Below are positions 1 through 64,000 of a stretch of 64,000 bases of DNA, in pieces; the first letter of the stretch is position 1; every line of letters begins with the position of its first letter. The notes beneath the pieces are model-generated. The model saw only the letters and a program-made list of their open reading frames with translations, had not been told where the DNA came from and did no database searches. The position numbers and the translations under genes were made by a program. The DNA comes from a virus, in the IMG/VR virus record IMGVR_UViG_3300020215_000052, positions 1 through 64,000 of that record. The stretch is one strand, 5' to 3'.

Positions 1-156
1 GGCGTATGCCCCCTCCTTCAGCAGTCTCCGGACGTGCCCTCTTTTGGTAAGTACGTACACCCACTGGTCATGGTCCTGGATGACCTCACCGTCGGCAACC
101 TTGCGGCTGCCGTCAGCCCGCAACCCGCGCACTCGTTTGCCAAGCCACCACGACAT
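1..156 (-). CDS. Partial hypothetical protein, cut by left window edge
   Basis: An open minus-strand frame starts with ATG at 156 and runs off the window after 52 codons. A GGAGG Shine-Dalgarno lies a few bases upstream. The visible N-terminus begins MSWWLGKRVRG and is basic, followed by a KVADGEVIQDHDQWVYVL segment that looks like a small beta-rich domain. It sits 47 bp downstream of the next minus-strand gene, so the two probably form one leftward operon. I do not recognise the family, and the C-terminus is unseen. Confidence 0.5.
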   Translation of the reverse strand, partial: MSWWLGKRVRGLRADGSRKVADGEVIQDHDQWVYVLTKRGHVRRLLKEGAYA

Positions 157-203
157 GTCGCCTCCATCCGGGTTGCCCCCGGCCACTCTCAGCCCGACGC
201 CAA

Positions 204-458
204 CTACGTCTCGCTCCCGCTCCCCCGCGTCGTCGGCACCCGCTTCGCCTTGTCCGCCGCCTTCACCGCCGTCAGCCCGGCCCTGACGAGCCGGTCAATG
301 CAGTCGTTGATCGTCGGCTTCTTCCCCGTCAGCGCGTTGACTCGCCGCTGCTCGGCCAGGACCCAGTCCATCACGGCCGTCAGCGTGTCCGGGTAGATGG
401 ACCACCCGACCTTCTTGGGCCTGCCCCGGGTCGCGGTCTTCTCTTTCTTCGTGGCCAT
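204..458 (-). CDS. Small basic protein with AT-hook-like N-terminus
   Basis: An 84-residue protein. The ATG at 458 is chosen because GGAGGGGAG sits 5 nt upstream; an upstream in-frame extension to 521 has no such signal. The N-terminus is Lys/Arg rich and contains RGRPKK, the core of an AT-hook. It is followed by a helical region (PDTLTAVMDWVLAEQRRVNALTGKK is not quoted further) resembling a small DNA-binding fold such as ribbon-helix-helix. DNA binding is inferred from composition, not from a recognised family. It is divergent from the rightward genes across an AT-richer gap. Confidence 0.6.
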   Translation of the reverse strand: MATKKEKTATRGRPKKVGWSIYPDTLTAVMDWVLAEQRRVNALTGKKPTINDCIDRLVRAGLTAVKAADKAKRVPTTRGSGSET

Positions 459-564
459 GTAGCTCCCCTCCAGTTCGGAGAGGGAGAGTACCACGACGCC
501 CGCGCCTTCCTGCCGCTCCATCCAGCCTCCAGGCTAAAGAACGAATGCCGTACAGACGATATTC

Positions 565-593
565 TTGATCATTTATGATGCGTTGTCTATAGC
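565..593 (+). promoter_or_regulatory. Candidate sigma-70 promoter with internal palindrome
   Basis: TTGATC (565-570), 17 bp, TATAGC (588-593): four of six matches in each box. The spacer holds the inverted repeat ATCAT-TT-ATGAT at 568-579, a possible operator. It lies in the divergent, AT-richer gap between the 458 minus gene and the 700 plus gene. Confidence 0.35.
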
Positions 594-699
594 AATGGTT
601 ACAAAAGTTCTTGCAGTCAACCCCCGCCCGTGGCATCCTGACCCTGTACCCACCCCGGGGCCTTCCGGTGGGGGTCGGCGACCTTCGGCGGAGACGCCC

Positions 700-1119
700 A
701 TGCCCAAGGAGAACAACGGCCGCGGGCTCCATCCCGACGCCGTCATCGATGGTGGCTGCTCAGATGGCTGCTGCGACTACTACCGCTGCCCCCACTGCGG
801 GCGCTCATGGAGCGTGGAGCCCGACAAGCGCATGCCCGGAGAGCCCAAGCCGCACACGCCTGACACGCTTCGGCTACGGCGCGGGGCGGTGGGCCGTGAC
901 CGTCTCCCGGCCGTGTGCGATGCGGAGCGGCTGACCGGCGCTGGCTGGGTGCGCTGCAGCACCGCCGCCCACGTCATACTCTCCACCGGACACCGCGTCT
1001 GCCGGCGCTGCGCCATCGAAGCGGACTGGTGGGAGTGCGTCGACCAGACGCCGGCAGAGGCTGCGGTCATCCAGCGCGGACGGGCGGTCCTCGCCAGGCG
1101 CGCCGCAGGCCCATCATGA
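700..1119 (+). CDS. Zinc-ribbon-like hypothetical protein
   Basis: A 139-residue protein starting MPKENNGRG. The start at 700 is preferred over an upstream in-frame ATG at 565, which lies inside the promoter region. Two Cys clusters are visible: CCDYYRCPHCG near residues 24-34 and CRRCAIEADWWEC near residues 104-116, fitting a structural zinc site. The next gene begins inside its stop codon (ATGA overlap), so it heads a translationally coupled operon. Function unknown. Confidence 0.6.
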   Translation: MPKENNGRGLHPDAVIDGGCSDGCCDYYRCPHCGRSWSVEPDKRMPGEPKPHTPDTLRLRRGAVGRDRLPAVCDAERLTGAGWVRCSTAAHVILSTGHRVCRRCAIEADWWECVDQTPAEAAVIQRGRAVLARRAAGPS

Positions 1120-1793
1120 CCCGCCAGGTCACCCGCGGGACCAACCTGGGCTGCACCCCGGCCTACCTCCCCCGGTGGGCCCGGGTGGTCCGGGAGATGG
1201 AGGCGGGCGGGAGGCCTGGGCCTTCGAGCTCGGGGCAGGGGAGACCACGGACGAGACGACCCCCTGCCGGGACCAGGCGGAGGCCGAGCGGCCCTTCGAC
1301 AAGGCCGTGGACGCCTACCTGGGCAGGGCCAGGCGGGCGGCGTGAACGAGGGCGGCGGCGGTGCGGGGGGAGGTGTGGGCGGCGCGGTGGGAGGTGTCGG
1401 CGGCGCGTGGCGTGGGCCCGCGGCCGCTGCTGGGAACGGTCGCGGAGATCACCGCGGCCATCCAACAGAGTCCACGGCGACTGGTACGTGGGCATCGCCG
1501 CTCCGGGCCGGCAGCCGCTTCTGGAGTGCGTGCGAATCTGCACGTCAGGTGGGGCATCGGCCGAGGCCCCGGGGCTACCGGCTGCGATCGCCGCCGCCTA
1601 CCGAGCTATGGGTCCCCGTGTAGACCCCTGCGCGCTCTTCGATGGCCCGCCGCCGGAGAAGGTCTCTCGTTGCATGTCCGGCAGCGACGGCGAGTGCTTC
1701 TGGAAGCACTGCCCGCAGTTGCGCGACGGCGAACCTGAGCGGTCGCATCGCCACTGCCCGCTCGATCGCAACGGTTTCGACGACGAGGAATGA
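1116..1793 (+). CDS. Composite or frameshifted hypothetical ORF
   Basis: The frame is open from ATG 1116 (ATGA overlap with the previous stop) to 1793, but its middle does not read like protein. Residues 1-32 (MTRQVTRGTNLGC...) and the last about 105 residues (HGDWYVGIAAPGRQ..., with several Cys and His) look genuine. Between about 1210 and 1345 the plausible reading is one base back: REAWAFELGAGETTDETT to a TGA at 1343-1345. From 1354 to 1467 that same alternative frame resembles the end of the gene at 60625. The locus therefore looks like decayed or frameshifted genes rather than one protein. The Cys-rich 3-prime part may be an independent gene whose start I cannot identify. Confidence 0.4.
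   Translation: MTRQVTRGTNLGCTPAYLPRWARVVREMEAGGRPGPSSSGQGRPRTRRPPAGTRRRPSGPSTRPWTPTWAGPGGRRERGRRRCGGRCGRRGGRCRRRVAWARGRCWERSRRSPRPSNRVHGDWYVGIAAPGRQPLLECVRICTSGGASAEAPGLPAAIAAAYRAMGPRVDPCALFDGPPPEKVSRCMSGSDGECFWKHCPQLRDGEPERSHRHCPLDRNGFDDEE
1354..1467 (+). repeat. Diverged copy of the 3-prime end of the 60625 gene
   Basis: The DNA here closely resembles 61261-61364. Both contain GCGGCGGTGCGGGG, GAGGTGTGG, CGTGGGCCCGCGG and, at the end, GCGGCCATCCAACA. Translated in the matching frame both give VRGEVW...VGPR...TVAEITAAIQ. In this copy an in-frame TGA at 1343-1345 interrupts the reading just upstream, so it is a remnant of a duplication about 60 kb away. Confidence 0.65.
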
Positions 1794-2245
1794 TCCCGCC
1801 CCGTGAGGGGCTCAGGTGGAGGTGGAGCTTGGGAGTGAAGAAGTTGGTGCGGGTGCTGAGGACTGAGGAGTGGGACATCTGCGCGATCCGGCTGGTGCTG
1901 CCCTGCCGGTATAAGGACAAGTACGTCCCCCACGACTTTCCGGGACGGACGCGGAAGGTGCTCACCCTGACCTATGATCTTCTCACGGAGACGACGGGCC
2001 GGGTCCGGGACTGGCCAGCCGACCGGGGCGCCTGCGACATCCAGATGAAGGTGGGGGCCGAGGGCAGCTACGAGGTACTCGGACCCAACGATGTGGTGCT
2101 CTTCTCCCGGTCCAACGACTACGTCCCCCGCTGGGTCCCGCGAGACGGCGACCATATCATCATCAGCATCGCGGCAGACGGGACGATGTACGACCTCCCG
2201 CGAATCAGAGCCAACGACTTCTTTGACGCTGATGAGGGACGGTGA
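1790..2245 (+). CDS. Hypothetical protein
   Basis: A 151-residue protein whose ATG overlaps the previous stop (ATGA). It has a mixed beta-rich sequence with a central YVPHDFPGRTRKVLTLTYD segment and a C-terminus rich in acidic residues. No Cys pairs, membrane segment or signal peptide. The following HTH gene starts with GTG inside its stop codon (GTGA), so it is translationally coupled on both sides. Family not recognised. Confidence 0.6.
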   Translation: MIPPREGLRWRWSLGVKKLVRVLRTEEWDICAIRLVLPCRYKDKYVPHDFPGRTRKVLTLTYDLLTETTGRVRDWPADRGACDIQMKVGAEGSYEVLGPNDVVLFSRSNDYVPRWVPRDGDHIIISIAADGTMYDLPRIRANDFFDADEGR

Positions 2246-2814
2246 GCCGGCACTTCACCCCAGACTGGGTTACACCTCCCGGGGACACGATCCGGGACCT
2301 GCTGGCCGAGCGCGGCTGGACGGTCGCCGAGTTCGCCAGCCGAATGGGTCTGGACGAGGCAGCGTGCGGTGGGCTCCTGGGCGGGCGGGAGCGAATCACG
2401 CTCCGGACGGCCCGGCTTCTCGCCTCGACCCTCGGGGCATCGGTCGCTTTCTGGGTGACGAGGGATGCCCAGTACCTCTCCGACCGGGAGAGGCTTGACT
2501 TGCACGGATCAAGTACTCACGTCGGTTGCCGCTCACGGCTACCGACGGCTGAGGACAAGGGGGAGCGACATGCAGCACAAGTGCCACGCCTACGACTGCC
2601 AGACCCCGGTCCCGCCCCGCATGTGGGGCTGCCGGAAGCACTGGGCCATGGTCCCGAAGCACCTCCAGCGGTTGCTCTGGTCGGTCTACCGAGAAGGGCA
2701 GGAGGCGCGGAAGGACGCCACCACCGATTACAGGCTGGTGGCTGGCGCTGTCCGAAACGCTGTTGCAGCTGCAGAGGGGCGCATCACCTGGGAGCGGGCA
2801 CAGACCGGGGTTGA
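2242..2814 (+). CDS. HigA-like XRE DNA-binding protein
   Basis: GTG start overlapping the previous TGA. Residues 12-80 (PPGDTIRDLLAERGWTVAEF through RTARLLASTLGASVAFWV) match the HigA/VapI antidote-type helix-turn-helix, including the proximal PG-x-x-I/L motif and the FW near the end. Residues beyond about 90 are low-complexity and overlap the next gene by 245 nt. The true protein probably ends near 2500 or the frame has shifted there. No HigB toxin is seen beside it, so a regulator role is as likely as an antitoxin role. Confidence 0.55.
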   Translation: MSRHFTPDWVTPPGDTIRDLLAERGWTVAEFASRMGLDEAACGGLLGGRERITLRTARLLASTLGASVAFWVTRDAQYLSDRERLDLHGSSTHVGCRSRLPTAEDKGERHAAQVPRLRLPDPGPAPHVGLPEALGHGPEAPPAVALVGLPRRAGGAEGRHHRLQAGGWRCPKRCCSCRGAHHLGAGTDRG

Positions 2815-2875
2815 CCGCATGGCCGCATCTGTTGGCTTGCCCACGATCGGGCTGCAACCGGAGGGCATCCGGTGA
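2570..2875 (+). CDS. Small phage zinc-binding protein
   Basis: A 101-residue protein. ATG 2570 is chosen because GGGGAGCGAC precedes it. The N-terminus carries C-x4-C then C-x3-H (MQHKCHAYDCQ ... MWGCRKHW), a layout common in short phage zinc-binding proteins. This is followed by a helical VPKHLQRLLWSVYREGQ segment typical of that group. Role unknown. It overlaps the downstream membrane gene by a GTGA junction. Confidence 0.65.
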   Translation: MQHKCHAYDCQTPVPPRMWGCRKHWAMVPKHLQRLLWSVYREGQEARKDATTDYRLVAGAVRNAVAAAEGRITWERAQTGVDRMAASVGLPTIGLQPEGIR

Positions 2876-3099
2876 CACTCAGCTTCACCGTGGCCCTCGG
2901 CATCGCCCTGGTCCTCCTGGTCGTCCTCCTGTGGCTGCGGCTCTCACCCGCGCACGAGGCTGGGCAGCAGGAAAGCGACGCCGGCGCCAACAGCATCCTG
3001 ACCGCATCGAGCCCTCTGGCGAGGTCTCCCGTGATGCGGCGTAGCTTGGGCCGACGGCCCCGCGAGCCAGACCAGCCCGAGCCCTGCGCCGCTGGGTGA
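2872..3099 (+). CDS. Small single-pass membrane protein
   Basis: A 75-residue protein starting with GTG inside the preceding stop. Residues 3-23 (LSFTVALGIALVLLVVLLWL) form one clear membrane helix. The rest is a short charged tail rich in Arg, Glu and Pro, probably cytoplasmic. No signal-peptidase motif. Such genes in phages include holins, superinfection-exclusion proteins and unknowns; nothing here decides between them. Confidence 0.5.
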   Translation: MTLSFTVALGIALVLLVVLLWLRLSPAHEAGQQESDAGANSILTASSPLARSPVMRRSLGRRPREPDQPEPCAAG

Positions 3100-3105
3100 C
3101 AGACG

Positions 3106-3231
3106 GTGGCCCGGGGCTGGCGCGGAGCGCGTGTCCCCGACTCGCTGGCAGGGGGTCATCTGCCGGCTCCAAGCCCTGACCCGGGATGGGCTCCGGATGT
3201 GGAGGTGGTGAGTTTTGAACATCCCCCTTGA
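3106..3231 (+). CDS. Possible 41-residue ORF
   Basis: A GTG-initiated frame between two better genes; it ends 17 nt inside the next gene. Its composition (RGWRGARVPDSLAGG) resembles neighbouring small phage proteins. There is no strong ribosome-binding site, so this is only a candidate. Confidence 0.25.
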   Translation: MARGWRGARVPDSLAGGHLPAPSPDPGWAPDVEVVSFEHPP

Positions 3232-3436
3232 CGACCCTCGTACCAACCGGCTTTTGGCGCTCCTCGGTTCCCTCTCCCGGGAGGAGCGAGCGCGACTGGC
3301 CCTCCGGCTCCTCCGCGGAGTGGTTGGTCCTCTGGTGTTCGCGGAGGTGGGCGCCAAGGTCGTGGGTGTCGTGGACCTGCGGGAGCGACCCGCAGGGAGA
3401 AAGGGCGCCACTCGCGCACGGAGGAACCCATCGTGA
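3215..3436 (+). CDS. Small hypothetical protein
   Basis: A 73-residue protein with a TTG start, supported by GGAGGTGG 6-8 nt upstream. The first 40 residues form a Leu/Arg-rich amphipathic helix pair (LLALLGSLSREERARLALRLL). They are followed by a short hydrophobic stretch and a basic tail. The next gene starts with GTG in its stop codon. Function unknown. Confidence 0.5.
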   Translation: MNIPLDDPRTNRLLALLGSLSREERARLALRLLRGVVGPLVFAEVGAKVVGVVDLRERPAGRKGATRARRNPS

Positions 3437-3834
3437 GAGCCGAGCATCCGGACGGCACGGTGGCCGCCGACGTCGCCCTGGTGGCCCTCCAACACGCGCT
3501 TGCCGACCTGGCCGGGGCCGAGGAGGGTACAGCCCCCCTGGAGAGCCTGGCGCTCCTGCGGGAGGAGCTGCGCCGACTGCGGGCGCTGCTGGAGTGGCCG
3601 AGCCGAGCGGAGCCGCCTCAGCCGGAGGAAGTGGCGCGGGGCTTCTTGTGGTGGATGCGGAGCGGTGAGCATGGCCGCTGGTACCCGCTGCCGAGTGCTC
3701 TGGTCGTGGTGGCCGGGCAGGTGGGGACGCTTTCCCAGTCTGGAGACGCCGGGCGGTTCATCCCCCTATCGTTGTCTCGCCGAGACCGTTACCGCTGTCA
3801 CGATGGGGCATGCCGGCCCGCCCCTCTCCCCTGA
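3433..3834 (+). CDS. Hypothetical protein, helical
   Basis: A 133-residue protein with a GTG start overlapping the previous TGA. The N-terminal half is Ala/Leu/Glu-rich and likely helical (ALADLAGAEEG, LALLREELRRLRALLEW). The C-terminal half (FLWWMRSGEHGRWYPL) looks like a small beta unit. No known motif. It belongs to the same overlapping operon as its neighbours. Confidence 0.5.
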   Translation: MRAEHPDGTVAADVALVALQHALADLAGAEEGTAPLESLALLREELRRLRALLEWPSRAEPPQPEEVARGFLWWMRSGEHGRWYPLPSALVVVAGQVGTLSQSGDAGRFIPLSLSRRDRYRCHDGACRPAPLP

Positions 3835-3857
3835 CCCTGCTGCTGATGAGGTGCCCC

Positions 3858-4565
3858 GTGGCTGCTGATGTGACCGTGACCATCCCCCTGAACCTGGCCC
3901 TCGCCGTGGAGGTGGAGCGCCTGGCAGCTCGCCGGGGGCAGTGGAAGGAGAGCAACAGGAAGAAGGCGGCCCGGGCCGCTGCTCCTCCTGCTCTGCCGTC
4001 GCATTCTGCTCCCCCCCTGCCGCCGCCCCTGGCCGCACCGGAGGCCGTCCGGGGCCTGGAGGAGGAGGCCCTGGACAACGACTGCGACGACGCCTCCCAG
4101 GTGCCGTCCGTCGCTGACGCAGAGCCGGCTGGCGGGCCTGCAACGACTGCGCCGACAACGACTGCGCCGACAACGACTGCAACGACTGCGCCGACAACGA
4201 CTGCGCCGGTAGCCGAACCCGTAGCTGAGGCCCCGCCCCCGGCGCCCCTGGCGGCGACGTCACCGGCTACGCCGCAGATCACCGACCCCGCCGGCTTCCT
4301 GTCCGCCGTCCAGACCTGGTGGCGGTGCAGCGACGGGACCGTCTGGGAGACCCGGCGCGAAGCCGTTGCATGGCGCCGGGTTCACGGCGGCCTCCCCGTG
4401 GTCCACCAGCGAGCAGGGGCGGCAGTGGTCGTGCCGCTCTCCCCTCCTGTCCAGGTGGGGAGGGGTCTGCTCCGCGAGGTGAGACGGGCAGTGGAGGAGG
4501 CGGGGCCGCCGGTGCGGAGGTGGTTCCCTGGGTCGAGGCCACCGCGGGAGGGAGAGGCGGGCTGA
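3858..4565 (+). CDS. Thr/Pro/Ala-rich linker protein
   Basis: About 235 residues from GTG 3858, chosen for GAGGTG just upstream; in-frame ATGs at 3810 and 3846 are alternatives. The N-terminus (VTVTIPLNLALAVEVERLAARR) resembles a short DNA-binding or oligomerisation motif. The middle is a disordered TTAPTTTAPT linker encoded by a tandem 15-mer. The C-terminus (FLSAVQTWWRCSDGTVWETRREAVAWRR) is a compact domain of unknown role. It stops 20 bp before the Mom-like gene. Confidence 0.5.
   Translation: MAADVTVTIPLNLALAVEVERLAARRGQWKESNRKKAARAAAPPALPSHSAPPLPPPLAAPEAVRGLEEEALDNDCDDASQVPSVADAEPAGGPATTAPTTTAPTTTATTAPTTTAPVAEPVAEAPPPAPLAATSPATPQITDPAGFLSAVQTWWRCSDGTVWETRREAVAWRRVHGGLPVVHQRAGAAVVVPLSPPVQVGRGLLREVRRAVEEAGPPVRRWFPGSRPPREGEAG
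4141..4209 (+). repeat. Tandem 15-bp coding repeat
   Basis: Four copies of CAACGACTGCGCCGA/G plus a 9-bp partial unit, in frame, encoding the TTAPT linker. Near-identity of units suggests recent slippage expansion. Confidence 0.75.
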
Positions 4566-4585
4566 AGCAGACGGAGGAGGCGTAA

Positions 4586-5434
4586 GTGGAAGTGGACGCG
4601 TGCCAGCGTTGGCGGGAGCGGAGGGAGACCTACAGACCGGCTGGGGAGCCGATCGACCCTCGTCGGTATGGGGTCGAGGTGGCCCTGGAGGGGGAGGCGA
4701 AGCCCTTCTGTCGCCGGCATCATTACTCCGGCTCTTGGCCCGCCACCCGGCTGGCCGTCGGCCTCTACCGGGCCCGGCGGTGGATCACGCCCGAGCTCGT
4801 TGGCGTGGCCGCGTTCTCGGTCCCCATGCAGCCAGCCGCCATCCCCCGGTGGACCGGCCAGCCTGCAGATGCCGGGGTTGAGCTGGGCCGGCTCGTCCTC
4901 CTGGACGAGGTGGAGGCGAATGGCGAGAGCTTCTTCATTGCTCGCGCCCTCCGCCTGCTCGCCCAGGAGCTCCCCGAGGTCCGTGCCGTGCTTTCCTACT
5001 CGGACCCGATGCGGCGGACCACCGACGAGGGCCACATCGTCATGCCCGGGCACGTTGGGGGCGTCTACCAGGCGCTCTCCGCCCGCCACGTGGGCCGGTC
5101 AGCCTCTCGCTTTCTCCTGATGGACCGGTGGGGCCGGGTCGTGAGCGAACGGGCCCTATCCAAGATCCGGCTGGAGGAGCGGGGCCATGCCTACGCGTAT
5201 CAGCAGTTGCTCAGGGCCGGAGCCCCGCCCCGCCGCCCCTTCGAGGACGGTGCAGTCTACGTGGCCCGGGCCCTGGCGGAGGGGCCTTTCAGGCGCGTGA
5301 AGCACCCTGGGAACCTGGCGTACATCCTTGGGGTTGGCGGCCCGGCACAGCGTCGACAGGTCCTGGCCGGGGCTCCTGAGGGGCTCCCCTACCCCAAGTT
5401 CCTGACCGCCCCGCCGGACCACCTTGCGGCCTGA
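4586..5434 (+). CDS. Mom-like DNA adenine modification protein (GNAT fold)
   Basis: A 282-residue protein; GTG start 7 nt after GGAGGAGG. Features of the phage Mom-like family are visible: RHHYSG (44-49), ELGRLVLLDEV (99-109), NGESFFIARA (112-121), YSDP (138-141) and PGHVG...YQAL (154-164). Mu Mom modifies adenine in phage DNA to a carbamoylmethyl form that blocks restriction enzymes. The same protective role is inferred here; the exact modification is not readable from sequence. It stands apart from the methyltransferase cluster at 22.7-30.8 kb. Its 3-prime end overlaps the convergent SLOG gene by 46 bp. Confidence 0.8.
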   Translation: MEVDACQRWRERRETYRPAGEPIDPRRYGVEVALEGEAKPFCRRHHYSGSWPATRLAVGLYRARRWITPELVGVAAFSVPMQPAAIPRWTGQPADAGVELGRLVLLDEVEANGESFFIARALRLLAQELPEVRAVLSYSDPMRRTTDEGHIVMPGHVGGVYQALSARHVGRSASRFLLMDRWGRVVSERALSKIRLEERGHAYAYQQLLRAGAPPRRPFEDGAVYVARALAEGPFRRVKHPGNLAYILGVGGPAQRRQVLAGAPEGLPYPKFLTAPPDHLAA

Positions 5435-6159
5435 GCGGCTAGGGACTCCCTCACCAGCCGCCTTACCGCCGCCCCGATCCCGGGCGCCCCGCTCTCCCGG
5501 CTCCCCGCTACGTTGATCACCCTCACCCGATGCCTGGCGAGCCAGCCCACCACCTGCTCCACAACCTCGGCTCCCACCGGCCCCGGCCATGGGAGGTGGA
5601 GCCGGGGCCTGCCCATCTCCTCCGCCGCCCGCCAGGTGAACCCGGTTCCACCGGTGAGCCTCCCCACCAGGAGCGTCGCGTCGCTCTCCCGCACGTTGGC
5701 CCGGGTCCGGGGAGGGTAGCCCGACTGGGGGTACTCCAGGAGGCCGAGGGCAGCGAGCCAGGGGGCGGGGCCATCCTCGGTCAGCCAGCCCTTCGGCGCC
5801 CACCCAGCGGTGGGTACCGCTGCATCCTGGGCGCCTCTCAGTCCGCCCTGGTCCGCCCCCGTCTGGCCACCGGAGACCACCCGCTCCACCCCGAGGTAGG
5901 CCCCGGCCGGGATGTCGGTGCCTTCCAGCCACGCCGGTTGCACACCCAGAGCTGATGCCAGCGTCAGCAGCTCCACGCCTTCCGGCCACTCCTCCAGGGC
6001 GCCGCTCTCCAGGGCAGCGAGGCGGCCCAGGGCTCCCCGCTCGGGGGTGTCGCGCCACTGGAGGGAGGAGACGAGGGAGAGCCGGTCGAGTCCCGCTGCC
6101 TCACGGGCACGGAGGAGCCGGGATCCGCGGATGCGGGAGAGGGGGGAGGAGAAGGTCAT
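5389..6159 (-). CDS. XRE-like HTH fused to cpYpsA (SLOG) domain
   Basis: A 256-residue protein with GGAGGAG before ATG 6159. Residues 1-85 look like a divergent XRE-type regulator segment (LRAREAAGLDRLSL, ALGVQPAWLEG). Residues 92-240 match the circularly permuted YpsA family, historically labelled putative molybdenum carrier: VVSGGQTGADQGGL at the start, then GGWAPKGW-type, RESDATLLV, GGTGFTW and VINVAGSRES. This family belongs to the SLOG superfamily of nucleotide-ligand-binding Rossmann folds, so a ligand-controlled regulator is a reasonable inference. It is the last gene of the leftward operon. Confidence 0.75.
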   Translation of the reverse strand: MTFSSPLSRIRGSRLLRAREAAGLDRLSLVSSLQWRDTPERGALGRLAALESGALEEWPEGVELLTLASALGVQPAWLEGTDIPAGAYLGVERVVSGGQTGADQGGLRGAQDAAVPTAGWAPKGWLTEDGPAPWLAALGLLEYPQSGYPPRTRANVRESDATLLVGRLTGGTGFTWRAAEEMGRPRLHLPWPGPVGAEVVEQVVGWLARHRVRVINVAGSRESGAPGIGAAVRRLVRESLAAQAARWSGGAVRNLG

Positions 6160-6201
6160 TGGGATGCTCCTCCTTGCGGAGCCTCTGCAGGAACCTACCA
6201 G

Positions 6202-6567
6202 CTACGCGGGGGTAGTAGTCCTTGGCCCCCCGTGCCGGTGAAGCGCATCGAACCACTCCGCGATCTCGAAGAGTCCGGCTTCCCTCGCGGCCCGAGCCAT
6301 GGCAGCGGGGTCGGCGGTGCCCCGAGGATGAGACGGATGAGCAGCCACCGGGGCCGGAGGATCCAGCCCGGGCGTCTGCTGCGGTCCTGCCCAGAGGGCC
6401 GGCTCGATGCCCTTCACCGGGATCCAGTCGCCTTGTACGCAGACCCAAAGGCCGGTACCACTACCCCGCCGCTCCACCCGGATCAACTCCTCTCCGCCCG
6501 CTGCGGTGAGGAGCCACCACCAGCCCGGGACCGCCGGGGGAGACGGGGAGTAGGTGAGGTCAGGCAT
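6202..6567 (-). CDS. Hypothetical phage protein
   Basis: A 121-residue protein. Its ATG sits in the junction ATGCCTGA, overlapping the stop of the upstream gene by 8 nt. The N-terminal half (PGWWWLLTAAGGEELIRVERR, WVCVQGDWIPVKG) is a small beta domain of the kind seen in many short phage proteins. The C-terminal part is a helical segment (AARAAREAGLFEIAEWFDAL). Function not recognised. Confidence 0.55.
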   Translation of the reverse strand: MPDLTYSPSPPAVPGWWWLLTAAGGEELIRVERRGSGTGLWVCVQGDWIPVKGIEPALWAGPQQTPGLDPPAPVAAHPSHPRGTADPAAMARAAREAGLFEIAEWFDALHRHGGPRTTTPA

Positions 6568-6940
6568 CGGAGTCCTCCAGCGCCTTGACGGCCGCTTCCA
6601 ACTCGGGGACGGGCACCGACAGCCCGCCTACACTCCGGCCGGTGCGTCGCGAGAACCTCACCTCGTCGTAGTACCCGGCACCCCTGTCGATGACTACGAC
6701 CGCTTGGGTTGCGGTCGCACGCTTGAGCCGGTGTTGTCCGAGCACGGGCTCCCCCTCCCGCCTCAAAGTGACTATGGGCAGGCCCACAAGTTCCGCCTCG
6801 ACGAGCTGCCGCCTCGCGAGGCGGAGGCGCGAGTGCAGGTCCTGCGCCCACTCCCGAGCTGCGCGCAACTCCTCCTGCGCCTTCGCGCGCTCCGCTTCCA
6901 GGGAGGCCACCTGATGCCGCAGGGTGTCGATGTCAGGCAT
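6560..6940 (-). CDS. Coiled-coil hypothetical protein
   Basis: A 126-residue protein. ATG 6940 is chosen because it uses the same ATGCCTGA overlap with the upstream stop as the next gene does. Residues 5-50 are a strong coiled coil (VASLEAERAKAQEELRAAREW). The C-terminal half is a beta-rich unit (VVVIDRGAGYYDEVRFSRRT) ending in an acidic helix. It may be an accessory partner of the adjacent winged-helix protein; function unknown. Confidence 0.55.
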   Translation of the reverse strand: MPDIDTLRHQVASLEAERAKAQEELRAAREWAQDLHSRLRLARRQLVEAELVGLPIVTLRREGEPVLGQHRLKRATATQAVVVIDRGAGYYDEVRFSRRTGRSVGGLSVPVPELEAAVKALEDSDA

Positions 6941-7265
6941 TGGGAAGCCGATAGAGCCCCCACCGGACCTTGACCAGTCGCCCACGGGTCATCGCACGCC
7001 CTAGGACCGCGGCCAACTTCGCTGGCTCCATCTTGGTCTCGGCCTGCAGTTGAGAAAAGCGGGCCTCACCCCCAAGGCGTGCGAGCGCCTCCACTACATC
7101 CCGGACGAGCCCAGCGGGCAGCGGGGGGCGTTCCCCGCTCGCGGCGGCCAGTCGCTCCTTCAGCTCTCGCCGCCGCTCCCCGAGCACCCGCCGCTGCCGC
7201 TCAACCTCTTCAAGGCTTGCCCGCAATTCTTCCGCGCTTTGAGCCACCACCCCTCCCCCGAGCAT
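6933..7265 (-). CDS. Coiled coil plus winged-helix protein
   Basis: A 110-residue protein from ATG 7265; an in-frame GTG close behind a GGGGGAGG run is an alternative start. Residues 8-45 form a coiled coil (EELRASLEEVERQRR). Residues 52-108 look like a winged helix: LVRDVVEALARLGGEARFSQLQ, MEPAKLAAVLGRAMTRGRLVKV, GLYRL. First gene of the leftward operon, so it may be a regulator. Upstream lies a TTGACT promoter with a CTTTGAAC site. Confidence 0.6.
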   Translation of the reverse strand: MLGGGVVAQSAEELRASLEEVERQRRVLGERRRELKERLAAASGERPPLPAGLVRDVVEALARLGGEARFSQLQAETKMEPAKLAAVLGRAMTRGRLVKVRWGLYRLPNA

Positions 7266-7291
7266 CGGCGCTCGTTCAAAGATGACCTCTC

Positions 7292-7321
7292 AATATTGCC
7301 ACGCCTGCCGAGAAGAGTCAA
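7292..7321 (-). promoter_or_regulatory. Leftward promoter for the 7265-5389 operon
   Basis: On the minus strand, TTGACT (7321-7316), an 18-bp spacer, then AATATT (7297-7292). The motif CTTTGAAC (7281-7274, minus strand) lies just downstream of the -10 box. The same motif recurs inside the rightward promoter at 7757-7764, as expected for a shared repressor site. Confidence 0.5.
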
Positions 7322-7339
7322 CGCACTCTGAGAAAGATT

Positions 7340-7660
7340 CTACTCGGGTGCCTTCAAAAACTCGACCACCTCTTCTAGAGCCGCGGCGGCATTAGCACGG
7401 GCAGCCGCACGCAGGTCGGCCTCGGTCCACCTCAATGCCCTGAGCCACGCCGGGAGGAAGCGACGCTGCCACTTCGGCCTGGCGTCGTCCCGTCCTATCT
7501 CCCACCTGGCCATGGTGCTATCAAAGACCCGCGGCGCGCCTGTGCCGAATTCGCTGTTTAATTCCTCCTGTACGGCTGCGGCGAGGTTCTCTTGGTTCCA
7601 GTTGAACCCTTCCTTACGCCGGGCAATCAGCGCATCGCGCTCGAATCTGCTCAGTGACAT
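7340..7660 (-). CDS. Repressor-like HTH protein
   Basis: A 106-residue protein. ATG 7660 is chosen for GGGAGG 6 nt upstream; a longer frame to 7798 would cross the divergent promoter. Residues 14-70 (FNWNQENLAAAVQEEL, DSTMARWEIGRD) read as an XRE-type helix-turn-helix. A C-terminal helical region (WLRALRWTEADLRAAARANAAAALEEVV) probably dimerises. No LexA-type cleavage domain. Its position between opposed promoters suggests a lysogeny-type repressor; this is inference from context. Confidence 0.55.
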   Translation of the reverse strand: MSLSRFERDALIARRKEGFNWNQENLAAAVQEELNSEFGTGAPRVFDSTMARWEIGRDDARPKWQRRFLPAWLRALRWTEADLRAAARANAAAALEEVVEFLKAPE

Positions 7661-7748
7661 CCGGTGCCTCCCTTCACCACTGATCCTACCATGTGCCTCG
7701 CGCCGTTGCTCGCCCGTGTGCTTCTCAAACTTTGCTTCAAAATATTTG

Positions 7749-7777
7749 TTGACTCTCTTTGAACATTGTCGTATAGT
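7749..7777 (+). promoter_or_regulatory. Strong rightward sigma-70 promoter
   Basis: TTGACT (7749-7754), 17 bp, TATAGT (7772-7777). The predicted start is in CATAAG at about 7784, and a GC-rich imperfect hairpin follows within the leader (GCCGC-CA-CCC ... GGG-CA-GCGGC). CTTTGAAC lies in the spacer, and TTCAAA/TTTGAA (7736-7741, 7758-7763) form an inverted repeat. Drives the 7834 gene set. Confidence 0.75.
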
Positions 7778-7833
7778 TTGGTCATAAGCAGCCGCCACCC
7801 ACCAACGGGCAGCGGCAACCCCCGGAGGCTGAG

Positions 7834-8130
7834 ATGAGCAACGAGGCCGCGAACCATGCGCTGCTGGCTCTCAAGCAGAAGATAGAGGAAGCGGAGTGCA
7901 AGGCGGCGGAGTGCAAGGCGGCCAGCGCCCGCAGTGCCGGTCCCTGCCCAGGCTGGGCCGGGCCGGCGAGACCCCGGCGCAGCGCCACGCGCGGGACTGA
8001 ACACGACTTCCGCGGCGGTGAGTGCTGGCACTGCGAGGCGATTCAGCCCGGTTGGGGTCAGCTGCCTGACGTCGTCTCGCTGACCATTGACGAGGCCAAG
8101 GAGTTGCTGGAGGTTCTCGGCGGTCGCTGA
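7834..8130 (+). CDS. Small protein with Cys-rich repeats
   Basis: A 98-residue protein, with GGAGG 6 nt before the ATG. It holds a coding micro-repeat (AECKAAECKAAS), then CWHC in GGECWHCEAI, possibly a zinc knuckle. The C-terminal helix is DEAKELLEVLGG. First gene after the rightward promoter, so probably expressed early. Function unknown. Confidence 0.6.
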   Translation: MSNEAANHALLALKQKIEEAECKAAECKAASARSAGPCPGWAGPARPRRSATRGTEHDFRGGECWHCEAIQPGWGQLPDVVSLTIDEAKELLEVLGGR

Positions 8131-8166
8131 ACCCGGCCGCCCCTGCGGCAACCCCTGGAGGCTCTC

Positions 8167-8352
8167 ATGCCGCTCTGGACCGTGACCATCAAGCGCCCCC
8201 GCCGTCGGCCCTACAGCGGCCAGTCCTTCCACGCCAGTGCCGAGGATGCGCGCTCCCGGTGGGAGCGGATCATCGGCGAGGACTGCGACAGGGTCTTCCC
8301 CCCGGGGTCTAAGGTAGTGTCGGTGGAGTTGGCGGACAACCCTGATCGCTGA
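8167..8352 (+). CDS. Small basic protein
   Basis: A 61-residue protein with a GGAGG ribosome-binding site. It reads as a compact alpha/beta unit: WTVTIKRPRRRPYSGQSFHAS, then a helix EDARSRWERIIG and a C-terminal strand SKVVSVELADN. No motif recognised. Same operon as its neighbours, with short gaps. Confidence 0.55.
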   Translation: MPLWTVTIKRPRRRPYSGQSFHASAEDARSRWERIIGEDCDRVFPPGSKVVSVELADNPDR

Positions 8353-8366
8353 ACCGGGAGGCTCCC

Positions 8367-8720
8367 ATGACCACGCGGATGTGCAGCGATTGCGGGATCC
8401 CCACCGTGCACGACGGTACCACCTGCGAGAACGCCCCGGCGCATCCCGGTGGCCCTGCTGAGCCCGTCAGCACCCGGCTTCGCCGCGAGGTGCTGTGGGC
8501 GCAACAGTCCGTGGCTGGGCGCCAGCTGGTGCTTGCTGAGATCGAGGGGTGGTTGGCCGGGTGGGAGGCCAACATCGGCATCAGCCTCCCGGACTACGTG
8601 GACTACGTGGATCTGGTGGACGAGTGGCAGAGGGAGATCGCCGGGCTTCAGGGTGCCCTCAAGGTGCTCGCCGCCGCCCGTCTCGCGCTGGTCGCCCACC
8701 TCCACAGTCTGGAGGAGTAG
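8367..8720 (+). CDS. Hypothetical protein with N-terminal Cys motif
   Basis: A 117-residue protein with a GGGAGG ribosome-binding site. C-x2-C (MCSDCGIPTVHDGTTC) plus a third Cys at the N-terminus suggests a small zinc site. The remaining 80 residues are helical (RLRREVLWAQQSVAGRQLVLAEIEG...). Function unknown; part of the early rightward operon. Confidence 0.55.
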   Translation: MTTRMCSDCGIPTVHDGTTCENAPAHPGGPAEPVSTRLRREVLWAQQSVAGRQLVLAEIEGWLAGWEANIGISLPDYVDYVDLVDEWQREIAGLQGALKVLAAARLALVAHLHSLEE

Positions 8721-8726
8721 CGAATA

Positions 8727-8960
8727 ATGCGCCCCGACCCCTCCACCCTCCGAGAGCGCGCTGACACCGCGCTCGCACTCCAGTGGAATGCCGCCCGGCG
8801 TGGAGACCCCCTGCGCCATGCCCTCGCCTGCGCGGGGTTTGAGCGGGTCCAGGCCGAGGCCCGGGAGCTCGACGGCGACGTCGATGGCGCGGTGCGGTGT
8901 AGGGAGGAGCGGGACCGGTGGCTGGCGGCTGCCTACCAGCTGCTGAGGGCCGGGAGATGA
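8727..8960 (+). CDS. Small helical protein
   Basis: A 77-residue, Ala/Arg-rich protein predicted to be all helical (TLRERADTALALQWNAARRG, ERVQAEARELDGDVDGAVRCREERDRW), resembling a short TPR-like hairpin. GAGGAG lies upstream. The stop overlaps an ATG (ATGA) whose frame does not look coding. Function unknown. Confidence 0.5.
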   Translation: MRPDPSTLRERADTALALQWNAARRGDPLRHALACAGFERVQAEARELDGDVDGAVRCREERDRWLAAAYQLLRAGR

Positions 8961-9092
8961 CCTTAGCTGGCCAGGGACACCAGCCGCGCCACGACGACGG
9001 GGTCAACCCGGCGCTGGCCTTCGGGCTGGGCCTGGAGGTGGCTGCGTGCCCCGGCACGCTTGGTGCAAGTGATAAGGCAGGAGGTCCCCATC

Positions 9093-9419
9093 GTGACTGC
9101 CGCCCAGGTGACCGAAGCCGTAGATCGTGGTATGTCTGGAGCCCCATGCCGCGGGGTTCCCATGTCCAAGACCGGCCGGAAGCCAGCCCACCCACAACCG
9201 CAGCCCCTGGACCCCGTTACAGGTCTGCCGCGGGCCACCCTGCATCAAGCCATCGAGATGGCAACAGCTCTCATCGAGCAGAAGATGGCGCTGGAAGCCC
9301 TCAAGACCACCGGATGGAATGTCTCACGCGCCGCCGAGTTGCTCGGCATCTCAAGGCGCAGCCTCCAGCTTCTCATGAAGCGCCACGGGATCAAGAAAAC
9401 CGGGTCCGTGGCCGAGTAG
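9093..9419 (+). CDS. Fis-type HTH DNA-binding protein
   Basis: A 108-residue protein. GTG 9093 is chosen because AGGAGGT lies 8 nt upstream; internal ATGs lack such a signal. The C-terminal 38 residues (ALEALKTTGWNVSRAAELLG, ISRRSLQLLMKRHGI) are a clear Fis-family helix-turn-helix, the fold that forms the DNA-binding end of NtrC-like sigma-54 activators. No AAA+ activator domain is present. The gene lies directly upstream of a sigma-54-like promoter at 9623 with inverted repeats between. It may bind those repeats as a local activator or repressor. Confidence 0.75.
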   Translation: MTAAQVTEAVDRGMSGAPCRGVPMSKTGRKPAHPQPQPLDPVTGLPRATLHQAIEMATALIEQKMALEALKTTGWNVSRAAELLGISRRSLQLLMKRHGIKKTGSVAE

Positions 9420-9510
9420 TACTGCATAAACACCTTCGCACCGCGCAAAGTGCTACGCGGCGCGGTTACACCAACGAAATCAGTAGTTTACGGTATTTTC
9501 CGCTTCCGCT

Positions 9511-9530
9511 GTGCGTAGGATATTACGCAC
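9511..9530. promoter_or_regulatory. Inverted repeat upstream of 9623 promoter
   Basis: GTGCGTA, 6 bp, TACGCAC (perfect 7-bp arms), about 110 bp upstream of the -24 element. A near-palindrome with the same TGCGTA half-site (9604-9619, 14 of 16 symmetric) abuts the promoter. Placement suits activator-binding sites. Confidence 0.5.
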
Positions 9531-9622
9531 ATTGCCGCACAGAATCGTCGCTCTCCAAAGCGATCCCCCATAATTACCCAGTGTTTTCCAATGCTTACAT
9601 AATGCGTAAACGTTAACGCGCC

Positions 9623-9645
9623 TGGCACGTCCCATGCTTCTATAT
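9623..9645 (+). promoter_or_regulatory. Sigma-54-like promoter A
   Basis: TGGCACG (9623-9629), N4, ATGCTTCTATAT (9634-9645). This keeps the GG-N10-GC spacing of -24/-12 promoters; no -35 box is present. The predicted start is near CATGAG (9650), followed by a small hairpin with ACGGA loop (9660-9672). An equivalent element with identical spacing occurs at 59800. Confidence 0.5.
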
Positions 9646-9694
9646 AGGCCATGAGCGGACGGCACGGAGCCGCCGACGAACTGAAGGAACCAAG

Positions 9695-9919
9695 ATGACC
9701 ACCGACATCAAGAGCGCCCTCGGATCCCTGGTCGCCAAGCTCAACAACATCAACGCCACCGTGGACTACCTGAAGTCCCGCGCGATGATGGGGGACCTCA
9801 GGACCACGGAGGCCCACGCAAGCAGCCTGGCCGACATGGTGCGCCAGGCTGCTGAATTGGCCGACCAGATGGCCGGCCTGGCCGGCGGGGCGCGGCGAGA
9901 AACAAAACGCGCAGCCTGA
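9695..9919 (+). CDS. Small helical protein
   Basis: A 74-residue protein preceded by GAAGGAACC. It is an all-helical sequence (SALGSLVAKLNNINATVDYLKS, ADMVRQAAELADQMAGLAGG) without Cys or membrane segments. It is the first gene behind sigma-54-like promoter A and so is likely the regulated product. Function unknown. Confidence 0.55.
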   Translation: MTTDIKSALGSLVAKLNNINATVDYLKSRAMMGDLRTTEAHASSLADMVRQAAELADQMAGLAGGARRETKRAA

Positions 9920-9993
9920 GGCTGGCGGTCCCTTCGCTCCACTCCGAACGGGGAGCCCGTCCTTACTACGAGCTGTTTGATGAGAGGACGACC

Positions 9994-10293
9994 ATGATGC
10001 AGCTTCTTCGGTCAATCACCCAGGCTGACCGTGCCCTCGTCGTTGCCCATCTGGCAGCCCACGAGGCACTCCGGGAGCTCCGCCGGCTGGAGTTGGCCAT
10101 CGCGGCCGACCCGCTGGCGGTGGAGCAGTACTACGCCGCCCTGGAGTCGTGGCGGGCCGAGGCCGGGTCGGTCCACAGGGCGGAGAAGGAGGCCTCCCGG
10201 CTCCGGGAGGAACTCGCTGAAGCCCTCCGTGAGTCCCGGTACTACCGGGCCGAGGCCTGGACGGATTTCGCGTTCTCCGCGGAGGCAGCATGA
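9994..10293 (+). CDS. Coiled-coil hypothetical protein
   Basis: A 99-residue protein starting ATGATG behind GAGAGGACG. Nearly all helical and charged (AHLAAHEALRELRRLELAI, VHRAEKEASRLREELAEAL). It overlaps the next gene by ATGA. No family recognised. Confidence 0.55.
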   Translation: MMQLLRSITQADRALVVAHLAAHEALRELRRLELAIAADPLAVEQYYAALESWRAEAGSVHRAEKEASRLREELAEALRESRYYRAEAWTDFAFSAEAA

Positions 10294-10604
10294 CCAGGGC
10301 ATGGACCCTCTCCGAGGTGGAGGCACTCCAAGGTCACGAGATGGTCCATCGCATAGGCCTCTCGGAGGCCATGCAGTTGGAGTTGATTCGCCTGGTCGAG
10401 GTCGGCTACCGCCACCAGCCTCGGTATGGCGTCCTCCGCCTGACCCAGGCGGCCCTCCAGAAGCGGGGCCTCGCCGTCTGGGAGGACGGGGTGTGGCGGC
10501 CCACCGACGTGGGGCACGCTGTCGCCGCCAGGATGCCGGATCCGCGGGTCCCGCGCTGGAGCGGGGCCGGGAGGACACCGAAGATCGACCCCTTTGAGGG
10601 GTAG
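10290..10604 (+). CDS. Hypothetical protein, possible winged helix
   Basis: A 104-residue protein coupled to the upstream gene by an ATGA overlap. Residues 25-75 (MQLELIRLVEVGYRHQPRYG, LRLTQAALQKRGLAVWEDG, RPTDVGHAVAA) read like a winged-helix unit of the kind with a T-x-x-G-x-x-V/A ending. DNA binding is inference. It ends 13 bp before the long inverted repeat at 10618. Confidence 0.55.
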   Translation: MTRAWTLSEVEALQGHEMVHRIGLSEAMQLELIRLVEVGYRHQPRYGVLRLTQAALQKRGLAVWEDGVWRPTDVGHAVAARMPDPRVPRWSGAGRTPKIDPFEG

Positions 10605-10617
10605 GGATCCTCAGCCA

Positions 10618-10702
10618 GAAACGGCCCCCCGGTCCGGCATAGGAGACCGGAGGGTCCTGGAGCATGGTTCGACCCGGCGCCAGAAGGCCGGGGGGCCGTT
10701 TC
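10618..10702. repeat. Long inverted repeat (15-bp perfect arms)
   Basis: GAAACGGCCCCCCGG (10618-10632) and its exact reverse complement (10688-10702) enclose 55 bp. An inner TCCGG...CCGGA hairpin lies between them. It may act as a transcription terminator after the 10604 gene. The right arm is part of the direct repeat at 10683. Confidence 0.65.
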
Positions 10703-10712
10703 GGGTTGAGGG
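10683..10712 (+). repeat. 30-bp direct repeat, left copy
   Basis: Identical over 30 bp to 11630-11659 (begins GAAGGCCGGGGGG, ends GGGTTGAGGG), and the next bases (T)GCCTCG also match. The two copies bracket the pentapeptide gene. Confidence 0.8.
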
Positions 10713-10846
10713 TGCCTCGCTCGCACAGCGCCTGGGCCTGGCCGCCTGAACACCACGCCGAGTCCATCAGGGCCCGGCCCTATCCTCCGCCCCATGGCGA
10801 TGACGTCGTGGGGCGAGGGATGGGACCCAGACAGATGGAGGTGGAC

Positions 10847-11476
10847 ATGGACGCGATCAACCTGGCGGCAGCGATGGCGGCGCACAAGGAGTGGCTGGAG
10901 AGCGGTGGGGATCGGGGCCAACGCGCCGACCTCAGCGGCGCCGTCCTCAGCGGCGCCGACCTCAGCGGCGCCGACCTCAGCGGCGCCGACCTCAGCGGCG
11001 CCGTCCTCAGCGGCGCCGACCTCAGCGGCGCCGACCTCAGCGGCGCCGACCTCAGCGGCGCCGACCTCAGCGGCGCCGACCTCAGCGGCGCCGACCTCAG
11101 CGGCGCCGACCTCAGCGGCGCCGACCTCAGTCCGATCCGGGCCGATCTCCGATCTGTGCTGGACGTCGTTCCGTTGGAGGTGCCGGCACTGCGGGCGGCT
11201 ATTGTCGAGGGGCGTGTCGACGGCTCGGTCTATCAGGGCTCGTGTGCGTGCCTCGTGGGCACGATCGCCAACGCCAGGGGCTGCGACTTCGGGAGCATCC
11301 CGGGCCTGGTGCCGTCCGCCCATCGGCCCGCCGAGCGCTGGTTCCTGGCTATCCGCCCCGGCGACACCCCGGAGCGGAGCCAGATCGCCGCGATCACGCT
11401 CCAGTGGGTCGACGAGTGGCTCGCGGAGCATTCAGCCCCGGCCGAGCCCTCCGCCCAGACTGAGTCCCAGACCTGA
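10847..11476 (+). CDS. Pentapeptide-repeat protein
   Basis: A 209-residue protein. ATG 10847 is supported by GGAGGT just upstream. A helical cap ([17 protein letters not shown]) leads into 14 pentapeptides, 12 ADLSG-type and 2 AVLSG, forming a right-handed quadrilateral beta helix. A C-terminal domain of about 100 residues ([31 protein letters not shown]-type, [13 protein letters not shown]) is shared with other phage pentapeptide proteins. Some family members mimic DNA or bind gyrase; the role here is unknown. The repeat DNA is almost perfectly uniform, indicating recent expansion. Confidence 0.8.
10927..11131 (+). repeat. 15-bp tandem repeat in pentapeptide gene
   Basis: About 13.6 nearly identical units of GACCTCAGCGGCGCC; the only variation is GAC to GTC in two units. 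Copy number is expected to vary between isolates. Confidence 0.85.
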
Positions 11477-11572
11477 GACCACCCCCGGCGGGCCCAACCC
11501 CGGAGCCCGCCCTCTGTCCCCTCCCCGCCGCCGAGGTGGTCGGGAGCGGAGAGAGTCACCGGAGGATCACTG

Positions 11573-11656
11573 ATGGACTTCCAGCCCCACTACCTCGCCT
11601 ACGCCCGTGGCCAGGGTCGCACCCCCGAGGAAGGCCGGGGGGCCGTTTCGGGTTGA
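11573..11656 (+). pseudogene. Truncated small phage gene
   Basis: ATG 11573 follows GGAGGATC. The N-terminus MDFQPHYLAYARGQGRTPEE looks like the beginning of a common short phage protein. After 20 residues the frame enters the 30-bp direct repeat and stops at 11656, giving only 27 residues. The gene appears to have been cut by recombination at the repeat. Confidence 0.4.
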
Positions 11657-11659
11657 GGG
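11630..11659 (+). repeat. 30-bp direct repeat, right copy
   Basis: Exact copy of 10683-10712. It fuses to and terminates the truncated 11573 reading frame. A weaker relative (CCGGGTTGACCCCGGTGCC) occurs near 13542. Confidence 0.8.
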
Positions 11660-11751
11660 GCCTCGGATCCCTGATCACATCGCTTCACGAGGCTCCCAGG
11701 CTTCCCGCCTGCCGGGGCAAGCCTCCAACGCAGGGCGGGAGGGAGTTCCCC

Positions 11752-12156
11752 ATGATCAACCTCACCGCCAACACCGTAACCGTCCGCCTGCCCGACGGCG
11801 GAGCGATCACGTTCCCGCCATCAGGAAGGGTTCTCACCCTGGAGGAGATCTCCGGGGAGCCCACCACGGTGGAGACGCCCCTGGGGGTCGTGCCCGTGGT
11901 TCCGCTGCGGGGCTACGGGAGGCTCGTGGGGGAGATCCCGGACCCGGATGCCACCGTGTTGGTGGTGGCCTTCCCGCCCCTCATCACCGCTCTGCGTGCG
12001 GCCGGACACCGGGGGCGGATCTTCGCCCCCGGCCTGGCAAAAAGGGGGGCCGATGGGTCCATGTTCGTGGAGGCACTCCGGGAGCACGACCCGGAGGGGA
12101 CGCTCTCGGCCCAGGAGGCGGAACTGCGCCGCCTCATGGCCAACGCCATCTGCTGA
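11752..12156 (+). CDS. Hypothetical phage protein, beta-rich
   Basis: A 134-residue protein. ATG 11752 is chosen for GGGAGG upstream. The start MINLTANTVTVRLPDGGAIT is typical of a small phage protein group with an initial beta hairpin. The centre (EIPDPDATVLVVAFPPLITALRA) looks like a Rossmann-like strand and helix. Function unknown. A strong hairpin terminator follows 3 bp after the stop. Confidence 0.65.
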   Translation: MINLTANTVTVRLPDGGAITFPPSGRVLTLEEISGEPTTVETPLGVVPVVPLRGYGRLVGEIPDPDATVLVVAFPPLITALRAAGHRGRIFAPGLAKRGADGSMFVEALREHDPEGTLSAQEAELRRLMANAIC

Positions 12157-12159
12157 GCA

Positions 12160-12195
12160 GGAGACTGCCCGTCTCATCGAAGACGGGCAGTCTCC
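12160..12195 (+). terminator. Hairpin terminator
   Basis: Perfect 15-bp stem GGAGACTGCCCGTCT / AGACGGGCAGTCTCC with a 6-nt loop, followed by TTGGTTGG. It sits directly after the 12156 stop and may work in both directions. Confidence 0.75.
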
Positions 12196-12282
12196 TTGGT
12201 TGGAGTCGCCAGCCTCCCGATGCTGGCCTGCGATGGGCCTTCCCGCCGGCCCACGCTTTTCTCAAGCGGGATGAGGTTGCCC

Positions 12283-13551
12283 ATGGCACGCACCGACTTC
12301 GAGTCCCTCGTGGCCCTCCGTTCTCGGCTTCCGGCTGGTCCATCGTCCCCCGCACCTTCGTCCGCTGCCCCAAGCGCGCCGGAGAAACTCCCCTGGGATC
12401 CCAGCTTCCCAGGCCGCAGCCCTGCCAGTACCAGGGAGCAGGAGGAAAAGGAGCGGCATATTGGCCGGCTCCGTGATGTTACCCAGGCCGTGGCCGAGTC
12501 CTACCAGGCTGGGATCGCGAACTGGGACCGCCTGCTTGAATGCGCATACGAGTTCGCTGGCGTCCCCCGTTATCCGGGGGTGGGCTACGACGCGGAACAG
12601 GTCCTTGAGGATGGGTACCGGCTTGCGGCAGGCCGGACCGTGAGGGGTTGGGAGAAGGGCCATGGGCCCTTGGGTGAGGCGCCACCTGCGGGCTGGGAGT
12701 CGCTATCGGTAGCGGTGCTCTTTCAGTACGTCCGGCGGCACGATGGGCGCGAGGAGGCCCGGCGCAGGGCCGGGGCTTCGGCCCAGGATGCCGTCATCAT
12801 CTCAGGGACCTGCCTCAGGTGGGGGACACCAGAGGTGGTCGCCCTCACTGGGAGCGGCGACGTGGTGACCGTGGAGACCTCCAGTCTCTCCGTCTCTGAG
12901 GAACGGCTCAAGGAGGGGGTGCTGGTCTCTCTTCCGCCCTTCCCCTCGCCCGGGGGGTGGTGGGAGGCGGCTCCCCACGACGACAAGTCCTACCGGGCTC
13001 TCCGCCTGGTCCAGGAGGCCCCGCGGGGCCTCCTGGACGTAACCGACGCCCTCCCTCTATGGGGGAGGCACGAGAAGGAGGGCTGGGGCAGGTTCCTGCT
13101 CACGGCCTATCGCGGCCATACGGCCGTGGGGGCCGACGAGGCGCTTTGGCCTCTTCTGGACGCTCTTTCCAGGCTCCAGCGGGAGGGGATCCTGCCAGAG
13201 GGGGCTGGCTGGATCCGGGGATCTGCCCGGATCACCAGCAACGGTAAGCTCCACATCTCTAGCCACCCGGCATCCTCCCCGGTGGTCCTTGTCCATGTAG
13301 GGGGCCACGAGTCCAGCCGAGGCAGGTGGGGCCGGTCCGGCTACTGCCCCACCGTCAAGCAAGGGTGTTCGGCGGCCAGGGCCGAGGTCTTCTCTTCATC
13401 ACGGGGTGGAGGGCAGGCGGGCGCTGCGGTTCTGGCAGCCGTTTCTGAGGGACGACCGCTCCTTCTCACAGACGGGGTTGGGTACGCTCTCCGGGGGAGA
13501 ACCGTGGAGAGGGTTCCGGGACTGGCGGCAGGGACCCCGATTCCGGGTTGA
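12283..13551 (+). CDS. Large hypothetical protein
   Basis: About 422 residues from ATG 12283; an ATG at 12271 is possible and neither has a strong ribosome-binding site. A disordered Pro/Ser/Ala segment (25-65) precedes a helical region with EQEEKERHIGRLRDVTQAVAE. A large mixed domain follows, with WRGTPEVVALTG-like strands, and near the end GHESSRGRWGRSGYCPTVK. No catalytic motif was recognised. First gene after the 12160 terminator. Its length and position suggest a phage-specific enzyme or DNA-handling protein, but no function can be claimed. Confidence 0.6.
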   Translation: MARTDFESLVALRSRLPAGPSSPAPSSAAPSAPEKLPWDPSFPGRSPASTREQEEKERHIGRLRDVTQAVAESYQAGIANWDRLLECAYEFAGVPRYPGVGYDAEQVLEDGYRLAAGRTVRGWEKGHGPLGEAPPAGWESLSVAVLFQYVRRHDGREEARRRAGASAQDAVIISGTCLRWGTPEVVALTGSGDVVTVETSSLSVSEERLKEGVLVSLPPFPSPGGWWEAAPHDDKSYRALRLVQEAPRGLLDVTDALPLWGRHEKEGWGRFLLTAYRGHTAVGADEALWPLLDALSRLQREGILPEGAGWIRGSARITSNGKLHISSHPASSPVVLVHVGGHESSRGRWGRSGYCPTVKQGCSAARAEVFSSSRGGGQAGAAVLAAVSEGRPLLLTDGVGYALRGRTVERVPGLAAGTPIPG

Positions 13552-13566
13552 CCCCGGTGCCTCGCT

Positions 13567-13595
13567 CCTGCTCGCGGGCTTCACCGGCGAGCAGG
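13567..13595. terminator. Possible hairpin terminator
   Basis: CCTGCTCGC / GCGAGCAGG, perfect 9-bp arms with an 11-nt loop, in the 126-bp gap after the 13551 stop. There is no T-run. A relative of the 10683 repeat lies just upstream. Confidence 0.35.
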
Positions 13596-13677
13596 CTCGG
13601 TTGCATCGGGGCGGGCCACGGTGGCGGGGCTGGATCGGTCATCGCATGCCCGGACGGGCCGGGCGGGGAGTGGGAGA

Positions 13678-14010
13678 ATGGACGGGTGGCACATCATTCT
13701 CAGTTGTGCAGTCTTGGTGCTGGTCCCAGCTGTGTCCTGGGTTGACGCCGAGCGTCACCGGCAGTTCAGGCGTGCTGCCGATCTGGAGGACACGCTCCGC
13801 TGTAGCCGGGGGCAGGTTGCCCAGGCTGAGCAGAGGGCATCCCGTCTGCGGGATGGCCTCCAGGAGGCGAAGGCCCGTATCAGGGACCAGTCTCGGGTCC
13901 TCGAGGACCAGCGCGCGCAGATCGATCGGCTGAGCGCCATCGCCGAGAACTACCGCCTCTCCTCTGAGGAGGAGGGCGAGGTGGAACTTGACGGCCCGGA
14001 GGCCGCATGA
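13678..14010 (+). CDS. Membrane-anchored coiled-coil protein
   Basis: A 110-residue protein. ATG 13678 follows GGGAGTGGGAG. Residues 4-21 (WHIILSCAVLVLVPAVSW) are one membrane helix. The rest is a long coiled coil (RAADLEDTLRC, AEQRASRLRDGLQEAKARIRDQ). The layout resembles i-spanin (Rz-like) proteins, but no partner lipoprotein or lysis cassette is adjacent. Next gene overlaps by ATGA. Confidence 0.6.
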   Translation: MDGWHIILSCAVLVLVPAVSWVDAERHRQFRRAADLEDTLRCSRGQVAQAEQRASRLRDGLQEAKARIRDQSRVLEDQRAQIDRLSAIAENYRLSSEEEGEVELDGPEAA

Positions 14011-14189
14011 GCACCCCCGTCAATCTCAGGCACTGCCAGGCCTGCGGGACGACCGTGGCCCCCAGGTACTGGCGGGTCCACGTAGCCTCACCGACCCACG
14101 CGGCTCGGGAGGCGGCACTCCGCGCCGAACAGGCCGCGCTCCGGGATCTCAGCGCGCGGCTCCGCGCCCGGAAGCGGGAGCGCTCGTGA
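14007..14189 (+). CDS. C2H2-like zinc-finger small protein
   Basis: A 60-residue protein coupled by ATGA to the gene before and by GTGA to the gene after. The N-terminal half has C-x2-C ... H-x6-H (CQACG ... VHVASPTH), a zinc-finger layout. The C-terminal half is a basic helix (LRDLSARLRARKRERS-like). Nucleic-acid binding is plausible. Confidence 0.6.
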   Translation: MSTPVNLRHCQACGTTVAPRYWRVHVASPTHAAREAALRAEQAALRDLSARLRARKRERS

Positions 14190-15547
14190 GCAACTTCCGA
14201 GACGACTCCCAGCGCTGGCTGGAGCGCAGGGAGTTCGTGGAGGCCGAGGCCCGCCAGGAGGCCGAGTGGTTGGCCAGGGAGAGAGACCGCTGGCTCTCCC
14301 TGGCCAGCGCTGATCCCGATGCCGCCGACTACTGGCGGGGGCAGGCATCGGCACTGGAGTGGGACGCGGCCCACCACGGGATTGAGTTGAGGCCGCCCCT
14401 CCCGGTACCGGCTGTGGAGCCGGTCCGGGAGCGGGCCCGGAGCCCGTTTATCCGGCGCACGCGTCTGCCCCCGATGCCGGGGGAGGACGAGGAACTTACG
14501 TGGCCGCTCCGGATGGACGGAGCGGCTGGACGAGCGAGCACAGCGGCCGTGAGGCCGCGTGAAGGAGCAGCAGACATGAGCAGCACGGCGATCACGTTGG
14601 CCCCCAGTGCGGGGGATCTGGTCCCGATGGCGGACCTGGAGCGGATGGCGGAGGCGGTCGTCAAGTCCGGGTTCTTCGCCACGAAGACGAAGGAGCAGGC
14701 CGTCACGCTGATGCTCCTCTGCCAGGCCGAGGGCCTCCATCCGGTCCAGGCCATGAAGCGGTACCACATCATCCAGGGCCGCCCCTCCATGAGGGCGGAC
14801 GCGATGCTGGCCGAGTTCCAGCGACAGGGCGGCAAGGTCGAGTGGCTGGAGCGCTCGGACGCCAAGGTCTCGGCCCGGTTCAGCCACGAGGCCGGCGGCT
14901 CCGTGACCGTGACGTGGGACCTCCAGCAGGCCCACCGCGCCCAGCTCACCACGGACATGTGGAAGAAGTACCCGCGCCAGATGTTGACCGCCCGAGTAGT
15001 CTCTGAGGGGGTCAGAACCGTCCTCCCGGGCGTCGTCGCCGGCATCTACACCCCGGAGGAGGTGGAGGACTTTATCCCTCCCCAGCGGACCGGCCGCGCG
15101 GTCAGCGACCTCACGCCGGCCACCGAGACACCAGCCGTCGTGGTTGACGTTCCCACGCCCGCCCAGGCCGAGTTCGACAAGCCCAGGGTGCCGCCCCACG
15201 TCGGCCGCCTTGGAGCCCTCGCCCGCCAGCACTGCTGGACCCGCGAGCAGGGCAGGGAGTTCCTCGGCTCCCTCGGGTTCGCCAGGCTGGATGATGTGCC
15301 CGCCGAGCGCGAGATCGAGATCGCCGATGTCATCCGGCGCGGGTACCACGCGTGGGCCGACGCCCGCTACCTGGAGCAGCACCCCCCCACGGAGGAGGAG
15401 CAGGACTGGCTCACAATCGCCCGCGAGGCCGGGTGGGCAGATGCCGCCGCCCTCCGCCGCATCCGCGCGTGGACGGGCAACCCGGATGGACTGGCCCTGG
15501 TGCTGGAGGGCAGCCCGGAGACCAGCGAGCCCAAGCCCGCAGCCTGA
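14186..15547 (+). CDS. RecT-like single-strand annealing protein, with N-terminal extension
   Basis: The frame is open from GTG 14186, which overlaps the previous stop, to 15547 (453 residues). From an internal ATG at 14576, preceded by GGAGCAG, comes a protein like phage RecT-type recombinases: VKSGFFATKTKEQAVTLMLL, GLHPVQAMKRYHIIQGRPSM, RADAMLAEF and VSEGVRTVLPG. It anneals single strands during recombination. The first 130 residues (FRDDSQRWLERREFVEAEA..., then a Pro/Arg-rich linker) look like a separate small gene whose stop codon has been lost. Translation may start at either site. Confidence 0.7.
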   Translation: MSNFRDDSQRWLERREFVEAEARQEAEWLARERDRWLSLASADPDAADYWRGQASALEWDAAHHGIELRPPLPVPAVEPVRERARSPFIRRTRLPPMPGEDEELTWPLRMDGAAGRASTAAVRPREGAADMSSTAITLAPSAGDLVPMADLERMAEAVVKSGFFATKTKEQAVTLMLLCQAEGLHPVQAMKRYHIIQGRPSMRADAMLAEFQRQGGKVEWLERSDAKVSARFSHEAGGSVTVTWDLQQAHRAQLTTDMWKKYPRQMLTARVVSEGVRTVLPGVVAGIYTPEEVEDFIPPQRTGRAVSDLTPATETPAVVVDVPTPAQAEFDKPRVPPHVGRLGALARQHCWTREQGREFLGSLGFARLDDVPAEREIEIADVIRRGYHAWADARYLEQHPPTEEEQDWLTIAREAGWADAAALRRIRAWTGNPDGLALVLEGSPETSEPKPAA

Positions 15548-15631
15548 GCCGCCTCCCCTGCCCCTGCCCCCGGGACAGCTCGGGGGCGGGATGGAGGGGA
15601 GGATCGGGTAACCAGTGATGGAGGCAACACA

Positions 15632-15874
15632 ATGGCCCGCCGAGATGTTCGCCAGCACGAATTCCTGTTCGAGGTAGAGGGTCCTGCTCCGTTCCCTATC
15701 GACATGCTCCGCTACGATCAATGTTTCCCGGCATCGGAGACCGACTCTGCACGGATCGAGCAGTCCTTCACGGACTCCCAGGACCGCCCCCTCAGGGTAC
15801 TGCTCCGCGGTGGGCATCCCAATGCGGAGAGATGGGGGTCGTTCCTCTGGCGGGTTGTCGAGGTGCGGTATTGA
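15632..15874 (+). CDS. Small hypothetical protein
   Basis: An 80-residue protein; ATG 15632 follows GGAGGCAAC. Contains FLFEVEGPAPFPIDMLRYDQCFP, then DRPLRVLLRGGHPNAERWGSFLW, a pattern of small phage beta-strand proteins. No motif assigned. Confidence 0.6.
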   Translation: MARRDVRQHEFLFEVEGPAPFPIDMLRYDQCFPASETDSARIEQSFTDSQDRPLRVLLRGGHPNAERWGSFLWRVVEVRY

Positions 15875-15916
15875 TGCGTGGTGCTGGCTGCCCTGCGGGG
15901 CGGAGGTTACCTGTAC

Positions 15917-16303
15917 ATGTGCCATCCGACAGCTTTCGATGTGCTCGTACTGGTGCAGTCGGCGCTCGACAACCTCTTTGCGGGCCGAGGACGCCGGGCT
16001 GCGCTTAGGCACCTGTCTGACCTCAGGAAGATGGTGAGGACTTCCCTCCCGATCCTGCACTATCAGGATCCAGATGCGCTACTGCCAACGGGAGAGATGC
16101 TTAACTTCCGCCTCTGGATCCAGTGCCCACGCTGCGCCCACGTCCACCGTAGCTTCGGCCGCGACATCGGCCACTACGGGGGTGAGGTTACAGAGATGCA
16201 ATGCGATGGGTGCTCCTTCCCCTTCAGGCGTGCGGTCGCGTACGGAATACGAACAACCGTACGCAGGCCCATTGATTGGCGTGCCAGCAATGTCATAAGC
16301 TAA
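15917..16303 (+). CDS. Zinc-ribbon protein
   Basis: A 128-residue protein. ATG 15917 has GGAGGT 9-10 nt upstream; a GTG at 15878 is the alternative. The N-terminal helices (FDVLVLVQSALDNLF, RRAALRHLSDLRKM) are followed by CPRCAHVHRSFGRD ... MQCDGCSFPF, a two-knuckle zinc ribbon. A DNA or RNA contact is likely; function unknown. The following gap has a possible promoter. Confidence 0.6.
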   Translation: MCHPTAFDVLVLVQSALDNLFAGRGRRAALRHLSDLRKMVRTSLPILHYQDPDALLPTGEMLNFRLWIQCPRCAHVHRSFGRDIGHYGGEVTEMQCDGCSFPFRRAVAYGIRTTVRRPIDWRASNVIS

Positions 16304-16327
16304 TTGCGTATGACACAAGGATTGGGG

Positions 16328-16357
16328 TGGACTTCGCTTGCTAACATGTTGTAGGAT
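16328..16357 (+). promoter_or_regulatory. Weak candidate promoter
   Basis: TGGACT (16328-16333), 18 bp, TAGGAT (16352-16357), four matches in each box, in the 85-bp AT-richer gap before the 16389 gene. The replication genes lie downstream. Confidence 0.25.
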
Positions 16358-16388
16358 CGTGGTTACTTCACAACTTAGGGGGAGCCAC

Positions 16389-16598
16389 ATGGGCAAGCAC
16401 TACTTGCTTGGGGTGCGCACGAAGCGTTGGGCCTTTGAGGTGGCCGAGGAGGCCAGGGCTGCCACCGGGGCACGGTCGGTTGGGGACCTCCTTCGGAGGG
16501 CGCTGGGCCTGCCGGATCCCGGTGCGGCCCCACCGTCTCCGGCCCAGAGGGCAGAGCTCAGGGAGCGGCTGATCGCGGCCGCTCGACGGGCAGGTTGA
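16389..16598 (+). CDS. Small basic protein before replication initiator
   Basis: A 69-residue protein. ATG 16389 follows GGGGGAG. Contains VAEEARAATGARSVGDLLRRALGL, reminiscent of a ribbon-helix-helix C-terminal half, and a basic C-terminal helix. Its stop overlaps the initiator ATG by one base, so it is co-translated with it and may be a small replication regulator. Confidence 0.6.
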   Translation: MGKHYLLGVRTKRWAFEVAEEARAATGARSVGDLLRRALGLPDPGAAPPSPAQRAELRERLIAAARRAG

Positions 16599-18301
16599 TG
16601 GGTAGCCAGGAGAGGCCCACGACGGAGTGGGCCCGTACCCGGCGGCAGCGCCTGGTGGATCGCTACCACGCAGGTGGCTGGAGCACCCGCAACCCCTGCG
16701 ACCCGGACCTGGCGGAGGCAATCCTCCTGGCTATGCTCTCGGACCTGAGGGAGCGCCGACGCCTGGCAGGGCTGACCGCCAAGGCGATAGCCCAGCGGTT
16801 CGGGCTGAGCCGGCCGCTGGCGGGTCAGGTGCTGGAGGCGGCCTGCTCGGCCCAACTAGAGTGGGAGGAGTGCCCGGTGGCGGCTGGGATCCTCGCTGCC
16901 TACCGGGAGGCCAGCTGGAAGGCGAGCCGACGCGAGCAGGCGAAGGCTTCCGAGCAGGCCAGCGAGCAGGCTTCCGAGCAGGGATGCGAGCAGGGAACCG
17001 GCAGGGAAGCGAGCAGGGAAAACGCTTGCGAGACCGGCACATCGACGCACAAGCGAGCACGGAACCGGCAGGCTTCCGAGCAGGGATGCGAGCAGGGAAC
17101 CGGCAGGGAAGCGAGCACTATCGCGTGCGCGCGTCGAGATCCGGATCGATCCTTGAGCCTAGAGCCTGGAGCACACTCCGACGCGGGCGCGTGCGAGGCA
17201 TCCGGTTGGCCAGAAGAGCAGGAGCGCACCACCATCACGCCGGCTGCAGACGAGAACACTCAGCCCCAGGTGCCCAAGGGAAGTTCGACTGATTCCCAGG
17301 TGCGTGCCGATTCCAATGGGCGCAACCTGGCGAACGCCCAACAAATCCTTGGTGCCAACGGGCAACAGGCGAATTATGGGCCCTTTTCCCCTTCGGTATC
17401 CAGAAGGATAGCCACCGCAGAGCCTCTCGGCCAGTCCTCTGCCCCAGATGCCCAGAACGTTGCCGAGGTATCACAGCTAGGGGCGATGGCGGTACACAGC
17501 GGCTTTCCCATCACGGAAACCGCTGCCACAGATGGCAACTCTCCGTCGCTGCTAAATGCGGGTGGCGGACATCTCCAGGCGTCCAAAGAGTCCGCTGAGG
17601 GCGCCCCTGGTGCGGGGTCGCCCCCGTCGAGTCCCGGGCCTTCAAGCGGTACATCACAGAGCGGCCCCCATCCCCGCATTTCCGCACGACTTGGGATCTC
17701 CCAGGATGTCCTCAGACCGAGGCTTGGAGCCGGCGGTAGGAATCTCACGGGCCTCAGCGCGCCGTCCGACCAAGCGCCAAAGCCTCAACCAGGGTGGGCA
17801 CTTCGCCTGGCCTGGAACAACCAGTGCCGTGTCCACGGAGGCCTCCGGCTCACGGACGAGGTGATGATTCCGCCCGAGGTTCTAGCCGTCGAGGACAGGG
17901 CGGTGGCGTTGGTGCCGGTGTACTTCCGGCTGAACCGGTCCCGCGATCGACCCGGACTCCGGGTTATGCAAGGGCCAAGGTTCGAGGAGTACTGCAGGCG
18001 CTGGTTCTGGGAGGTGGACTCATGGGCGAGGCTCTCCGGCCCAGGCGCCATCGAGGGACCCGCCGGAAGTGAGCCAGCCTGCGGTCAGATCCCTGACCGA
18101 GAGGAGCGCCATGGACGAAATGCAGGAGATCGCAGAATACCAGCGACGCCTCGAGGCGGAGCGGGTGAGGCGGGGCCTCACACCGGAGGGCCGCCAGGGC
18201 ACGGTGGCGACGCTGTCGCAGGTGATGCAGAGCGGGCAGCTGCCCTCAAGCGGGTCCGGCAAAGGGCAGCAGGTCGCGCGAACCCTCCCGGCCCTGGATA
18301 G
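16598..18301 (+). CDS. Replication initiator-like protein (O-type)
   Basis: 567 residues from ATG 16598. Residues 35-90 form a winged-helix-like DNA-binding part (AEAILLAMLSDLRERRR, LTAKAIAQRFGLSRPLAGQV). Residues 110-180 are EQASEQ-rich and encoded by long repeats. Residues 180-400 are disordered. A conserved-looking domain near 395-485 follows (ALRLAWNNQCRVHGGLRL, MQGPRFEEYCRRWFWEV). The tail after about 490 overlaps the helicase loader by 191 nt and looks like read-through past a lost stop. Initiator function is inferred from its place before DnaC- and DnaB-like genes, as with lambda O. Confidence 0.55.
   Translation: MGSQERPTTEWARTRRQRLVDRYHAGGWSTRNPCDPDLAEAILLAMLSDLRERRRLAGLTAKAIAQRFGLSRPLAGQVLEAACSAQLEWEECPVAAGILAAYREASWKASRREQAKASEQASEQASEQGCEQGTGREASRENACETGTSTHKRARNRQASEQGCEQGTGREASTIACARRDPDRSLSLEPGAHSDAGACEASGWPEEQERTTITPAADENTQPQVPKGSSTDSQVRADSNGRNLANAQQILGANGQQANYGPFSPSVSRRIATAEPLGQSSAPDAQNVAEVSQLGAMAVHSGFPITETAATDGNSPSLLNAGGGHLQASKESAEGAPGAGSPPSSPGPSSGTSQSGPHPRISARLGISQDVLRPRLGAGGRNLTGLSAPSDQAPKPQPGWALRLAWNNQCRVHGGLRLTDEVMIPPEVLAVEDRAVALVPVYFRLNRSRDRPGLRVMQGPRFEEYCRRWFWEVDSWARLSGPGAIEGPAGSEPACGQIPDREERHGRNAGDRRIPATPRGGAGEAGPHTGGPPGHGGDAVAGDAERAAALKRVRQRAAGRANPPGPG
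16966..17117. repeat. Direct repeats inside initiator gene, possible origin iterons
   Basis: Two perfect 50-bp copies (16966-17015 and 17068-17117), each made of smaller GCTTCCGAGCAGG and GCGAGCAGG units that also occur at 16945-16965. They are in frame (102-bp offset). Lambdoid origins lie as iterons inside the initiator gene, so this is the best origin candidate in the window. Confidence 0.5.
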
Positions 18302-19073
18302 CCCTGAGTGGTCCGAGCCCCCGGAGGCGAGCGACTGTTCCCGGTGCGGGGCCGTCGGCCTTCCCTGGGTGAAGCGGCTCGTCCCGAGGGAGGTCAGTCC
18401 TAGCGGGTGGGTGTGGGCACCTGGCCCATGCCTTCTATGCACCCGTCGGGCCGAGGAAGAGGGGCGGGCCGCAGCCAAGGACCGGATAGACGCGAGCCTC
18501 CGGAGGTCTCTGGAGGCATCGGGCCTGCCACAGGCCGCATGGGACCTCAGCGTCCTGGAGTTGGCCGGGGTGGAGGCCTGGGAGGGCAACGCCCTTGCCG
18601 TCGAGGCGCTGGCCGAGTTGGGCCGTGGCTCTATCGTCCTCTGGGGGGAGCGGGGAAGGGGGAAAACCCACCTGGCGATGGCCCGCTGTGCTGACTTCGT
18701 GCGGGATGGGGTCGGGGTCCTGATGCTCGTCGAGCCCCAGTTCTTCCACCTGGCCCGCCTGTTCGAGGGCAGGAAGAGCTCCAGGGACATCGTGGCCGAG
18801 GCGACGGCCGTGGACGTCCTGCTCCTGGACAACCTGGGTGCCCTGGAGCGCATGACCCCGTTCGCCCGGGACGCCATGGTTGAGGTGGTGCTGACGCGCC
18901 ACCAGGAAGGGCGCACGACCATCCTGACGATGGTCGCAGCACCTTGGCACCAGGACGGATCCGGGGAGCCTTGGCTGGCCTGCCACTTTGGTGGGGACGT
19001 TCACGCCAGGGTCGATAGCTGGCCTGCCTACGAGATCACAGGCGCCGACCTCCGTCGGCGGGAGCGGCACTGA
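18111..19073 (+). CDS. DnaC-like AAA+ helicase loader
   Basis: 320 residues. ATG 18111 follows GAGGAGCGCC; a GTG at 18069 is less likely. Cys at 76, 79, 107 and 110 form a zinc-binding element (CSRC ... CLLC). The AAA+ core follows: Walker A GERGRGKT (179-186) and Walker B VLLLDN (236-241). It would load the adjacent DnaB-like helicase at the phage origin. The position between initiator and helicase supports this. Confidence 0.8.
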   Translation: MDEMQEIAEYQRRLEAERVRRGLTPEGRQGTVATLSQVMQSGQLPSSGSGKGQQVARTLPALDSPEWSEPPEASDCSRCGAVGLPWVKRLVPREVSPSGWVWAPGPCLLCTRRAEEEGRAAAKDRIDASLRRSLEASGLPQAAWDLSVLELAGVEAWEGNALAVEALAELGRGSIVLWGERGRGKTHLAMARCADFVRDGVGVLMLVEPQFFHLARLFEGRKSSRDIVAEATAVDVLLLDNLGALERMTPFARDAMVEVVLTRHQEGRTTILTMVAAPWHQDGSGEPWLACHFGGDVHARVDSWPAYEITGADLRRRERH

Positions 19074-19138
19074 CGCTGGGTGCGAGTGGGTGGCCAGAAT
19101 GCGGGGCCGGGGCGGACAAGGCGGAGCGGAGGCAGACA

Positions 19139-20518
19139 GTGGGAGCCGAGGTCATCCACATACAGGGCGGGGTCTCCGTCGCGCCCTCAGCGCCCTTCGA
19201 CCTGGAGGCGGAGCGCGCTGTCCTCGGGGCAATTCTGGTTGAGGTCGAGGCCATTTCAAGGGCCGCAGACGTCGTCCGGGACGTGGATTTCTACCTGGAG
19301 AAGCACCGGCGAATTTACGGCCGGATGCTGGCGATGTGGGAAGCTGCCCGGCCCGTGGACATCGTGACCCTGGCGGCGGACTTCCGCCAAGAGGGGGTGC
19401 TGGAGCAGATCGGCGGAATCGTCTACCTGTCGAGCCTCCTGGACGCGGCCCCGCTGACAGCCCACGTGGCCGAGTACGCTCGGATCGTCCGTGAGAGGTC
19501 TGAGGCCCGGCAGGCGATGGAGGCGGGACGAAACGCGGAGGAGCGCATCCAATCGGGCGACCCTGTCCGTGAGGTGGTCGCGGCCCTCCAGTCCAGGCTC
19601 TTCGGGATCCAGGAGGGCGCCGACGGGGGTGCGGCCGTTCCGATTGGCAGCCTCATGCAGGGGGCCTACGGGGTGATCGAGCGCCAGTCAGAGAGCGTGG
19701 GGGGGGTTACCGGGATTCCGACGGGTCTGGCCGGCCTGGACAAGATGCTGTCCGGCCTCCAGAAGTCGGACCTCCTCATCCTGGCGGCCCGGCCCTCGAT
19801 GGGCAAAACCGCGCTCGCCCTGAATATCGCCGTCCATGCTGCCCTTCGGGAGGGGGTCCCGTCCCTGTTCTTCTCCATGGAGATGAGCAAGGAACAGCTT
19901 GCCTTGCGGGTGCTCCTCTCTGAGGCCAGGGTGGACGGCAGGAAGGCTCAGGGGCCGGGGCTGTCGGAAGCCGACTGGGAGCGGCTCGCGCTTGCGGCCG
20001 ACCGGCTCCGGGACGGGAAGCTCTTTATCGACGACACACCCGGGCCCAACGTGCTCGACCTGCGGGCCCGCTGCCAGCGTGTTCGCCGGGAGTACGGGCT
20101 TGGGTTGGTCGTCGCTGACTACCTCCAACTCATGACGGGGGTGGGAAAGGTTGGGTCCAGGGAGCAGGAGATCTCCCAGATCTCCCGCAGCCTCAAGGCC
20201 CTGGCCAAGGACATGAACATCCCCATCATCGCCCTGTCACAGCTCAACCGGAGCCTTGAGTCCCGGACCGACAAGCGGCCGCTGATATCAGACCTGCGGG
20301 AGTCCGGGGCCATCGAGCAGGACGCCGACATCGTCATGTTCATCTATCGCGAGGCGGTCTACAAGCGGCAGGACGGGTCAGAGGATCACCTCTCCGAGGC
20401 GGCTCGGCGCCACGCCGAGGTGATCGTCGCCAAGCAGCGGAACGGACCCATCGGAACCGTGGATCTCGTCTTTATTGGCGAGCACTTCCGCTTTGAGACT
20501 ATGGCGACGTGGGGGTGA
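19139..20518 (+). CDS. dnaB: Replicative DNA helicase (DnaB-like)
   Basis: 459 residues, GTG start behind GGAGGCAGA. The N-terminal domain (FDLEAERAVLGAIL) and a RecA-type core are both present: Walker A ARPSMGKT (217-224), FFSMEMSKEQL, DYLQLM, QLNRSLESR and RESGAIEQDAD. Length and motif order match bacterial and phage DnaB. It unwinds DNA at the fork as a hexamer. A phage-encoded helicase with its own loader implies autonomous replication initiation; no polymerase gene is in the window. Confidence 0.95.
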   Translation: MGAEVIHIQGGVSVAPSAPFDLEAERAVLGAILVEVEAISRAADVVRDVDFYLEKHRRIYGRMLAMWEAARPVDIVTLAADFRQEGVLEQIGGIVYLSSLLDAAPLTAHVAEYARIVRERSEARQAMEAGRNAEERIQSGDPVREVVAALQSRLFGIQEGADGGAAVPIGSLMQGAYGVIERQSESVGGVTGIPTGLAGLDKMLSGLQKSDLLILAARPSMGKTALALNIAVHAALREGVPSLFFSMEMSKEQLALRVLLSEARVDGRKAQGPGLSEADWERLALAADRLRDGKLFIDDTPGPNVLDLRARCQRVRREYGLGLVVADYLQLMTGVGKVGSREQEISQISRSLKALAKDMNIPIIALSQLNRSLESRTDKRPLISDLRESGAIEQDADIVMFIYREAVYKRQDGSEDHLSEAARRHAEVIVAKQRNGPIGTVDLVFIGEHFRFETMATWG

Positions 20519-20536
20519 CTGCGGAAGGCGGCGTAC

Positions 20537-21067
20537 GTGGAGCGAGTGTGCAAACAAGTGGGAGCGGAGAAGTTAACTGTGGAAGCGAAGAAGGATAGGA
20601 AGCCCCGTAGTCCCGGGCTGAGCGCCAATGCGGGGGTCGCCCTGACCAACCGGCTCACGGCGGCCCTTCAGCAGGCGGATAGACCCCTGCAAGTGTCCGA
20701 ACTGCTCGAAGCGGCCGGATACCAGCAGGGCCACAAGCCGGTGGGCCCGGCGAGGTTCCGCCTCCAGAAGTGGACCAGGATGGGACTGGTCACGGTCTCC
20801 GTAGAGCGGGTGCCAAGGCCCCGAATAGAGGTGGTCCAACCGCAGCCGCCTCATCCCGCTCCACCCGGGTTCCACTGGAGCGTCTACGGCCGAAAGGCCG
20901 GGCGCTGGAGCCTGGTGAAGGACCGGGCGCGCAAGGCAGGGAACCCGCCGAGGCCTCCGAAGGGGAAGCCTGCGGCTCCACTGACCATGGTAAAGGTTGT
21001 CCGCTACCGGTGGGCGGGGGTCAAGCTCGCCGACCTGATGCGGCAGCCTCTGAGGAAGGCCCGATGA
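20537..21067 (+). CDS. Hypothetical winged-helix-like protein
   Basis: 176 residues from GTG 20537. After a basic N-terminus, residues 36-95 (LTNRLTAALQQADRPLQVSE, LLEAAGYQQG, RLQKWTRMGLVTVSVERV) resemble a winged helix. A Pro-rich, Lys/Arg-rich C-terminus follows. It overlaps the next gene by ATGA. DNA binding is likely; role unknown. Confidence 0.55.
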   Translation: MERVCKQVGAEKLTVEAKKDRKPRSPGLSANAGVALTNRLTAALQQADRPLQVSELLEAAGYQQGHKPVGPARFRLQKWTRMGLVTVSVERVPRPRIEVVQPQPPHPAPPGFHWSVYGRKAGRWSLVKDRARKAGNPPRPPKGKPAAPLTMVKVVRYRWAGVKLADLMRQPLRKAR

Positions 21068-21273
21068 AGCGCCGCCGCCTGGTCAAGGGCACCACTGACG
21101 GCTACCTCCAGGTGGGTGGTACCTGGCTGGTACGGAGCCGCCGCCTCACCGAGGGGCGGGATAAGGGCAAGCCGTGCTGGTGGGTTGAGGTTTGGCATGG
21201 GGAGTCCCCGACCGGGGAGACCCGCTACCCCGATCGCAACGCGGCTGAGGCCGCACTGAGGGCCCCGCTGTGA
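21064..21273 (+). CDS. Small basic hypothetical protein
   Basis: A 69-residue protein coupled by ATGA upstream and by GTGA downstream. Beta-rich sequence (GYLQVGGTWLVRSRRL, CWWVEVWHGES) with a C-terminal helix ETRYPDRNAAEAALRAP. No motif recognised. Confidence 0.55.
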   Translation: MKRRRLVKGTTDGYLQVGGTWLVRSRRLTEGRDKGKPCWWVEVWHGESPTGETRYPDRNAAEAALRAPL

Positions 21274-21443
21274 GCGACCACGTGGAGCGGGCGTGCAGAA
21301 GGTGCTCGTCCCTCCTCCATCACGAGGAGGAGTGCCCTAGCAGGGTGGCTGTGGGGTCCGCTGTGCGCCCGGCCGTTCCCCTGCAGAGTACGCCGGACGG
21401 CCAGATCATATCTGGCCGCCAAAATGATTTTTGTAGCGCTTGA
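21270..21443 (+). CDS. Short Cys-rich ORF
   Basis: A 57-residue GTG-initiated frame overlapping the previous stop. The N-terminus ERACRRCSSLLHHEEECPSR has three Cys and two His, a minimal zinc-finger layout. The coding frame crosses the 21398 inverted repeat. Whether the whole frame is used is uncertain. Confidence 0.4.
   Translation: MSDHVERACRRCSSLLHHEEECPSRVAVGSAVRPAVPLQSTPDGQIISGRQNDFCSA
21398..21418. repeat. Perfect inverted repeat upstream of integrase
   Basis: CGGCCAGAT, CAT, ATCTGGCCG: 9-bp arms with a 3-nt centre, followed by AAAATGATTTTTG. Could be a terminator, an operator or an integrase arm site. Confidence 0.5.
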
Positions 21444-21489
21444 TCTCGTTTGCACCATTAGTTCAGGTAGTTGAGCAATCGGACAGCGG

Positions 21490-22488
21490 ATGTCCGGACC
21501 TGGCTGGCCAGAAGCGGATGATGGGGAACCACACGCCTGTCTGGGGGTCACGGTGGCAATCAAAGAAGTTGAGCAGGAGGGCGCCCGTGCGGACGCACTG
21601 GGGCGACTCATCCCGGACGTGGAGGAGTATCTGAGGGTACACCGGCTCTCGTGGGCGGTCACGACGGCCCGGACCGCTGGGATCATCCTCCGGCGGGTGG
21701 CCCGTGATCTGGTACAGGCGGACCCCTCGCTGGAGGGGTGGAGCGGGGTGACCACCGGTCACCTGGTCGAGTGGCTGGAGAGCAGGAAGCTGAGCCCCTC
21801 GACCACGCGGGCATACGTAGAGCGACTGCAACGCCTCTTCGCGTGGCTGATGGTGACGGGTCGGGTGGAGACCAACCCCGCAGCCGCCCTGGAGGGGCCC
21901 CGGATACCACAGTCGCTTCCGCGGGCCCTCTCAGCCGACGAGGTGAGGCGGCTCCTCAACGCCCCGGACACCTCGACGCCCAGAGGCATCCGGGACCGGG
22001 CCATCCTGGAGGTGGCGCTCTCGTCCGGGGTGCGGGTCTCGGAGCTCGTGGCGTTGAGCATTGGGGATGTGGATCTCTCCCAGGCCCCGGCCACCGTGCT
22101 CGTCCGCCACGGCAAGGGGGCCCAGGACAGGGTGACCTACCTGGACGCCGAGGCGGTCAGGTGGGTCCGAAGGTGGCTGGTCATCCGCGAGCGGGGGGAT
22201 GCCCCTCCCCAGTCGGACGCCCTCCTTGGGGACGTTGCGACGGGCCGCCGGCTTACGGACAAGGCGGTCCAGGACCTTGTCCCAAGGTACGGGAGGATGG
22301 CCGGGATCGCGGGCAGGGTGACGCCCCACGACCTGCGGCACACCATGGCTACCCGCCTCGTGCTGGTCGGGATGCCCCTCCCGGCCATCCAGGCGCTGCT
22401 GGGCCACCGCACCCTCGCGGCGACCCAAATATACGTGAAGCTTACGGCCCTCCAGGTGAGGGCGGAGTTCGGCAAGCACTCCAGATAG
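21490..22488 (+). CDS. int: Tyrosine recombinase (phage integrase)
   Basis: 332 residues from ATG 21490 (GTG 21553 possible). A SAM-like core-binding domain (40-135) is followed by the catalytic domain. The complete catalytic set is present: R182 (SGVRVSEL), K209 (GKGAQDR), H280 and R283 (HDLRH), H306 (LLGHRT) and Y315 (TQIYVKL). XerC/D-like in size and in lacking an arm-type domain. Carries out site-specific integration or dimer resolution; with the repressors nearby, phage integration is favoured. The attachment site is expected in the flanking 21290-21490 or 22480-22500 sequence but could not be identified. Confidence 0.92.
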   Translation: MSGPGWPEADDGEPHACLGVTVAIKEVEQEGARADALGRLIPDVEEYLRVHRLSWAVTTARTAGIILRRVARDLVQADPSLEGWSGVTTGHLVEWLESRKLSPSTTRAYVERLQRLFAWLMVTGRVETNPAAALEGPRIPQSLPRALSADEVRRLLNAPDTSTPRGIRDRAILEVALSSGVRVSELVALSIGDVDLSQAPATVLVRHGKGAQDRVTYLDAEAVRWVRRWLVIRERGDAPPQSDALLGDVATGRRLTDKAVQDLVPRYGRMAGIAGRVTPHDLRHTMATRLVLVGMPLPAIQALLGHRTLAATQIYVKLTALQVRAEFGKHSR

Positions 22489-22500
22489 GGGGGCGCGGAC

Positions 22501-22680
22501 GTGGAAGAGCTGATGCGGAGCCTGGAGCGGCTCCTGGCGGAGACGCGGGCCGAGCGGGACCTCTGCCAGGACCCGGTCTCGGCCCACGACCTGAGCACGG
22601 CAGCGGACGTGCTCGCGAGGGCTCTTAAGCGGGTGGAGGAGATCGCGGGGGTTGGGCGGAAGCGGAGAGCGGGGCGGTGA
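22501..22680 (+). CDS. Small helical protein
   Basis: A 59-residue protein, GTG start 12 bp after the integrase stop with GGGGGG upstream. All helical and charged (VEELMRSLERLLAETRAERD, STAADVLARALKRVEEIAG). Could be a small accessory to the integrase (excisionase-like in size only), with no recognisable excisionase motif. Confidence 0.5.
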   Translation: MEELMRSLERLLAETRAERDLCQDPVSAHDLSTAADVLARALKRVEEIAGVGRKRRAGR

Positions 22681-22698
22681 ACTCTTGGAGGGATAGAT

Positions 22699-23787
22699 GT
22701 GGCTGTACATCCCATCAACGTGCTTGAGGTCTGCTCCGGCTACGGAGGCCTCGGCCTCGCCCTTGACGTGGCATTGGGAGGCGCTCGCACGGTCTGCCAC
22801 GTTGAGAGGGAAGCATTCGCTGCCGCGACGTTGGCAAGGCGCATGGCGGAAGGCACCTTGGATGAGGCACCTATCTGGTCTGACCTGCTCACCTTCGACG
22901 GCAGGCCGTGGCGTGGAGTCGTGGGTGGAATCGCTTCGGGCCTCCCCTGCCAGCCCTATTCCACGTCCGGGAAGCGATTGGGGCATGCCGACGAGCGAGC
23001 CATCTGGCCGCACTTCTGCCGGGTCGTTGAGGAAGTCCAGCCTCAGTTCATCTTCCTTGAGAACGTCCCAAGGTTCCTTGCCTTTTTCGAGCCGGTCGCG
23101 CTCCGACTGGAGTGGCTGGGTTACCGAGTCGAAACGCCTCTCGTCCTCGGTGCGGACGATGTTGGCGCGAGCCACAAGCGCAAGCGCGTCTTCATCCTGG
23201 CACACACCGGATGCAACGGGCGCAGCGGTCAACTGGCCGACGCCGACCGTCTGCGGCAACGACAATCGCAAGGGGGCAAGCACAACGAGCGGGGATGGAC
23301 TCCAGACGGCGGTGAAGATCTGGCCGACCCCGTGCGCATCGGACGGCAAGCGGGGCGACCGCACGGAGCACTGCGCGCAGGACCCGAGAGCGGGCATGGA
23401 CCTGATGACTGCTGCCATGAACTTCCAGAGACCGACTCCAGTGACAGGTGGCGACCGTGGACCGACGGAGACTTCCCCGGAGATGTGGGCGACGCCGACA
23501 GCCAGGGATGGGAAGGACGGCACAGCGGCCTTTGCCGAGGTGGACACGAATTCGCTTCTTGGGAGAGAGGCGCCCCGCTGGGCCTTTTCGCATGGGGACC
23601 TGGTGACCGACGGTGGGCGGATCCACCCGCCTCAGTCGATCCGCCTCAACCCGCGCTTCGCAGAGTGGCTGATGGGTCTGCCCCTTGGATGGACCGATGC
23701 CGAGCTGTCGGCAATGGAGTGGTGCCACTGGCAGCGGCTATTTCGTTCAGAATACTCGCGGCTCGTGCGGGTCTTGTCGAACTCTGA
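22699..23787 (+). CDS. DNA cytosine-5 methyltransferase
   Basis: GTG 22699 with GGAGGG 6 nt upstream. Motif I LEVCSGYGGLG (9-19), catalytic PCQ with Cys84 (GLPCQPYSTSG), ENVP (121-124) and motif VIII KRKRVFI (160-166) are all intact. After residue 170 the frame reads LADADRLRQRQ... and ends AVGNGVVPLAAAISF, as in many C5 enzymes. The frame one base ahead also reads as a conserved domain (see 23205). It methylates cytosine in phage DNA to evade restriction. The target site is not predictable. Confidence 0.85.
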   Translation: MAVHPINVLEVCSGYGGLGLALDVALGGARTVCHVEREAFAAATLARRMAEGTLDEAPIWSDLLTFDGRPWRGVVGGIASGLPCQPYSTSGKRLGHADERAIWPHFCRVVEEVQPQFIFLENVPRFLAFFEPVALRLEWLGYRVETPLVLGADDVGASHKRKRVFILAHTGCNGRSGQLADADRLRQRQSQGGKHNERGWTPDGGEDLADPVRIGRQAGRPHGALRAGPESGHGPDDCCHELPETDSSDRWRPWTDGDFPGDVGDADSQGWEGRHSGLCRGGHEFASWERGAPLGLFAWGPGDRRWADPPASVDPPQPALRRVADGSAPWMDRCRAVGNGVVPLAAAISFRILAARAGLVEL

Positions 23788-23824
23788 TCTGGTCAGCGCG
23801 GTACGACGGGAGGGCGCAGCATGA
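23205..23824 (+). other. Second coding-like frame over the methyltransferase C-terminus
   Basis: In the +1 frame relative to 22699, residues read WPTPTVCGNDNRKGASTTSG, WPTPCASDGK, RPTPVTGGDR, WATPTARDG and LNPRFAEWLMGLPLGWTD. This WPTP pattern is known as the C-terminal part of phage C5 methyltransferases. Its stop (23822-23824) overlaps the next gene by ATGA, exactly like the other junctions in this operon. Either the real product shifts frame near 23200, or the sequence has an indel there, or both frames are used. Confidence 0.5.
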
Positions 23825-24402
23825 AACAGAAACCATGGTGGTGGAGGCGTCCCATGCTGCGTGACCTCCTGTTCCGTCTGAGCGACGGCCTGCCCTGCCG
23901 GGTCATCCACCAGGTCCAGGGCACGCCGTACCTGGAACGCTACCACGTGGCCAGCGCGGGCCAGGTCAACGTGTACCTGCACCGGTTCGTCGGCGACGAC
24001 GCCCCAGGCGTGCTCCACGATCACCCCTGGCCGCTCGCCCTGAGCCTCATCCTCTGGGGCGCGTACCGGGAGGAGCGGCTGGAGCAGATCCACCATGCCG
24101 TCACCCGATGGAGGGTACTGGGGCCGGGGCGTCTCAACCTCATCCGAGGGAACGACCATCACCGTGTCGAGTTGGTCTCCCCCGAGGTCTGGACGCTCTT
24201 TGTCACCCTCGGCAAGACCAAGGGGTGGGGGTTCCTGACCGGGTTCGGAGGGGCGACCATCCACACCCCGTGGAGGACCTTCCTGGGGGAGGGTGGGGCC
24301 GCCACGCATGATGGAGCAGAGCATGGGGAATGGCGGTGGTGGTTGCGAGCGCCCCTTGGCCGGGACGCAGATGGCAGGGTTGAAGGGGCGGTGGCCCCAT
24401 GA
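23821..24402 (+). CDS. Cupin-like phage protein
   Basis: 193 residues, ATG with GGGAGG upstream. The central region (VNVYLHRFVGDDAPGVLHDH, PWPLALSLILWGAY, RLNLIRGNDHHRVELVSPEVWTLFVTL) has the His-rich strands of the cupin fold, with HDHPW as the likely metal site. This protein type is common next to phage methyltransferases, but its substrate is unknown. It overlaps both neighbours by 4 nt. Confidence 0.7.
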   Translation: MKQKPWWWRRPMLRDLLFRLSDGLPCRVIHQVQGTPYLERYHVASAGQVNVYLHRFVGDDAPGVLHDHPWPLALSLILWGAYREERLEQIHHAVTRWRVLGPGRLNLIRGNDHHRVELVSPEVWTLFVTLGKTKGWGFLTGFGGATIHTPWRTFLGEGGAATHDGAEHGEWRWWLRAPLGRDADGRVEGAVAP

Positions 24403-25181
24403 TGCCCTACGCCAACGGCATGCGTCATGCTGTCCCCGACGCCCTGCGGTCCCCGGGTGACGCCTACATCACAGAGGGGTGGGTCGTGGCCCACTGGCTA
24501 CGTCAGACCCTCTATCAGCCGCCGCCCGAGCTGCTGGTCTGGGATCCTGCCGCGTGCGGGGTTGCAGGCTGGGCCATCGGGAGAGCGCTGGGCCTCGCCT
24601 GGGATCGCCCCTTCCGGCTCTCGGACATCCGGCCTCAGGGGCCCGGGGTGGAGGTGGAGTCCTTCCCCACGGACGGCTCGCCAGCTCCGCGCCCGGAGCA
24701 CGATGGGCCGGTTCTCCTGGCCACGAACCCTCCGTTCTCCGACCTATCCGCATGGATCGTGGCGTGGCGGAGGTCCGCCCGGCTGGGCGACGCGATGCTC
24801 CTCGTCAGCGACTCGGGGGCGCTCACGACGGCGGAACCCCGCGCCTATGGGATGGCCGAGCGGGTCCAGCCCTGCAAGCGTATGGCGTTCGGCCTCACCT
24901 CTGACGACGCAGACCACCTCCGGAGGCTCGTGGCCTCTGGGGAGAGAGCTCCTCAGCCTATCTCTACGGGAAACCACAAGACCGGCCCAACCGGCGAGGG
25001 GATGCCCAGCACGGGCAAGGCACACTGCTTGGGTCTCTGGACCTGGCCGCCGTCGCACTGGAGCGGATCACGAGAGGTCTGCGAGCCGGTCATTCCGGCG
25101 GATCTCTGGATGGGCGACCTGTTGATGCAGCGGTGCGCCGAGGCCGTCGGGCTGGTAGCGGCGAAGCAGGAGGCGGCATGA
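24399..25181 (+). CDS. Putative N6-adenine-type DNA methyltransferase
   Basis: 260 residues, ATGATG start overlapping the previous stop. SAM-binding motif I appears as VWDPAACGVAGWAIGRAL (47-64) with an acidic SDI after it. Motif IV is NPPF (110-113) in LLATNPPFSDLSAWI. The order I then IV fits gamma/N6-adenine enzymes or relatives. DPAACG differs from the usual DPxxGxG, so the enzyme is probable rather than proven. It sits between the cupin and Dam-like genes. Confidence 0.65.
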   Translation: MMPYANGMRHAVPDALRSPGDAYITEGWVVAHWLRQTLYQPPPELLVWDPAACGVAGWAIGRALGLAWDRPFRLSDIRPQGPGVEVESFPTDGSPAPRPEHDGPVLLATNPPFSDLSAWIVAWRRSARLGDAMLLVSDSGALTTAEPRAYGMAERVQPCKRMAFGLTSDDADHLRRLVASGERAPQPISTGNHKTGPTGEGMPSTGKAHCLGLWTWPPSHWSGSREVCEPVIPADLWMGDLLMQRCAEAVGLVAAKQEAA

Positions 25182-25399
25182 TCGGCCGAGTCACCAGCCG
25201 CCAATATCGAGAGCGGATCCGCGCTCTCACGGAAGCGGCCGAGCACCTGGAGAGCAAGGCCTGGGACCAACCGCACCTGGAACCGGGCGAGTGGCTCATG
25301 GCCGCCAGGGCGATCCGGGGACTCCTGCCGCGGCTCTACCGAGCCGAGAGCCGAGCCAGAGCGCTTGAGGCGGCAGGCGATCGTGGGGTTCCCACATGA
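25178..25399 (+). CDS. Small helical protein
   Basis: A 73-residue protein between two methyltransferases, coupled by ATGA at both ends. Helical and charged (RQYRERIRALTEAAEHLESK, WLMAARAIRGLLPRLYRAESRARALEA). No motif; may be a phage regulator or accessory subunit. Confidence 0.55.
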   Translation: MIGRVTSRQYRERIRALTEAAEHLESKAWDQPHLEPGEWLMAARAIRGLLPRLYRAESRARALEAAGDRGVPT

Positions 25400-26375
25400 G
25401 AGATCCCGCCTGGATCGAGCCCTTCGCCGGCTCCGCCGCGGTCGCCCTCCACCTCCTGGGCGGGTCGCCCCCGATCGGGTACGCGGGGAACAAGCGGGCC
25501 GCGGCGCCGGCCATCGCGGCCCGGCTCTGGGGTGACCGGGGAGATCCTGGTCGCATCGTCCTCGCCGACGTCGGCCCCTGGGGCGTGGTCTGGCGGGTCG
25601 CCGCTGGGGGGGGCTGCCCCGGGTTCTCCGCTGCATGGAGGGCTGGCCCGCCATGACTGACCGCGACCTCTGGCACATCCTCGCCGAGCAGGTTCCCGAG
25701 GACCCGATCGAGTTCACGGCGGCCTACCTGCTCGTCCAGGCCCGGCAGGCGCATCACGCTCCGATATGGGTGCGAGGAAGCGCCGGCGGGCCACGCGGGC
25801 TGTGCGACCCCACCCACCGGGCCACGGAGACGTGGGCAAAGGACAGCGGGACCCGGCCCCATCACAAGGCAGCTGGGTCGTCGTGGCAGCGGGAGAACAC
25901 CAAGCCGAGCCACCACGCGGCGCCCCGGGCGAAGCAGTGGGGTGACGCCCTCTCTCGGGCCACCCTCCAGCAGCGTGTCGCCGACCTTTGTGCCCTCCCC
26001 TGGCAGCGGGTCGTGGTCGTGCCTGACGCCGACGCAGCGGTCTCCCTGGCCCGGCGCGGGGATGTGGTCTACCTGGACCCTCCCTACCTCCACGCCAAGG
26101 TGAGGTACGCGCGGAAGGGTCTCCCAACGGAGGACCTGGAGGCGCTGGCGATGCGACCGGCCGAGAAGGGGGCCGTCGTCGGCATCTCCGAGGGATACCC
26201 GCTGCCCGGGCTGGTCCGGCTGGGATGGCTGGTGGAGGACATCACGCGGCACTTCCGGGGCAGGAGGTCTCCCGGCGCGGAGTGGCTTACGAGATTCGAC
26301 CCGTGCTGGTGGGACGGCAGGCAGGCGACGATCTGGTCGCTGGTGGGTCGCGAGGGATGGAGGGCAGCAGCATGA
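25396..26375 (+). CDS. Dam-type (D12 class) adenine methyltransferase, split by frameshift
   Basis: Two reading frames together make one D12-type enzyme. 25396-25605 encodes motif I WIEPFAGSAAVALHLLGG and VGYAGNKR-like residues, then RIVLADVGPWGVVWR. The -1 frame then continues from the 8-G run at 25606-25613 (GLPRVLRCMEGWPA... through 26375) with DPPYLHAKVRYA as motif IV. Unshifted translation stops at 25656. The G run contains a possible G-GGG-GGG slip site, so the shift could be programmed, a mutation or an assembly error. It methylates N6 of adenine, probably protecting phage DNA. Confidence 0.7.
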
Positions 26376-26620
26376 AGCGGACACCAACGACGACGCGGAC
26401 GGTCTTCTTCACCATGGTGAGGCACCCCGTCAATGGCTGGATCCGGGTGGGAAACGCCTACGCCTCCCGCAAGGCCGCCTCAGGGTGGCTGTCGTTCGTG
26501 CGCGGCGCGTGGCGCGGATGTCAAGTGCGGGTCTCGCAGTGCACCCTCCAGTACGTCGGGGGCGTGCTCACCGAGCGGTCGAGGGCGGTGCTGGACCAGA
26601 AGTACAACCTGGACTCCTGA
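26372..26620 (+). CDS. Small hypothetical protein
   Basis: 82 residues, ATG overlapping the previous stop (ATGA). Beta-rich with aromatic residues (FFTMVRHPVNGWIRVGNAYA, KAASGWLSFVRGAWRG), reminiscent of small phage proteins of SH3-like size. Downstream, about 180 bp holds only fragmentary frames, including a coding-like QQEAWSHPEEWRFALRRGAI without a start codon. Confidence 0.55.
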   Translation: MKRTPTTTRTVFFTMVRHPVNGWIRVGNAYASRKAASGWLSFVRGAWRGCQVRVSQCTLQYVGGVLTERSRAVLDQKYNLDS

Positions 26621-26720
26621 CGGGGCGGCGAAGGCAGCAGGAGGCGTGGTCGCACCCAGAGGAGTGGCGCTTCGCCTTACGCCGTGGGGCCATCACGCTG
26701 TGGCTGCCGAAGCCCTCAGC

Positions 26721-26798
26721 GTGAGGACGGTAGGGTGTCTCTGGAGGCTCACAAGGGCGGGGCGGGAAGCCCTGCGAGCGCTGAAGGGGGGTGTGTGA
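26721..26798 (+). CDS. Possible 25-residue ORF
   Basis: GTG 26721 to TGA 26798, ending RLTRAGREALRALKGGV, a pattern typical of winged-helix C-termini. Probably the tail of a gene broken upstream rather than a functional peptide. Its stop overlaps the ATPase ATG. Confidence 0.25.
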   Translation: MRTVGCLWRLTRAGREALRALKGGV

Positions 26799-27703
26799 TG
26801 CGCATGGGAGAGGCGAGACGTGATGTGGTGCCGAATGGCGAGGCGAAGCTCTTCCACGAGGTCCGACCTCGGCGGGGGTTCGGCGACCTCTTGCTTCCAC
26901 CGCTCGTTCAGCGGGCCTGCTCCGAACTGGTGGAAGAACACAACCGAGTGGACCTCCTGCGTGCCCATAACCTCGAGCCACGTAACCGCGTCCTCCTCGT
27001 CGGCCCACCGGGCAACGGAAAGACGTCGCTCGCAGAGGCGCTCGCACAAGAGCTTGGAAACCCGATGCTCGTGGTGCGGTACGAAAGCATCATCGGCAGT
27101 TATCTCGGTGAGACCGCTGTACGGCTCGCCAAGCTCTTTGCCCACGCCCGGACCCAGCGCTGCGTGCTCTTCTTCGACGAGTTCGACGTCATCGGCAAGG
27201 AGCGCGGCGACATCCACGAGACCGGCGAAATCAAGCGGGTCGTCAACTCGCTGCTGCTGCAGGTCGATCAGCTTCCGTCACACGTCGTCGTCGTAACCGC
27301 GACCAACCACAGCGAACTCCTCGACCGTGCCGTGTGGCGCCGCTTTCAGCTCCGGCTGGACTTGCCAGCTCCGGGAAAGGTACAGCGCATTGCGTGGCTG
27401 GAGATGTTCGAGAAGCGAAGCAGGCTCCAACTCGGCTGCACCCACGACCACCTCGCGCGCCGATTGGCTGGCCTGAGCTTTGCGGAGCTCGAGCAGTTCG
27501 CCCAGGACGTCCAACGTCGCTGCGTGCTCACCATGCCAGGTGCGGACATTAGGAGCATCATCGGAGACCGGCTGAGGCAGTGGACGAGCCGCGCCGCACC
27601 TACACCTACCTCGCCCGGGGACGAAGATACTGATCCGCCGTTGCTGATCCAGCCGGAACCCGGCACGGGGCCTGGAGGCATAAAAGGGCCCCGGCCGCCG
27701 TGA
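26798..27703 (+). CDS. AAA+ ATPase (CDC48/SpoVK-like)
   Basis: 301 residues from ATG 26798. Walker A GPPGNGKT (69-76), Walker B CVLFFDEFD (122-130), sensor-1 TATN (167-170) and arginine finger in WRRF (180-183). The region FGDLLLPPLVQRACSELVEE before Walker A matches single-domain bacterial AAA ATPases that are often paired with a protease, commonly subtilase. No S8 protease is beside it here; an SDH/ClpP-like protease lies far away at 62 kb. No GAFTGA loop, so it is not a sigma-54 activator. Probably an unfoldase or remodeller. Confidence 0.85.
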   Translation: MRMGEARRDVVPNGEAKLFHEVRPRRGFGDLLLPPLVQRACSELVEEHNRVDLLRAHNLEPRNRVLLVGPPGNGKTSLAEALAQELGNPMLVVRYESIIGSYLGETAVRLAKLFAHARTQRCVLFFDEFDVIGKERGDIHETGEIKRVVNSLLLQVDQLPSHVVVVTATNHSELLDRAVWRRFQLRLDLPAPGKVQRIAWLEMFEKRSRLQLGCTHDHLARRLAGLSFAELEQFAQDVQRRCVLTMPGADIRSIIGDRLRQWTSRAAPTPTSPGDEDTDPPLLIQPEPGTGPGGIKGPRPP

Positions 27704-27831
27704 GGATTGGCGACCAGGGCCAGGCCCGGGGAGGAGACGGCGCTGCACTCGCAGGAGGTGGGGTTCTCGGCAGGGCCGCGGGAAGACCCGGGGCATGGGA
27801 GGACATTAGCACGCCTCGACTCGTCTGGCAA

Positions 27832-27850
27832 CCGATCGTTAAATGATCGG
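27832..27850. promoter_or_regulatory. Near-palindrome in noncoding gap
   Basis: CCGATCGTTAAATGATCGG, symmetric at 16 of 19 positions, in the 258-bp gene-free stretch 27704-27961. About 30 bp downstream is TTGACT (27882-27887) with a weak TACCGT 18 bp further on. Possible operator with promoter for the small membrane-protein cluster. Confidence 0.35.
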
Positions 27851-27961
27851 CAGACGACCGTAGAACATGAGGCGATTGTGCTTGACTCGGTGCATCCCAT
27901 GCCGGTACCGTTAGGGCAGACTTAACGGCCATCTGGGGGAGGCCAATGCGAGGAGCCGGGC

Positions 27962-28210
27962 ATGGAGGCGGTGCTGGCGAGTCTGCTGCAGCAGGTGTTC
28001 AGCGTATACGGGCTGAGCACGGCGGCGTTGATGGTGCTCGCCTGGCGCTTCGTCGTCCGGCTCGAACGGCGGGAGGAGGAGGACAGGGAGGAGCGGCGCC
28101 TGCAGCGCCAACGTCTGGACCAGGAGGCGATGTCCCAGACGAAGCTCTTGGCGCGTGCTGTGGAGCTCCTGGAGGACATCGAGCGGGCACAGCCCCGGAG
28201 GCGGGCATGA
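27962..28210 (+). CDS. Small membrane protein, holin-like topology
   Basis: 82 residues; ATG 27962 has GAGGAG upstream. Residues 5-32 (LASLLQQVFSVYGLSTAALM...) give one membrane or amphipathic helix, followed by a highly charged coiled tail (RLERREEEDREERRLQRQRL). This N-in, single-span, charged-tail layout resembles BhlA/UviB-type holins, but homology cannot be shown here. It starts a cluster of overlapping small membrane genes. Confidence 0.55.
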   Translation: MEAVLASLLQQVFSVYGLSTAALMVLAWRFVVRLERREEEDREERRLQRQRLDQEAMSQTKLLARAVELLEDIERAQPRRRA

Positions 28211-28422
28211 GCGGCACCCGGGCGGCGGGGTGCCTGTTCGTGATCGCGGCGCTGCTCATGGCGCTGGCGTGGCTGCAGGCCGTGAGGCTGAGTCGCACTG
28301 AGGCGGCGCCGATGGCCGCTCCCGGGATTGGACGGGACAGCTCCGGCGAGCTTACCAGCGGCCTTGCAACCGAGCCCAGCACGGCCACCCGGTGGCTTAC
28401 GCAGGCCAGGGGCGAGCCGTGA
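28207..28422 (+). CDS. Small membrane or exported protein
   Basis: 71 residues, ATG overlapping the previous stop. Residues 5-24 (RAAGCLFVIAALLMALAWLQ) form a membrane helix. The remainder is a Ser/Thr/Pro-rich periplasmic-looking tail. Function unknown; member of the membrane-protein cluster. Confidence 0.5.
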   Translation: MSGTRAAGCLFVIAALLMALAWLQAVRLSRTEAAPMAAPGIGRDSSGELTSGLATEPSTATRWLTQARGEP

Positions 28423-28586
28423 GGCTTGCGCTCGTGGGCGCCCTCCTCCTCGGAGCGTGTACCCCCGAGGAACCGGAGGAGGTCTGCCCGTGCTACCTGG
28501 TCCGCTGCCGGCCGAAGTGCCCGACCGGGACCATGGCTGAGATCCCGGTGAGAGAGCCGACGGAAGGAGGGACGGGTGGACCGTAG
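28419..28586 (+). CDS. Small Cys-rich lipoprotein
   Basis: 55 residues, GTG start overlapping the previous stop. VRLALVGALLLGAC ends in a lipobox with lipidated Cys14. The mature part is short, acidic, then Cys/Pro-rich (EVCPCYLVRCRPKCPTG). Size and lipobox resemble o-spanin (Rz1) proteins, and superinfection lipoproteins are an alternative. Confidence 0.55.
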   Translation: MRLALVGALLLGACTPEEPEEVCPCYLVRCRPKCPTGTMAEIPVREPTEGGTGGP

Positions 28587-28614
28587 GCGGACGGCACACT
28601 CGACGGAGGATCCC

Positions 28615-28773
28615 ATGGTGACGCACGACGCTCTGCTGGTGTCTCTCTGGGTGGGATGTCTCCTCGTCGCCTACTTCGTCGGGGTCCTCAGCGGGATGGC
28701 CTCCGTCTTTGGGGAGTGGCGCAGGGCCGATGAGGGCCATGAAGCGCTGAAGCGGCAGAGCGAGGAGGGATGA
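28615..28773 (+). CDS. Small single-pass membrane protein
   Basis: 52 residues; ATG 28615 with GGAGGATC upstream (an in-frame GTG at 28576 lacks one). Residues 6-29 (ALLVSLWVGCLLVAYFVGVL) are a membrane helix, followed by a charged tail FGEWRRADEGHEALKRQ. Candidate holin or lysis regulator by position only. Confidence 0.5.
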   Translation: MVTHDALLVSLWVGCLLVAYFVGVLSGMASVFGEWRRADEGHEALKRQSEEG

Positions 28774-29075
28774 TGCGCCGCTACCCTCCCCCAGGCCAAT
28801 GGGGCATCGGCCTCGACCCCCGGGCGAGGGGGTTCGACTCGATCGTCCCCCTCCACCGGAACGCCCTCGGATTCGCCTTGATGCGGAGCATGGAGATGCG
28901 GAGGACCGAGCCCCTTCCCCTGCGGATGCGGATGGTGCGCCCCGCGCTGGTGGCGCTCGCCTTCCTGGCGGGGTTGCTCCTCGGCTGCTCCGGAGCTGGC
29001 GCCTTCACGGTGCCGGGACCCGAGGAGCCTACTCCGACGCCCTGCGAGCGGCCGAGGTGCGGGGGGAGGCGATGA
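28770..29075 (+). CDS. Lipoprotein-like protein with internal lipobox
   Basis: 101 residues from ATG 28770 (overlap with previous stop). Residues 54-73 (RMVRPALVALAFLAGLLLGC) are a textbook lipoprotein signal, but they start 53 residues in. Internal ATGs at 28926 or 28932 would give a short lipoprotein. The N-terminal half (QWGIGLDPRARGFDSIV) may be a separate peptide fused in frame. Confidence 0.45.
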   Translation: MMRRYPPPGQWGIGLDPRARGFDSIVPLHRNALGFALMRSMEMRRTEPLPLRMRMVRPALVALAFLAGLLLGCSGAGAFTVPGPEEPTPTPCERPRCGGRR

Positions 29076-29263
29076 ACCTGTGCGAGGCCTGTCGCTACCG
29101 CGCCGAGAGCCGGCGTCGGGTGGAGGAGCGGAAGGGGCGCCCGATCCTGGACCCAGCGCCGCGGGCCGAGTGCAAGCTGCACGAGGGGTACGGGGTAGAA
29201 CCGGCAGAGAGCCTGGCGCGGTGCAGGGACTTTGAAGCTCGGGGTGACGGGGGTGAGCAGTAG
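29072..29263 (+). CDS. Small Cys-containing protein
   Basis: 63 residues, ATGA overlap. LCEACRYRAESRRR has C-x2-C, with further Cys in AECKLHEGYG and ARCRDFE, giving a four-Cys zinc-site layout common in small phage proteins. Function unknown. Confidence 0.55.
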   Translation: MNLCEACRYRAESRRRVEERKGRPILDPAPRAECKLHEGYGVEPAESLARCRDFEARGDGGEQ

Positions 29264-29343
29264 AGGGGGCAGCCCGTCGGGGCGGCCCGAGCACCGCCAG
29301 GTTGTGGCATGTGCAACGGTAGAGCGATCGTTCGGAGGGCAGC

Positions 29344-30759
29344 GTGGGCAGCGAGCCATTGGCCATCGAGGACCTTCTGCCGGACCCTCGCAACCCGAGG
29401 CGTATCTCTGACCCAGCGCTGGAGGGACTCCAAGCCAGCCTCCGTGCGTTCGGCGATGTTTCCTTGTGCTGGAATCGTCGCACCGGGGAGATGGTCTCGG
29501 GCCACCAGCGGCTCGCCGCGCTCAAGGCGGAAGCCAAGCGCCGAGGCAGTGCCCTCGCCATCCACGAGCGCGGAGACGAGCGCGCCGACATCGTGCTGCC
29601 CGCCGGCAATGGGATGCCTGAGGAGCGGTTCAACCTGCGGATCGTAGACTGGGACAGGGCGACGCAGACGGCCGCCAACCTGGCGGCGAACAACCCCGGC
29701 ATCTCGGGCGAGTTCACGCCGGACGTTGGCGCGCTGCTGGAAGAGGTGGAGGCGTCGTTCCCGGAGTTGTACGACGATTTGAAGCTGGCGGAGATCCTCG
29801 AAGAGTTGGGGGAGGAGACCTCGACCGAGAGCAAGCCCGAGGCGGGAGAGGGACCGGAAGCGCAAGTGGACCGGGCTGCGGAGCTTGCCGAGGCATGGGG
29901 AACGGCGCGTGGGCAGGTGTGGGAGGCGGGGCGGCATCGCGTGATGTGTGGGGACTGCCGAGATCCCGATGACGTGGCGCGCCTCCTCGATGGGCGCAAG
30001 GTCAACGTGGCGTTCACGTCGCCGCCCTACGCATCACAGCGCAAGTACGACGAGGAAAGCGGGTTCAAGCCCATCCACCCCGATGCCTATGTGGACTGGT
30101 TCGAGGCGGTGCAGGCGAACGTCCGCGGCGTGCTCGCTGACGATGGCTCCTGGTTCGTCAACATCAAGGAGCATTGCGACGACGGCCAGCGCCACCTCTA
30201 CGTCAAGGATCTGACCATCGCGCACGTTCGGCGGTGGGGATGGCGGTTCGTGGATGAACTGGTCTGGGTCCACAACGGACTGCCCGGTGCTTGGGATAAC
30301 CGATTCAAAAACCAGTGGGAGCCCGTCTTCCACTTCTCGGGCGGGAGGGCCATCAAGTTCAGCCCGAGGACGGTTGCAAACGCTTCTGAAGTTGCATTTA
30401 AGTACAAGGGCAAGTTGAAGGCCAGCGCGACAGGCAACCCGATCTCCTGGTCCGGATCAGACGTCGACCGAACGGAGGGCATCGCGCTCCCGGGGAACGC
30501 TCTGCAACTGGGCAAGTCGCGGGAGCAGAATGCGCATGAGGCGGTCTTCCCCGTCGGTCTACCCTCCTTCTTCATCCGCGCCTACTCCGACCCCGGCGAC
30601 TTCATCTTCGATCCCTTCCTCGGGAGCGGCACGACCGTCGTAGCCGCCGAGCAGGAAGGGCGCGTCGGGATGGGGATGGAGTTGTCGCCCAAATACCTTG
30701 GCGTCATTCTGGAGAGGCTGTCTCAGATGGGCCTCACCCCGCGCAAGGTGGAGGGCTGA
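29344..30759 (+). CDS. ParB-domain DNA methyltransferase
   Basis: 471 residues, GTG start with GGAGGG 5 nt upstream. Residues 1-110 are a ParB/Srx-like domain (LLPDPRNPRRISDPALEGLQ, VSGHQRLAALKAEAK). Residues 190-471 are a beta-class methyltransferase with motif IV TSPPYAS (225-231) and motif I DPFLGSGTTVVAAE near the C-terminus. SPPY favours N4-cytosine, though N6-adenine is possible. This fusion is common next to phage terminase genes. Its stop overlaps the small terminase ATG by one base. Confidence 0.85.
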   Translation: MGSEPLAIEDLLPDPRNPRRISDPALEGLQASLRAFGDVSLCWNRRTGEMVSGHQRLAALKAEAKRRGSALAIHERGDERADIVLPAGNGMPEERFNLRIVDWDRATQTAANLAANNPGISGEFTPDVGALLEEVEASFPELYDDLKLAEILEELGEETSTESKPEAGEGPEAQVDRAAELAEAWGTARGQVWEAGRHRVMCGDCRDPDDVARLLDGRKVNVAFTSPPYASQRKYDEESGFKPIHPDAYVDWFEAVQANVRGVLADDGSWFVNIKEHCDDGQRHLYVKDLTIAHVRRWGWRFVDELVWVHNGLPGAWDNRFKNQWEPVFHFSGGRAIKFSPRTVANASEVAFKYKGKLKASATGNPISWSGSDVDRTEGIALPGNALQLGKSREQNAHEAVFPVGLPSFFIRAYSDPGDFIFDPFLGSGTTVVAAEQEGRVGMGMELSPKYLGVILERLSQMGLTPRKVEG

Positions 30760-31331
30760 TGGGCCGCCCGACCGACTGCACACCGGAGTTCATCGACGCC
30801 GTGTGCGCGGAGATCCGCAAGAACGGGACGCCCCTCAACATTGCGGCCGAGGCTCTGGGGGTCAGCAGAACCACGATCTATCAGTGGAGGACACGAGGGG
30901 CAGCGGGAGAAGAGCCTTTCCGAACGTTCCGAAACGCTATTGAAGCAGCCATTCCAGAGGGGCGCCGCGCCCTCCTGGAGGAGATCCGCCAGGCGGGCAA
31001 GGGTGGGGCAAAGCGGGTCAGGGTGACGGTAAAAAAAGAGGTCAAGCGCGGGCCCGACAAGCGGCCGGTGCTGGGCCCCGATGGAAAGCCCGAGATGATC
31101 GAGGTGGAGCGGACCGAGGTAGTCGAGACCCTGGAGCCCCAATGGGCCGCGAACGCCTGGATCGCGGAGCGGACGTGTCCCGAGGAGTTTGGGCGGCGGG
31201 AGAGGATCGAGCACTCAGGCCCCGATGGTGGACCCATTGAGACGAAGACGCGGATCGACCTGAGCGGGCTGAGCGAACAGGAGCTGGACATCCTTGAACG
31301 GCTTGCAGCACGGAGCCATCGAGATCCCTAG
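30759..31331 (+). CDS. terS: Terminase small subunit
   Basis: 190 residues. The N-terminal helix-turn-helix (CTPEFIDAVCAEIRKNGTPL, NIAAEALGVSRTTIYQW) is the DNA-recognition part. The rest is helical, with a beta insert VRVTVKKEVKRG...EVERTEVVETLEPQW. The C-terminus LSGLSEQELDILERLAA probably contacts the large subunit. Position directly before the large terminase supports the call. It recognises the packaging site. Confidence 0.85.
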   Translation: MGRPTDCTPEFIDAVCAEIRKNGTPLNIAAEALGVSRTTIYQWRTRGAAGEEPFRTFRNAIEAAIPEGRRALLEEIRQAGKGGAKRVRVTVKKEVKRGPDKRPVLGPDGKPEMIEVERTEVVETLEPQWAANAWIAERTCPEEFGRRERIEHSGPDGGPIETKTRIDLSGLSEQELDILERLAARSHRDP

Positions 31332-32772
31332 CTTGGAGGTCATCCGGGCTGAACGGCAGCGGCGTAGAATTGAGCGGGCCCGGGAGTCCTTCCGTGACTT
31401 CATTCGCCTTGCCTGGGCCCAGGTTGATCCCCACACCCTCGTGGACGGCTGGTACCTGGACGCCTTGGCGGAGCACTTCCAGGCCGTGAGCGCCGGCCAG
31501 ATCCGCCAGCTCGTGGTCAACATCCCGCCCCGCTTCGCCAAGTCCACGATCGGCTCCGTCCTCTGGCCCGCCTGGGACTGGCTCCAGGATCCGTCGAGGG
31601 GGTGGCTGACCGCATCCCACAGCCACAATCTCGCGATCCGGGACGCGGTCAAGGCACGGCGGCTCATCGAGTCCCCCTGGTACCGTGAGGCCTTCGGCGT
31701 GGGGTGGGCCCTGCAGGCGGACCAGAACGCCAAAGGCCGGTACGACAACACGGAGAAGGGCTACAGGCTCGTCACCTCCGTCGAGGCGAAGACGACCGGC
31801 GACGGCGGGGACATCACGCTCTGCGACGATCCCCTGGACGCCCGGGACGCCTACAGCCCCGCGGCCATCGAGACCTGTCGGATCTGGTGGAAGGAGGTCT
31901 GGAGCTCCCGGGTCAACGACCCCCGGACGTCCCGACGCGTGCTCGTCATGCAGAGGATACACGAGCAGGATCCAGCGGGCGAGTGCCTGACGGACCCCGG
32001 GTGGGAGCGGCTCATCCTCCCGCAGGAGTACTCGCCCAGCGTCTACGTCACGGCCCTCGGGTGGACGGATCCTCGCACCGAGCCCGGTGAGCTCCTCTGC
32101 GAGGAGCGGATGGGGCCGGTTGAGGTGGCGGCCGCCAAACGCAGCCTGGGGCCGGCCTACGAGGGCCAGCACAACCAGAGGCCGACCCCTCCCGGGGGGC
32201 GCATGATCAAGCGGGCCTGGATCCAGCGCTACGACGAGACGCCCCGGGCCATGGCGCGGCGCTGCGAGAAATTGATCCAGACGTGGGACTGCACCTTCAC
32301 CGACGCAGAGGGCTCGGACTGGGTTGTCGGCAACGTCTGGGGATTTGTGGGTGCTGACGCCTGCCTCCTGGCGAGAGTCCGGGAGAAGCTGGACCTGCCT
32401 GGCACCTGTGAGGCGATTCGGAGGCTGACTCTGGCCTGGCCGGCGGCTGCGGCCAAGTACGTCGAGCGCCGGGCGAACGGCCATGGTGTAATCTCGTCGA
32501 TGCGCCGGGAGGTGCCGGGCCTTATAGCCTGGCCCCCGGAGGGGTCAGAGTTCGCCCAGGCGAACAAGATGCAGCGCGTGGCGGCCGTGTTGCCCTACTT
32601 CCAGGCGGGGAACGTCTGGCTCCCCACCGAGCCCTGGGCCGACGAGGTGGAGGAGGAGTGGTGCCGGTTTCCCCTGGGGTCGGATGACCAGGTGGACGCG
32701 ATGACGATGGCGCTCATCGCCCACTACCTCGAGGGCGACGGCGAGGGGCCCACTGTCTGGGCGGTGGAGTAG
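31294..32772 (+). CDS. terL: Terminase large subunit
   Basis: About 492 residues from TTG 31294; TTG 31306 and 31333 are alternatives, since no ATG or GTG fits. Walker A-like NIPPRFAKSTI (76-86), Walker B region ITLCDDPLD (about 168-176), and the RNase H-like nuclease with QTWDCTFTD...SDW (about 329-341) and SDDQVDAMTMAL near the C-terminus. It packages DNA into proheads and cuts it. Overlaps the small subunit by 38 nt. Confidence 0.9.
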   Translation: MNGLQHGAIEIPSLEVIRAERQRRRIERARESFRDFIRLAWAQVDPHTLVDGWYLDALAEHFQAVSAGQIRQLVVNIPPRFAKSTIGSVLWPAWDWLQDPSRGWLTASHSHNLAIRDAVKARRLIESPWYREAFGVGWALQADQNAKGRYDNTEKGYRLVTSVEAKTTGDGGDITLCDDPLDARDAYSPAAIETCRIWWKEVWSSRVNDPRTSRRVLVMQRIHEQDPAGECLTDPGWERLILPQEYSPSVYVTALGWTDPRTEPGELLCEERMGPVEVAAAKRSLGPAYEGQHNQRPTPPGGRMIKRAWIQRYDETPRAMARRCEKLIQTWDCTFTDAEGSDWVVGNVWGFVGADACLLARVREKLDLPGTCEAIRRLTLAWPAAAAKYVERRANGHGVISSMRREVPGLIAWPPEGSEFAQANKMQRVAAVLPYFQAGNVWLPTEPWADEVEEEWCRFPLGSDDQVDAMTMALIAHYLEGDGEGPTVWAVE

Positions 32773-32780
32773 GTTTCCAG

Positions 32781-34388
32781 GTGACGGCTGACATGCTCGA
32801 TAGGGCCCTACGAGAGAGACCCAGTTTTGCGACCAGGTCACACCTGGATGGAGCCACTATGACTCGCCTGAGCTACAACGCCGCCCTCCAGGCTGACCGC
32901 CACCACCGCGCCGTCTATGCCTGCGACGTCTGGAGCCGGGACGTCCGCTACTACCAGGGCGAGCTCGGTGGCCGGCTTGGGGCCAAGGTGATGGAGTGGT
33001 TCCGCCGCTGGTTCACCCGACCCGCTGACCAGCGGCGGGCGCAGCAAGCGAACTTCGCCCAGACGGGCTACCACCACCAAAGATACCTGGCCCGGGTCCT
33101 GTCTCTCGCCCACAAGCGGCCCGTGCTGGTCACCGGTGAGGCCACGGCGGCCGATTGGTGGCCGGCGCTCAGGGACAGTGCTCGCTGGGACTCGGCTTTC
33201 CAGCGCAAGTCGCACCTTTTCCACGGGATCGGCAGCTGCGCAATCCGCCCTACCTGGGACGATGCAGCTGGTCGGGAGCCGGGGCTGCAGGTACTCCCCC
33301 CCACCCACTGGATCGCCCTGGGGACAGCCGCGCGCCCCGAGGAGCCGCTGGCGGTCTTTGAGCCCATAGAGCCGCTGCCCAGCGATGGCGGCCTCTGGCA
33401 GTCGCACTGGATCCAGCACGGCGACTGGGCCGGGAGGCCTGTCCGGGTCTGGAGCGTCGAGGACCCGCGGGACCCGGTCTACGGGGTTTGGCCCTCGGTT
33501 CAGGCGTTCCTAAGGGGGCAGGCGTCCAGCGACTCGGGGCAACTGCTCAGGGGCTCCTCGTACCCCTGGTGGATGGGCGCATCGCCCGTCCTGCTCCACA
33601 CCGTCTATAGGGCGGGCGTGGGGGCCGAGGAGGTGAACGACCTGGGGCCCTTCACAACCCTCGTGATGGCGCTCCAGACGTGGGCGCACTTCGGCACCGT
33701 CACCCGGGGCTGGCCCATCCCCGTGGTGGGGACCCACTCGCAGAAGGGCGGAGCCGGCGCAGACCCGGGTACAACGACTGCCGATCAGGGATCCCTGCTC
33801 GCCACGCCGCTCGCGGTGCTGGCCATGCGGAACGTGGACCTTCTGGGGAAGGTTGAGAGCGCGGTGCCTGACGCGAAGGCACGGCTTGAGATTATCGCCG
33901 ACATGGCCGCTCAGGCCGCCGAGGTCCACGAAAAGCGACTGGTGAGGCAGCGGGACGCTACGAGCCCAGCAGCCTCTGGGGTAGCCCTTTCCTGGGACGC
34001 CGCCCAGGAGGGCGAGGCGTTCGAGGAGCAGGCCACAGCCTGGGCGGCGCTGGACGCTGGGGCGGTTCAGCGGCTGCTCATCGTCCGCAACGAGCAGGTA
34101 GCAGCCGGCCTCCTCCCTGGACCCGTAGTGCCTGTGGGGGACATCACAGTCCAGCATCGCTATCGCAAGGGTCCGCAGGTGCTGAGGGAGGAGGCAGCCC
34201 GGGAGCTCCAGCTGTTCGACAAGGGGGCCTCAGACCTCGCGCGCCTGCGCCTCGCCATGCAAGGGAGGGAGGCCACGCCGGAGAACCTAAGATCCGTCCT
34301 CGAGGAGTTCGAGCGGGAGGGGGATGGGATCCTGGCGCTTCGCGAGCGGCTCGCGGGCAGGCTGGCTGACCTCCGGCCTGGAGCTTAG
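32781..34388 (+). CDS. Portal protein
   Basis: 535 residues from GTG 32781; ATG 32793 and ATG 32859 (with GGATGGAG upstream) are alternatives. The middle (HLFHGIGSCAIRPTWDDAAG, LQVLPPTHWIAL) and the long helical C-terminal part (AAELQLFDKGAS-like, SDLARLRLAMQ, LEEFEREGDGI) are typical of phage portals. Size and position between terminase and head protease agree. It forms the dodecameric channel for DNA packaging. Confidence 0.75.
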   Translation: MTADMLDRALRERPSFATRSHLDGATMTRLSYNAALQADRHHRAVYACDVWSRDVRYYQGELGGRLGAKVMEWFRRWFTRPADQRRAQQANFAQTGYHHQRYLARVLSLAHKRPVLVTGEATAADWWPALRDSARWDSAFQRKSHLFHGIGSCAIRPTWDDAAGREPGLQVLPPTHWIALGTAARPEEPLAVFEPIEPLPSDGGLWQSHWIQHGDWAGRPVRVWSVEDPRDPVYGVWPSVQAFLRGQASSDSGQLLRGSSYPWWMGASPVLLHTVYRAGVGAEEVNDLGPFTTLVMALQTWAHFGTVTRGWPIPVVGTHSQKGGAGADPGTTTADQGSLLATPLAVLAMRNVDLLGKVESAVPDAKARLEIIADMAAQAAEVHEKRLVRQRDATSPAASGVALSWDAAQEGEAFEEQATAWAALDAGAVQRLLIVRNEQVAAGLLPGPVVPVGDITVQHRYRKGPQVLREEAARELQLFDKGASDLARLRLAMQGREATPENLRSVLEEFEREGDGILALRERLAGRLADLRPGA

Positions 34389-34681
34389 GCTGCCTCGCGG
34401 ACGCTCAGTCCCGCCGCCAGGGCATCGATCGCCGTGGCCGTCACGACCAGGCCGCCTCTTTCGAGGTGCCACTGTACAGCGAGCGCCGCCAGCCGGGGTG
34501 CCTCCCCTGGCAGGCGGAGTGCGGCACACACGGTCACGATTCTGGGCACGGTAAGCGGTGCCTCCCGCCCGTGCTCCACTTGCCACAGATAGGCCCGGGA
34601 CACACCAGCCTTGCGCGCGAGCTGGCCGTAGGTCAGTCCTCGCGCCTCCCGCAGCCTCTTTAGCTCCAGCCCAAATTTCAC
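34385..34681 (-). CDS. XRE-family regulator inserted in head operon
   Basis: 98 residues, GTG start with GGGAGGG 6-7 nt upstream. Residues 5-58 are a clear XRE helix-turn-helix (LKRLREARGLTYGQLARKAG, VSRAYLWQVEHGREAPLTVP). It converges on the portal gene with a 4-nt overlap and is the only minus-strand gene inside the head module, as expected for a moron. Upstream, AACGGA-TT-TCCGTT is a likely operator. Confidence 0.75.
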   Translation of the reverse strand: MKFGLELKRLREARGLTYGQLARKAGVSRAYLWQVEHGREAPLTVPRIVTVCAALRLPGEAPRLAALAVQWHLERGGLVVTATAIDALAAGLSVREAA

Positions 34682-34716
34682 GGCAGCCCTCCCGTCAGCG
34701 TATAGGACCAGCCTAA

Positions 34717-34730
34717 CGGATTTCCGTTGT
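34717..34730. promoter_or_regulatory. Palindrome between HTH gene and head protease
   Basis: AACGGA-TT-TCCGTT with perfect 6-bp arms in the 143-bp gap. Likely operator of the divergent HTH gene. No clear -35/-10 pair was found. Confidence 0.4.
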
Positions 34731-34824
34731 ACCGTCCATCCTTAACTGGACCCCCGTCCGTCTTTCGTGCTTTTCATGTACGTGTACCGTTTATGTGTGG
34801 CCGAAACCGCCGGAGCAGCCCCAG

Positions 34825-36447
34825 ATGCCCGCCATCTCCAGGACGGAGCAGAGACGCTACGACCCCGACATGGGCCGCGCCGTGCTTGCTGAGTTCCTGG
34901 CGGACCCCGCGGTCAGCCTGTCGCCGGACGGGATCTTGGCGCTCGATAGGGCGGTGCGGAGCGGGGAGCCGATGGGCTTCCTGAGCTTCGGCATGATGGA
35001 CGATGAAGAGGTGCCGCCCTATCGGGTGGAGGACGGGGTGGCGCTCATCGATATCGCCGGCCCGCTCTTCAGCAAGTGCTCCGAGTGGGCGCGCTGGTGG
35101 GGTATCTGGGACTACCAGGCCATCGCCGACGCAGTTCTGCTGGCGGACGCTGACCCTCTGGTCTCGGCCATCCATATCGACTGGCACAGCCCCGGCGGTC
35201 ACTCGGTGGGCGCGGACGACTGCGCGGCGGCGCTCGGCAAGGTGAGCAAGCCGGCCCGCAGTTACACCCGCACCGCCATGTGCTCGGCCGCCTATCACGT
35301 CGGCAGCGTCTTCCCCGTGGGCCTCGCCCGCGATGCCACGGTAGGGTCGATCGGCACCTACGTGGTGCGAGCGGACCTGTCCGAGGCGCTCGCCAAAGAG
35401 GGCATCAAGTATGAGGCGGTGGTCGAGGGTGAGCAGAAGCTTGACGGCGCCTTCTGGCAGCCCATGAGCGAGGCTGAACGTGCCCGCACCGCAGCCCGGG
35501 TGTTTCGGCTGGCGGACATGTTCCGCAGCCGAGTCAGCAAGTCCAGGGGGATCAGCAAGGCCGACCTCAAGGCGTTCGACGGAGCCGTCTTCATCGGCTC
35601 CGATGCAAAGTCGGCCGGGTTAGCTGACGACATCTTCACGCTCGAAGAGTCCGTGGCTGAGGCCCGCCGCATGGCCCGGCGCACAGCCCGCGCCTCCTCG
35701 GCTGCGGTAGTGGCCCATGCCGCCCCCGCCACCACTTCATCCGCTTCTGCCGGCGCCCCCGAGCAGCCGGCCATCCTGACCACCGCGGAGGCGCCGAGCC
35801 CCGCACGCACGGAGGGCGTCATGCCCAAGCTCGTCCTGACCGCGCTCGCCGCCATGGCGGGCCTCCCCGAGATCACCGAGGGCAACGAGACCCAGGCGCG
35901 GGACTACCTGGCGCAGCTGCAGGCCAAGGCCCAGCAGGCGGACGCCCTCGCCGCGCAGGTGGAGGCCGGCAAGCAGGTGGCCGCCGAGCTCGGCATTGCC
36001 CGCGCTGCCGCCCAGTCGGCCCAGACCCAGGCGCAGGAGGCGTCCGCCAAGCTGACTGCGCTGGAGGCCGAGAACGCCACGCTGAAGGCCGAGGCCAAGG
36101 CGATGCGGGACGAGACCGAGCGCGCCCAGTTCACCGAGGCCGTGCAGGCCCGGGTCAAGGGGACGCAGTCGGCCGACCTCATCGGGCACGCCGTCACCAA
36201 GGCCCAGGCCATCCGAGCCGAGGGGCAGACCCCTGACCAAGCCGTCAAGGCGCTGGTGGAACGCGACCCCTTCGTCGCCATGGTCCTGCATGCCGACCGG
36301 CCCAAGACCGAGAAGCCTCTGCCTGCCGCCGAGCGGGCGGCGCGTGCCTCCGGCGCCGGTTCGGGTGTGGACCTGAGCGTCTCCGAGACGGGGCGCACCC
36401 CTCGCTCCCTGGCGGTCGGAAAGAGCATGCCCGTAGTTCAGGGCTGA
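34825..36447 (+). CDS. S49-type head maturation protease with scaffold domain
   Basis: 540 residues from ATG 34825 (GGAGCAG upstream; GTG 34795 possible). The N-terminal half is an SppA/S49-like protease: VALIDIAGPLF, IDWHSPGG and the serine-containing TAMCSAAYHVGS, with GSIGTYVV and VFIGSDAKSAGLAD toward the end. Residues about 320-540 are Ala/Gln/Glu-rich coiled coil typical of scaffold proteins. The design matches lambda C with nested Nu3. It assembles and matures the prohead. Confidence 0.85.
   Translation: MPAISRTEQRRYDPDMGRAVLAEFLADPAVSLSPDGILALDRAVRSGEPMGFLSFGMMDDEEVPPYRVEDGVALIDIAGPLFSKCSEWARWWGIWDYQAIADAVLLADADPLVSAIHIDWHSPGGHSVGADDCAAALGKVSKPARSYTRTAMCSAAYHVGSVFPVGLARDATVGSIGTYVVRADLSEALAKEGIKYEAVVEGEQKLDGAFWQPMSEAERARTAARVFRLADMFRSRVSKSRGISKADLKAFDGAVFIGSDAKSAGLADDIFTLEESVAEARRMARRTARASSAAVVAHAAPATTSSASAGAPEQPAILTTAEAPSPARTEGVMPKLVLTALAAMAGLPEITEGNETQARDYLAQLQAKAQQADALAAQVEAGKQVAAELGIARAAAQSAQTQAQEASAKLTALEAENATLKAEAKAMRDETERAQFTEAVQARVKGTQSADLIGHAVTKAQAIRAEGQTPDQAVKALVERDPFVAMVLHADRPKTEKPLPAAERAARASGAGSGVDLSVSETGRTPRSLAVGKSMPVVQG
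35821..36447 (+). CDS. Nested scaffold protein (internal start)
   Basis: An in-frame ATG at 35821 has GGAGGG 5-6 nt upstream. It would yield only the 208-residue scaffold part (MPKLVLTALAAMAGLPEITE then a long coiled coil), as Nu3 does inside lambda C. The signal and domain boundary support independent translation. Confidence 0.6.
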   Translation: MPKLVLTALAAMAGLPEITEGNETQARDYLAQLQAKAQQADALAAQVEAGKQVAAELGIARAAAQSAQTQAQEASAKLTALEAENATLKAEAKAMRDETERAQFTEAVQARVKGTQSADLIGHAVTKAQAIRAEGQTPDQAVKALVERDPFVAMVLHADRPKTEKPLPAAERAARASGAGSGVDLSVSETGRTPRSLAVGKSMPVVQG

Positions 36448-36493
36448 ACCGGATCTGACGATGTTGCCGGGCTACCCGGCTGGAGGCTGACCG

Positions 36494-37531
36494 ATGGCTT
36501 ACACGAATCCCTGGACCGCCAGTGATGTTTCGCCGCTCACGAACGGGCTGATCCCCGGCGTGCTGATGTTCGAGGACTCGTGGTTCCCCCACCCCCTGCT
36601 CGATCTCGTCGGCATCTCCGAGGCTGTGACCGGCGGCACCGGCATGACCGCCAACCGCATCCCCGACTTCACGGCGGCTGGGAACGCTACCGAGAACGCG
36701 GCCCTGACGCCCACCGACATCCCGACCATCACGGAGATCCAGCCCACCCTGGTGGGTCGTGGCATCGAGATCGTGCGCACATCCGAAGCCTACAACACCC
36801 TCGTGAACCGCGCCGAGTTCGATGAGATGGTGAGGGAGCTTCTCTTCCGGCTCGCCATCGACGACATCACCCACCTGTCGAGTGCGGCCGGCATCGCCGG
36901 GGCGACCTCGGGGGCGACCTCCATCACCACGGACCAGGGCGCCAACGCGACGCTAACCGGGCTGATGAACGCCATCGACGGCGCAAACAGCGCCGGTAGC
37001 GGTCCCACACGGGGCATCTACGACGACGTCGGCATCCGTGGCCTGGTGGACGATATCATCACCAACGGTGCCGCGTTCGTAAGTTCGAACGCCCTGGAAG
37101 AGTCGGTCCGGCGTCTCGTGGTCGAGGGCGCCCACAACGTGGACAAGCCAGGCGATACCGGGATCGTCTTCTACGGCTGCCGGCTCTACCGCACCAACAA
37201 GACCGCGCAGTTGTACACCAACGGAGGCAATACCTACGGGATCGTCATGCGCGACCTGACCCGCGACCCGAAGGTGCAGCCCCCTCTGCGGCTGATGGGC
37301 CGCCGGGACCCCATGGCTGCCTGGCAGGGGACGCCGATGGCGCGAGCGGGCTTCGTCTCCATGTTCGCCACGCTGGGCCCCAACGCCGAGATCGGCATCG
37401 GGCACGGTTACGACCTCAGCGACGCCGGTGCCTCTACGGCCAAGGCGGAGCGACTCCAGTGGGTGGTTGACACTATCCTGGCCAACGCCACCAAGATCCG
37501 CACGCACCAATACAGCACCACCTTGGTCTGA
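36494..37531 (+). CDS. Major capsid protein
   Basis: 345 residues, GGAGG before ATG 36494. Long sequence without Cys pairs or enzyme motifs. The start MAYTNPWTASDVSPLTNGLI, the aromatic FEDSWFPHPLLDLV, and the ordered PTEIQPTLVGRG-like and NVDKPGDTGIVFYGCRLYRT parts resemble HK97-fold capsids of this size. Direct position after protease/scaffold supports it strongly. It forms the icosahedral shell. Confidence 0.8.
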   Translation: MAYTNPWTASDVSPLTNGLIPGVLMFEDSWFPHPLLDLVGISEAVTGGTGMTANRIPDFTAAGNATENAALTPTDIPTITEIQPTLVGRGIEIVRTSEAYNTLVNRAEFDEMVRELLFRLAIDDITHLSSAAGIAGATSGATSITTDQGANATLTGLMNAIDGANSAGSGPTRGIYDDVGIRGLVDDIITNGAAFVSSNALEESVRRLVVEGAHNVDKPGDTGIVFYGCRLYRTNKTAQLYTNGGNTYGIVMRDLTRDPKVQPPLRLMGRRDPMAAWQGTPMARAGFVSMFATLGPNAEIGIGHGYDLSDAGASTAKAERLQWVVDTILANATKIRTHQYSTTLV

Positions 37532-38112
37532 TGGCTTGGAATGCCTTCCGCACCCCTGTGGAGCGCCACATGAAGTACCCATACATGCTGGACGTTTGGG
37601 ACCTGGGCGGCGGGTTCGACCCTGATGCTCTGCCCGACATCCGCGTGCTGGAGATCGGCGGGCCCAGCGACGAGGCCAACATCAGACTCCAGTTCCGGCC
37701 GCAATGTGTGCCGACGCTCTTTCCGGTTACCGACGTGATTGGCCCCAGCCGGCTCGAATGGCATGGGCGGTTGGAACGAGGAAGCGACGAGGCAGCGGCT
37801 TACGAGCACTATAAGCGACAGGTGCTGACGCCGCAGGGGCTGCGGGCCTTCCTGGCGGCGTACGGCGACAAGGCCCCAGCTTCGGTGCGCAGGATGGCGC
37901 AGTCAGTGCTGGACAACAACCCAAACACCGAGGAGAGCGGTGATGGAAGTAGGCCACCCCGAGCGGCGGAATACGCGGACCCCGAAGGGCACGCCAGCCA
38001 CGAGGGAGCCCCGGAAGGGGTCAAGGACACCGATCCCTCCCGAGGGACCGAGCGGCGGCAGCCGGGACGTCCGCTGGTACATAGACGCGGAAACGCGGGC
38101 GGTCATCGCTGA
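37531..38112 (+). CDS. Hypothetical head-associated protein
   Basis: 193 residues, its ATG sharing a base with the capsid stop. Residues 1-120 are folded-looking (YPYMLDVWDLGGGFDPDALP, LEIGGPSDEANIRLQFRP). The last 60 are low-complexity, overlapping the next gene by 170 nt, so the true end may be earlier. Role in head completion is inferred only from position. Confidence 0.5.
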   Translation: MAWNAFRTPVERHMKYPYMLDVWDLGGGFDPDALPDIRVLEIGGPSDEANIRLQFRPQCVPTLFPVTDVIGPSRLEWHGRLERGSDEAAAYEHYKRQVLTPQGLRAFLAAYGDKAPASVRRMAQSVLDNNPNTEESGDGSRPPRAAEYADPEGHASHEGAPEGVKDTDPSRGTERRQPGRPLVHRRGNAGGHR

Positions 38113-38827
38113 GGGGCGCCTGCTCGACGTCAAGCGGCACCTCCACCAGGAGGCGGAGATCGCTGGCATCGGGATGACGATCGGCATACGCGAGGACCAC
38201 TACCAGGAAATAGTGGACCTCTGGGCCGTCGAGACCAAGGACGGTGGACTCGTCCCCGATCTGACGACCGGGGAGATCGTCCCCCACGTTCTCACCGTGC
38301 CCTACGCCTACCCGAGACCGCAAGAGGTGGGGCCAAACGGGCTGCGGATGCTGGAGCGCCAGCGTGTGAGCGCCTTCGCCACCGACCAGGCGCGCTATCA
38401 CCTCCCCGTGCACCAGGTGATTGGCCTCTCAGAGCCGGCATGGGTGGGCACCACCAATGCCGCCCACCTTCGGGACCGCAGGAAGTGGTCGCGGCGCCTG
38501 TTCGAGCCTGAACGGCTTCAGGCGTTCATCGACATGTTCGAGCACCGCTTCCTGCTCAACTGGGACGTGCTCGACGCCAGCAAGGTGACGCACCGGATCG
38601 AGTTCCGCATCAGCCAAGCCTCCGGCAGGAACGCCACCGACAAGGCAAGTCGGCTCACCACGGCGCTGCAGCGAGCGCGGGCGGAGTTGGCGCTACTGCG
38701 GGGGATCTACGTGGCGGTGCGGGAGCGGGACATGAGCAAGGCCAAGAGCCTCCACGCCCAACTCGCCACGATAGATGCGAGGTTCGAGGCCGCCACGCAG
38801 GCGGCAAACCCCTTCGTGGGGAACTGA
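37943..38827 (+). CDS. Hypothetical structural or head protein
   Basis: About 294 residues from ATG 37943, preceded by GAGGAGAGC. A basic low-complexity N-terminus (about 40 residues) leads into WYIDAETRAVIAEGRLLDVK and a region with YAYPRPQEVG, VHQVIGLSEPAWVG. The C-terminus is helical (TTALQRARAELALLRGIY). No family recognised; likely part of the virion or its assembly. Confidence 0.55.
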   Translation: MEVGHPERRNTRTPKGTPATREPRKGSRTPIPPEGPSGGSRDVRWYIDAETRAVIAEGRLLDVKRHLHQEAEIAGIGMTIGIREDHYQEIVDLWAVETKDGGLVPDLTTGEIVPHVLTVPYAYPRPQEVGPNGLRMLERQRVSAFATDQARYHLPVHQVIGLSEPAWVGTTNAAHLRDRRKWSRRLFEPERLQAFIDMFEHRFLLNWDVLDASKVTHRIEFRISQASGRNATDKASRLTTALQRARAELALLRGIYVAVRERDMSKAKSLHAQLATIDARFEAATQAANPFVGN

Positions 38828-38918
38828 AGACCCGGCGCCGCCTCCTCGGAGAGGGAGTGGTGGCCGACCCGGCGAGCCTGCCGGGATGATGCGCGAAAGC
38901 GCGGGAGGCGCTGGGACC

Positions 38919-41183
38919 ATGTTCATCAACGGGAAGGCTGGAACCAAGTCCAGGACTCTGGACGCAAACATCAAGATCCTCGTCGCCTCCCACGTCGTTC
39001 AGGTTCTGGACCCGGGTGGGGCCAGCCGCAACGCTGACATTCAGCACTATAGGGCGGGCTACGGCTATCTGTTTTACAACAGCGCGGATGCGGATGGGGA
39101 GAACCTCGTTATCCGCAACCGGGCCGGCGGCACGATAGCCACGGTGAATCGGGGGGAATTCGCCATCGTAGCGGCGAACGGGAGTGCTTGGACACTCGTG
39201 GCCTCTGGGTCCGCCGACCGGGCCACCATGACGGTACTCACCGTCACGACGTCCATCACCCTTGAGGACGACGTGGAGCTCTACGTCGGCACCAGCCTCG
39301 ACCACCTGATCAGCTACATCTCCGCGTCCAACCGCACTGACTTCGTGGGCCTCGACATATCGGCCGGGGGCGCTACGGCGGCCACGGCCGCCCTCAGGCT
39401 TGACACCGGCAACCGCACCAAGACCGACACCAACGCGGGGGTCCCCGGGTCGGGGGCGATCGCGATCGAAACCGGGACCACCTCGGTGTCCGCGGCGGCG
39501 ACTGGAGGGGCCTCCGGCGCCCTCACCCTGGCCTCGGGTACCACGGACGTCACGGCGGCAGGCACGGGCGGAGCCTCGGGCGCGGCATCTCTCAAGAGCG
39601 GCAACACCGACAGCAACCACGCTTCGGGAACGGGCGGGGCAACCGGCGCCGTGACGGTGGGGAGCGGTAACGCCGCGGCGACTTCCGGTACTTCGGGGGC
39701 GTCGGGCTCCCTGACCCTGAGCACGGGGACTTCGGTGTCGAGCACGTCCGGCAACGTCTCCGTCCAGACGGGGAACGTGACCGGCGGCAGCGGGAACTCG
39801 GGGTCAATCATCCTCTTGCCCGGCACCAGCTCCGGCGGCAGCCGCGGCACCGTGCAGCTGGATGCTGACGATGTGGCGCTGTCCGTGGGAGACGACGCAG
39901 ACGGACTCCTCGACTACACGAACGGCTCGCACCTGGTCCGCCTGCGCTCCGCTGCGGTGACGGGAGGCGGCGCCGGGGCTGCGTCGGCCGCTCTCACGGT
40001 GACGTCAGGGGCGCGGACGAAGAACGACACCAACGCCGGGGTGCCCACCAGCGGCGCCATCACCCTGGCGTCGGGAGCAACCGATGTCACGGCCGCTGCG
40101 ACCGGCGGCTCTTCGGGGGCCCTCACCGTCCAGTCGGGTGCCACCGACTCGAACCACGCGGGTGGGACCGGAGGGGCATCCGGGGCCGTCACGGTCCAGT
40201 CGGGGAACGCCAGCTCCACCCTGGGGACCTCCGGGGCCTCCGGGAGCGTGACGATCAAGAGCGGCAACAGCGACGACGGCAACAGCGGCAACGTGGTCCT
40301 GGAGACGGGCTCGGCCGGGGGCACGAAGGGCATCATTGATATCAACGCCGCCATCGATAACGACGTCGCGCTGAGTGCCGCGGGGTCCGCGGCCGACATC
40401 GCCTTGACCTTCAACCATGCCACGGGCGTCGGCGTCGGGCTCTCGGTCTCTGCGGCCCAGGTCACCACCAACCGGACCGCAGGGACACTCTCTGCCATCA
40501 AGGGATCGATCACCTCGCTCTCCGGCGACACGGCGGGCGTGGACTACTACGCATTCGAAGCCGCCGTGACTGTTGGCGCCGCCGGGGCCGACCACTTCGT
40601 TTTGAAGCAGGGCGCCGGGTTTGACCAGACCCTCGACGCGAGTGCTGCGGCCACTACCGAAGCCGGGGTGGTGGTCGGGGCAGCCCTGGCTGACGCCTGG
40701 CACTGGAAGACCTCTGCGGTGACCTATGTCGTCCTCCGCACCACGACTGCGACTCCGGGGATCGATGAGACATTCACGCTGACCGCCACAGGAGATGCAC
40801 ACAACATCGCGGCCACGGTCAACAGCGCCACGGGGGTCGTCCAGGCCCTGGACGTCAGCATCACCACGGCCACAACCAATCACACCTCCGGGAACATCTC
40901 GGCCGTCAGGGCAGCAGTGACGAGCCTCGCCGGTGACACTGGGGGCGTCTTCGCGTGCGTTGAGCTCGCGAGCACGGATGGTGGTGGTACGACGCCGACG
41001 CACGCTGGGTTCCTGTGCGCATCGCCGCTGGATGCCCTGCTCTACGTGGACGCGAGCGGCAGCGGCAGCGTCGTCGTCGGCGCAATGACGGCGAAGAATC
41101 CGGAGAGCGACACCGAGGCAGGCTACTTCTCTATCCGGGTCGGTGCGACCCGGTACGAGGTACCCATGTACGCCGTGGCCTGA
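38919..41183 (+). CDS. Gly/Ser/Thr-rich repeat structural protein
   Basis: 754 residues from ATG 38919 (GGGAGG 10 nt upstream; an in-frame ATG pair at 38886 is possible). After a beta-rich head (residues 1-150) come two related blocks, each with DTNAGVP.SGAI, TDVTAA.TGG.SGAL, TDSNHA.GTGGA.GAV, then SGNV.... A second duplicated unit follows: FNHATGV..LSVS...TSLSGDT and VNSATGV..LDVS...TSLAGDT. The pattern predicts a beta-solenoid or fibre. It lies between head genes and completion proteins, so a head fibre or decoration protein is likely; a tail fibre is possible. Confidence 0.6.
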   Translation: MFINGKAGTKSRTLDANIKILVASHVVQVLDPGGASRNADIQHYRAGYGYLFYNSADADGENLVIRNRAGGTIATVNRGEFAIVAANGSAWTLVASGSADRATMTVLTVTTSITLEDDVELYVGTSLDHLISYISASNRTDFVGLDISAGGATAATAALRLDTGNRTKTDTNAGVPGSGAIAIETGTTSVSAAATGGASGALTLASGTTDVTAAGTGGASGAASLKSGNTDSNHASGTGGATGAVTVGSGNAAATSGTSGASGSLTLSTGTSVSSTSGNVSVQTGNVTGGSGNSGSIILLPGTSSGGSRGTVQLDADDVALSVGDDADGLLDYTNGSHLVRLRSAAVTGGGAGAASAALTVTSGARTKNDTNAGVPTSGAITLASGATDVTAAATGGSSGALTVQSGATDSNHAGGTGGASGAVTVQSGNASSTLGTSGASGSVTIKSGNSDDGNSGNVVLETGSAGGTKGIIDINAAIDNDVALSAAGSAADIALTFNHATGVGVGLSVSAAQVTTNRTAGTLSAIKGSITSLSGDTAGVDYYAFEAAVTVGAAGADHFVLKQGAGFDQTLDASAAATTEAGVVVGAALADAWHWKTSAVTYVVLRTTTATPGIDETFTLTATGDAHNIAATVNSATGVVQALDVSITTATTNHTSGNISAVRAAVTSLAGDTGGVFACVELASTDGGGTTPTHAGFLCASPLDALLYVDASGSGSVVVGAMTAKNPESDTEAGYFSIRVGATRYEVPMYAVA

Positions 41184-41208
41184 TGCGGTCACACCGATGG
41201 AGCCGCCC

Positions 41209-41535
41209 ATGAAGTTCTTGAGACTCAAAGAAGTGGAGATCCCCGCTGGGGTCGTCTCCGGCAAAGCGATAGGGAACATCTCTACGGCGGACCTGGTCCG
41301 CACTTGCGTCAACGACACCCCACAGGGCGGCCTGAAGGTGGAGGATCTGCGGTCCCGGATCCGCGTTCTCGATGCCCTGGACCGGTCCGTGGGGTGCCTT
41401 TCCCTGGAGGACGCGGACGCCAAGACCCTTCAGTCCTGCGTTGCGGGCATGCGCTGGACGGCCGTATCGCGGGAGATAGTCACCTTCTGCGACGCAGTGG
41501 CAAATCTGGCTGACGAACCGCCGACCACCCGGTAG
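41209..41535 (+). CDS. Small hypothetical virion-operon protein
   Basis: 108 residues. ATG 41209 follows GGAGCCG; ATG 41197 is an alternative. Contains KEVEIPAGVVSGKAIGNIS, LRSRIRVLDALDRSVGCLSL. No motif recognised. Packed between the repeat protein and the next structural gene. Confidence 0.55.
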   Translation: MKFLRLKEVEIPAGVVSGKAIGNISTADLVRTCVNDTPQGGLKVEDLRSRIRVLDALDRSVGCLSLEDADAKTLQSCVAGMRWTAVSREIVTFCDAVANLADEPPTTR

Positions 41536-41545
41536 GAGCGGACCG

Positions 41546-41932
41546 ATGGCCTACGAGGCAACCGTCACCCAGACCTACCGCGGCCTCCAGGGAGGGCGAC
41601 GGGTCTACGTCTATACGGTTACGGAGACCGACTGCGCGGGCACATCAGAGTACAGCATGACCGTCCCGAAGCAGGGCCGCGTGGTCTCCTGCAAGGCCAC
41701 CAAGACGGCGGGGGACGGGGCGACGATCGCCCCTACCTTCGGTCCTGCGACAGGAGTGGCGGCCAACACCCAGGCGCGCACCCACGCCTACTCGGCATCG
41801 GCACACGTCAACGACCGAACGGCCATCCCCTACGTCGCGACGGCGGGCCTCCTGTACGTTCGATCCACTCCCGCCAGCGGGTCAAACAACGCCGTGACCA
41901 CCGAATGGGTCGTCGTTGACGGGGTGGTGTGA
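41546..41932 (+). CDS. Putative structural protein
   Basis: 128 residues, GGAGCGG before the ATG. Beta-rich (VTQTYRGLQGGRRVYVYTVT, GRVVSCKATKTAGDG, ATAGLLYVRSTPASGSNN), like small decoration or neck proteins. Stop overlaps the next ATG by one base. Confidence 0.55.
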   Translation: MAYEATVTQTYRGLQGGRRVYVYTVTETDCAGTSEYSMTVPKQGRVVSCKATKTAGDGATIAPTFGPATGVAANTQARTHAYSASAHVNDRTAIPYVATAGLLYVRSTPASGSNNAVTTEWVVVDGVV

Positions 41933-42702
41933 TGGCCCTCGTGGCCGTCTACGCACTGGACGTAGCCCGGCCGCGGGAAATCGTCCGGGGCGAGGCCACC
42001 ACGGTGGACCTCTACGTGGAGGTGGACGGGGCAGCTCCGAGCACGCTGGCGAGTGCCACGCTGCACGTCTACCGTGGCCAGACTCTGATAGAGCAGCCGG
42101 CGGTCACGATCACCGGGGCCAAGATGACGGCGACGGTCGCCGGTTCCTCCACGAGCGACCGAAGCATCGGGGAGCGCGTTGGCCTCAGCTGGAAGTTCAG
42201 CGCCAACGGCCAGGTCTGGCGCGAGCAGGAGAACGCAGTCGTCACCGACATGAGGGCGCCCTGCCCCCTCCGGATCCAGGAGATCAAGGACGAGTACCAG
42301 GAGTTCGCGGACGCCAACAACATCCCCTCCGGGAACACGAACATCGCTTACATCGTGGCTCGGGAATGGGAGGAAACCCGCATTCTACTGGACGCTGCGG
42401 CGCCCGGCCGGCTCCACGCGATGCTCCGGGAGGTTCACAGGATCAAGCCGTACCTGCGGGAGCGGTGCTGCGCCCGGTACGCCAAGCTTCTGGCTGCGAG
42501 TGTCGGCAGCGCTGATTTCCTCACCCTGTCCCGAGACCACGAGACGCGGGCCGCGGAGCTCTGGATCGGTCTGCGTCCTTGGTTCCGGGAGGTGAGCAAC
42601 GTGGCCCACCCGGAGCAGCCCAGCGGCCAGACGTTGCCCGCGAGCCCCGGAATCTGGCTCGGGGACGTGGGCGGCGGGGACGGAGCCCCCGGGGGCATTT
42701 GA
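41932..42702 (+). CDS. Putative head-tail connector region protein
   Basis: 256 residues. The N-terminal 110 are an Ig-like beta domain (EIVRGEATTVDLYVEVDGAA, ATLHVYRGQTLIEQPAVTIT). Then comes a helical part (QEIKDEYQEFADANNI, LREVHRIKPYLRERCC). Helical adaptor-like C-terminus and position suggest a connector/adaptor protein. Not recognised by family. Confidence 0.5.
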   Translation: MALVAVYALDVARPREIVRGEATTVDLYVEVDGAAPSTLASATLHVYRGQTLIEQPAVTITGAKMTATVAGSSTSDRSIGERVGLSWKFSANGQVWREQENAVVTDMRAPCPLRIQEIKDEYQEFADANNIPSGNTNIAYIVAREWEETRILLDAAAPGRLHAMLREVHRIKPYLRERCCARYAKLLAASVGSADFLTLSRDHETRAAELWIGLRPWFREVSNVAHPEQPSGQTLPASPGIWLGDVGGGDGAPGGI

Positions 42703-42781
42703 GTCGGCGGTGGTCCGCTCGGCGCCACGGCGCCCGTCTCTTCGCGGACCGGCCGCCCTTCTGACGTAGGAGGAGTGACGA

Positions 42782-43231
42782 GTGGCCTTCGCGGACATCA
42801 AGCGCAGCGACGTCCGCGCCAGAGTTACGTCGGCCCTTGCGACCGTAGATGGACTCCGCCCAAACTCCCGGGCCACGGATCATGACCGGGGCGGCGGCGT
42901 TCAGATGGATGGGAGTTGGACAGCCCAACTCCGCTGGGTGCCCCAGGGGCAGTTGACGGGCACCGGGAGCAATGGGGCCCACGCGTCGGTGGGCTCGTGG
43001 GTAGTTGAGATCGCGATCCGGGTCAAGGCAGACGCCGACGGGGACAGCGCTCAGACCACCCTGGATGCGCTGTATGACGCGGCCTGGAAGGCGATGTGGA
43101 CCACAGCGCCTTCGCAGAACCTGGAGGAGTGGTACGGGGAGGCCGACGCAGACATGCGGCGAATAAACGACAACCGCTTTTTGGAACAGATTATGACCTT
43201 CCGGGTGGTCGTCACCCGCAGGCACTCGTGA
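42782..43231 (+). CDS. Putative tail completion or terminator protein
   Basis: 149 residues; GTG start behind AGGAGGAG. DIKRSDVRARVTSALATVDG at the start, then beta strands ending LEQIMTFRVVVTRRH. This layout matches small tail-terminator proteins that sit just before the major tail protein. Inference from layout and position. Confidence 0.5.
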   Translation: MAFADIKRSDVRARVTSALATVDGLRPNSRATDHDRGGGVQMDGSWTAQLRWVPQGQLTGTGSNGAHASVGSWVVEIAIRVKADADGDSAQTTLDALYDAAWKAMWTTAPSQNLEEWYGEADADMRRINDNRFLEQIMTFRVVVTRRHS

Positions 43232-43238
43232 GGCGTAC

Positions 43239-43529
43239 ATGAGTCAGAAGCAAGAGACTCCCAGGACGATGGCCGAAATGACCCTGGAGGAGCACATGGC
43301 TGAGCTTCAGAGGCTCAAGCCCGCCTCCGACCGGTGGCCTGCCGATGTGCGCAGGCTCGGCACTGACATGCTGCGAAGGGAGCTTGCCAAGGTGCCAGCG
43401 GCTGCCTTCAAGGACATCCGCAAGCGGCTCGCGGACTTCGGAGCCAACAACACGATCCGGCTCAGCGCGGAGGAGATGCGGGATCTCTTCGCGGCGACGA
43501 GGCCCGCTCAGCCCGCCCGGAAGGAGTAG
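43239..43529 (+). CDS. Small helical hypothetical protein
   Basis: 96 residues, ATG 43239. Mostly helical (LEEHMAELQRLKPASDRW, MLRRELAKVPAAAFKDIRKR). It may help tail assembly. Only position supports any role. Confidence 0.5.
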   Translation: MSQKQETPRTMAEMTLEEHMAELQRLKPASDRWPADVRRLGTDMLRRELAKVPAAAFKDIRKRLADFGANNTIRLSAEEMRDLFAATRPAQPARKE

Positions 43530-43532
43530 GTC

Positions 43533-44084
43533 ATGGCCCAGAACGATAGGTTGCTGCCCTCGCAGACCCTCAAGATCCAGTTCCGGGACGGCACCGGAAC
43601 GCCGCTGACCTACGAGTGTACGGTGGCCGCCCTTCACAGCGAGAACTGGCAGCCCCTTCTCCCCCGCGGCTTCACGCCGGTACTGGGCAAGAGCGGGGGC
43701 GCCGCCCGAATCCACGGTATCAACGCTGAGGGAATTACGGGGCCGGCCCCGATCAAGCTCAAGGTAAAGCTCCTTGACCCGACCAATACCGCCGACGTCA
43801 CGCTCAGGGCGATCCTCGACTCACTCACCCTTGGTGCCGCCCAGGGTGGCCTGAGCTCCGCCACCTGGGTGAGCACGAATCCACTCCCCGACACCACACA
43901 GTTTATGGTCGATTTCCGGCTGATCTGGTTGAACGTCGCTTCCACGACGGACTGGGTACAGGACCTGGGAGCGATCTACCTCCCCGAGGGATACCAGATT
44001 CAGGCCGCTGAAGGCGGTGCAGAGATCGACCTCTCAATCATGCATGTCGAGGACGTGGCCTATTCCACCACGACCACGGCCTGA
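43533..44084 (+). CDS. Major tail protein
   Basis: 183 residues with AAGGAG before the ATG. Beta-rich, acidic, without Cys pairs (LPSQTLKIQFRDGTGTPLTYECTV is shortened here to its start). The centre GPAPIKLKVKLLDPTN and the end LPEGYQIQAAEGGAEI resemble tube-forming proteins. It precedes the chaperone pair and tape measure, as the major tail protein does in siphoviruses. Confidence 0.6.
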   Translation: MAQNDRLLPSQTLKIQFRDGTGTPLTYECTVAALHSENWQPLLPRGFTPVLGKSGGAARIHGINAEGITGPAPIKLKVKLLDPTNTADVTLRAILDSLTLGAAQGGLSSATWVSTNPLPDTTQFMVDFRLIWLNVASTTDWVQDLGAIYLPEGYQIQAAEGGAEIDLSIMHVEDVAYSTTTTA

Positions 44085-44111
44085 TCCCAGCGACGCGAAG
44101 GAGAGACAGCG

Positions 44112-44477
44112 ATGCGCTTGCGAGAGACACCCAGGACGGCAGGACGAAGCATCCCCGTCAAGATCGCCGAGGGGTTCACGATCCACATGCAGCCGATCCT
44201 CCCATACGAGGCCAAGAGGATGGACGAAGCCGTGAAGGTGGACGCTCCGGAGGGGGAGACTGGAGATGAACTCTCCCTGTGCGCCCTCTTCGCCCGCCGT
44301 TGTCTTTCCTGCGACTTCGATGCCGTTCCCCCTGCTACGTTCGCAACTCCGGGCTGGCATGCCTACGCTCTCGCTCTCCACGCGGAGATGTCCGAGGCGG
44401 CCCTGCTCAACCTGGCCGAGGTGGGCCGGGCCATCACGCAGGCGATCGGGCTGGACTCGGGCCCTTTGGGGCTCTGA
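44112..44477 (+). CDS. Tail assembly chaperone (G-type)
   Basis: 121 residues, AAGGAG upstream. Short mixed sequence: SIPVKIAEGFTIHMQPILPY, then helical EAALLNLAEVGRAITQAIG. It ends just after a slippery site at 44459-44465. Its position between major tail protein and tape measure, together with the frameshift, matches lambda G. Confidence 0.7.
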   Translation: MRLRETPRTAGRSIPVKIAEGFTIHMQPILPYEAKRMDEAVKVDAPEGETGDELSLCALFARRCLSCDFDAVPPATFATPGWHAYALALHAEMSEAALLNLAEVGRAITQAIGLDSGPLGL

Positions 44478-44791
44478 GCCACCTTGATGCGGCCAGGGAG
44501 GCGCTGAAGGATCCCCTGACGATGGCCGCCGTCGAGTTGGCTCTGGTGACCGGCCACGACCCCCATTGGTTCTTTTCCCTCTCTGGATGGGAAGCCGCCC
44601 TGGCACTGGCATGCGCCGAGCAGGGTGGGATGCCTGTTACGGTCCGGGCGCTTACCGCGCTCGGAGCGGTTGCAGCAGCGGCTCCGGACAACGAACCGGG
44701 GCCGTTGACCACCGAGCGTCTACAGGATTTGTTGTCCAGGCCTGGGAGGTGGTCGGTCGTGTCCACGCCGGAGGGACTGCGCCTTGTCTGA
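44112..44791 (+). CDS. Frameshifted tail assembly chaperone (GT-type)
   Basis: The -1 frame after 44465 runs to 44791 without its own good start codon near the junction and carries HLDAAREALKDPLTMAAVEL, ALVTGHDPHWFFSLSGWEAA, TERLQDLLSRPG. Joined to the G part it gives about 226 residues, like lambda GT. It chaperones the tape measure during tail assembly in a fixed ratio with the short form. Confidence 0.65.
44459..44465 (+). other. Programmed -1 frameshift site
   Basis: G-GGC-CCT in the zero frame, an X-XXY-YYZ heptamer, followed 9 nt later by the zero-frame TGA. A -1 shift continues as FGALSHLDAAREALKDP into the next open frame. Confidence 0.7.
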
Positions 44792-45236
44792 CGCCGACAC
44801 ATCCCTTGCAGTAGCCGCCTGGCTTCGCGCATATGCATCCTCGCTCAGGGGTGCGGCGGTGGAGTCACTCCCCATCGCAGCCTCCGCCTACGTGGCTCAA
44901 CTCCGTCGCGATGCCCCCTCCCCAACCAGGGGCAACCCTTACAGTACGGGCCTTACGCAGGCCAGATACACCTTCCGAATCGTGGGCGGCCAGGCCCTCA
45001 TCACGAACCACCGCGGCTCTGCCGAGGGGAGGCGAGGCCAGGGGTACGGGGAGGAGGTGGCAGATCTCATCGACAGGGGCAGCACCAGCAAGGGTCCCGG
45101 AACAGCCCGCGCCTTCCGGCGCCGTCGAATTGGCGATGCTTATCACCTGGCCGCGTGGCGTCACGTGCGGCCCGAACTCAGGAAACAGTACCTGAGCGCG
45201 GTCCTCAACTCCGCCCGCGGGAGGCTCCATGGCTGA
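44784..45236 (+). CDS. Hypothetical tail-operon protein
   Basis: 150 residues. TTG 44784 lies 10 nt behind GGAGGGA and overlaps the previous frame by 8 nt. Contains SAYVAQLRRDAPSPTRGNPY, FRIVGGQALITNHRGSAEG, LRKQYLSAVLNSARG. The pattern with an N-terminal helix and G-x-x-x-N-T/H turns resembles HK97 gp10-like tail completion proteins. Tentative. Confidence 0.55.
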   Translation: MSDADTSLAVAAWLRAYASSLRGAAVESLPIAASAYVAQLRRDAPSPTRGNPYSTGLTQARYTFRIVGGQALITNHRGSAEGRRGQGYGEEVADLIDRGSTSKGPGTARAFRRRRIGDAYHLAAWRHVRPELRKQYLSAVLNSARGRLHG

Positions 45237-48186
45237 GGTCCTGCAAATCCCCCTGGAGGCTTACGACCCAGAGCGCCTGGCCAGGTCGTTCGCCGCACTT
45301 CACGGCGACCTGGTCCAGGGGGTATCCCGTTCGGTGAAGGCCGCCTCGGAGGCCGGAGCCAGGGTAGTGGTAGAAAGCCAGACGCGGGCAGCCAGGGCAG
45401 CCGCCAGGGTCCACAGTCGGGCCGCATCGGAAGTCGCTGCCGGCATCCAGGGGATCGGCAAGGCTGCCGAGAAGATGGCCACGGAGTATGTCAGGGAGCA
45501 GACAGCAGCCGCTCGCGCCGCTCGAATGGCATATCTTGCTAGTGAGCGCGACGCACTTGCAGCGTCGAAGCTTGCCGAGAAGCAGCGGGCGCAGGCGGCC
45601 AAGGCGGCAGAAAGGCAGGCCGCAGAGGTGGCCAGGACCCTCGCTTCTCGGGTAAAGGCGGCTGAGCGCGAGGAGATCAAGCGCGTCCGGATGGCTCGGC
45701 AGGCGGCAGACGACGTAGCCAAGGCCTTTGTCGCTGGGAAGCGACAGGAGGCCGCTGCACTCAAGGAGCGCATCCGCGAGGAGGCAGCAGCTGCGCGCGC
45801 CGCCCGCAGCGCCTACCTCACCAGCATCAGCACTGCGGACCGTCTCCGCGTCAAGCAGCAGGAGGTGAACACCGCATACCGCCAGGGACTGCTGACCTTG
45901 GAGCAGTACGGACGGGCATCCAGGTCCGTGCATGCCCGGATCGCCAGAGCTGAAGGCCGCGGGGGCCTCGTCGGAGTGTTGGACGGGCTCGCGACGAACC
46001 TGCAGAAACTCCCCGGCACGGCGGGAGTGGCCGGCGGAGCCCTTTCCTCTCTGACCGCCAGCGTGACGGCGCTGGGAACTCCTATGACCGCGGTCGCGGC
46101 TTCCGTTGCCGTAGCCGGCGCGGGGCTCTTCAAGCTCGCCACCGGAGCCGCCGCCTCGATCAACGCCGTCCGCCAGGCGGCTCTTGCCAGCGGTTTCAAT
46201 GCCACCGAACTCTCCCGCCTCCAGGTCGTGGCTGCCCGGACTGGGTTCCAGCTGATAGAGCTGGCAGATGCCAACCTCAACCTCGCGGAGAAGATGAAGA
46301 ATTCACCCCAGGTGATCCAAGACCTGGGGATCCGCGTGCGCGAGGTAACGGATGGCAGCCTTCGCCCCGTCTCCGCGGTGTTCCTGGAGGTGGCCGACCA
46401 CATCTCTACGATGTCAAATGAAACAGAGCAGTTGGCCGCAGCCGGCGCGCTCTTCGGCGAGGACACGGCCAAGAAGCTCCTCCCCGCCCTCCGGTCGATG
46501 CCAGGCGCTTTCGCGGCAAGCGCAGCCGAGGCGGACCGGCTGAACCTCACCATGAGCTCTGAGCGCCTTGCCCAGGCCCAGGCATACCAGCGAGCGATCA
46601 CCGACCTGGGGCTGGCTCTGGAGGGACTCAAGCTTTCGACAGTCGGGCTCCTTGGCCCCCTGACGACCTTTGCGGAATCCATCAACCCGAGCCGTAAGAA
46701 GGGGGGTGCAGAGAGCCTCCTGAGCACGCTGGCGTCGGTTCACCCGGTGCTCGGGACGTTGTCGGCGGCCTGGGGGTATGTGTCCGTGGAGGCCGGGAAG
46801 GCTGACACGGCGATGCGCAAGGCCGTGGAGGGCATTCCGGCGCTGCTGGAGGACCTGGACTCAAGGCCCCAGGGCACAGGGTCCCTCCTCTTCCGGGATA
46901 AGGGCTGGGAGAAGAAGCTGGAGGAGGAAAAGCGCAAGGGCCAGGAGGCATTCCGGGAGCTGGAAAAGTCGGTCCGCGAGTACGAGGAGACGGTTTCGGA
47001 CAAGCTCCAGAGAGCCGAGGAGGAGTTCGGCGACCTCGGCCGCTCGATCCAGGTGCCAGCGATGCAACTCACCGATGCCTTCCTCGGGGTCAACGATGTC
47101 GTCGGCGCGGCTGAGGAGGCCTTCGCGAAAGCCGCAGAGCGGGCCGCCAAGCTTGGGGCAGCGATCGCGGACGTCGGGTCCATCGCCGGCTCCGTTGGAG
47201 CCGGCGGCCTCTCTTCGGTGATCGGAGCCTTCGGTGGACTGGTGGATGCGCTCAACAGCCCAGGGGCCTCCAAGCTGAGCCAGATCAGCGCCGCCTTCAG
47301 CCTGGGGGCTGTGGCGGCGAAAGCCATCGGGGCCGTCCTCGACAGGCTGACGCAATCCCTGGTGGGGTCAAGCCTCATGGAGATCCTCTCCGGCGAGGGA
47401 CCAGCCAGGGCGCTCGACCGCGTGGTCGCCGGCCTACCGCGCCTGCTGAACGATATCCAGGCCAAGCTGCCGGGGTTCTTCGAGAAGCTCTCGGGAACCG
47501 TCATCCCGGCCATCGGAAACATCCTCGGCCAGGCGGTCCGCTTCGCGCTCCGCAACTGGGACGTGATCCTGGCCGGGCTGCTGCAGGCACTGGGAGCCAT
47601 CGTCGGGACTCTGATCGTCGAGATCGGACGGGGAATCCGGCGAGCCGCCCAGAACTTCTGGCGCGACATGCGCCACGGCGCCGACGGCCTCGGGGCGAGG
47701 CTCCTGGCCTTCGTCCCCGACTTCTTCGAAGTGGTGGTCCGGGGTCTCGTTGGGGGGCTCGCCGAGCTCCTGGCGCGGATATTCGACGCGATCGGAATGG
47801 ACAAAATCGCTGAACGGCTGCACGGCTTCGCCACCGCGATGACCGCCGGGGCCGACAACCAGGACAACTCAACGGCATCCACCGGCGAGGCAGCGGGTGG
47901 AGGCTCCGGAGCAGGAGGGCGGGGGACCGCCCGCAATGCGGCTCACCCGGTCTCTGATGCATTCCTCCCGCCGGGGCCGGCCCGGACGGTGCAGACCACC
48001 AGGGGGGATGCCGTGCTCGCGTACCAGGGGGGAGGCCCCAACGACCTCCCCTCGCTCCTGCGGGAGGTGATCCAAGCCGTGCGCGAGAACACGGACGAGG
48101 TGAGAGCGGGCAACGAGGCGATGCGAAGGGCCCTTCAGCCGGCGGGTCTCAGGACCAACATGACGCCAGTCCCACGCCTCAGGTAG
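45229..48186 (+). CDS. Tail tape measure protein
   Basis: 985 residues, ATG overlapping the previous stop. Ala-rich coiled coil over residues 20-230, a hydrophobic central part (MTAVAASVAVAGAGLFKLAT), and a TP901-like central region with MKNSPQVIQDLGIRVREV and ALFGEDTAKKLLPALRSMPG. Hydrophobic segments follow near 730-830 (VILAGLLQALGAIVGTLIVE). Length sets tail length, about 150 nm by the usual 1.5 Angstrom per residue rule. Last plus-strand tail gene. Confidence 0.9.
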   Translation: MAEVLQIPLEAYDPERLARSFAALHGDLVQGVSRSVKAASEAGARVVVESQTRAARAAARVHSRAASEVAAGIQGIGKAAEKMATEYVREQTAAARAARMAYLASERDALAASKLAEKQRAQAAKAAERQAAEVARTLASRVKAAEREEIKRVRMARQAADDVAKAFVAGKRQEAAALKERIREEAAAARAARSAYLTSISTADRLRVKQQEVNTAYRQGLLTLEQYGRASRSVHARIARAEGRGGLVGVLDGLATNLQKLPGTAGVAGGALSSLTASVTALGTPMTAVAASVAVAGAGLFKLATGAAASINAVRQAALASGFNATELSRLQVVAARTGFQLIELADANLNLAEKMKNSPQVIQDLGIRVREVTDGSLRPVSAVFLEVADHISTMSNETEQLAAAGALFGEDTAKKLLPALRSMPGAFAASAAEADRLNLTMSSERLAQAQAYQRAITDLGLALEGLKLSTVGLLGPLTTFAESINPSRKKGGAESLLSTLASVHPVLGTLSAAWGYVSVEAGKADTAMRKAVEGIPALLEDLDSRPQGTGSLLFRDKGWEKKLEEEKRKGQEAFRELEKSVREYEETVSDKLQRAEEEFGDLGRSIQVPAMQLTDAFLGVNDVVGAAEEAFAKAAERAAKLGAAIADVGSIAGSVGAGGLSSVIGAFGGLVDALNSPGASKLSQISAAFSLGAVAAKAIGAVLDRLTQSLVGSSLMEILSGEGPARALDRVVAGLPRLLNDIQAKLPGFFEKLSGTVIPAIGNILGQAVRFALRNWDVILAGLLQALGAIVGTLIVEIGRGIRRAAQNFWRDMRHGADGLGARLLAFVPDFFEVVVRGLVGGLAELLARIFDAIGMDKIAERLHGFATAMTAGADNQDNSTASTGEAAGGGSGAGGRGTARNAAHPVSDAFLPPGPARTVQTTRGDAVLAYQGGGPNDLPSLLREVIQAVRENTDEVRAGNEAMRRALQPAGLRTNMTPVPRLR

Positions 48187-48190
48187 AGGG

Positions 48191-48487
48191 CTACAACCCC
48201 CCAGATGGCAGCCTCCACCGAGGGCCGCATCTGCCCAGAAGCGAGGTGATAGCCACGGCCAGTGCGAGGACATGCGCAGGACCCACCGCGACCACAGGTT
48301 CACCCTCCCCCGCCGGAAGCAGCGTGACCGACGCCTCTCCGCCGTCGCGGCTCGCTCCGAAACAGACGTACCAGCCGCCTGTCCCCAGCATCCAGACCGC
48401 CTCAAGCAGGGACTCGGCAGAGCCGGGCCCACCAGCCTCCAACAGCGCCACCAACTCTTGCAACCGCGCCTCGTCCCGGTCCCTCAC
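48191..48487 (-). CDS. Small hypothetical protein in tail-tip operon
   Basis: 98 residues, GTG 48487 with GGGAGGT upstream. Contains LLEAVWMLGTGGWYVCFGAS, GEASVTLLPAGEGEPVVAVG, AHVLALAVAITSLLG. Last gene of the leftward tail operon, meeting the tape measure gene tail to tail with 4 bp between. Function unknown. Confidence 0.6.
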   Translation of the reverse strand: MRDRDEARLQELVALLEAGGPGSAESLLEAVWMLGTGGWYVCFGASRDGGEASVTLLPAGEGEPVVAVGPAHVLALAVAITSLLGRCGPRWRLPSGGL

Positions 48488-48502
48488 GGGTCACCTCCCT
48501 CC

Positions 48503-50455
48503 TCACGTGAGTGCGAGGACCGCCCGGCCCCCGCCATCTGCCGAAAGCTCGACCTCCTCGACCCGCCAGCGGCTCGCCTCCCTGACGACGGTCTCGTCGT
48601 CCAACTGGAGCAGCATGCCGGCCCGGAGCCACCTACCCGCCTGCGTGAGGGTCACCCCCAGGGTGACCCGCGGCCGACTGTGCTCCCAGAGCCAGGCATT
48701 CGCTGCCTTCTGGACCGTCGCCAATTCCCCTATTGAATCGGTCTTGAAGACGTGATGGCGGATGGTGCGCTGTGCGCGCTCTCCGAGCCAGCGTATCTGA
48801 CTCGCATCGGCGAGTGCGTGGATCCCGATCACCGCCGAAGGGGTGACGGGAGCGCCAGTCCTCGTGAGCGCTCCCGTCGCAGTGAAGGGACGGTCGTACC
48901 GCTCGGAGCGGATATTCCACCGAAATGAAGTTCGGAACTCGTTCCGCACATCGGTGGGGTCCACCTCCGGACCCCAGTCGTGCCAAACTCCTTCGGACCC
49001 GTCCAGCGAAACCGTGCAGACCGGCTCGTCTTCCAGGAGGGGGCCGCGCCAATAGAACCTGAGTCGCGAGCCCTCCAGATATGGGCGAATGGGCACCCAG
49101 GGGAGAATGTGACCCGCGATCCAATCCAGCGGAGGGGTGTCCTCCCGGAGGACGGTCGTCACGTACCAGCCCGAGGTCCTCTCGGTGAGGTTCCGGAGAT
49201 CCCCCCAGGCAACCCTGTACGGGAGACGGGACCGGGCAAGGCCCCACAGCACAACCTCCGCCGGGTTCCCGAGGGCGCCCCCGAGGGGACCAACGATACC
49301 AGACCCAATCGAGATGTAGGCCGCGTCTAGCACCAACTTGGGTCCTCTGATAAGGAGGCCCGTCTGGTTGGTTTCGGTGCGCCGGTAGGTCGAGGCGAGT
49401 ACAACGGACCCGCCGTTCGTCAGAGAGATGACCCTCTTGTAGTCGTAGTCGAAATTGTTAGGATTCGAGATCCGAACGTAAGAATCGATGTGAACCGCAT
49501 CGATTCTGTCACCCGTGAAAGTGGTGCTGCCTGCGGTTGTGTCGCAGGTGCCGGCAGCGAGGTTCTCGACGAAGGCCGAGCCCTCGAAGAACGTGTACGT
49601 GTCCCCGAGGTCGTCCGTGCCCACCTCCAAGAGGGCGAAGTAGGTGCTGGCGTTGAAGATCTGGTCCCGTCGGTCCACGATTTCAAGCCATGCTGTCCGC
49701 AGACCGGACAGCGAATTGAGCGGCTCGTAGGTGACGAGCCATTTCCAGTGGGTCAGCTCGGTCAGGGTGCTGTGGTTCGCGTCCACAGCATCTCCAATCA
49801 CCTGGCATGGGTAGAGAAGGGTCGTCGCCCAGGATGTGCCGCCAGGTATGGACGGCACGATCGGGATCGACGGCAGCATCCCGTTCGCCTGATGGGCCCT
49901 CCCTCGGCCCCCATTGGCCGTAGATGCCGTACCGATATCGGCGTGGCGGAGGGAAGAAAGCGCCGCGCCAGGAGGCCAGAAAGAACCGGTGTCCTCGACA
50001 GGGTAGCCGCTCACCTCCACCTCTACCGGTTCCGATAGGGTCCGCACCTTGAGCCGGGCCGGCCCCTCCACGAGCTTCCTCCTCGCCTCCCAGGCGGTCG
50101 CGATGCTCCGGCCGTCCGGGGCCTCTTCCACCTCCGACACCTCGGCGTAGGCCTCCTCCAGGCGCCAGTCCACGGTGTCCACCAGGGTCGCGGCCGAGAG
50201 ATCCAACGTGAAGGCGACAGACGGCGGGGTGAGGTCGAGGCCCATGCGCACGGACCCCATGGTGAGGACGATTGGGTCGAAGGTCGCATAGTCCTCGCCC
50301 CAGGGCAGGGTGAGCGTGACTGAGGGATCGAGGAGTCCCTGTCCAGAGAGGGAGCCCGTCGCGGCCCTGACGATGACATGCGCCTCAGCATCCACCCTGG
50401 TGTAGAGGGTGATGATCCAGTGGACGCGGCGGCCCTCGGCCCCCCGGCGGGTCAT
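48503..50455 (-). CDS. Tail-tip/minor tail protein
   Basis: 650 residues from ATG 50455, which overlaps the upstream stop (TGATGA). Beta-rich sequence: VHWIITLYTRVDAEAHVIVR, RMGLDLTPPSVAFTLDLSAA, GLARSRLPYRVAWGDLRNLT, WIAGHILPWVPIRPYLEGSR, FYWRGPLLEDEP. The middle and C-terminal parts resemble baseplate-hub/tail-tip proteins that bind fibre proteins. No enzyme motif. Co-transcribed with the Asp-box protein. Confidence 0.6.
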   Translation of the reverse strand: MTRRGAEGRRVHWIITLYTRVDAEAHVIVRAATGSLSGQGLLDPSVTLTLPWGEDYATFDPIVLTMGSVRMGLDLTPPSVAFTLDLSAATLVDTVDWRLEEAYAEVSEVEEAPDGRSIATAWEARRKLVEGPARLKVRTLSEPVEVEVSGYPVEDTGSFWPPGAALSSLRHADIGTASTANGGRGRAHQANGMLPSIPIVPSIPGGTSWATTLLYPCQVIGDAVDANHSTLTELTHWKWLVTYEPLNSLSGLRTAWLEIVDRRDQIFNASTYFALLEVGTDDLGDTYTFFEGSAFVENLAAGTCDTTAGSTTFTGDRIDAVHIDSYVRISNPNNFDYDYKRVISLTNGGSVVLASTYRRTETNQTGLLIRGPKLVLDAAYISIGSGIVGPLGGALGNPAEVVLWGLARSRLPYRVAWGDLRNLTERTSGWYVTTVLREDTPPLDWIAGHILPWVPIRPYLEGSRLRFYWRGPLLEDEPVCTVSLDGSEGVWHDWGPEVDPTDVRNEFRTSFRWNIRSERYDRPFTATGALTRTGAPVTPSAVIGIHALADASQIRWLGERAQRTIRHHVFKTDSIGELATVQKAANAWLWEHSRPRVTLGVTLTQAGRWLRAGMLLQLDDETVVREASRWRVEEVELSADGGGRAVLALT

Positions 50456-53400
50456 CAGCTGATCTCCACGTGCGCGATCTCCGTGTCCTGGACGTGGCCG
50501 GCGCCCAGGCCCCTGAACTGGCCCTTTTGCCCCGTGATCGTGGCCCCCTTGGCGAGGAGCCCGTAGATCCACCGCTCAGGGAGGAGCCCCCCGGTCATCG
50601 TGTAGGCCGCGCTGCTCGGGTCCTGGGTCATGTCCGCCTGTGGCACCAGGGTCAGGGGGAAAACGGTGCCGACCTGGCGGCCGAGGGAGAGGAAGAGGCC
50701 GGGTATCCCCTCCAGAGTGGCCCGGATGGTCGAGCTCGGCCCCGTTGTCGGCACGGAGCCGGCCGGAGAGGTCTTGAACCGCTCCCCGTGGACGAGTACC
50801 TGAGGATGGGGCCAGCGGGTCACGCGGATGGGAGGGGCGTCCCGGTTCGCGACGACGTACCCGCCCCGCCCCCGCTCCACCCGCTCGAGTACCTGCTGCT
50901 CGACGCTCCACCCCTCCCAGTACTGAAGCGGGACCATCAGCGCCTCGCCAAGAAGGAGTTGTCCCACCGAGAGGAACGTCTCGTAGGGGTTGCCGGTCAG
51001 GACCACACGGTCGTAGCGCTGAGTGCTCGCGGACTGGGCCGCGATCGTGAGGCCAGAGGGCCAGAAGATGCGCACCTGGGCGGCTCCGGAACTCGCCGAG
51101 GTCGCGAAGGTGGCCCAGTCGCCGGAGAGCGGGGTCGCCTCACACTCGAACCAGAGCTGTTTGTGGGAGGAGCCGGTGTTCTGCTGGCCCTCCACGTTGC
51201 CCGTCATGCGGGCCGCAAGGATATCCCCGCCCCCCAGGGCAGTCAGCTCCAGGATAGCGCCCTCGCAGGAGTTCCGCTCCAGGAGCCTCCGCAGCGTGGC
51301 CCCCGTCGGCTGCACCCAGACGCCGTCCCGGCTCCAGGCCGTGTCGTAGACCTCGCGGAAGTCGCAGGTCCCGACCGTGCTGTAGGCCGCTCCCGTCCAG
51401 CGCTGGTAGGCAATCGTCGCCAGGTTGCAGCGGAGAGCCCCTACGCCGATCAGTTCGCCCAATCGGAACGTGCTGTCCGTCCCGTGGTCGAACGTGAGGG
51501 TGACTACCCCGGAGGCTCCTTCGGTTCCGCTCCGATAGTCCTGGCGGGGTGAGTAAGCCAGCGTGCCCGGGAGGATTCGGTCCACGGGCTTGCGACCCCG
51601 CGTCCAGATCGACCAGGTGTCGCCCACCGTCGTGGGTCCGCCCAGGGCGCGGACCCGGATCAATTCCACGGTCGGCGCAGGGACCAGCGTCCAGGGGTGG
51701 CCCCGGAGGTCCGGGGATGGCTTGCCGGTGCCCCCGGAGGCCAGCCCGTCGTAGAGCCCCTCGTCGTAGCCGTAGGGCCAGACGAGCCTCCACTGGGATG
51801 TAGCGGTCCCGCCGCTCGCGATGTGCCCCCACCGAATCAGGTTGTCGGTAGACGCGTTCGCCGTGAGCGACTGATCCACGGCGATCTCCACCCACTTCCT
51901 GGAGCCGTAGAGCCGATACCAGGCCGACCCCTCGGCGGTCCCAGCGCTCACGGCGACCTTCCACTCAATGGATGCCGCAGTGAGCGCGGTGCTCGGCGTG
52001 ACGGTGGCCAGAGTGGTCCCCGCCCAGGTGTCCAGCATGCGAATCTGCGTGCCGCTGAACCGCAGCGTGACGCCGTAGCTGTTCGCCGACCCGTCGTACC
52101 GGTACAGGCGAACCGCGATATCGTCAGCAGCGATCGTGCCGCCGCTGACTACCTTCACGATCCCGTGCGCTTTGGCCGTCGTCCCGGCTATTGCGCGCTC
52201 GTGATAGCGCTCGTTGGCCGTGGTCACGATCTCGTCGCAGAGCTGGTTCAGTGCGTCCAGCTTCAGCGTGTCCGTACCAGCCCCGGTCGTCGTGTAGCCC
52301 CGGTTGGCCGGCGTGTCGTAGGGGAGATAGGGTAGTGGGTACCCTCCCCCCAGCAGATTGTCCTCGTCGGTGACGGAGCTCCATCCCCCGAAGATCAGGA
52401 CGTGAGCGCTGTTCTCCCAGTCGTTGCTCACGGTGTCGAGGTTCCCCGTGAGGTACGCCTTCCCCTGCTGGTAGCAGACGCTGTGGGGCTTCAGGGCGCT
52501 GGTCAGCGTCGCCCCGCCGTCCCCCGTGTCGTCCAGGACCGGCCGCCCAGTGGACTGGTACACGGCCCGGCTCGTCTCCCGCCAGACGATCAGCTTGTCC
52601 GGGTCAGCGTTGTTCCTGCCCCAGACCTCGATCTTGCCGTCGGGGCATACCCCGGCGCACAGGTAGCTTCGGTGCGTGCCGGCGGTCACCGTGAGGGAGA
52701 CTTCGGTGAACGTGGCGGCAAGCGCATTCTTCTCCAGGAGGACGAGCTTCGGCGTTGCGGCACTGGAGGTGGTGAAGAGGCAGATCCGGTCGTTCACTCG
52801 GATCAGATCGAATGCCTCCATCCCGGTGTAGGTGGATAGTGTCTCGGCCAGGGTCCAGGACCGCCCGTCGTCGTAGGAGACGTAGTGCTTGATTGTGTGA
52901 GTGCCCGTGGCGTTGTGGTGGATTCCAAGAGTCCAGTTCCCTGAAGCCTCGTCGTACACAGCACGCAGGTTGTCGTAGATATTGCTGGCCCCGGCAGTGG
53001 TCAACTCGATTAGCTGTCGTCCTATCCGCGTCCAGGTAGCGCCCCCATCGCGGGACTCGTCCATGCGGAGCCAGGCGGATGTTGTGGACGCAGGAAAGTG
53101 ATTCTCAAGTGAGAACACCCGCAGGATCGGGGCTCCGGCGCCATTTGGGACCTTGGCGAGGCAAGGGGACGGGTGACGGTTGGAGCTGAAGCCGGTGCTC
53201 GTGCTCCAAACATCGATGTAGCCCCCCCACGTTCCCTTAGCCGTCTTGGTATCGGCCGACCGGATGTTGACGACCACGCCATCGGTCCCGGCCCAACGCT
53301 CCGTGACCTTGACGATCGTGCCGTCGGGCAGGGCCATCATGTGGGGCAGCCGGTGGCCATCAGACGTGCTGGTCGGGGCGTTGCTCACCTCGCAGTCGGT

Positions 53401-53739
53401 GAGCACCGACATCCCGTCCTGGCCGTACCAGGTGATACCGCCGTCGTCGGAGTAGCACCAGGACGCGCCGCCGTTGGGGTAGCCGCCCACCTGGGTGCGG
53501 ACGGTCAGCGAAGCCGACGCAGACGGGGCCCCCGTGGCCTCCACCCGGAGGGAGTCGTCCCCCGAGCTACGGTCGGAGCTGTTGTTGGTTCCGGCCTCGG
53601 GGATATCCACCCGGAGGTCGGCCTCCGTGTAGTCGGACGCCGTGTTCCCCGCTCCCTGGGTGGTCACGAGGGTCGCGATCGTGTGCCGTCGGCTCTGGGG
53701 GATCATGAAGGCAGGTGCGGCAGCGGTCGAGTGTCCCAC
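50455..53739 (-). CDS. Tail fibre or receptor-binding protein with sialidase-like Asp-boxes
   Basis: 1094 residues, GTG 53739 with AGGAGC upstream. The N-terminal 400 residues hold three Asp-box-type motifs (SDDGGITWYG near 97; SRDGGATWTRIG near 230; YDDGRSWTLAE near 296), the signature of sialidase/BNR beta-propellers. Then come carbohydrate-binding-like and tail-tip segments (WPYGYDEGLYDGLASGG, YWEGWSVEQQVLERVERG). It probably binds or degrades a host surface glycan. Lies on the opposite strand to the other virion genes. Confidence 0.7.
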   Translation of the reverse strand: MGHSTAAAPAFMIPQSRRHTIATLVTTQGAGNTASDYTEADLRVDIPEAGTNNSSDRSSGDDSLRVEATGAPSASASLTVRTQVGGYPNGGASWCYSDDGGITWYGQDGMSVLTDCEVSNAPTSTSDGHRLPHMMALPDGTIVKVTERWAGTDGVVVNIRSADTKTAKGTWGGYIDVWSTSTGFSSNRHPSPCLAKVPNGAGAPILRVFSLENHFPASTTSAWLRMDESRDGGATWTRIGRQLIELTTAGASNIYDNLRAVYDEASGNWTLGIHHNATGTHTIKHYVSYDDGRSWTLAETLSTYTGMEAFDLIRVNDRICLFTTSSAATPKLVLLEKNALAATFTEVSLTVTAGTHRSYLCAGVCPDGKIEVWGRNNADPDKLIVWRETSRAVYQSTGRPVLDDTGDGGATLTSALKPHSVCYQQGKAYLTGNLDTVSNDWENSAHVLIFGGWSSVTDEDNLLGGGYPLPYLPYDTPANRGYTTTGAGTDTLKLDALNQLCDEIVTTANERYHERAIAGTTAKAHGIVKVVSGGTIAADDIAVRLYRYDGSANSYGVTLRFSGTQIRMLDTWAGTTLATVTPSTALTAASIEWKVAVSAGTAEGSAWYRLYGSRKWVEIAVDQSLTANASTDNLIRWGHIASGGTATSQWRLVWPYGYDEGLYDGLASGGTGKPSPDLRGHPWTLVPAPTVELIRVRALGGPTTVGDTWSIWTRGRKPVDRILPGTLAYSPRQDYRSGTEGASGVVTLTFDHGTDSTFRLGELIGVGALRCNLATIAYQRWTGAAYSTVGTCDFREVYDTAWSRDGVWVQPTGATLRRLLERNSCEGAILELTALGGGDILAARMTGNVEGQQNTGSSHKQLWFECEATPLSGDWATFATSASSGAAQVRIFWPSGLTIAAQSASTQRYDRVVLTGNPYETFLSVGQLLLGEALMVPLQYWEGWSVEQQVLERVERGRGGYVVANRDAPPIRVTRWPHPQVLVHGERFKTSPAGSVPTTGPSSTIRATLEGIPGLFLSLGRQVGTVFPLTLVPQADMTQDPSSAAYTMTGGLLPERWIYGLLAKGATITGQKGQFRGLGAGHVQDTEIAHVEIS

Positions 53740-53939
53740 GGGAAGCTCCTATCCAGGGCAGAACCAACGGGATTAAGCCTAGCAGAAATCGAGTCGTTCG
53801 TCATCCGTGCGCTTACGGAAGCCGGACAGCTCGGGTCTGCAGGGGGTTGCACCCACAGATTGCCCCGCCCCCTTGACACCGCATCCTCCTGGTGGTAAGC
53901 CCCCAACCGATGCGGCTAGTTGCCTTCAGGAGGTGGTTC

Positions 53940-54647
53940 ATGAACGGTCGGATTGTGCTCCTTGCCTCGTTCCTTGTAGCTTCGGCCTGCTCGGTGCTAG
54001 GCAATGACAACGAACCTGCGCAGCGAGACGCAGACGGAGACGGCTACGAGGAAGGTGTAGACTGTGACGACGGGGACCCGCTGGCCTGGACTGAGGACGA
54101 GGCCGAGGTCTGCGACCTCGGGGACAACGACTGCGACGGGGCGACGGACGAGGGGTTCGAGACTCAGGGCTACTTCCCCGACGCGGACGGTGACGGCTAC
54201 GTCACCGGGTTCGACGAGTCGGTGACGATCACAGCCTGTATGGAGCCGGAGGGCTACAGTCCGTGGGTGTCTCCGATTCCCCAGGGACTCATCACCGACT
54301 GCGACGACTCCGAGGCGAGCGTGTACCCGGGGGCAGCGGAGGCCTGCAACCACAGGGACGACGACTGCGACGGGGCGACGGACGAGGGGGCCCCGACGTT
54401 GCTCTATTGCGCTGACTATAACGGCGATGGGCAGGTATGCAGTCCCTGTCTGGCGGTGTGCTCACAAGCTGAGCTGCCAAGCGATTGTTCCGATAGCTCC
54501 TCTTGGGAGTGTCAGGGACTTCTATCGCAGTGCTTCACCTGGGTCCCGATCGACGGACAGCCGGATGAGAACTGTTGCGATGCAGACACCGACTGTGACG
54601 GAAGCTCGGACAGCATTGAAAACCAGTGCAAGGTATCGGAGGGCTGA
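53940..54647 (+). CDS. MopE-like metal-binding lipoprotein
   Basis: 235 residues; ATG 53940 follows AGGAGGTGG. LLASFLVASAC is a lipobox with Cys17. The mature part carries repeats of the putative metal-binding (MopE-type) family: DADGDGY (30-36, 81-87), DCDDGDP, DNDCDGATDEG (62-72) and DDDCDGATDEG (140-150), which bind calcium or copper. Such repeats are common in Myxococcota and Bdellovibrionota lipoproteins and unusual in phages. Could be a lysogenic-conversion or superinfection factor. A host-derived origin is likely. Confidence 0.75.
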   Translation: MNGRIVLLASFLVASACSVLGNDNEPAQRDADGDGYEEGVDCDDGDPLAWTEDEAEVCDLGDNDCDGATDEGFETQGYFPDADGDGYVTGFDESVTITACMEPEGYSPWVSPIPQGLITDCDDSEASVYPGAAEACNHRDDDCDGATDEGAPTLLYCADYNGDGQVCSPCLAVCSQAELPSDCSDSSSWECQGLLSQCFTWVPIDGQPDENCCDADTDCDGSSDSIENQCKVSEG

Positions 54648-55339
54648 TGAGACGTATGCCTGTGGCACTCTTCCTGGTCATCATCTCATCGGTTGCCACC
54701 CTTCAGCTACTTGCTTCCCAGCCTCCCAAGCCCCCGGCCTTGGAGGTAGCGCCCTCAAACCCGACGCCCTCCGTTGTCGCCAAGGAAGACCCCTGCGTCA
54801 AGCCCTCGTTGGCCGTGGACGGCGGCATATTGGTTGGTGCCCTGCTCAACGTCTGCGACGCTGACGTCATCCTGGACCTTGACAAGTCCTATCTGGTAGA
54901 TCGGCACTCGGTCACGTACCAACTCAGGCAGGGCAGCACCCTGAGGATGAACCTGCTTGCGCCCTCTGCGCCTATCGTCGTGCCGGGCGGTGCGGCTACA
55001 CTCGTATCGCTGGTCATCGTGTCAGGGGAGCCTCGGTCCCTTGACGCAAGTCTCATCCCTGCCCGAGTGAAGCTCCAGTTTCAGGAACGACCACCGGTTG
55101 ACATCTCGATACTCGTAGACGATGCGGCCCAAGCGGCATTCGATGCCGAAGTGGCCAGAGTCAAGGCTGCGAACGAACAGGCCATGGCTGACCACCGGCT
55201 GGCATTGGCTGAGCATGAGAGGCGGGTGGCCCAACAGAAAGAGGCCGACACGAAGCTGGTTAAGAAGTTCCTCCTGGCTGTCGGCGTCGGCTGCCTGAGT
55301 CTCCTGCTCCTGGGGGGCCTGATTGATATGGCCGGGTGA
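54647..55339 (+). CDS. Exported/membrane-anchored protein
   Basis: 230 residues, ATG sharing one base with the lipoprotein stop. Signal-like helix at 6-25 (VALFLVIISSVATLQLLAS), a Pro-rich linker, then a beta domain of about 110 residues (GALLNVCDADVILDLDKSYL, VVPGGAATLVSLVIVSGEPR). A coiled coil and a C-terminal membrane helix near 208-228 (FLLAVGVGCLSLLLLGGLID) follow. Probably works with the lipoprotein at the envelope. Family not recognised. Confidence 0.6.
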   Translation: MRRMPVALFLVIISSVATLQLLASQPPKPPALEVAPSNPTPSVVAKEDPCVKPSLAVDGGILVGALLNVCDADVILDLDKSYLVDRHSVTYQLRQGSTLRMNLLAPSAPIVVPGGAATLVSLVIVSGEPRSLDASLIPARVKLQFQERPPVDISILVDDAAQAAFDAEVARVKAANEQAMADHRLALAEHERRVAQQKEADTKLVKKFLLAVGVGCLSLLLLGGLIDMAG

Positions 55340-55345
55340 GCCGAC

Positions 55346-55804
55346 CTACCCATCACGCCACGCTTCGGGCGCCAACCAAGCCCGCATCAGCAATAGGTCC
55401 AGCCTGAGACGATCCTGGGGGTCCACGGGGTTGCCTCCCGGCCCATCCAGACGCTCCAAGATGAAGGTTGCCTCTACCCGGTCGAATGGCCCAGCGGGCT
55501 GAAGCCTCTCAATGAGGCAAAGCGCATCCGCCTCAGCCCGGCTCAGCAGGTGGCGAGACTCTGGAGACACCCCGCTGATGCGCCGAACGTCCCGCCGATC
55601 TGAGACGAGTTGGAGCGCCCTCCCGCTGACCTCAAAGGGCTGGGGCCAGTTCACCGCTCGGTATGTGGCATCCGGAACAATACTCGGCCGCATCTGCACC
55701 CCCAAGTGTCCGTCCCTCCGGAACGTTGCCAGAAGCCTACCGGATTGGACCGCTGACCGCAAGGGACCCGAGTTGCGCTTGATGAACCACTGGATGGCCC
55801 CCAC
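55346..55804 (-). CDS. Hypothetical protein
   Basis: 152 residues from GTG 55804. Contains AIQWFIKRNSGPLRSAVQSG, YRAVNWPQPFEVSGRALQLV, RAEADALCLIERLQPAGP. Convergent with the exported-protein gene (6 bp apart). No motif. Chosen over overlapping plus-strand frames for its balanced composition. Confidence 0.5.
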   Translation of the reverse strand: MGAIQWFIKRNSGPLRSAVQSGRLLATFRRDGHLGVQMRPSIVPDATYRAVNWPQPFEVSGRALQLVSDRRDVRRISGVSPESRHLLSRAEADALCLIERLQPAGPFDRVEATFILERLDGPGGNPVDPQDRLRLDLLLMRAWLAPEAWRDG

Positions 55805-55948
55805 GCCAGGAGCCCCCCTGGCTGTCCGCCCCCACTGTCACCGCATGTCCGATCCTCCTCTCAGAGTATCCATGACCCCGGGAAAGCATCCAGTAGACCG
55901 CCGATGTTCGGACATCCCCGTGTCCAACCGGGTCGAAGCGCTGGCCCC

Positions 55949-55977
55949 TTGCCATGGGATTGCGCCTGCGCTATAGT
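55949..55977 (+). promoter_or_regulatory. Sigma-70 promoter of the 55995 HTH gene
   Basis: TTGCCA (55949-55954), 17 bp, TATAGT (55972-55977). Predicted start near 55984, so the leader is only about 11 nt and begins at the GGAGGT site. Confidence 0.6.
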
Positions 55978-55994
55978 CAGGAAGGGAGGTAGGT

Positions 55995-56234
55995 ATGCAA
56001 CGGCCCATCGCAGAGCAGATACGGCTTCGCAGGGAAGATCTGGGCCTCACCCAAGCCGAGGCCGGCCGGCGCGCTGGTGTCGCCCAGAGCTGGTGGGCCC
56101 AGTGGGAGGGCGCCGAGCCAGCAAAGGGCGCCCGCACGCCCAGCGCCGAGCGCATGCCAGCGATCGCGGAAGCCCTGCGAGCGCGGTGGGTGAGCTCGGC
56201 CGAGGGGTGGTCCCTGGAGCCCCTTGAAAAATAA
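55995..56234 (+). CDS. XRE-type regulator (paralogue 1)
   Basis: 79 residues, GGGAGGT before the ATG. Helix-turn-helix over 6-60 (IRLRREDLGLTQAEAGRRAG, VAQSWWAQWEGAE), ending RARWVSSAEGWSLEPL. The C-terminal signature RW-x4-GW-x-L-x-P is shared with the genes at 58419 and 58775. It lies just before the 56256 promoter with its palindromic operator and is the prime candidate to bind it. Confidence 0.75.
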   Translation: MQRPIAEQIRLRREDLGLTQAEAGRRAGVAQSWWAQWEGAEPAKGARTPSAERMPAIAEALRARWVSSAEGWSLEPLEK

Positions 56235-56255
56235 TTACGCACACGTTATTTGCCC

Positions 56256-56284
56256 TTGACTATATAGCGCTGGCGCTATATATT
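56256..56284 (+). promoter_or_regulatory. Sigma-70 promoter with 22-bp palindromic operator
   Basis: TTGACT (56256-56261), 17 bp, TATATT (56279-56284). TATATAGCGC-TG-GCGCTATATA (56261-56282) has perfect 10-bp arms and fills the whole promoter, so bound repressor would block polymerase. TACGCAC (56236-56242) lies upstream. Confidence 0.8.
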
Positions 56285-56294
56285 ACTCTCATAA

Positions 56295-56315
56295 GGCTGG
56301 CGATGGACGCCAGCC
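56295..56315 (+). other. 5-prime leader hairpin
   Basis: GGCTGGCG-ATGGA-CGCCAGCC, 8-bp perfect stem, starting about 4 nt after the predicted start site (CATAAG). Same loop as the hairpin at 59835. Confidence 0.6.
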
Positions 56316-56333
56316 ACCCAATCGGAGCAGCAA

Positions 56334-56564
56334 ATGACCTACTTCCTCAACTACCACCAGGCAAGCAAAACGTTGACCCTTTCGAAGGTCAACGCCGGAG
56401 ACGGCACCCTGGTGCGCGGTGACAACATCCGGGAAGCCTACAGTCGCATGGTGGAGATCGCCGCGATGCAGGACTTGGCGGCCAACGTCGGTGACGACGT
56501 ACTCGAGGAGGCGGTGGCGGCCGGCCTCATCGAGCCCGAAGCCCCGCACGTAGCCCAGAGGTAG
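56334..56564 (+). CDS. Small hypothetical protein
   Basis: 76 residues; GGAGCAG before ATG 56334. Contains YFLNYHQASKTLTLSKVNAG, then an amphipathic helix NIREAYSRMVEIAAMQDLAA and an acidic C-terminus. First gene under the operator-controlled promoter, so likely expressed early or on induction. Role unknown. Confidence 0.6.
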   Translation: MTYFLNYHQASKTLTLSKVNAGDGTLVRGDNIREAYSRMVEIAAMQDLAANVGDDVLEEAVAAGLIEPEAPHVAQR

Positions 56565-56568
56565 TAGC

Positions 56569-56688
56569 ATGCCGAACCAAGCTACTGCAGATCGCAGGGC
56601 CCGCCGTAGGAGGCAGACCCTCAGGCGGCGGAACCCGACGCTTGGCACCATTTTTCTGGGCTCGGGGGAAGAGATTCCCTCCGTGTAG
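56569..56688 (+). CDS. Very small Arg-rich protein
   Basis: 39 residues, AGAGGTAG before ATG 56569, 4 bp after the previous stop. The sequence RRARRRRQTLRRRNP is strongly basic, suggesting RNA or DNA contact. Small size leaves room for doubt. Confidence 0.4.
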   Translation: MPNQATADRRARRRRQTLRRRNPTLGTIFLGSGEEIPSV

Positions 56689-56766
56689 CTGTCAGGATCC
56701 AGGGTCCTGCGGTGCAACCAGAGGATAGGGGCCGCCATGCTGGCGGCTCCTGATCTGGAGCACCGC

Positions 56767-57306
56767 ATGGACTACACCGACCCTGCCACCTGGAGCCGCC
56801 TTGACGATCTCCTCCGCTCCCTCCCCCGCCTGGATCCGAGGCCTCCAGCCCTCCGAGAGATCGTGGGCCTCGCGGCCGGCCTTCTCAGCCCCGGCAGAGC
56901 CGCCGAGGTCCGGGCATGGACGATCACCGTCCCAGCCCTCAGGGCCGCCGTGGCGGCCCTGACCGAGCCCGCCCCCGAGGTCTGCCGGGCCGTGCTCGCG
57001 GCGCTTGGCCGAGACGCGCCGCCGCCCCTCTCGGAAGAGGAGGCCCAGGAGATCCTCGTCGAGATTCGGGAGGAGGAACTGCTTGGGGAGGAGGCGATCG
57101 GGGCGCCGGCCCCCACCCTGGACGAGCTGCAGCGGTATGCCGCCCTTGACCTGGACCCGAGCCGGGTCGCCGAGGTCGAGCGGTGGATGGCCCTCGACCC
57201 TGGCCTGGCCCCGCTCGTGGACGCGATCCGGCACCCGGACGAGCACCTACGGGGAGTCGGGGTCCTGGTAATCGAGGTGGTCACCTGGCTGCGGGAAAGG
57301 TGTTGA
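56767..57306 (+). CDS. Acidic helical protein, anti-sigma-like composition
   Basis: 179 residues from ATG 56767 (GGAGCACC upstream). Mostly helical and acidic: IVGLAAGLLSPGRAAEVRAW, TLDELQRYAALDLDPSRVAE, VERWMALDPGLAPLVDAIR. The segment YAALDLDPSRVAEVERWMALDP, with its D-x-x-R/L layout, resembles the helical N-terminal domain of anti-sigma factors. This is a resemblance, not an assignment. A hairpin (GCCGCCA/TGGCGGC) lies just upstream. Confidence 0.55.
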   Translation: MDYTDPATWSRLDDLLRSLPRLDPRPPALREIVGLAAGLLSPGRAAEVRAWTITVPALRAAVAALTEPAPEVCRAVLAALGRDAPPPLSEEEAQEILVEIREEELLGEEAIGAPAPTLDELQRYAALDLDPSRVAEVERWMALDPGLAPLVDAIRHPDEHLRGVGVLVIEVVTWLRERC

Positions 57307-57330
57307 CACCCCTCCCGGGTCTGTTGTAGC
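57303..57330 (+). promoter_or_regulatory. Promoter with consensus -35
   Basis: TTGACA (57303-57308), 16 bp, TGTAGC (57325-57330). It is followed by the perfect palindrome GCTCGGCCGAGC (57339-57350) and an AAGGGAGGT site at about 57376, with no clear gene behind it before the 57473 hairpin. Confidence 0.45.
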
Positions 57331-57336
57331 GTTGTC

Positions 57337-57505
57337 GTGCTCGGCCGAGCCGACGCATCTCCCAAGGGCGCTAGAAGGGAGGTGGTCGCATTCCGTGCCT
57401 CTCAGCCCGGGGAGGCGCGGCCCCATTGAAGCAGCGTATAGGGCAGGATGCTGCCCTCGACCGAGCGCACGTCCCCGGCATCCCTCAAGGGTGCCGGGGC
57501 TTCGT
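57337..57505 (+). ncRNA. Candidate short transcript without clear ORF
   Basis: Bounded by the 57303 promoter and the 57473 hairpin, about 170 nt. A strong ribosome-binding site is present but only a 15-codon frame (GTG 57382) or a low-quality 55-codon frame (GTG 57394) follows. It could be a small regulatory RNA or a leader peptide. The 330-bp stretch 57307-57637 holds no other gene. Confidence 0.3.
57473..57499 (+). terminator. Strong hairpin terminator
   Basis: CCCCGGCATCCCT / AGGGTGCCGGGG with one bulge and a CA loop, followed by CTTCGTGTTTC. Separates the 57303 transcript from the next promoter. Confidence 0.65.
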
Positions 57506-57555
57506 GTTTCTGGACCCGCCCATCAGAAAATATATCTTGCCGTATATTTTTCCTC

Positions 57556-57584
57556 TTGACCAAATTCCCGCTACGATATATATT
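57556..57584 (+). promoter_or_regulatory. Sigma-70 promoter of the 57638 gene
   Basis: TTGACC (57556-57561), 17 bp, TATATT (57579-57584). Upstream is the inverted repeat AAAATATA-N8-TATATTTT (57527-57550). The start near CATGAA (57591) leads into the hairpin GCTGCG-GTGGT-CGCAGC (57597-57613). Confidence 0.75.
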
Positions 57585-57637
57585 ATATCCATGAACGCTG
57601 CGGTGGTCGCAGCGAGACCTGCCACATGGGGGAAAAC

Positions 57638-58375
57638 ATGCATCACAATTACGAGGCGACTCTCACGCTCCGATGCTCTGCGGCGCCGGCCGGGCTGGCC
57701 AGCATTCTGGAGCCAACGCACGACGTGCGGTGGCTCTCCAAGACCACGGTTTGCGACCGGTTCACCCTGCGGGGGGTTCCGGCCAAACAGATCTACGTCC
57801 TCGCGGAGCAGGCGGTCGACCTTTCGGTGCAAGGTGACTTGTGTGTTGAGATCGGGCGGAAGCTTGGTCGTTATGATAGAGAGGAGACGTCCGTCCTCAC
57901 GATCCGCAGGTTCCGGGCAGGGATGCCAGCCCCCGGGGGGACGGCCACAATCCTTGCAACCGAGTCCGAGGTTCAGGTTGACCTCCAGGTGGTCGGCGGC
58001 GCATCCTGGCGGCGAGCTTTTCGCCGTCTCCGCTCCGACCTCAATGACTACAGCGCCGAGCGGCTGATCCTCTGGCACTTCTGGCGCTATTACACCCACC
58101 TCCTCCCCGAGTTGGAGGAGGTGCAGAAGTTCGCCGCAACCTGGACGATTCCTGGCGGCATGGGACTGGCTGAGGCCAACAGGTGCGCATCCCGGTGCCT
58201 GTACGACCTTAGCAGGGCACTGGGGTGGCGTAAGCTCACGCTGCGCGAGCGAGGGAAGCTCGGGTTCGATGAAGACGCTGCCCAGTGGCAGCGCATCTCC
58301 GAGTGCGAACGCCGGTACTCCGTTACCCTCTGCGGAGAGGCGACGACGTGCTCCTCCTACGGCATGGACGAGTGA
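57638..58375 (+). CDS. Hypothetical protein
   Basis: 245 residues. ATG 57638 follows GGGGGA; ATG 57626 is in frame but lacks a site. N-terminal beta region (YEATLTLRCSAAPAGLASIL, CDRFTLRGVPAKQIYVLAEQ), a middle QVDLQVVGGASWRRAFRRLR, and a helical C-terminus (RLILWHFWRYYTHLLPELEE). No motif recognised. It has its own regulated promoter, so it is probably an important early or lysogenic product. Confidence 0.6.
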   Translation: MHHNYEATLTLRCSAAPAGLASILEPTHDVRWLSKTTVCDRFTLRGVPAKQIYVLAEQAVDLSVQGDLCVEIGRKLGRYDREETSVLTIRRFRAGMPAPGGTATILATESEVQVDLQVVGGASWRRAFRRLRSDLNDYSAERLILWHFWRYYTHLLPELEEVQKFAATWTIPGGMGLAEANRCASRCLYDLSRALGWRKLTLRERGKLGFDEDAAQWQRISECERRYSVTLCGEATTCSSYGMDE

Positions 58376-58418
58376 CTCCCGGTGCGGCCTCCCTGGCCCA
58401 CCGCAGAACGGGGGCCCC

Positions 58419-58772
58419 GTGAGCATCCCAGACCAGATTCGCTCCCGCCGCTTGGCCCTCGGGCTCACCCAGACCGAGGCAGCCGAGCGGGCCCGCACGT
58501 CCCAGAGTGCCTGGGCCCAGTACGAGAAAGGGGGTAAAACCCCAGACCTGGGGACCATGGAAAGAATCGCCTACGCCCTCGGGTCCAGGTGGGTACAGCG
58601 TGACGACGGTTGGGTCCTCGTGCCCGCCGAGGACCAGGCCCCCCTTTCTCCGTCTGAGTGGCGGCGGATTGTCGTGGAGGACGCTCTCCGAGGCGTCCCC
58701 TCCGCGATCGAGACGGGTCTTCGTCTCGGCTTTTTGCGCCGGGAGGGTGACCAGATAGTTCCGGTGGAGTAG
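58419..58772 (+). CDS. XRE-type regulator (paralogue 2)
   Basis: 117 residues from GTG 58419. Helix-turn-helix at 5-55 (IRSRRLALGLTQTEAAERAR, TSQSAWAQYEKGGKTPD), then SRWVQRDDGWVLVP, the signature shared with 55995 and 58775. A C-terminal extension of about 45 residues (LSPSEWRRIVVEDALRGVPS) is unique to this copy. Likely operator-binding regulator. Confidence 0.7.
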   Translation: MSIPDQIRSRRLALGLTQTEAAERARTSQSAWAQYEKGGKTPDLGTMERIAYALGSRWVQRDDGWVLVPAEDQAPLSPSEWRRIVVEDALRGVPSAIETGLRLGFLRREGDQIVPVE

Positions 58773-58774
58773 AC

Positions 58775-59455
58775 ATGGCGAGGTTGCGGGCCCTGGACTA
58801 CACCGAGGTTCAGGACTACTGGGACGAGCACCCCGATTCCAGCATCCCGGAGGTGGCCCGTGCCTTCGGCGTGGCCGTTAGCACGCTGAAGACGGCCAAG
58901 TACCGGGGACTGCTGAGCGACCCCCGGCCGGACCCCGGCAGATCGCACACCGGGCCCACCGGCACCTGGAAGATGGTCTGGGACCACGACGACCGCTTCC
59001 CAGGTCAGGATGCCGCGCACGTGGCGCAACTCCTTCGGCTCCGTCCCGGGACCGTCATTTCCGCGAGGAAGGCGGCGCGCAGGCGAGCGGCCCCGGCTGC
59101 GCCAGCGGCGGCAGCGGCGCCACGGACCGGCGTGGCGGAGGCCATCCGGAAGGCCCGTACCCGCGCATCCCAGGAGATAGCCTCGGCTGCGGCCAGGGCC
59201 GAGGTCTCGGAGCAGACCTGGGCTGCATGGGAGGCGGGGGTCCGGGAACCGACGCCCCTTGAGATGCTCGCCATCGCCCGGGCGCTGGGTTGCCGCTGGA
59301 TCGGTGACCCGGACCGGGGCTGGATGCTCGTCCCCCTATCTGGCACGCCGCGTGCCTCTGAGGTAGCGGAGGTGCAACATGGGACGGAAGAAGGGGCTGT
59401 GGGGGATGCAGGAAGGTCGGCTCCAGGACGCGTTCGTGGCGTTGGCGCGGGCTGA
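58775..59455 (+). CDS. XRE-type regulator (paralogue 3) with extra HTH
   Basis: 226 residues, ATG 3 bp after the previous stop. N-terminal HTH-like part (LDYTEVQDYWDEHPDSSIPE, VARAFGVAVSTLKTAK), an Ala/Arg linker, then an XRE domain near 120-175 (IRKARTRASQEIASAAARAE, VSEQTWAAWEAGVREPTPLE) with CRWIGDPDRGWMLVP. The last 25 residues overlap the Fis-type gene and look like low-quality read-through. Confidence 0.65.
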   Translation: MARLRALDYTEVQDYWDEHPDSSIPEVARAFGVAVSTLKTAKYRGLLSDPRPDPGRSHTGPTGTWKMVWDHDDRFPGQDAAHVAQLLRLRPGTVISARKAARRRAAPAAPAAAAAPRTGVAEAIRKARTRASQEIASAAARAEVSEQTWAAWEAGVREPTPLEMLAIARALGCRWIGDPDRGWMLVPLSGTPRASEVAEVQHGTEEGAVGDAGRSAPGRVRGVGAG

Positions 59456-59630
59456 AATCCGCGCCGCCCTGGAGGAAACCCGCGGCAATCGGCAGCGTGC
59501 GGCCCACCTTCTGGGGGTGGACCGCCGTACCCTCTACGGATATCTCGACCGGCTCTTCACGCCGGAAGAGGTGGAGTCTCTCGGACCTGGGGATATTCTC
59601 CCCAGTAACGAGTCCAGAGAAACCGCCTAA
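59379..59630 (+). CDS. Fis-type HTH DNA-binding protein (second)
   Basis: 83 residues, GGAGGT before ATG 59379. Residues 15-55 (LQDAFVALARAEIRAALEET, RGNRQRAAHLLGVDRRTLYG, YLDRLF) are a Fis-type helix-turn-helix, as at 9093. No AAA+ domain. It lies directly upstream of sigma-54-like promoter B. Its 3-prime end contains GGGGATATTCTCCCC (59589-59603), whose 13-bp core recurs inverted at 59697-59709, possible binding sites. Confidence 0.75.
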   Translation: MGRKKGLWGMQEGRLQDAFVALARAEIRAALEETRGNRQRAAHLLGVDRRTLYGYLDRLFTPEEVESLGPGDILPSNESRETA

Positions 59631-59709
59631 ATCCACCGCTTCTACGCACACTTAGACCACGCTGTAGATATTCGCCTCACCATGGGTCACCTTGACGGGG
59701 AGAATATCC
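59589..59709. repeat. Paired inverted 13-bp motif near second Fis-type gene
   Basis: GGATATTCTCCCC (59591-59603) and its exact reverse complement (59697-59709), with a weaker GATATTCGCC at 59667-59676. They lie 90-210 bp before the -24 element, as activator sites would. Confidence 0.55.
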
Positions 59710-59760
59710 ACACACATGCCTGCCAGATGTGGTCTGCCTACTTAACCAAAACTCAACGAT

Positions 59761-59788
59761 TTCATGCACATACATGAGTGTGCATGAA
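59761..59788. promoter_or_regulatory. Perfect inverted repeat adjoining promoter B
   Basis: TTCATGCACA-N8-TGTGCATGAA, perfect 10-bp arms, ending 11 bp before TGGCACG. Likely regulator site. Confidence 0.55.
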
Positions 59789-59799
59789 TATACACACAG

Positions 59800-59822
59800 T
59801 GGCACGCTGTGTGCTTCTATAT
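59800..59822 (+). promoter_or_regulatory. Sigma-54-like promoter B
   Basis: TGGCACG (59800-59806), N4, GTGCTTCTATAT (59811-59822), identical in spacing to the 9623 element. TGGCACG is also the spacer of a CACACAG/CTGTGTG inverted repeat (59793-59813). The start near CATGAA (59827) is followed by hairpin GCGGCG-ATGGA-CGCCGC (59835-59851). Confidence 0.5.
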
Positions 59823-59867
59823 CTATCATGAAGAGCGGCGATGGACGCCGCCGTGAAGGAGAGGCTC

Positions 59868-60467
59868 ATGAGCACCAAGACCATCCGTGAGGTAGAGGCC
59901 ATCATCGAAGCCATCAAAACCGGCATCCAGGCCGGAGGAGACCCCGAGGACTGGGAGGCGGGCGAGTTCGAGGAGGCCCGCTCCCTAACCGCTGCTGTCG
60001 GGTGGCAGTGGGAGTTCACCACATGGCTCGCTACCCTCAGGGTTCTGGAGGGGGGCGACATCCCCGGCGCCGGGCGGCGCTGGGATGAGGAGACGAATGC
60101 CGCCGAGCCGACCCCTGCCCAAAGGGATGCCTTGGCGCGGCACGATTCCCTCGTCGCGAGGGCGAGGGAACTTGACGAGGCCCGGGCCTCCCTGGGCCCA
60201 GACGCGGCGGAGGAGGAGGATGAGCGTCTGCGGCTCGCCGCCGTTGAGGCGTGGGCTGAGGTTGCCCGGGATGCCGAGGCTTTGGAGGCGGCCGAGGCCG
60301 TCACACGGGCCATGGCCGTCACCCCGCCCGGACAGCCGGTGTGGGGAGGGGTTCGCGTCGGGCTGCGGCCCGACGATCCAATCCACGGAACCGTGGGTTT
60401 CCGTGGCATGCCCCGCGGGGCATGCGCGTGTCCGGCCTGTGTGGAGGCCGACTACCTGACTACCTGA
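59868..60467 (+). CDS. Hypothetical protein under promoter B
   Basis: 199 residues; ATG 59868 follows AAGGAGAGG (an ATG at 59841 lies inside the leader hairpin). Mostly helical and acidic (REVEAIIEAIKTGIQAGGDP, AEVARDAEALEAAEAVTRAM). The C-terminus has ACACPACVEADY, a small Cys cluster. A short hairpin (CTACCTG/CAGGTAG, 60460-60478) overlaps its stop. Function unknown. Confidence 0.6.
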   Translation: MSTKTIREVEAIIEAIKTGIQAGGDPEDWEAGEFEEARSLTAAVGWQWEFTTWLATLRVLEGGDIPGAGRRWDEETNAAEPTPAQRDALARHDSLVARARELDEARASLGPDAAEEEDERLRLAAVEAWAEVARDAEALEAAEAVTRAMAVTPPGQPVWGGVRVGLRPDDPIHGTVGFRGMPRGACACPACVEADYLTT

Positions 60468-60624
60468 CGTCCAGGTAGGGAGGGGATCCCGCCACCCCGG
60501 CGGTTATCCGGGGTCCAGCCCAGTCGCCGGGTGGGCGCCGGCAGCATGGAGGGAGGGGGGTCACCCTGCCTCACCCCTCGGGGCTACCCGCAGGACCCCC
60601 CCCGGTCCCAACAGGAGGTCGTAT

Positions 60625-61380
60625 ATGTTGTTGGACCTGGATCACGTCATGTTCTCCTACGGTGGCCACGCCACCGGGTCCGCGCGTAGATGCGCGGCCG
60701 AGGAGGTCAACGCACAGCTTGGTCTCCCCTGGGGGGCCAGCTGCCCGCCCTGCGTGCACCCCGCGGCCAGGCCCCTATGGGGCCTGATAGTCCCGCTGAA
60801 CGACGCGTTTCCGGACCAGGCCGATGCCGATGCGGCGCGGACGGCCGCGATGGTGCCACTCCTGCGGGCGATCCTGTCCGCAGGAGCGGCCCCGCCGGAG
60901 AGCGGAGGCTGGGAGTTCGTCCTGGCGGACCTCGCGGCCCGCCGCTTCGCGCCCCGGGCGCTCCGCGCCGCGGGCCTCGACGCGGAGGCCGAGCGGTTGG
61001 AGGCCATGCCACAGGTCTCCGCCGCGACTGTGCGGGCGGCGGAGGAGGCGACGCGGGCGGTGTGGGCGGAGGCGGCGGCGCGGTCGGCGCGGGCGGTGCG
61101 GGGGGATGTGTGGGCGGCGCGGGCATATGCGCGGCGGCTCCGGTGCGCGGCGGAGGCTGCGGAGGTGGCGACGCGGGCGACGCGGGCGGCGGAGGCGGCG
61201 GACGAGGCGACGGTATCGTGGTGGACGGTGCGGGCGGCGGAGGAGGCCACCCGGGCGGCGGCGGCGGTGCGGGGGGAGGTGTGGACGGCGCGGGTTGGCG
61301 TGGGCCCGCGGGCCTTGCGCCTGTTGCAGGAGACGGTCGCCGAGATCACGGCGGCCATCCAACACCCCCCTCCAAGCTGA
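60625..61380 (+). CDS. Ala/Arg-rich helical protein
   Basis: 251 residues, AGGAGGT before ATG 60625. The N-terminal half is folded-looking (MFSYGGHATGSARRCAAEEV, SCPPCVHPAARPLWGLIVPL). Residues 130-230 are a long helical stretch of AEEATRA, WAEAAARSARA, CAAEAAEVATRATRA-type repeats. The end is TVAEITAAIQ. A decayed copy of the end lies at 1354-1467. Family not recognised. Confidence 0.6.
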   Translation: MLLDLDHVMFSYGGHATGSARRCAAEEVNAQLGLPWGASCPPCVHPAARPLWGLIVPLNDAFPDQADADAARTAAMVPLLRAILSAGAAPPESGGWEFVLADLAARRFAPRALRAAGLDAEAERLEAMPQVSAATVRAAEEATRAVWAEAAARSARAVRGDVWAARAYARRLRCAAEAAEVATRATRAAEAADEATVSWWTVRAAEEATRAAAAVRGEVWTARVGVGPRALRLLQETVAEITAAIQHPPPS

Positions 61381-61662
61381 GTCCCGTTCCCCTCGCCGAG
61401 GTGCATGCCGGTTCGATGATCGGTCTCGGTACCGTCGGACGGGCCGTTTCCTGACGGCTCTGGGAGGGCCAGGTTGGTTATCCCGGACCGCATTTTCGGT
61501 CCCTGGGTGACCCAATGGGAGGGCTACCCCCCTCCCCAAACCTAGCTACGGGATTGACCCATCCCCCCAACCTTGCCGCCTCCCCTGCAGTGCTATCCTG
61601 GGTCACGTCCTCCCCGCTCCATCCAGCCCCCGCCGCCGGAGTTCGGCCTGCAGGGCGTCCAC

Positions 61663-61890
61663 ATGGCAGCCGGAGCGACATGGGGGTAGGCACAGCCCCG
61701 CACGAACGGCCGGCTCCTCCACTCCATCGAGGTCTACGACCCAGCCAAGCACGACCCCCTCCTGGCCGCGGACTTCGCCCAGCTGGCCCGCCTGCGCACG
61801 GAGGCGCTGGACCTGGTGGAAGGCGAGAAGAGCAAGGACCTGCTGCGCGAGGTCCGGCGGGTGCTGCTGCGCAGCGGAGGACTGGGGTAG
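61663..61890 (+). pseudogene. Small gene broken by in-frame TAG
   Basis: ATG 61663 gives MAAGATWG, then TAG at 61687-61689. The same frame goes on as a good coding sequence (NGRLLHSIEVYDPAKHDPLL, FAQLARLRTEALDLVEGEKS, LREVRRVLLRSGG) to TAG 61888-61890, with no alternative start. Either a nonsense mutation or an indel near 61685. The rest of 61381-62068 shows no other gene. Confidence 0.45.
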
Positions 61891-62068
61891 AGTGGGGAGG
61901 CCGCCGACGCTTCAGCTTCAACTCAGCTGCGGGCCGGCGTCCGAAAACCCGCGGGACAATTCGGTTGATGCCACCCGTGTGCTTGCGGTACGGTCATCTC
62001 CTACATCCGCTTTGCATGGCGTCGGGCGAGACGAACTCCAGCCCGAGGCGTGCGTAGGAGGAGGAGCT

Positions 62069-63271
62069 GTGGAAGAGCTTCTGCCCAACGGCGCCGGCAG
62101 CGCGCTGGATGCGGACGACAGTCCGCCGCAGAAGGAACGGCGCGAAGTCGGAGTTGAACCCGAGGTGTCGACACCGCTGCTCTCACAGGCCAAGGCCGAC
62201 AGGCTGCTTAAAACCGCTGTGGCGGAAGTGGTAGGTCAGCGAGATTGCGACATCATTACTTACAACGGCCACGTCACCCGCGGTGGCTATCAGCGGCTGT
62301 TGGCGATGCTGCTGAAGAAGGCCCATCCGAACCTGCTCCTTTGCTTGTCCACCTGGGGTGGCGATGCACATGCTGCGTACCGCATAGCGCGCCTCCTGCG
62401 CAGTCGGTATAAGAAGTTCGCGGTCTACGTTCCCGCCTTCTGCAAGAGCGCGGGAACGCTCGTGGCCATCGGTGGATCAGAGCTGGTCATGACCGACGAG
62501 GCCGAGTTGGGTCCCCTTGACGCGCAGATCCTCCGCCGCGGGGAGATTGGCGAGCGGGCGTCAGGACTTGAGGTGGATGAGGCGATTGACTGGCTCCAAG
62601 ACCGGCTGCTCGACAGCTTCCGGGAGTACTTGATGGACATCCGCCTGAGTGGTATGCCCACGAAGCTGGCAGCAGAGTTGGCGGGCACCCTCTCGCTGGG
62701 TTTGGTCACGCCTATTATCGCCCAGGTGGACCCAATGCGCATTGGGGAGATCCAGCGCGCGGTTGCAATCGCTTTGGAGTACGGCAGGCGCCTCGGTACC
62801 TCGCTCAAACCGGGAGCTCTGGACCGCCTCGTTACTTCCTACCCCGACCACTCCTTCGTTATCGATCGCGAGGAGGCGTCGGAACTGTTCAAGGTCGTGT
62901 CGCCCCAGACCGACCACGAGTATATAATGGCGCTGCTGCTCGGCCTCTGCGGGCATCCTGTTGCCGGCGAGCCAGCGGTGAAGATGATCTCTGGCGACAT
63001 TGCCGCCCAGGAGACGACGACCCATGACCCGAATTCAGCACACGGATCTGCGGGATTGCCAAAGAGAAAGGCACGTTCCACAACGGCCTCTTCCAAGGTA
63101 CAGCCTGTCCCGAGAACTCCGAAGGCTCCGAGCGGAGCGGGCGGAAGAGCCAATGGGCCTTCCAGCAGAGGTGGTGGAACATCTGCTGCAAAGGGTCACC
63201 GAGGAGACAAAGTAAACGGTGAAGAGCCTCCGGACCAGCCGGCGAATGGTCCATCGTCGTCCACACCCTGA
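62069..63271 (+). CDS. SDH-type ClpP-fold serine protease
   Basis: 400 residues; GTG 62069 with GGAGGAGGAG upstream. Residues 60-230 match the SDH/SppA-like family: STWGGDAHAAYRIARLLRS (94-112), VPAFCKSAGTLVAIGG with the nucleophile Ser127, and ELVMTDEAELGPLDAQI (138-154). The C-terminal 70 residues are disordered. Unlike the head protease at 34825, it is not in the virion operon. May act in host takeover or anti-defence; a partnership with the 26798 ATPase is only a possibility. Confidence 0.75.
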   Translation: MEELLPNGAGSALDADDSPPQKERREVGVEPEVSTPLLSQAKADRLLKTAVAEVVGQRDCDIITYNGHVTRGGYQRLLAMLLKKAHPNLLLCLSTWGGDAHAAYRIARLLRSRYKKFAVYVPAFCKSAGTLVAIGGSELVMTDEAELGPLDAQILRRGEIGERASGLEVDEAIDWLQDRLLDSFREYLMDIRLSGMPTKLAAELAGTLSLGLVTPIIAQVDPMRIGEIQRAVAIALEYGRRLGTSLKPGALDRLVTSYPDHSFVIDREEASELFKVVSPQTDHEYIMALLLGLCGHPVAGEPAVKMISGDIAAQETTTHDPNSAHGSAGLPKRKARSTTASSKVQPVPRTPKAPSGAGGRANGPSSRGGGTSAAKGHRGDKVNGEEPPDQPANGPSSSTP

Positions 63272-63416
63272 GCCGTCACCCCATCCCCCTTGCCTCACCT
63301 CCAGCCAGCGCCCATCCTCATCTCCAGCCCCACCCGGGCCCCGCATCCTGCCGGCCCGGGACCAGCAGCCAGCGACACGTCCGGGAGGCTGCGCCCACGT
63401 CGAGACGGGAGCCAGC

Positions 63417-63554
63417 ATGCGCTACGAGGATGGTGAGGTAGTGATCGAGGTCGTCGGCGAGGCCGAGCGGTCGGAAGTGGACCGGCGGGCGGGGGAGGTC
63501 GTCAGGGTCGATCTGGTGGGGCGTCAGCAGGTGAGGGAAGCCCAGCAGGGCTGA
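63417..63554 (+). CDS. Small acidic protein
   Basis: 45 residues; ATG 63417 follows GGGAGCC. Beta-strand-like start MRYEDGEVVIEVVGEAERSE with a mixed C-terminus. It overlaps the convergent RusA gene by 53 bp. A longer upstream frame to 63219 is low-complexity and rejected. Confidence 0.45.
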   Translation: MRYEDGEVVIEVVGEAERSEVDRRAGEVVRVDLVGRQQVREAQQG

Positions 63555-64000
63555 CGGTCACCGCGACGCCCTCGGGCCGGCCCACGGCCCAGCGGCGCTC
63601 CACGGCCAGGCGTACCACGGCGGCGTCGTCCTGGTAGGCGATGCCGTTGAGCGCGTCCAGGACCAGCTTGCAGACGTTGTCGACGTCGGGTTTGCCCATC
63701 GGGAGGGAGCGCCCGGCCTGGGCCTGCTCCTTCCTCCACTTCGGCCAGCTGGCCGGCACGGCGTGGTAGGCCACGAGATCGACGGCGACGGGGCCGACCA
63801 GGGGCCCGCGGCCGCGCATGACCCTTCGAGCTGCCCAGGCCACGGCATCCTCGTGCTGACGGGTCGCATCCGGCGTGAAGGCGTGGCCCTGGCCGACCCG
63901 CGGCCTGGCCTTCCCCCGGGGCGGGCCCGCGACCTCGAACCTGATGGACTCCTGGGCCGCCTGGACGCCCGTCTCCGGGTTGGGGCGGGTCCTGCGCTGA
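63502..64000 (-). CDS. rusA: RusA-like Holliday junction resolvase, partial
   Basis: About 166 residues are visible; the 5-prime end lies beyond the right edge. IRFEVAGPPRGKARPR is the RusA N-terminal strand. GKPDVDNVCKLVLDALNG and YQDDAAVVRLAVERR carry the catalytic Asp residues of the family. It resolves branched DNA after phage recombination and fits with the RecT-like protein at 14.2 kb. Confidence 0.85.
   Translation of the reverse strand, partial: QRRTRPNPETGVQAAQESIRFEVAGPPRGKARPRVGQGHAFTPDATRQHEDAVAWAARRVMRGRGPLVGPVAVDLVAYHAVPASWPKWRKEQAQAGRSLPMGKPDVDNVCKLVLDALNGIAYQDDAAVVRLAVERRWAVGRPEGVAVTVSPAGLPSPADAPPDRP

Follow-up and report, generated by a model that had tools for sequence, protein, structure and literature searches.

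Candidate sigma-54-type promoters heading two putative phage operons beside stand-alone Fis-type genes

We identified two 23-bp elements in a 64-kb stretch of phage DNA (the window) that are most likely promoters of the host sigma-54 (-24/-12) type. Both belong to modules with the same order, which the original prediction had described correctly: a gene for a Fis-type helix-turn-helix (HTH) protein, a gap with inverted repeats, the element, a leader hairpin and a gene. Bacteria use sigma-54-type promoters for nitrogen and stress genes, and transcription by the sigma-54 polymerase does not begin unless an activator uses ATP to open the complex. The two elements would be promoters of this known kind, and their place at the heads of phage operons beside Fis-type genes may be a new setting. 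All parts of the two modules and of the sigma-70-type promoter regions described below are on the plus strand.

Duplicated modules and their -24/-12 elements

Exact matches to TGGCACG-N4-RTGCTTCTATAT were found by pattern search at positions 9623-9645 (promoter 1, TGGCACG-N4-ATGCTTCTATAT) and 59800-59822 (promoter 2, TGGCACG-N4-GTGCTTCTATAT), with no third copy within three mismatches in the window. The chance expectation for the 23-bp element is 0.02, and two copies were obtained in none of 100 shuffles. The bare core TGGCAC-N6-TGC is not enriched at one mismatch (22 found versus 20.4 expected), thus the signal resides in the extended element. When the 68-kb record was scanned for -24/-12 sites with generic weights, the two elements were the top two sites with 17.5 bits each, the best score in 15 first-order resamples being 16.5 bits. 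Six sites in the window reach at least 13 bits, and the four of them located within 72 nt of a start are all in the two Fis modules. In both elements 10 bp separate the GG from the GC dinucleotide within the TGGCACG-N4-TTGC context, and the -12 motif begins with A or G (R) in place of the T of the TTGC consensus. Sigma-70-type scans of both regions listed no site at either element, in line with the earlier claim that a -35 box is missing.

Promoter 1 is at the head of a gene run that includes RecT and DnaB and starts with a small gene (9695-9919, 74 aa). The gene downstream of promoter 2 (59868-60467, 199 aa) has an alternative ATG at 59841 according to gene calling. Profile search assigned neither gene to a family.

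Fis-type gene 1 (9093-9419, 108 aa) and Fis-type gene 2 (59379-59630, 83 aa) match HTH_8 with E-values of 2e-12 and 3.5e-11, respectively, and neither has an AAA+ domain, as had been proposed from their translations. The AAA+ domain of sigma-54 activators (PF00158) had no match anywhere in the record; since the phage encodes no such activator, the ATPase for the opening step would need to be the host's. Both proteins are modeled as a long helix plus a helix-turn-helix, with low confidence for gene 1 (pLDDT 65). The gene 2 model, the only one compared, appears to resemble Fis and the NtrC-type DNA-binding domains, with weak E-values. Gene 2 was missed by the gene caller due to its overlap with the ORF at 58775-59455, a second HTH regulator gene by profile search that covers the start of gene 2, and was added by hand for the -24/-12 scan. 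Also upstream of gene 2 is an Xre-type repressor-like gene (58269-58772), identified by sequence analysis. Weaker -24/-12-like sites precede both Fis-type genes: CGGCACG-N4-GTGC at 9052-9066 (13.4 bits, 41 nt before gene 1) and TGGCACG-N4-GTGC at 59341-59355 (14.3 bits, 38 nt before gene 2). The latter site belongs to a 15-bp palindrome that can be read directly from the sequence, and given this palindrome it may alternatively be an operator.

Leaders, gaps and bacterial counterparts

Three sigma-70-type promoters were found by consensus scan and leader alignment, each with 10 of 12 consensus matches: TTGACT-N17-TATAGT at 7749-7777, followed by a CATAAG plus hairpin leader; TTGACT-N17-TATATT with an internal palindrome at 56256-56284; and TTGACC-N17-TATATT at 57556-57584. 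The first and the last of them precede gene runs that end with Fis-type gene 1 and Fis-type gene 2, respectively. CATRA and a hairpin at fixed offsets are common to these three promoters and both elements. The string TATANT-N5-CATRA occurs only at the three promoters, and sigma-70-like matches at 55949 (10/12) and 8701 (9/12) have no CATRA leader. The presence of the same leader behind sigma-70-type promoters suggests that both elements are transcription starts of another class. By folding and leader alignment, the leaders of the elements occupy 9650-9694 (CATGA and a GC hairpin) and 59827-59867 (CATGA and the hairpin GGCGATGGACGCC), and their hairpins are moderately stable (z -1.4 and -1.6). 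GGCGATGGACGCC is shared by the leaders of element 2 and of the promoter at 56256-56284; a 13-mer common to two leaders was equalled in 6 of 100 shuffles. The alignment puts the predicted start at the 14th base after the -12 GC, the sigma-54 expectation being ∼12 nt downstream, which would give starts at ∼9649-9651 for element 1 and ∼59826-59828 for element 2.

The gaps between the Fis-type genes and the elements have a GC content of 50% (gap 1) and 48% (gap 2) versus 68% in the window, and dyad searches confirmed the inverted repeats noted before. Gap 1 contains a perfect 8+8-bp dyad, TGTGCGTA-N6-TACGCACA, at 9510-9531 and a near-palindrome, GCGTAAACGTTAACGC, at 9604-9619 just upstream of the -24 box. 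Gap 2 contains a perfect 10+10-bp dyad, TTCATGCACA-N8-TGTGCATGAA, at 59761-59788. The TACGCACA half-site recurs in gap 2 (59643-59650) and upstream of a sigma-70-type promoter (56236-56243). Resampling produced as many perfect 7-bp dyads as are present in gap 1 in 6.7% of cases, and as many as in gap 2 in 0 of 300. Gap 1 and gap 2 have dyads of different sequence and at different distances, centered at ∼-128 and ∼-51 of the predicted starts, respectively. Their binding by the Fis-type proteins, whether for gating or for assisting, is plausible from the layout.

As a positive control, TGGCACGNNNNRTGCTTCTATA was searched in 84,980 bacterial genomes and found at 13 loci, 10 of them in promoter position (50-115 nt before an ORF). 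The genes behind the element include five glnII, one PII gene and one hsp20, of which one glnII, the PII gene and hsp20 were confirmed by Pfam. RpoN is encoded in all 13 genomes and in 4 of 14 genomes of a control set that was not matched, and since the three genomes with matches in non-promoter positions also encode RpoN, this count alone is not discriminating. In genomes that encode RpoN, the extended element is thus seen ahead of genes known to be RpoN-controlled. For Sinorhizobium meliloti, glnII is described as RpoN-dependent (PMC3616915) and NtrC-activated (PMC10746234). At the RpoN promoters of rhizobial glnII and of a PII gene, the 22-bp pattern is located 87-115 nt upstream of the gene; these nitrogen genes are chromosomal and have a complete NtrC activator, whereas in the phage a stand-alone Fis-type gene adjoins the promoter. 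The occurrence of the pattern at RpoN-controlled genes supports the initial reading of the elements as sigma-54-type promoters, and the putative start from the leader alignment would be near the one predicted for sigma-54.

Occurrence in other viruses and search for relatives

A 21-bp version of the element was found in five viral records, four of them independent, in each case 28-83 nt before an ORF; a spacing control with one extra spacer base gave two viral records, both with the match within an ORF. Small ORFs of 83-129 aa cover the site on either strand in four of the five records (L003, L004, L006 and L007), which we read as chance ORFs. A looser pattern gave at least 118 loci in at least 72 lineages as separated by flank similarity. 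The number of clusters depends on the method, being 53 for 80 of the at least 118 loci and again 53 for the at least 118 loci with an over-merging procedure. Among the matches listed, the looser sites are clear of ORFs of at least 100 aa in 43 of 72 lineages, versus 360 of 1500 random positions, and at the unspecified column 43 of the 72 lineages carry the T expected from the sigma-54 motif TTGC, versus 28% T overall. In the over-merged set the T is present, among the matches listed, in 28 of 53 clusters and also in 14 of 24 sites inside ORFs, so the column is supporting and not decisive. Outside called ORFs are 44 of the 80 looser sites among the matches listed, and 20 of these 44 lie no more than 180 nt from a start that has a ribosome-binding-like motif. 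Judging from these patterns, sigma-54-like elements appear not to be rare in viral contigs. In one virus (G004), all five TGGCAC-N5-RTGC sites are exactly 28 nt before an ATG, which would leave almost no leader if a sigma-54 start were there; the backwards control pattern is present three times in this virus.

The pairing of gene and element, which the original prediction had suggested looking for in related phages, was not recovered: no close relative was found, and among 55 element-bearing records, many of which are fragments, HTH_8 is absent in 53 and distant from the element in two. None of the five records with the 21-bp pattern (two of them of the same phage lineage) has HTH_8, and it was found in 2 of 50 looser-element records searched, drawn from at least 113 further loci. 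By inspection, the match in one record is a small gene resembling a terminase small subunit, ∼11 kb away from the element; in the other it is a 122-aa gene at a distance of ∼117 kb. A background of 43 records (40 of 80 helicase-related contigs, two spacing-control contigs and Myxococcus phage Mx4) gave no HTH_8 match above the cut-off and two weaker ones; TGGCACGNNNNRTGC is present in four of these records and the backwards control in one. The Mx4 record has neither an HTH_8 match nor TGGCACGNNNNRTGC.

The terminase large subunit had no match in viral_contigs. Fis-type gene 1 gave 15 pattern matches in viral contigs, none a relative, and seven weak matches in annotated phages (E 0.03-0.8). Fis-type gene 2 gave three viral loci, where the match is a 26-residue stretch of a larger, unrelated-looking protein, and no match at E 1 in annotated phages. 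Tblastn searches of phages with the terminase and the helicase did not place the phage, nor did the ClpP-like protein, which matched one record; three further phage proteins had no match at all in phages. Among 289 genomes of the class of Rhizobium, 11 matched the terminase at E 1e-60 with at best 38% identity, which gave no placement. The phage encodes a MopE-type metal-binding motif, whose association we take to be only a hint towards Myxococcota as the host. An actinobacterial host, to give one example, would be expected to lack RpoN.

Proposed relay and alternative readings

On balance, the elements are probably RpoN promoters heading two phage operons in a relay gated by the Fis-type protein encoded upstream. 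In the first step, a sigma-70-type promoter would drive a regulatory operon, located upstream, that ends in the Fis-type gene; in the second, the Fis-type protein would bind the dyads of the gap that follows its gene and determine how strongly the next operon is transcribed from its sigma-54 promoter. The ATP-driven opening step would be supplied by a host AAA+ enhancer-binding protein, since the phage encodes none. The sequence supports the -24/-12 match, the dyads, the assignment of the proteins to the Fis-type family and a single kind of leader behind both promoter classes; RpoN dependence, operon continuity, binding of the dyads by the Fis-type proteins and gene order as time order are inferred. 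A lone DNA-binding domain cannot open the sigma-54 complex, so a repressing role is no less likely than an activating one. We slightly favor gating, in which the enhancer or promoter region would be occupied or bent and firing would need an active host activator, over activation. A hijack of the host sigma-54 machinery by the Fis-type proteins is plausible. The two proteins share the C-terminal Fis-type DNA-binding domain of NtrC/ZraR-type enhancer-binding proteins and differ from them in having neither an AAA+ nor a receiver domain. They may also be compared with E. coli Fis, which gene 2, the only one compared, appears to resemble in size and in its long helix plus HTH (with weak E-values); the phage differs in having two diverged copies, each followed by a -24/-12-like promoter. 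The genes for the phage regulators lambda Q and Mu Mor/C, like the Fis-type genes here, lie immediately ahead of a promoter that serves the following operon. Q and Mor/C act on the sigma-70 polymerase at this target, whereas the promoter here is of the -24/-12 type.

It is possible, if rather doubtful, that the sigma-54 promoters are real and the Fis-type genes have nothing to do with them, being for example nucleoid or recombination helpers whose position simply reflects where operons end. Phage proteins of the stand-alone Fis type have been recorded with no stated sigma-54 link (best E 0.03), and the rarity of HTH_8 in the other element-bearing records points the same way. The twofold repetition of the order, the dyads in both gaps and the -24/-12-like sites before both genes argue against such a coincidence, as does the confinement to the two modules of the high-scoring sites near starts. 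Somewhat less probable still is a split activator, in which the Fis-type proteins would represent the DNA-binding half of an enhancer-binding protein and would recruit or heterodimerize with a host AAA+ activator and redirect it to the phage dyads, whereupon the promoters fire. The modeled folds, the lack of a phage AAA+ activator and the dyad at ∼-128, within the usual enhancer range, are consistent with this; the gap 2 dyad at ∼-51 is near for a classical enhancer, and no relatives were found.

That the elements belong to another sigma factor, are phage operators or, for copy 2, are a terminator-like repeat resembling a sigma-54 promoter is very unlikely. Both copies share CTTCTATAT, which exceeds the sigma-54 consensus, and the core of copy 2 lies within a CACACAG...CTGTGTG inverted repeat, flagged as terminator-like at 59793-59813 by a terminator scan. 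However, in the register of the shared leader the -10 hexamer at the elements is TCTATA (3 of 6 matches) with no -35, far from the match of the three other phage promoters, and the same extended element precedes glnII, PII and hsp20 genes in bacteria. A role of the Fis-type proteins as small terminase subunits or other packaging proteins is suggested by virus L248, where an HTH_8 gene directly precedes an apparent terminase large subunit (labeled from its translation), and is improbable in the extreme: the terminase small (30759-31331) and large (31294-32772) subunit genes of the phage are over 20 kb away from either Fis-type gene. The gene content, with neither gene adjacent to the terminase large subunit, contradicts the small-subunit assignment.

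A literature search found no paper on sigma-54 promoters heading phage operons, with subscription literature thinly covered and the absence hence unproven. Because sigma-54 promoters are silent without an activator, a phage operon placed behind one would be tied to host physiology, unlike those behind sigma-70 promoters. A broader scheme we consider quite unlikely is a two-part enhancer system in which free DNA-binding halves borrow the host AAA+ motor, operons are timed by host nitrogen or stress signals and sigma-54 promoters form a general, unrecognized layer of phage control. With -24/-12-like sites outside long ORFs in at least 43 viral lineages, the question can be tested at scale. If true, the proposed relay would provide a stress or nitrogen gate for temperate phages.

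Two modules of a Fis-type gene and a candidate promoter

The sequence TGGCACG-N4-RTGCTTCTATAT has two exact sites in the window, both on the + strand, at 9623-9645 (element 1) and 59800-59822 (element 2), and no third copy elsewhere in the window within three mismatches. The bare core with one mismatch occurs at chance level (22 sites versus 20.4 expected in the window). A weighted -24/-12 scan of the 68-kb record yielded seven sites of at least 13 bits, compared with 3.2 expected (15 resamples). Six of the seven are inside the window and four are located no more than 72 nt from a start codon, given a gene list in which Fis-type gene 2 was entered by hand and the last 4 kb of the record carry no gene calls. 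These four comprise both elements and two weaker sites, 41 nt before Fis-type gene 1 (9093-9419) and 38 nt before Fis-type gene 2 (59379-59630). The latter site, at 59341, doubles as a 15-bp palindrome, and thus it may be an operator instead of a -24/-12-like promoter.

The repeated order of a Fis-type HTH gene, a gap with inverted repeats and the element, as originally noted, was seen at both loci. The gaps are 203 bp (50% GC) and 169 bp (48% GC) long, and both are AT-rich. Gap 1 contains a perfect dyad, TGTGCGTA-N6-TACGCACA, and a near-palindrome adjoining the -24 box, and gap 2 contains the dyad TTCATGCACA-N8-TGTGCATGAA. The half-site TACGCACA has four copies in the 64-kb window versus 0.57 expected: two lie in gap 1, one in gap 2 and one upstream of a sigma-70-type promoter at 56256.

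The record of 68,012 bases encodes terminase subunits, RecT, a DnaB-like helicase, a helicase loader, an integrase and a tape measure protein, a gene content that points to a tailed, probably temperate phage. It also includes a gene for Mom-like DNA modification (4586-5434), a protein with MopE-type metal-binding motifs and no match among annotated phages (53940-54647), and a serine protease-like protein of the ClpP/SDH type with one match in annotated phages, a Klebsiella phage (62069-63271).

Leaders shared with sigma-70-type promoters

Consensus scans identified three sigma-70-type promoters, TTGACY-N17-TATANT, at 7749, 56256 and 57556. All three are followed by CATRA, whose A is the seventh base past the -10 hexamer, and by a GC-rich hairpin; a search of both strands of the window found no further TATANT-N5-CATRA. 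Two sigma-70-like scan matches, at 55949 (10/12 matches) and 8701 (9/12), lack this leader. The same leader type lies downstream of elements 1 and 2, with the A at the fourteenth base past GC in both. In the register set by the leader, TCTATA is the only -10 hexamer available to the elements, and a -35 box is lacking, as originally noted. Since the leader is shared in register, the elements, judged by sequence, occupy the promoter-core position but are predicted to represent another promoter class.

Compared with shuffles, elements 1 and 2 have leader hairpins of moderate stability (z -1.4 and -1.6), and the one at 56256 is strong (z -3.15); in the two other viruses tried, the hairpin is strong at locus L007 (z -3.1) and absent at L003 (z -0.4). 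The leaders of the 56256 promoter and element 2 have the 13-mer GGCGATGGACGCC in common, although sharing of this type with two or more matches also arose in 6 of 100 shuffles and is weak alone. The inverted repeat over element 2 was called terminator-like by the scan. The spacer of the 56256 promoter (56256-56284) holds a perfect palindrome, TATAGCGCTGGCGCTATA, unique on the searched + strand of the window and probably a repressor operator.

Similar elements in bacteria and other viruses

The sigma-54 promoter consensus is TGGCACG-N4-TTGC. As an independent test of the sigma-54 reading, we scanned 84,980 genomes for TGGCACGNNNNRTGCTTCTATA and found 13 loci, ten of them 50-115 nt upstream of a same-strand ORF. 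The downstream genes are five glnII genes of Rhizobium/Agrobacterium (one assigned via Pfam, four via near-identical translation), a PII gene, hsp20, a DNA methylase, a circularly permuted ATP-grasp gene and one unassigned gene. The three loci off promoter position fall in a tRNA synthetase gene, in a small ORF and with no clear gene nearby. RpoN is encoded in all 13 genomes, including the off-position three, and in 4 of 14 controls; the controls are unmatched and five of the 13 genomes are close relatives, therefore this count is supporting only. In Sinorhizobium meliloti, glnII is placed among the RpoN-dependent genes by PMC3616915, and its activation is ascribed to NtrC in PMC10746234.

Among viruses, the 21-bp pattern occurs in five records (four independent), each time 28-83 nt ahead of an ORF; the control with one added spacer base occurs in two records, both within ORFs. 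A looser pattern matched at least 118 viral stretches, representing 72 lineages by flank similarity among the matches listed. The site lies outside ORFs of at least 100 aa in 43 of the 72 lineages, versus 360 of 1500 random positions, and T, the sigma-54 base, fills the unspecified column in 43 of the 72 (T overall, 28%). By these two properties, many of the looser sites are probably real sigma-54-type promoters, and some chance matches are to be expected among them.

Caution is advised by a 36-kb viral record with five TGGCAC-N5-RTGC sites (on the - strand at 5996 and 6862, on the + strand at 7107, 7365 and 12201; coordinates of its locus, L038), all exactly 28 nt ahead of an ATG; a backwards control pattern occurs there three times. 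Because a sigma-54 start would almost coincide with the start codon, these sites may represent either leaderless promoters or repeats associated with gene starts. At L007 (6286-6340) and near 9706 of L038, GCAATCAAGCC is common to the leader hairpins that follow a -24/-12-like element.

Fis-type proteins and a proposed promoter relay

Each element is preceded by a gene for a small Fis-type HTH protein, 108 residues long at element 1 and 83 at element 2. The two proteins align over 29 residues only (14/29 identical), so the modules did not arise by recent duplication. By sequence, both resemble the DNA-binding domain found in activators of the NtrC/ZraR type and in their relatives; the structural likeness to Fis and NtrC-type domains (best E 0.035) comes from the model of gene 2, that of gene 1 being of low confidence. 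Assignment of these genes as terminase small subunits was rejected, and the phage's own is at 30759-31331. Neither protein has an AAA+ domain, confirming the earlier claim, and the whole record encodes no member of the sigma-54 activator family. The replication-side genes include one for a stand-alone AAA ATPase (PF00004; 26798-27703), which has no match to that family. Each Fis-type gene is the final gene upstream of its gap, ending a same-strand run that starts at a sigma-70-type promoter, and two HTH regulator genes precede Fis-type gene 2.

The best reading, which we hold with moderate confidence, is a relay in which a sigma-70 operon would end with a Fis-type DNA binder, this protein would bind the dyads ahead of the sigma-54 promoter of the next operon, and a host activator would supply the ATPase. 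This confidence was lowered slightly because of the sigma-70-like matches without the leader and the presence of RpoN in the off-position genomes. The layout makes the original proposal of a hijacked host sigma-54 machinery plausible. Promoter classes, leaders, dyads and the Fis-type family are all read in the sequence; use of RpoN, binding of the dyads, operon continuity and the direction of the regulation are inferences. The Fis-type gene beside each element may instead reflect adjacency without function. Within the relay, gating by the Fis-type proteins is slightly preferred to co-activation, since a DNA-binding domain on its own cannot open the sigma-54 complex and the gap 2 dyad lies at about -51.

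Our literature search showed no report of phage operons headed by sigma-54 promoters. Prophage-RpoN cross-talk is on record: four genes of the Fels-2 prophage are lower in wild type than in an rpoN deletion (PMC3844500), and genes of the Gifsy-1 prophage influence an operon that depends on RpoN (PMC9879122). The individual parts are known, and their combination in this phage appears to be new.

Follow-up and report, generated by a model that had tools for sequence, protein, structure and literature searches.

Two Fully Overlapping Same-Strand Reading Frames of a Phage Locus Probably Encode the Two Chains of a Split Cytosine-C5 DNA Methyltransferase

The window, a stretch of 64,000 nucleotides from an IMG/VR virus record of 68 kb, harbors a locus in which two ORFs, alpha (main frame) and beta (+1 frame), drawn from the same 1.1 kb of the same strand, very probably encode a two-polypeptide C5-methyltransferase, with alpha as the catalytic and beta as the recognition chain. 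Both frames were found to be open and under purifying selection in many phages, with the constraint handed over from one frame to the other at motif VIII. Translation of both ORFs, assembly of the chains, and a DNA-methylating activity of the product are inferred. An earlier note on this DNA had proposed a dual reading of the methyltransferase C-terminus (23205-23824); the dual reading proved to be real but was drawn too narrowly, as the overlap spans the whole gene.

Genetic Organization and Family Identity

Both frames gave sensible matches at the place indicated in the earlier note. Alpha matched the Pfam family DNA_methylase (PF00145, 6e-25) and PHROG 363 (2.6e-46), along with TIGR00675 at 4.5e-18, a score under the cut-off of that model. 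With motifs I, IV (PCQ), VI (ENV), VIII, and X conserved, alpha belongs to the cytosine-C5 DNA methyltransferases (PF00145). Beta matched PHROG 1008, annotated as "DNA methyltransferase" (4e-17), as did 96 of 96 homologues, and a Pfam search with beta returned no hit. PHROG 363 and PHROG 1008 are separate families in the library, both labeled DNA methyltransferase, whereas here they represent two frames of one locus. The beta sequence includes WPTP repeats together with LNPRFAEWLMGLPLGW. Its segment RLNPRFAEWLMGLPLGW was taken to be motif IX by comparison with the M.HhaI stretch R..TP.E....MGYP, and within it residues L317, N318, P319, F321, M326, G327, P329, and W332 occupy near-invariant columns.

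The spacing between GGAGGG and the start codon is 4 nt for the beta ATG and 6 nt for the alpha GTG (Table 1). At the 3′ end, alpha closes with ...RCRAVGNGVVP followed by a short tail, and its stop lies 37 nt before that of beta. The +1 frame, as had been noted earlier, overlaps the next ORF at an ATGA. Genes for a DnaB helicase and an integrase are located upstream of the locus. Further downstream, an ORF at 24399-25181 (+) contains an NPPF motif and is adenine methyltransferase-like, with no Pfam match, and the region including it may be a methyltransferase cluster. An ORF at 25635-26375 (+) showed a weak match to D12-type adenine methyltransferases (DPPY), which at E 0.009 did not reach the Pfam cut-off. 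It is overlapped by 22 nt, in a different frame, by an ORF at 25396-25656 (+) with a FAGS-like motif, and these two ORFs are possibly another split methyltransferase.

Table 1. Features of the alpha/beta locus, in positions of the window, and the motif X ORFs of three relatives, in positions of the loci named
Feature	Position	Strand	Details
Alpha ORF	22699-23787	+	362 aa, GTG start, main frame (frame 0)
Beta ORF	22697-23824	+	375 aa, ATG start, +1 frame, co-extensive with alpha
Shine-Dalgarno-like GGAGGG	22687-22692	+	From sequence; common to alpha and beta
Twin start ATGTG	22697-22701	+	ATG at 22697 for beta, GTG at 22699 for alpha
Beta N-terminus MWLYIP	22697-22714	+	Conserved as W-[LI]-[YH]-x-P
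Alpha motif I, LEVCSGYGGLG, SAM binding	22723-22755	+	C12, G14, and G16 invariant in alignment
Alpha motif IV, GLPCQPYS, catalytic Cys84	22939-22962	+	Invariant in homologue alignments
Alpha motif VI, ENV	23059-23067	+	E121 and N122 invariant
Alpha motif VIII, GASHKRKRVFILA	23164-23202	+	R161 and R163 invariant
TRD zone	23206-23595	+	Recognition domain in beta; open, unconstrained linker in alpha (LADADRLRQRQ...)
Beta WPTP repeat 1	23234-23245	+	From sequence; alpha reading LADAD
Beta WPTP repeat 2	23321-23332	+	From sequence; alpha reading LADP
Beta WATP repeat	23486-23497	+	At least 90% of homologues conserve W264
Beta motif IX (presumed), RLNPRFAEWLMGLPLGW	23642-23692	+	Alpha reading PALRRVADGSAPW
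Alpha motif X, GNGVVP	23710-23727	+	Conserved in homologue alignment; NN/SN 0.04; ordered helix
ATGA	23821-23824	+	Start of downstream ORF overlaps beta stop
Motif X small ORFs of relatives	L035 2915-3172; L077 3122-3406; L048 3074-3337		Downstream of the alpha-linker stops

The structural model of alpha was confident over residues 1-170 and 331-356, the latter being the motif X helix, and residues 195-291, which correspond to the TRD zone, were disordered with pLDDT below 50. The best PDB matches of this model in Foldseek were M.HaeIII and M.HhaI, aligned through the catalytic domain over ~170 columns, and alpha shares the fold and motifs of their catalytic domains. The model of beta had a mean pLDDT of 57.8 and was confident only over the C-terminal ~65 residues (about 310-375), and neither sequence search nor fold search matched beta to an entry in the PDB. 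Such low confidence and the lack of a PDB match would be expected for a small domain modeled in isolation from its partner, though they are not proof of one. Taken as predictions, the two models fit, but do not prove, a large domain with a partner-dependent small domain.

Openness of Both Frames

For the window alone, synonymous-codon shuffling of alpha predicted 1.84 stops in the +1 frame, with P(0) = 0.10, and the openness of that frame in this single sequence is only suggestive. A scan of viral contigs with the single alpha sequence found no relatives, and alignments were required. Viral contigs were retrieved separately with a +1-frame alignment and with a main-frame alignment, and loci from bacterial genomes were retrieved by the main-frame (alpha) alignment alone. 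Among 47 non-redundant viral loci from the main-frame retrieval, the alpha envelope contained 17 stops in the +1 frame against 131.8 expected, all of them near the ends of the envelope. Trimming of 36 nt from each end left no +1 stop in these loci against ~100 expected by synonymous shuffling, and the +2 frame of the trimmed loci, with 399 stops against 457, was near expectation. The N-terminal half of beta (first five deciles) likewise had no stop in the 47 loci, where ~69 were expected. The +1 ORF was also kept in all 80 bacterial-genome loci, mostly from Rhodobacteraceae, with a minimum overlap of 722 nt. The partner lay in the same relative frame in 173 of the first 174 loci, and openness persisted where the overlap had less than 50% GC. 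A count of +1 stops restricted to the stretch where the two open ORFs intersect is biased by construction, and the main test did not rely on it.

The alpha linker was evaluated with beta held fixed and its synonymous codons shuffled, in 231 loci of which 131 were non-redundant. Between motifs VIII and X, the alpha frame of the 131 non-redundant loci contained 28 stops compared with 427 expected, and the third frame of the same region contained 862 compared with 775. True dual coding across homologues, with both frames open over the whole gene, is supported by these observations. The earlier note had listed it among its readings and had named homologues that break one of the frames as evidence against it; the check, run on the homologues, left dual coding standing. 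An indel or frameshift introduced by sequencing was excluded, as the same frame relation recurs in hundreds of independent homologues.

Selection Acting on Each Frame

Each nucleotide change was classed as synonymous or non-synonymous in alpha and in beta. The dN/dS sample comprised 62 independent sequence pairs with a mean identity of 89.7%, and the analysis by zones comprised 57 pairs; the control for codon-position rates, taken from flanking genes, was small (7 ORFs). From the start to motif VIII, dN/dS was 0.23-0.29 for alpha and 0.66-0.84 for beta, and in the second half it was 0.69-0.76 for alpha and 0.27-0.30 for beta. By zone, alpha NN/SN and beta NN/NS were 0.22 and 0.74 over motifs I-VIII, 1.08 (0.97-1.20) and 0.22 (0.17-0.28) over the TRD, 0.73 and 0.47 over motif IX, where both frames are constrained, and 0.04 and 0.33 over motif X. 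The frame under constraint changes just 3′ of alpha motif VIII, lying in alpha over motifs I-VIII and X and in beta over the TRD and motif IX.

Within the TRD zone, the amino acids of alpha are unconstrained and those of beta are constrained; the TRD is therefore coded by beta. Alpha is neutral in this zone yet kept free of stops, which fits a chain whose translation has to cross a passive linker before motif X. The N-terminal half of beta, in turn, fits a weakly constrained leader translated en route to the TRD. The main-frame C-terminus that had earlier been likened to known methyltransferases was thus partly upheld, GNGVVP being a real motif X and LADAD... an open linker.

Paired Start Codons

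The beta start was located in 137 of 153 non-redundant loci, 1-3 codons before a conserved Trp. Relative to it, the nearest alpha-frame start lay at +2 nt in 64 loci, at -4 in 57, and at +5 in 12. Part of this twin-start pattern is non-independent evidence, because a GTG at +2 follows automatically from ATG-TGG (M-W); the arrangements at -4 (e.g., ATGAATG) and +5 are not automatic. In the first beta codons, the second positions (third positions of alpha) were 80-98% one base and the third positions (first positions of alpha) were mostly free, and therefore the beta reading is the conserved one.

Proposed Enzyme and Alternative Explanations

In the proposed enzyme, alpha would form the catalytic large domain with the SAM site, the PCQ nucleophile, and motifs VI and VIII, and would continue after motif VIII as an open, sequence-indifferent linker across the TRD zone to motif X. 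Beta would form the small domain: a leader of ~170 weakly constrained residues, produced by translating the catalytic region in +1, would lead into the WPTP-repeat TRD and motif IX. A single Shine-Dalgarno sequence would serve both start codons of ATGTG, allowing either protein to be initiated there, and the alpha and beta chains would assemble into one enzyme. The split has a published precedent in M.EcoHK31I and is supported by two further clades, in which motif IX is likewise read in +1 and beta starts internally.

The order of strong constraint, alpha followed by beta and again by alpha, is the order of a normal C5-methyltransferase, and true single-chain relatives exist (L009, L272). Both points would suit a single chain made by programmed frameshifting, in which motifs I-VIII are read in alpha, the TRD and motif IX in +1, and motif X again in alpha. 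Such a chain, however, requires two separate shifts, has no need of an open N-terminal half of beta (0 stops vs ~69) or of an open alpha linker (28 vs 427), and makes the conserved start and N-terminus of beta superfluous. A scan for a conserved slippery site at the junction found none, the commonest 7-mers being TGGCCGA and those of the TTCATCC type, which correspond to WP(T) and FIL. Frameshifting into a single chain is accordingly regarded as improbable. A similarly low probability was given to an explanation in which the real protein is only the C-terminal part of beta, made from an internal start, with the openness of the N-terminal half and MWLYIP being incidental. The N-terminal half is indeed weakly constrained and poorly ordered in the model, and L275-like and L271-like relatives have an internal beta start; in the clade of the window, by contrast, that half is free of stops and the first codons are conserved in the beta and not the alpha frame. 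Full-length and internal beta starts could both be used.

A further explanation, scarcely credible, attributes the open +1 frame to chance or to the codon bias of GC-rich DNA, and its methyltransferase likeness to an echo of the alpha motifs. Openness in the window alone is not significant, and conservation of alpha by itself confers some resemblance, permuted sequences scoring ~40 bits against the +1 profile. When the +1 translations of the real loci were scored with a profile built from five other loci, however, the median was 156 bits, and in 122 of 122 loci the translation outscored its own permutations. The low beta ratio over the TRD and the openness at low GC also stand against it, and chance or GC-rich openness was ruled out across homologues by synonymous shuffling. 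The two-polypeptide enzyme is the reading retained here.

Variants Among Relatives

In the window and in nearly every locus with a recognizable motif IX, this motif lies in the +1 frame. The regular expression for motif IX missed most Rhodobacteraceae loci and was applied to the other clades only. In loci retrieved with the alpha of a Paenibacillus phage and with that of an Escherichia phage, motif IX, where recognizable, was in the +1 frame with one exception. Most of these loci carry motif X in alpha, and their beta starts inside alpha with a conserved N-terminus of its own. In 27 of 34 and 13 of 15 non-redundant loci of these two types, the +1 runs exceeded 100 permutations.

Four loci (L035/L036, L077, and L048), in which many stops break the alpha linker at the rate of neutral sequence, were counted against the two-polypeptide model. 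Motif X is placed in these loci on a separate small ORF (Table 1). The ATG of this ORF follows a good ribosome-binding sequence in two of them, AGAGGAGG in L035 and AAGGAG in L077; judged by its sequence, this arrangement looks like a natural three-part split. In L171 (1932-4506), the alpha/beta locus is seemingly interrupted in the TRD zone by ~1 kb, perhaps an inserted element, and the C-terminal part is in another frame.

In L009 and in Mycobacterium phage Graduation (L272), motifs I-VIII, IX, and X share one frame and the +1 frame has stops. Across the TRD, the stop-broken +1 frame of L272 (gp47, 915-1742) nevertheless yields LLPTPLARDSKG, possibly a remnant of an overlapping state. The earlier note had also raised the idea that frameshifting had given rise to one of the two known C-terminal types from the other. 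This idea was upheld in part: the two types represent one DNA read in two frames, and conversion of single-chain into split forms by frameshift, or the reverse, is plausible because single-chain relatives exist.

Comparison With Known Systems

Two-chain C5-methyltransferases are known in kind. Examples are M.EcoHK31I, which recognizes YGGCCR, and M.AquI, which recognizes CYCGRG. The gene for the small subunit of M.EcoHK31I reportedly lies within the large gene in another frame. The larger subunit of this enzyme carries motifs I-VIII and X and the smaller one motif IX, and the predicted TRD was placed in the large subunit (PMC3404938). Compared by its published description, the locus studied here is similar in the allotment of motifs I-VIII and X to alpha and of motif IX to beta. 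It differs in that selection places the TRD in beta, and in that beta is as long as alpha and shares its start site.

M.AquI consists of two chains split in the variable region (PMC3404938). The window locus differs from it in having motif X on alpha, rather than motifs IX and X on the second chain, and in the complete overlap of the two ORFs; the loci L007-L014, with motif X in beta, fit the M.AquI type. In M.HhaI and M.HaeIII, unlike here, the TRD and motifs IX and X are in one frame and one chain.

Annotation, Breadth, and Implications

The overlapping arrangement is kept in hundreds of phages and prophages and is usually annotated as a single gene. Both frames were open in 20 of 20 cultured-phage records, of which 11 had alpha annotated, nine had beta, and none had both. 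Closely related phages annotated in opposite frames include Synechococcus phages Yong-M2-251 and Ssp-JY39, Pseudomonas phages Marin and Shamal, and Vibrio phages 1.003.O and 1.236.O. Proteins of the form "LADA...ADGLA..RVDRLR..GNGVVP" are, among the examined relatives of this family, alpha subunits with an unannotated beta. Because gene callers retain a single member of an overlapping pair, half of the enzyme is missing from many phage annotations.

It is likely that split C5-methyltransferases encoded by complete same-strand overlap form a widespread and largely overlooked class in phages and prophages. In the clade of the window locus, the full-length subunits would start 2-5 nt apart behind a single ribosome-binding site, with the TRD wholly in the +1 frame, and in some lineages motif X would have moved to a third chain. 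In a literature search that covered few subscription papers, no report turned up of the full overlap, the paired starts, the TRD assignment, the breadth, or the third ORF; such an absence is weak evidence. As far as could be found, the new features are the extension of beta over all of alpha, the twin starts, the coding of the TRD by beta, the spread of the arrangement among phages, and, in four loci, a third small ORF with motif X.

If such a "methyltransferase" is recoded for cloning on the basis of a single frame, the protein obtained will probably be inactive. The overlapping loci would supply many natural two-part methyltransferases, and the two-part M.EcoHK31I has already been used for targeted methylation (PMC3439449). 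A long, conserved overlap with a hand-over of selection also offers a test case for how nearby starts share ribosomes and how overlaps persist.
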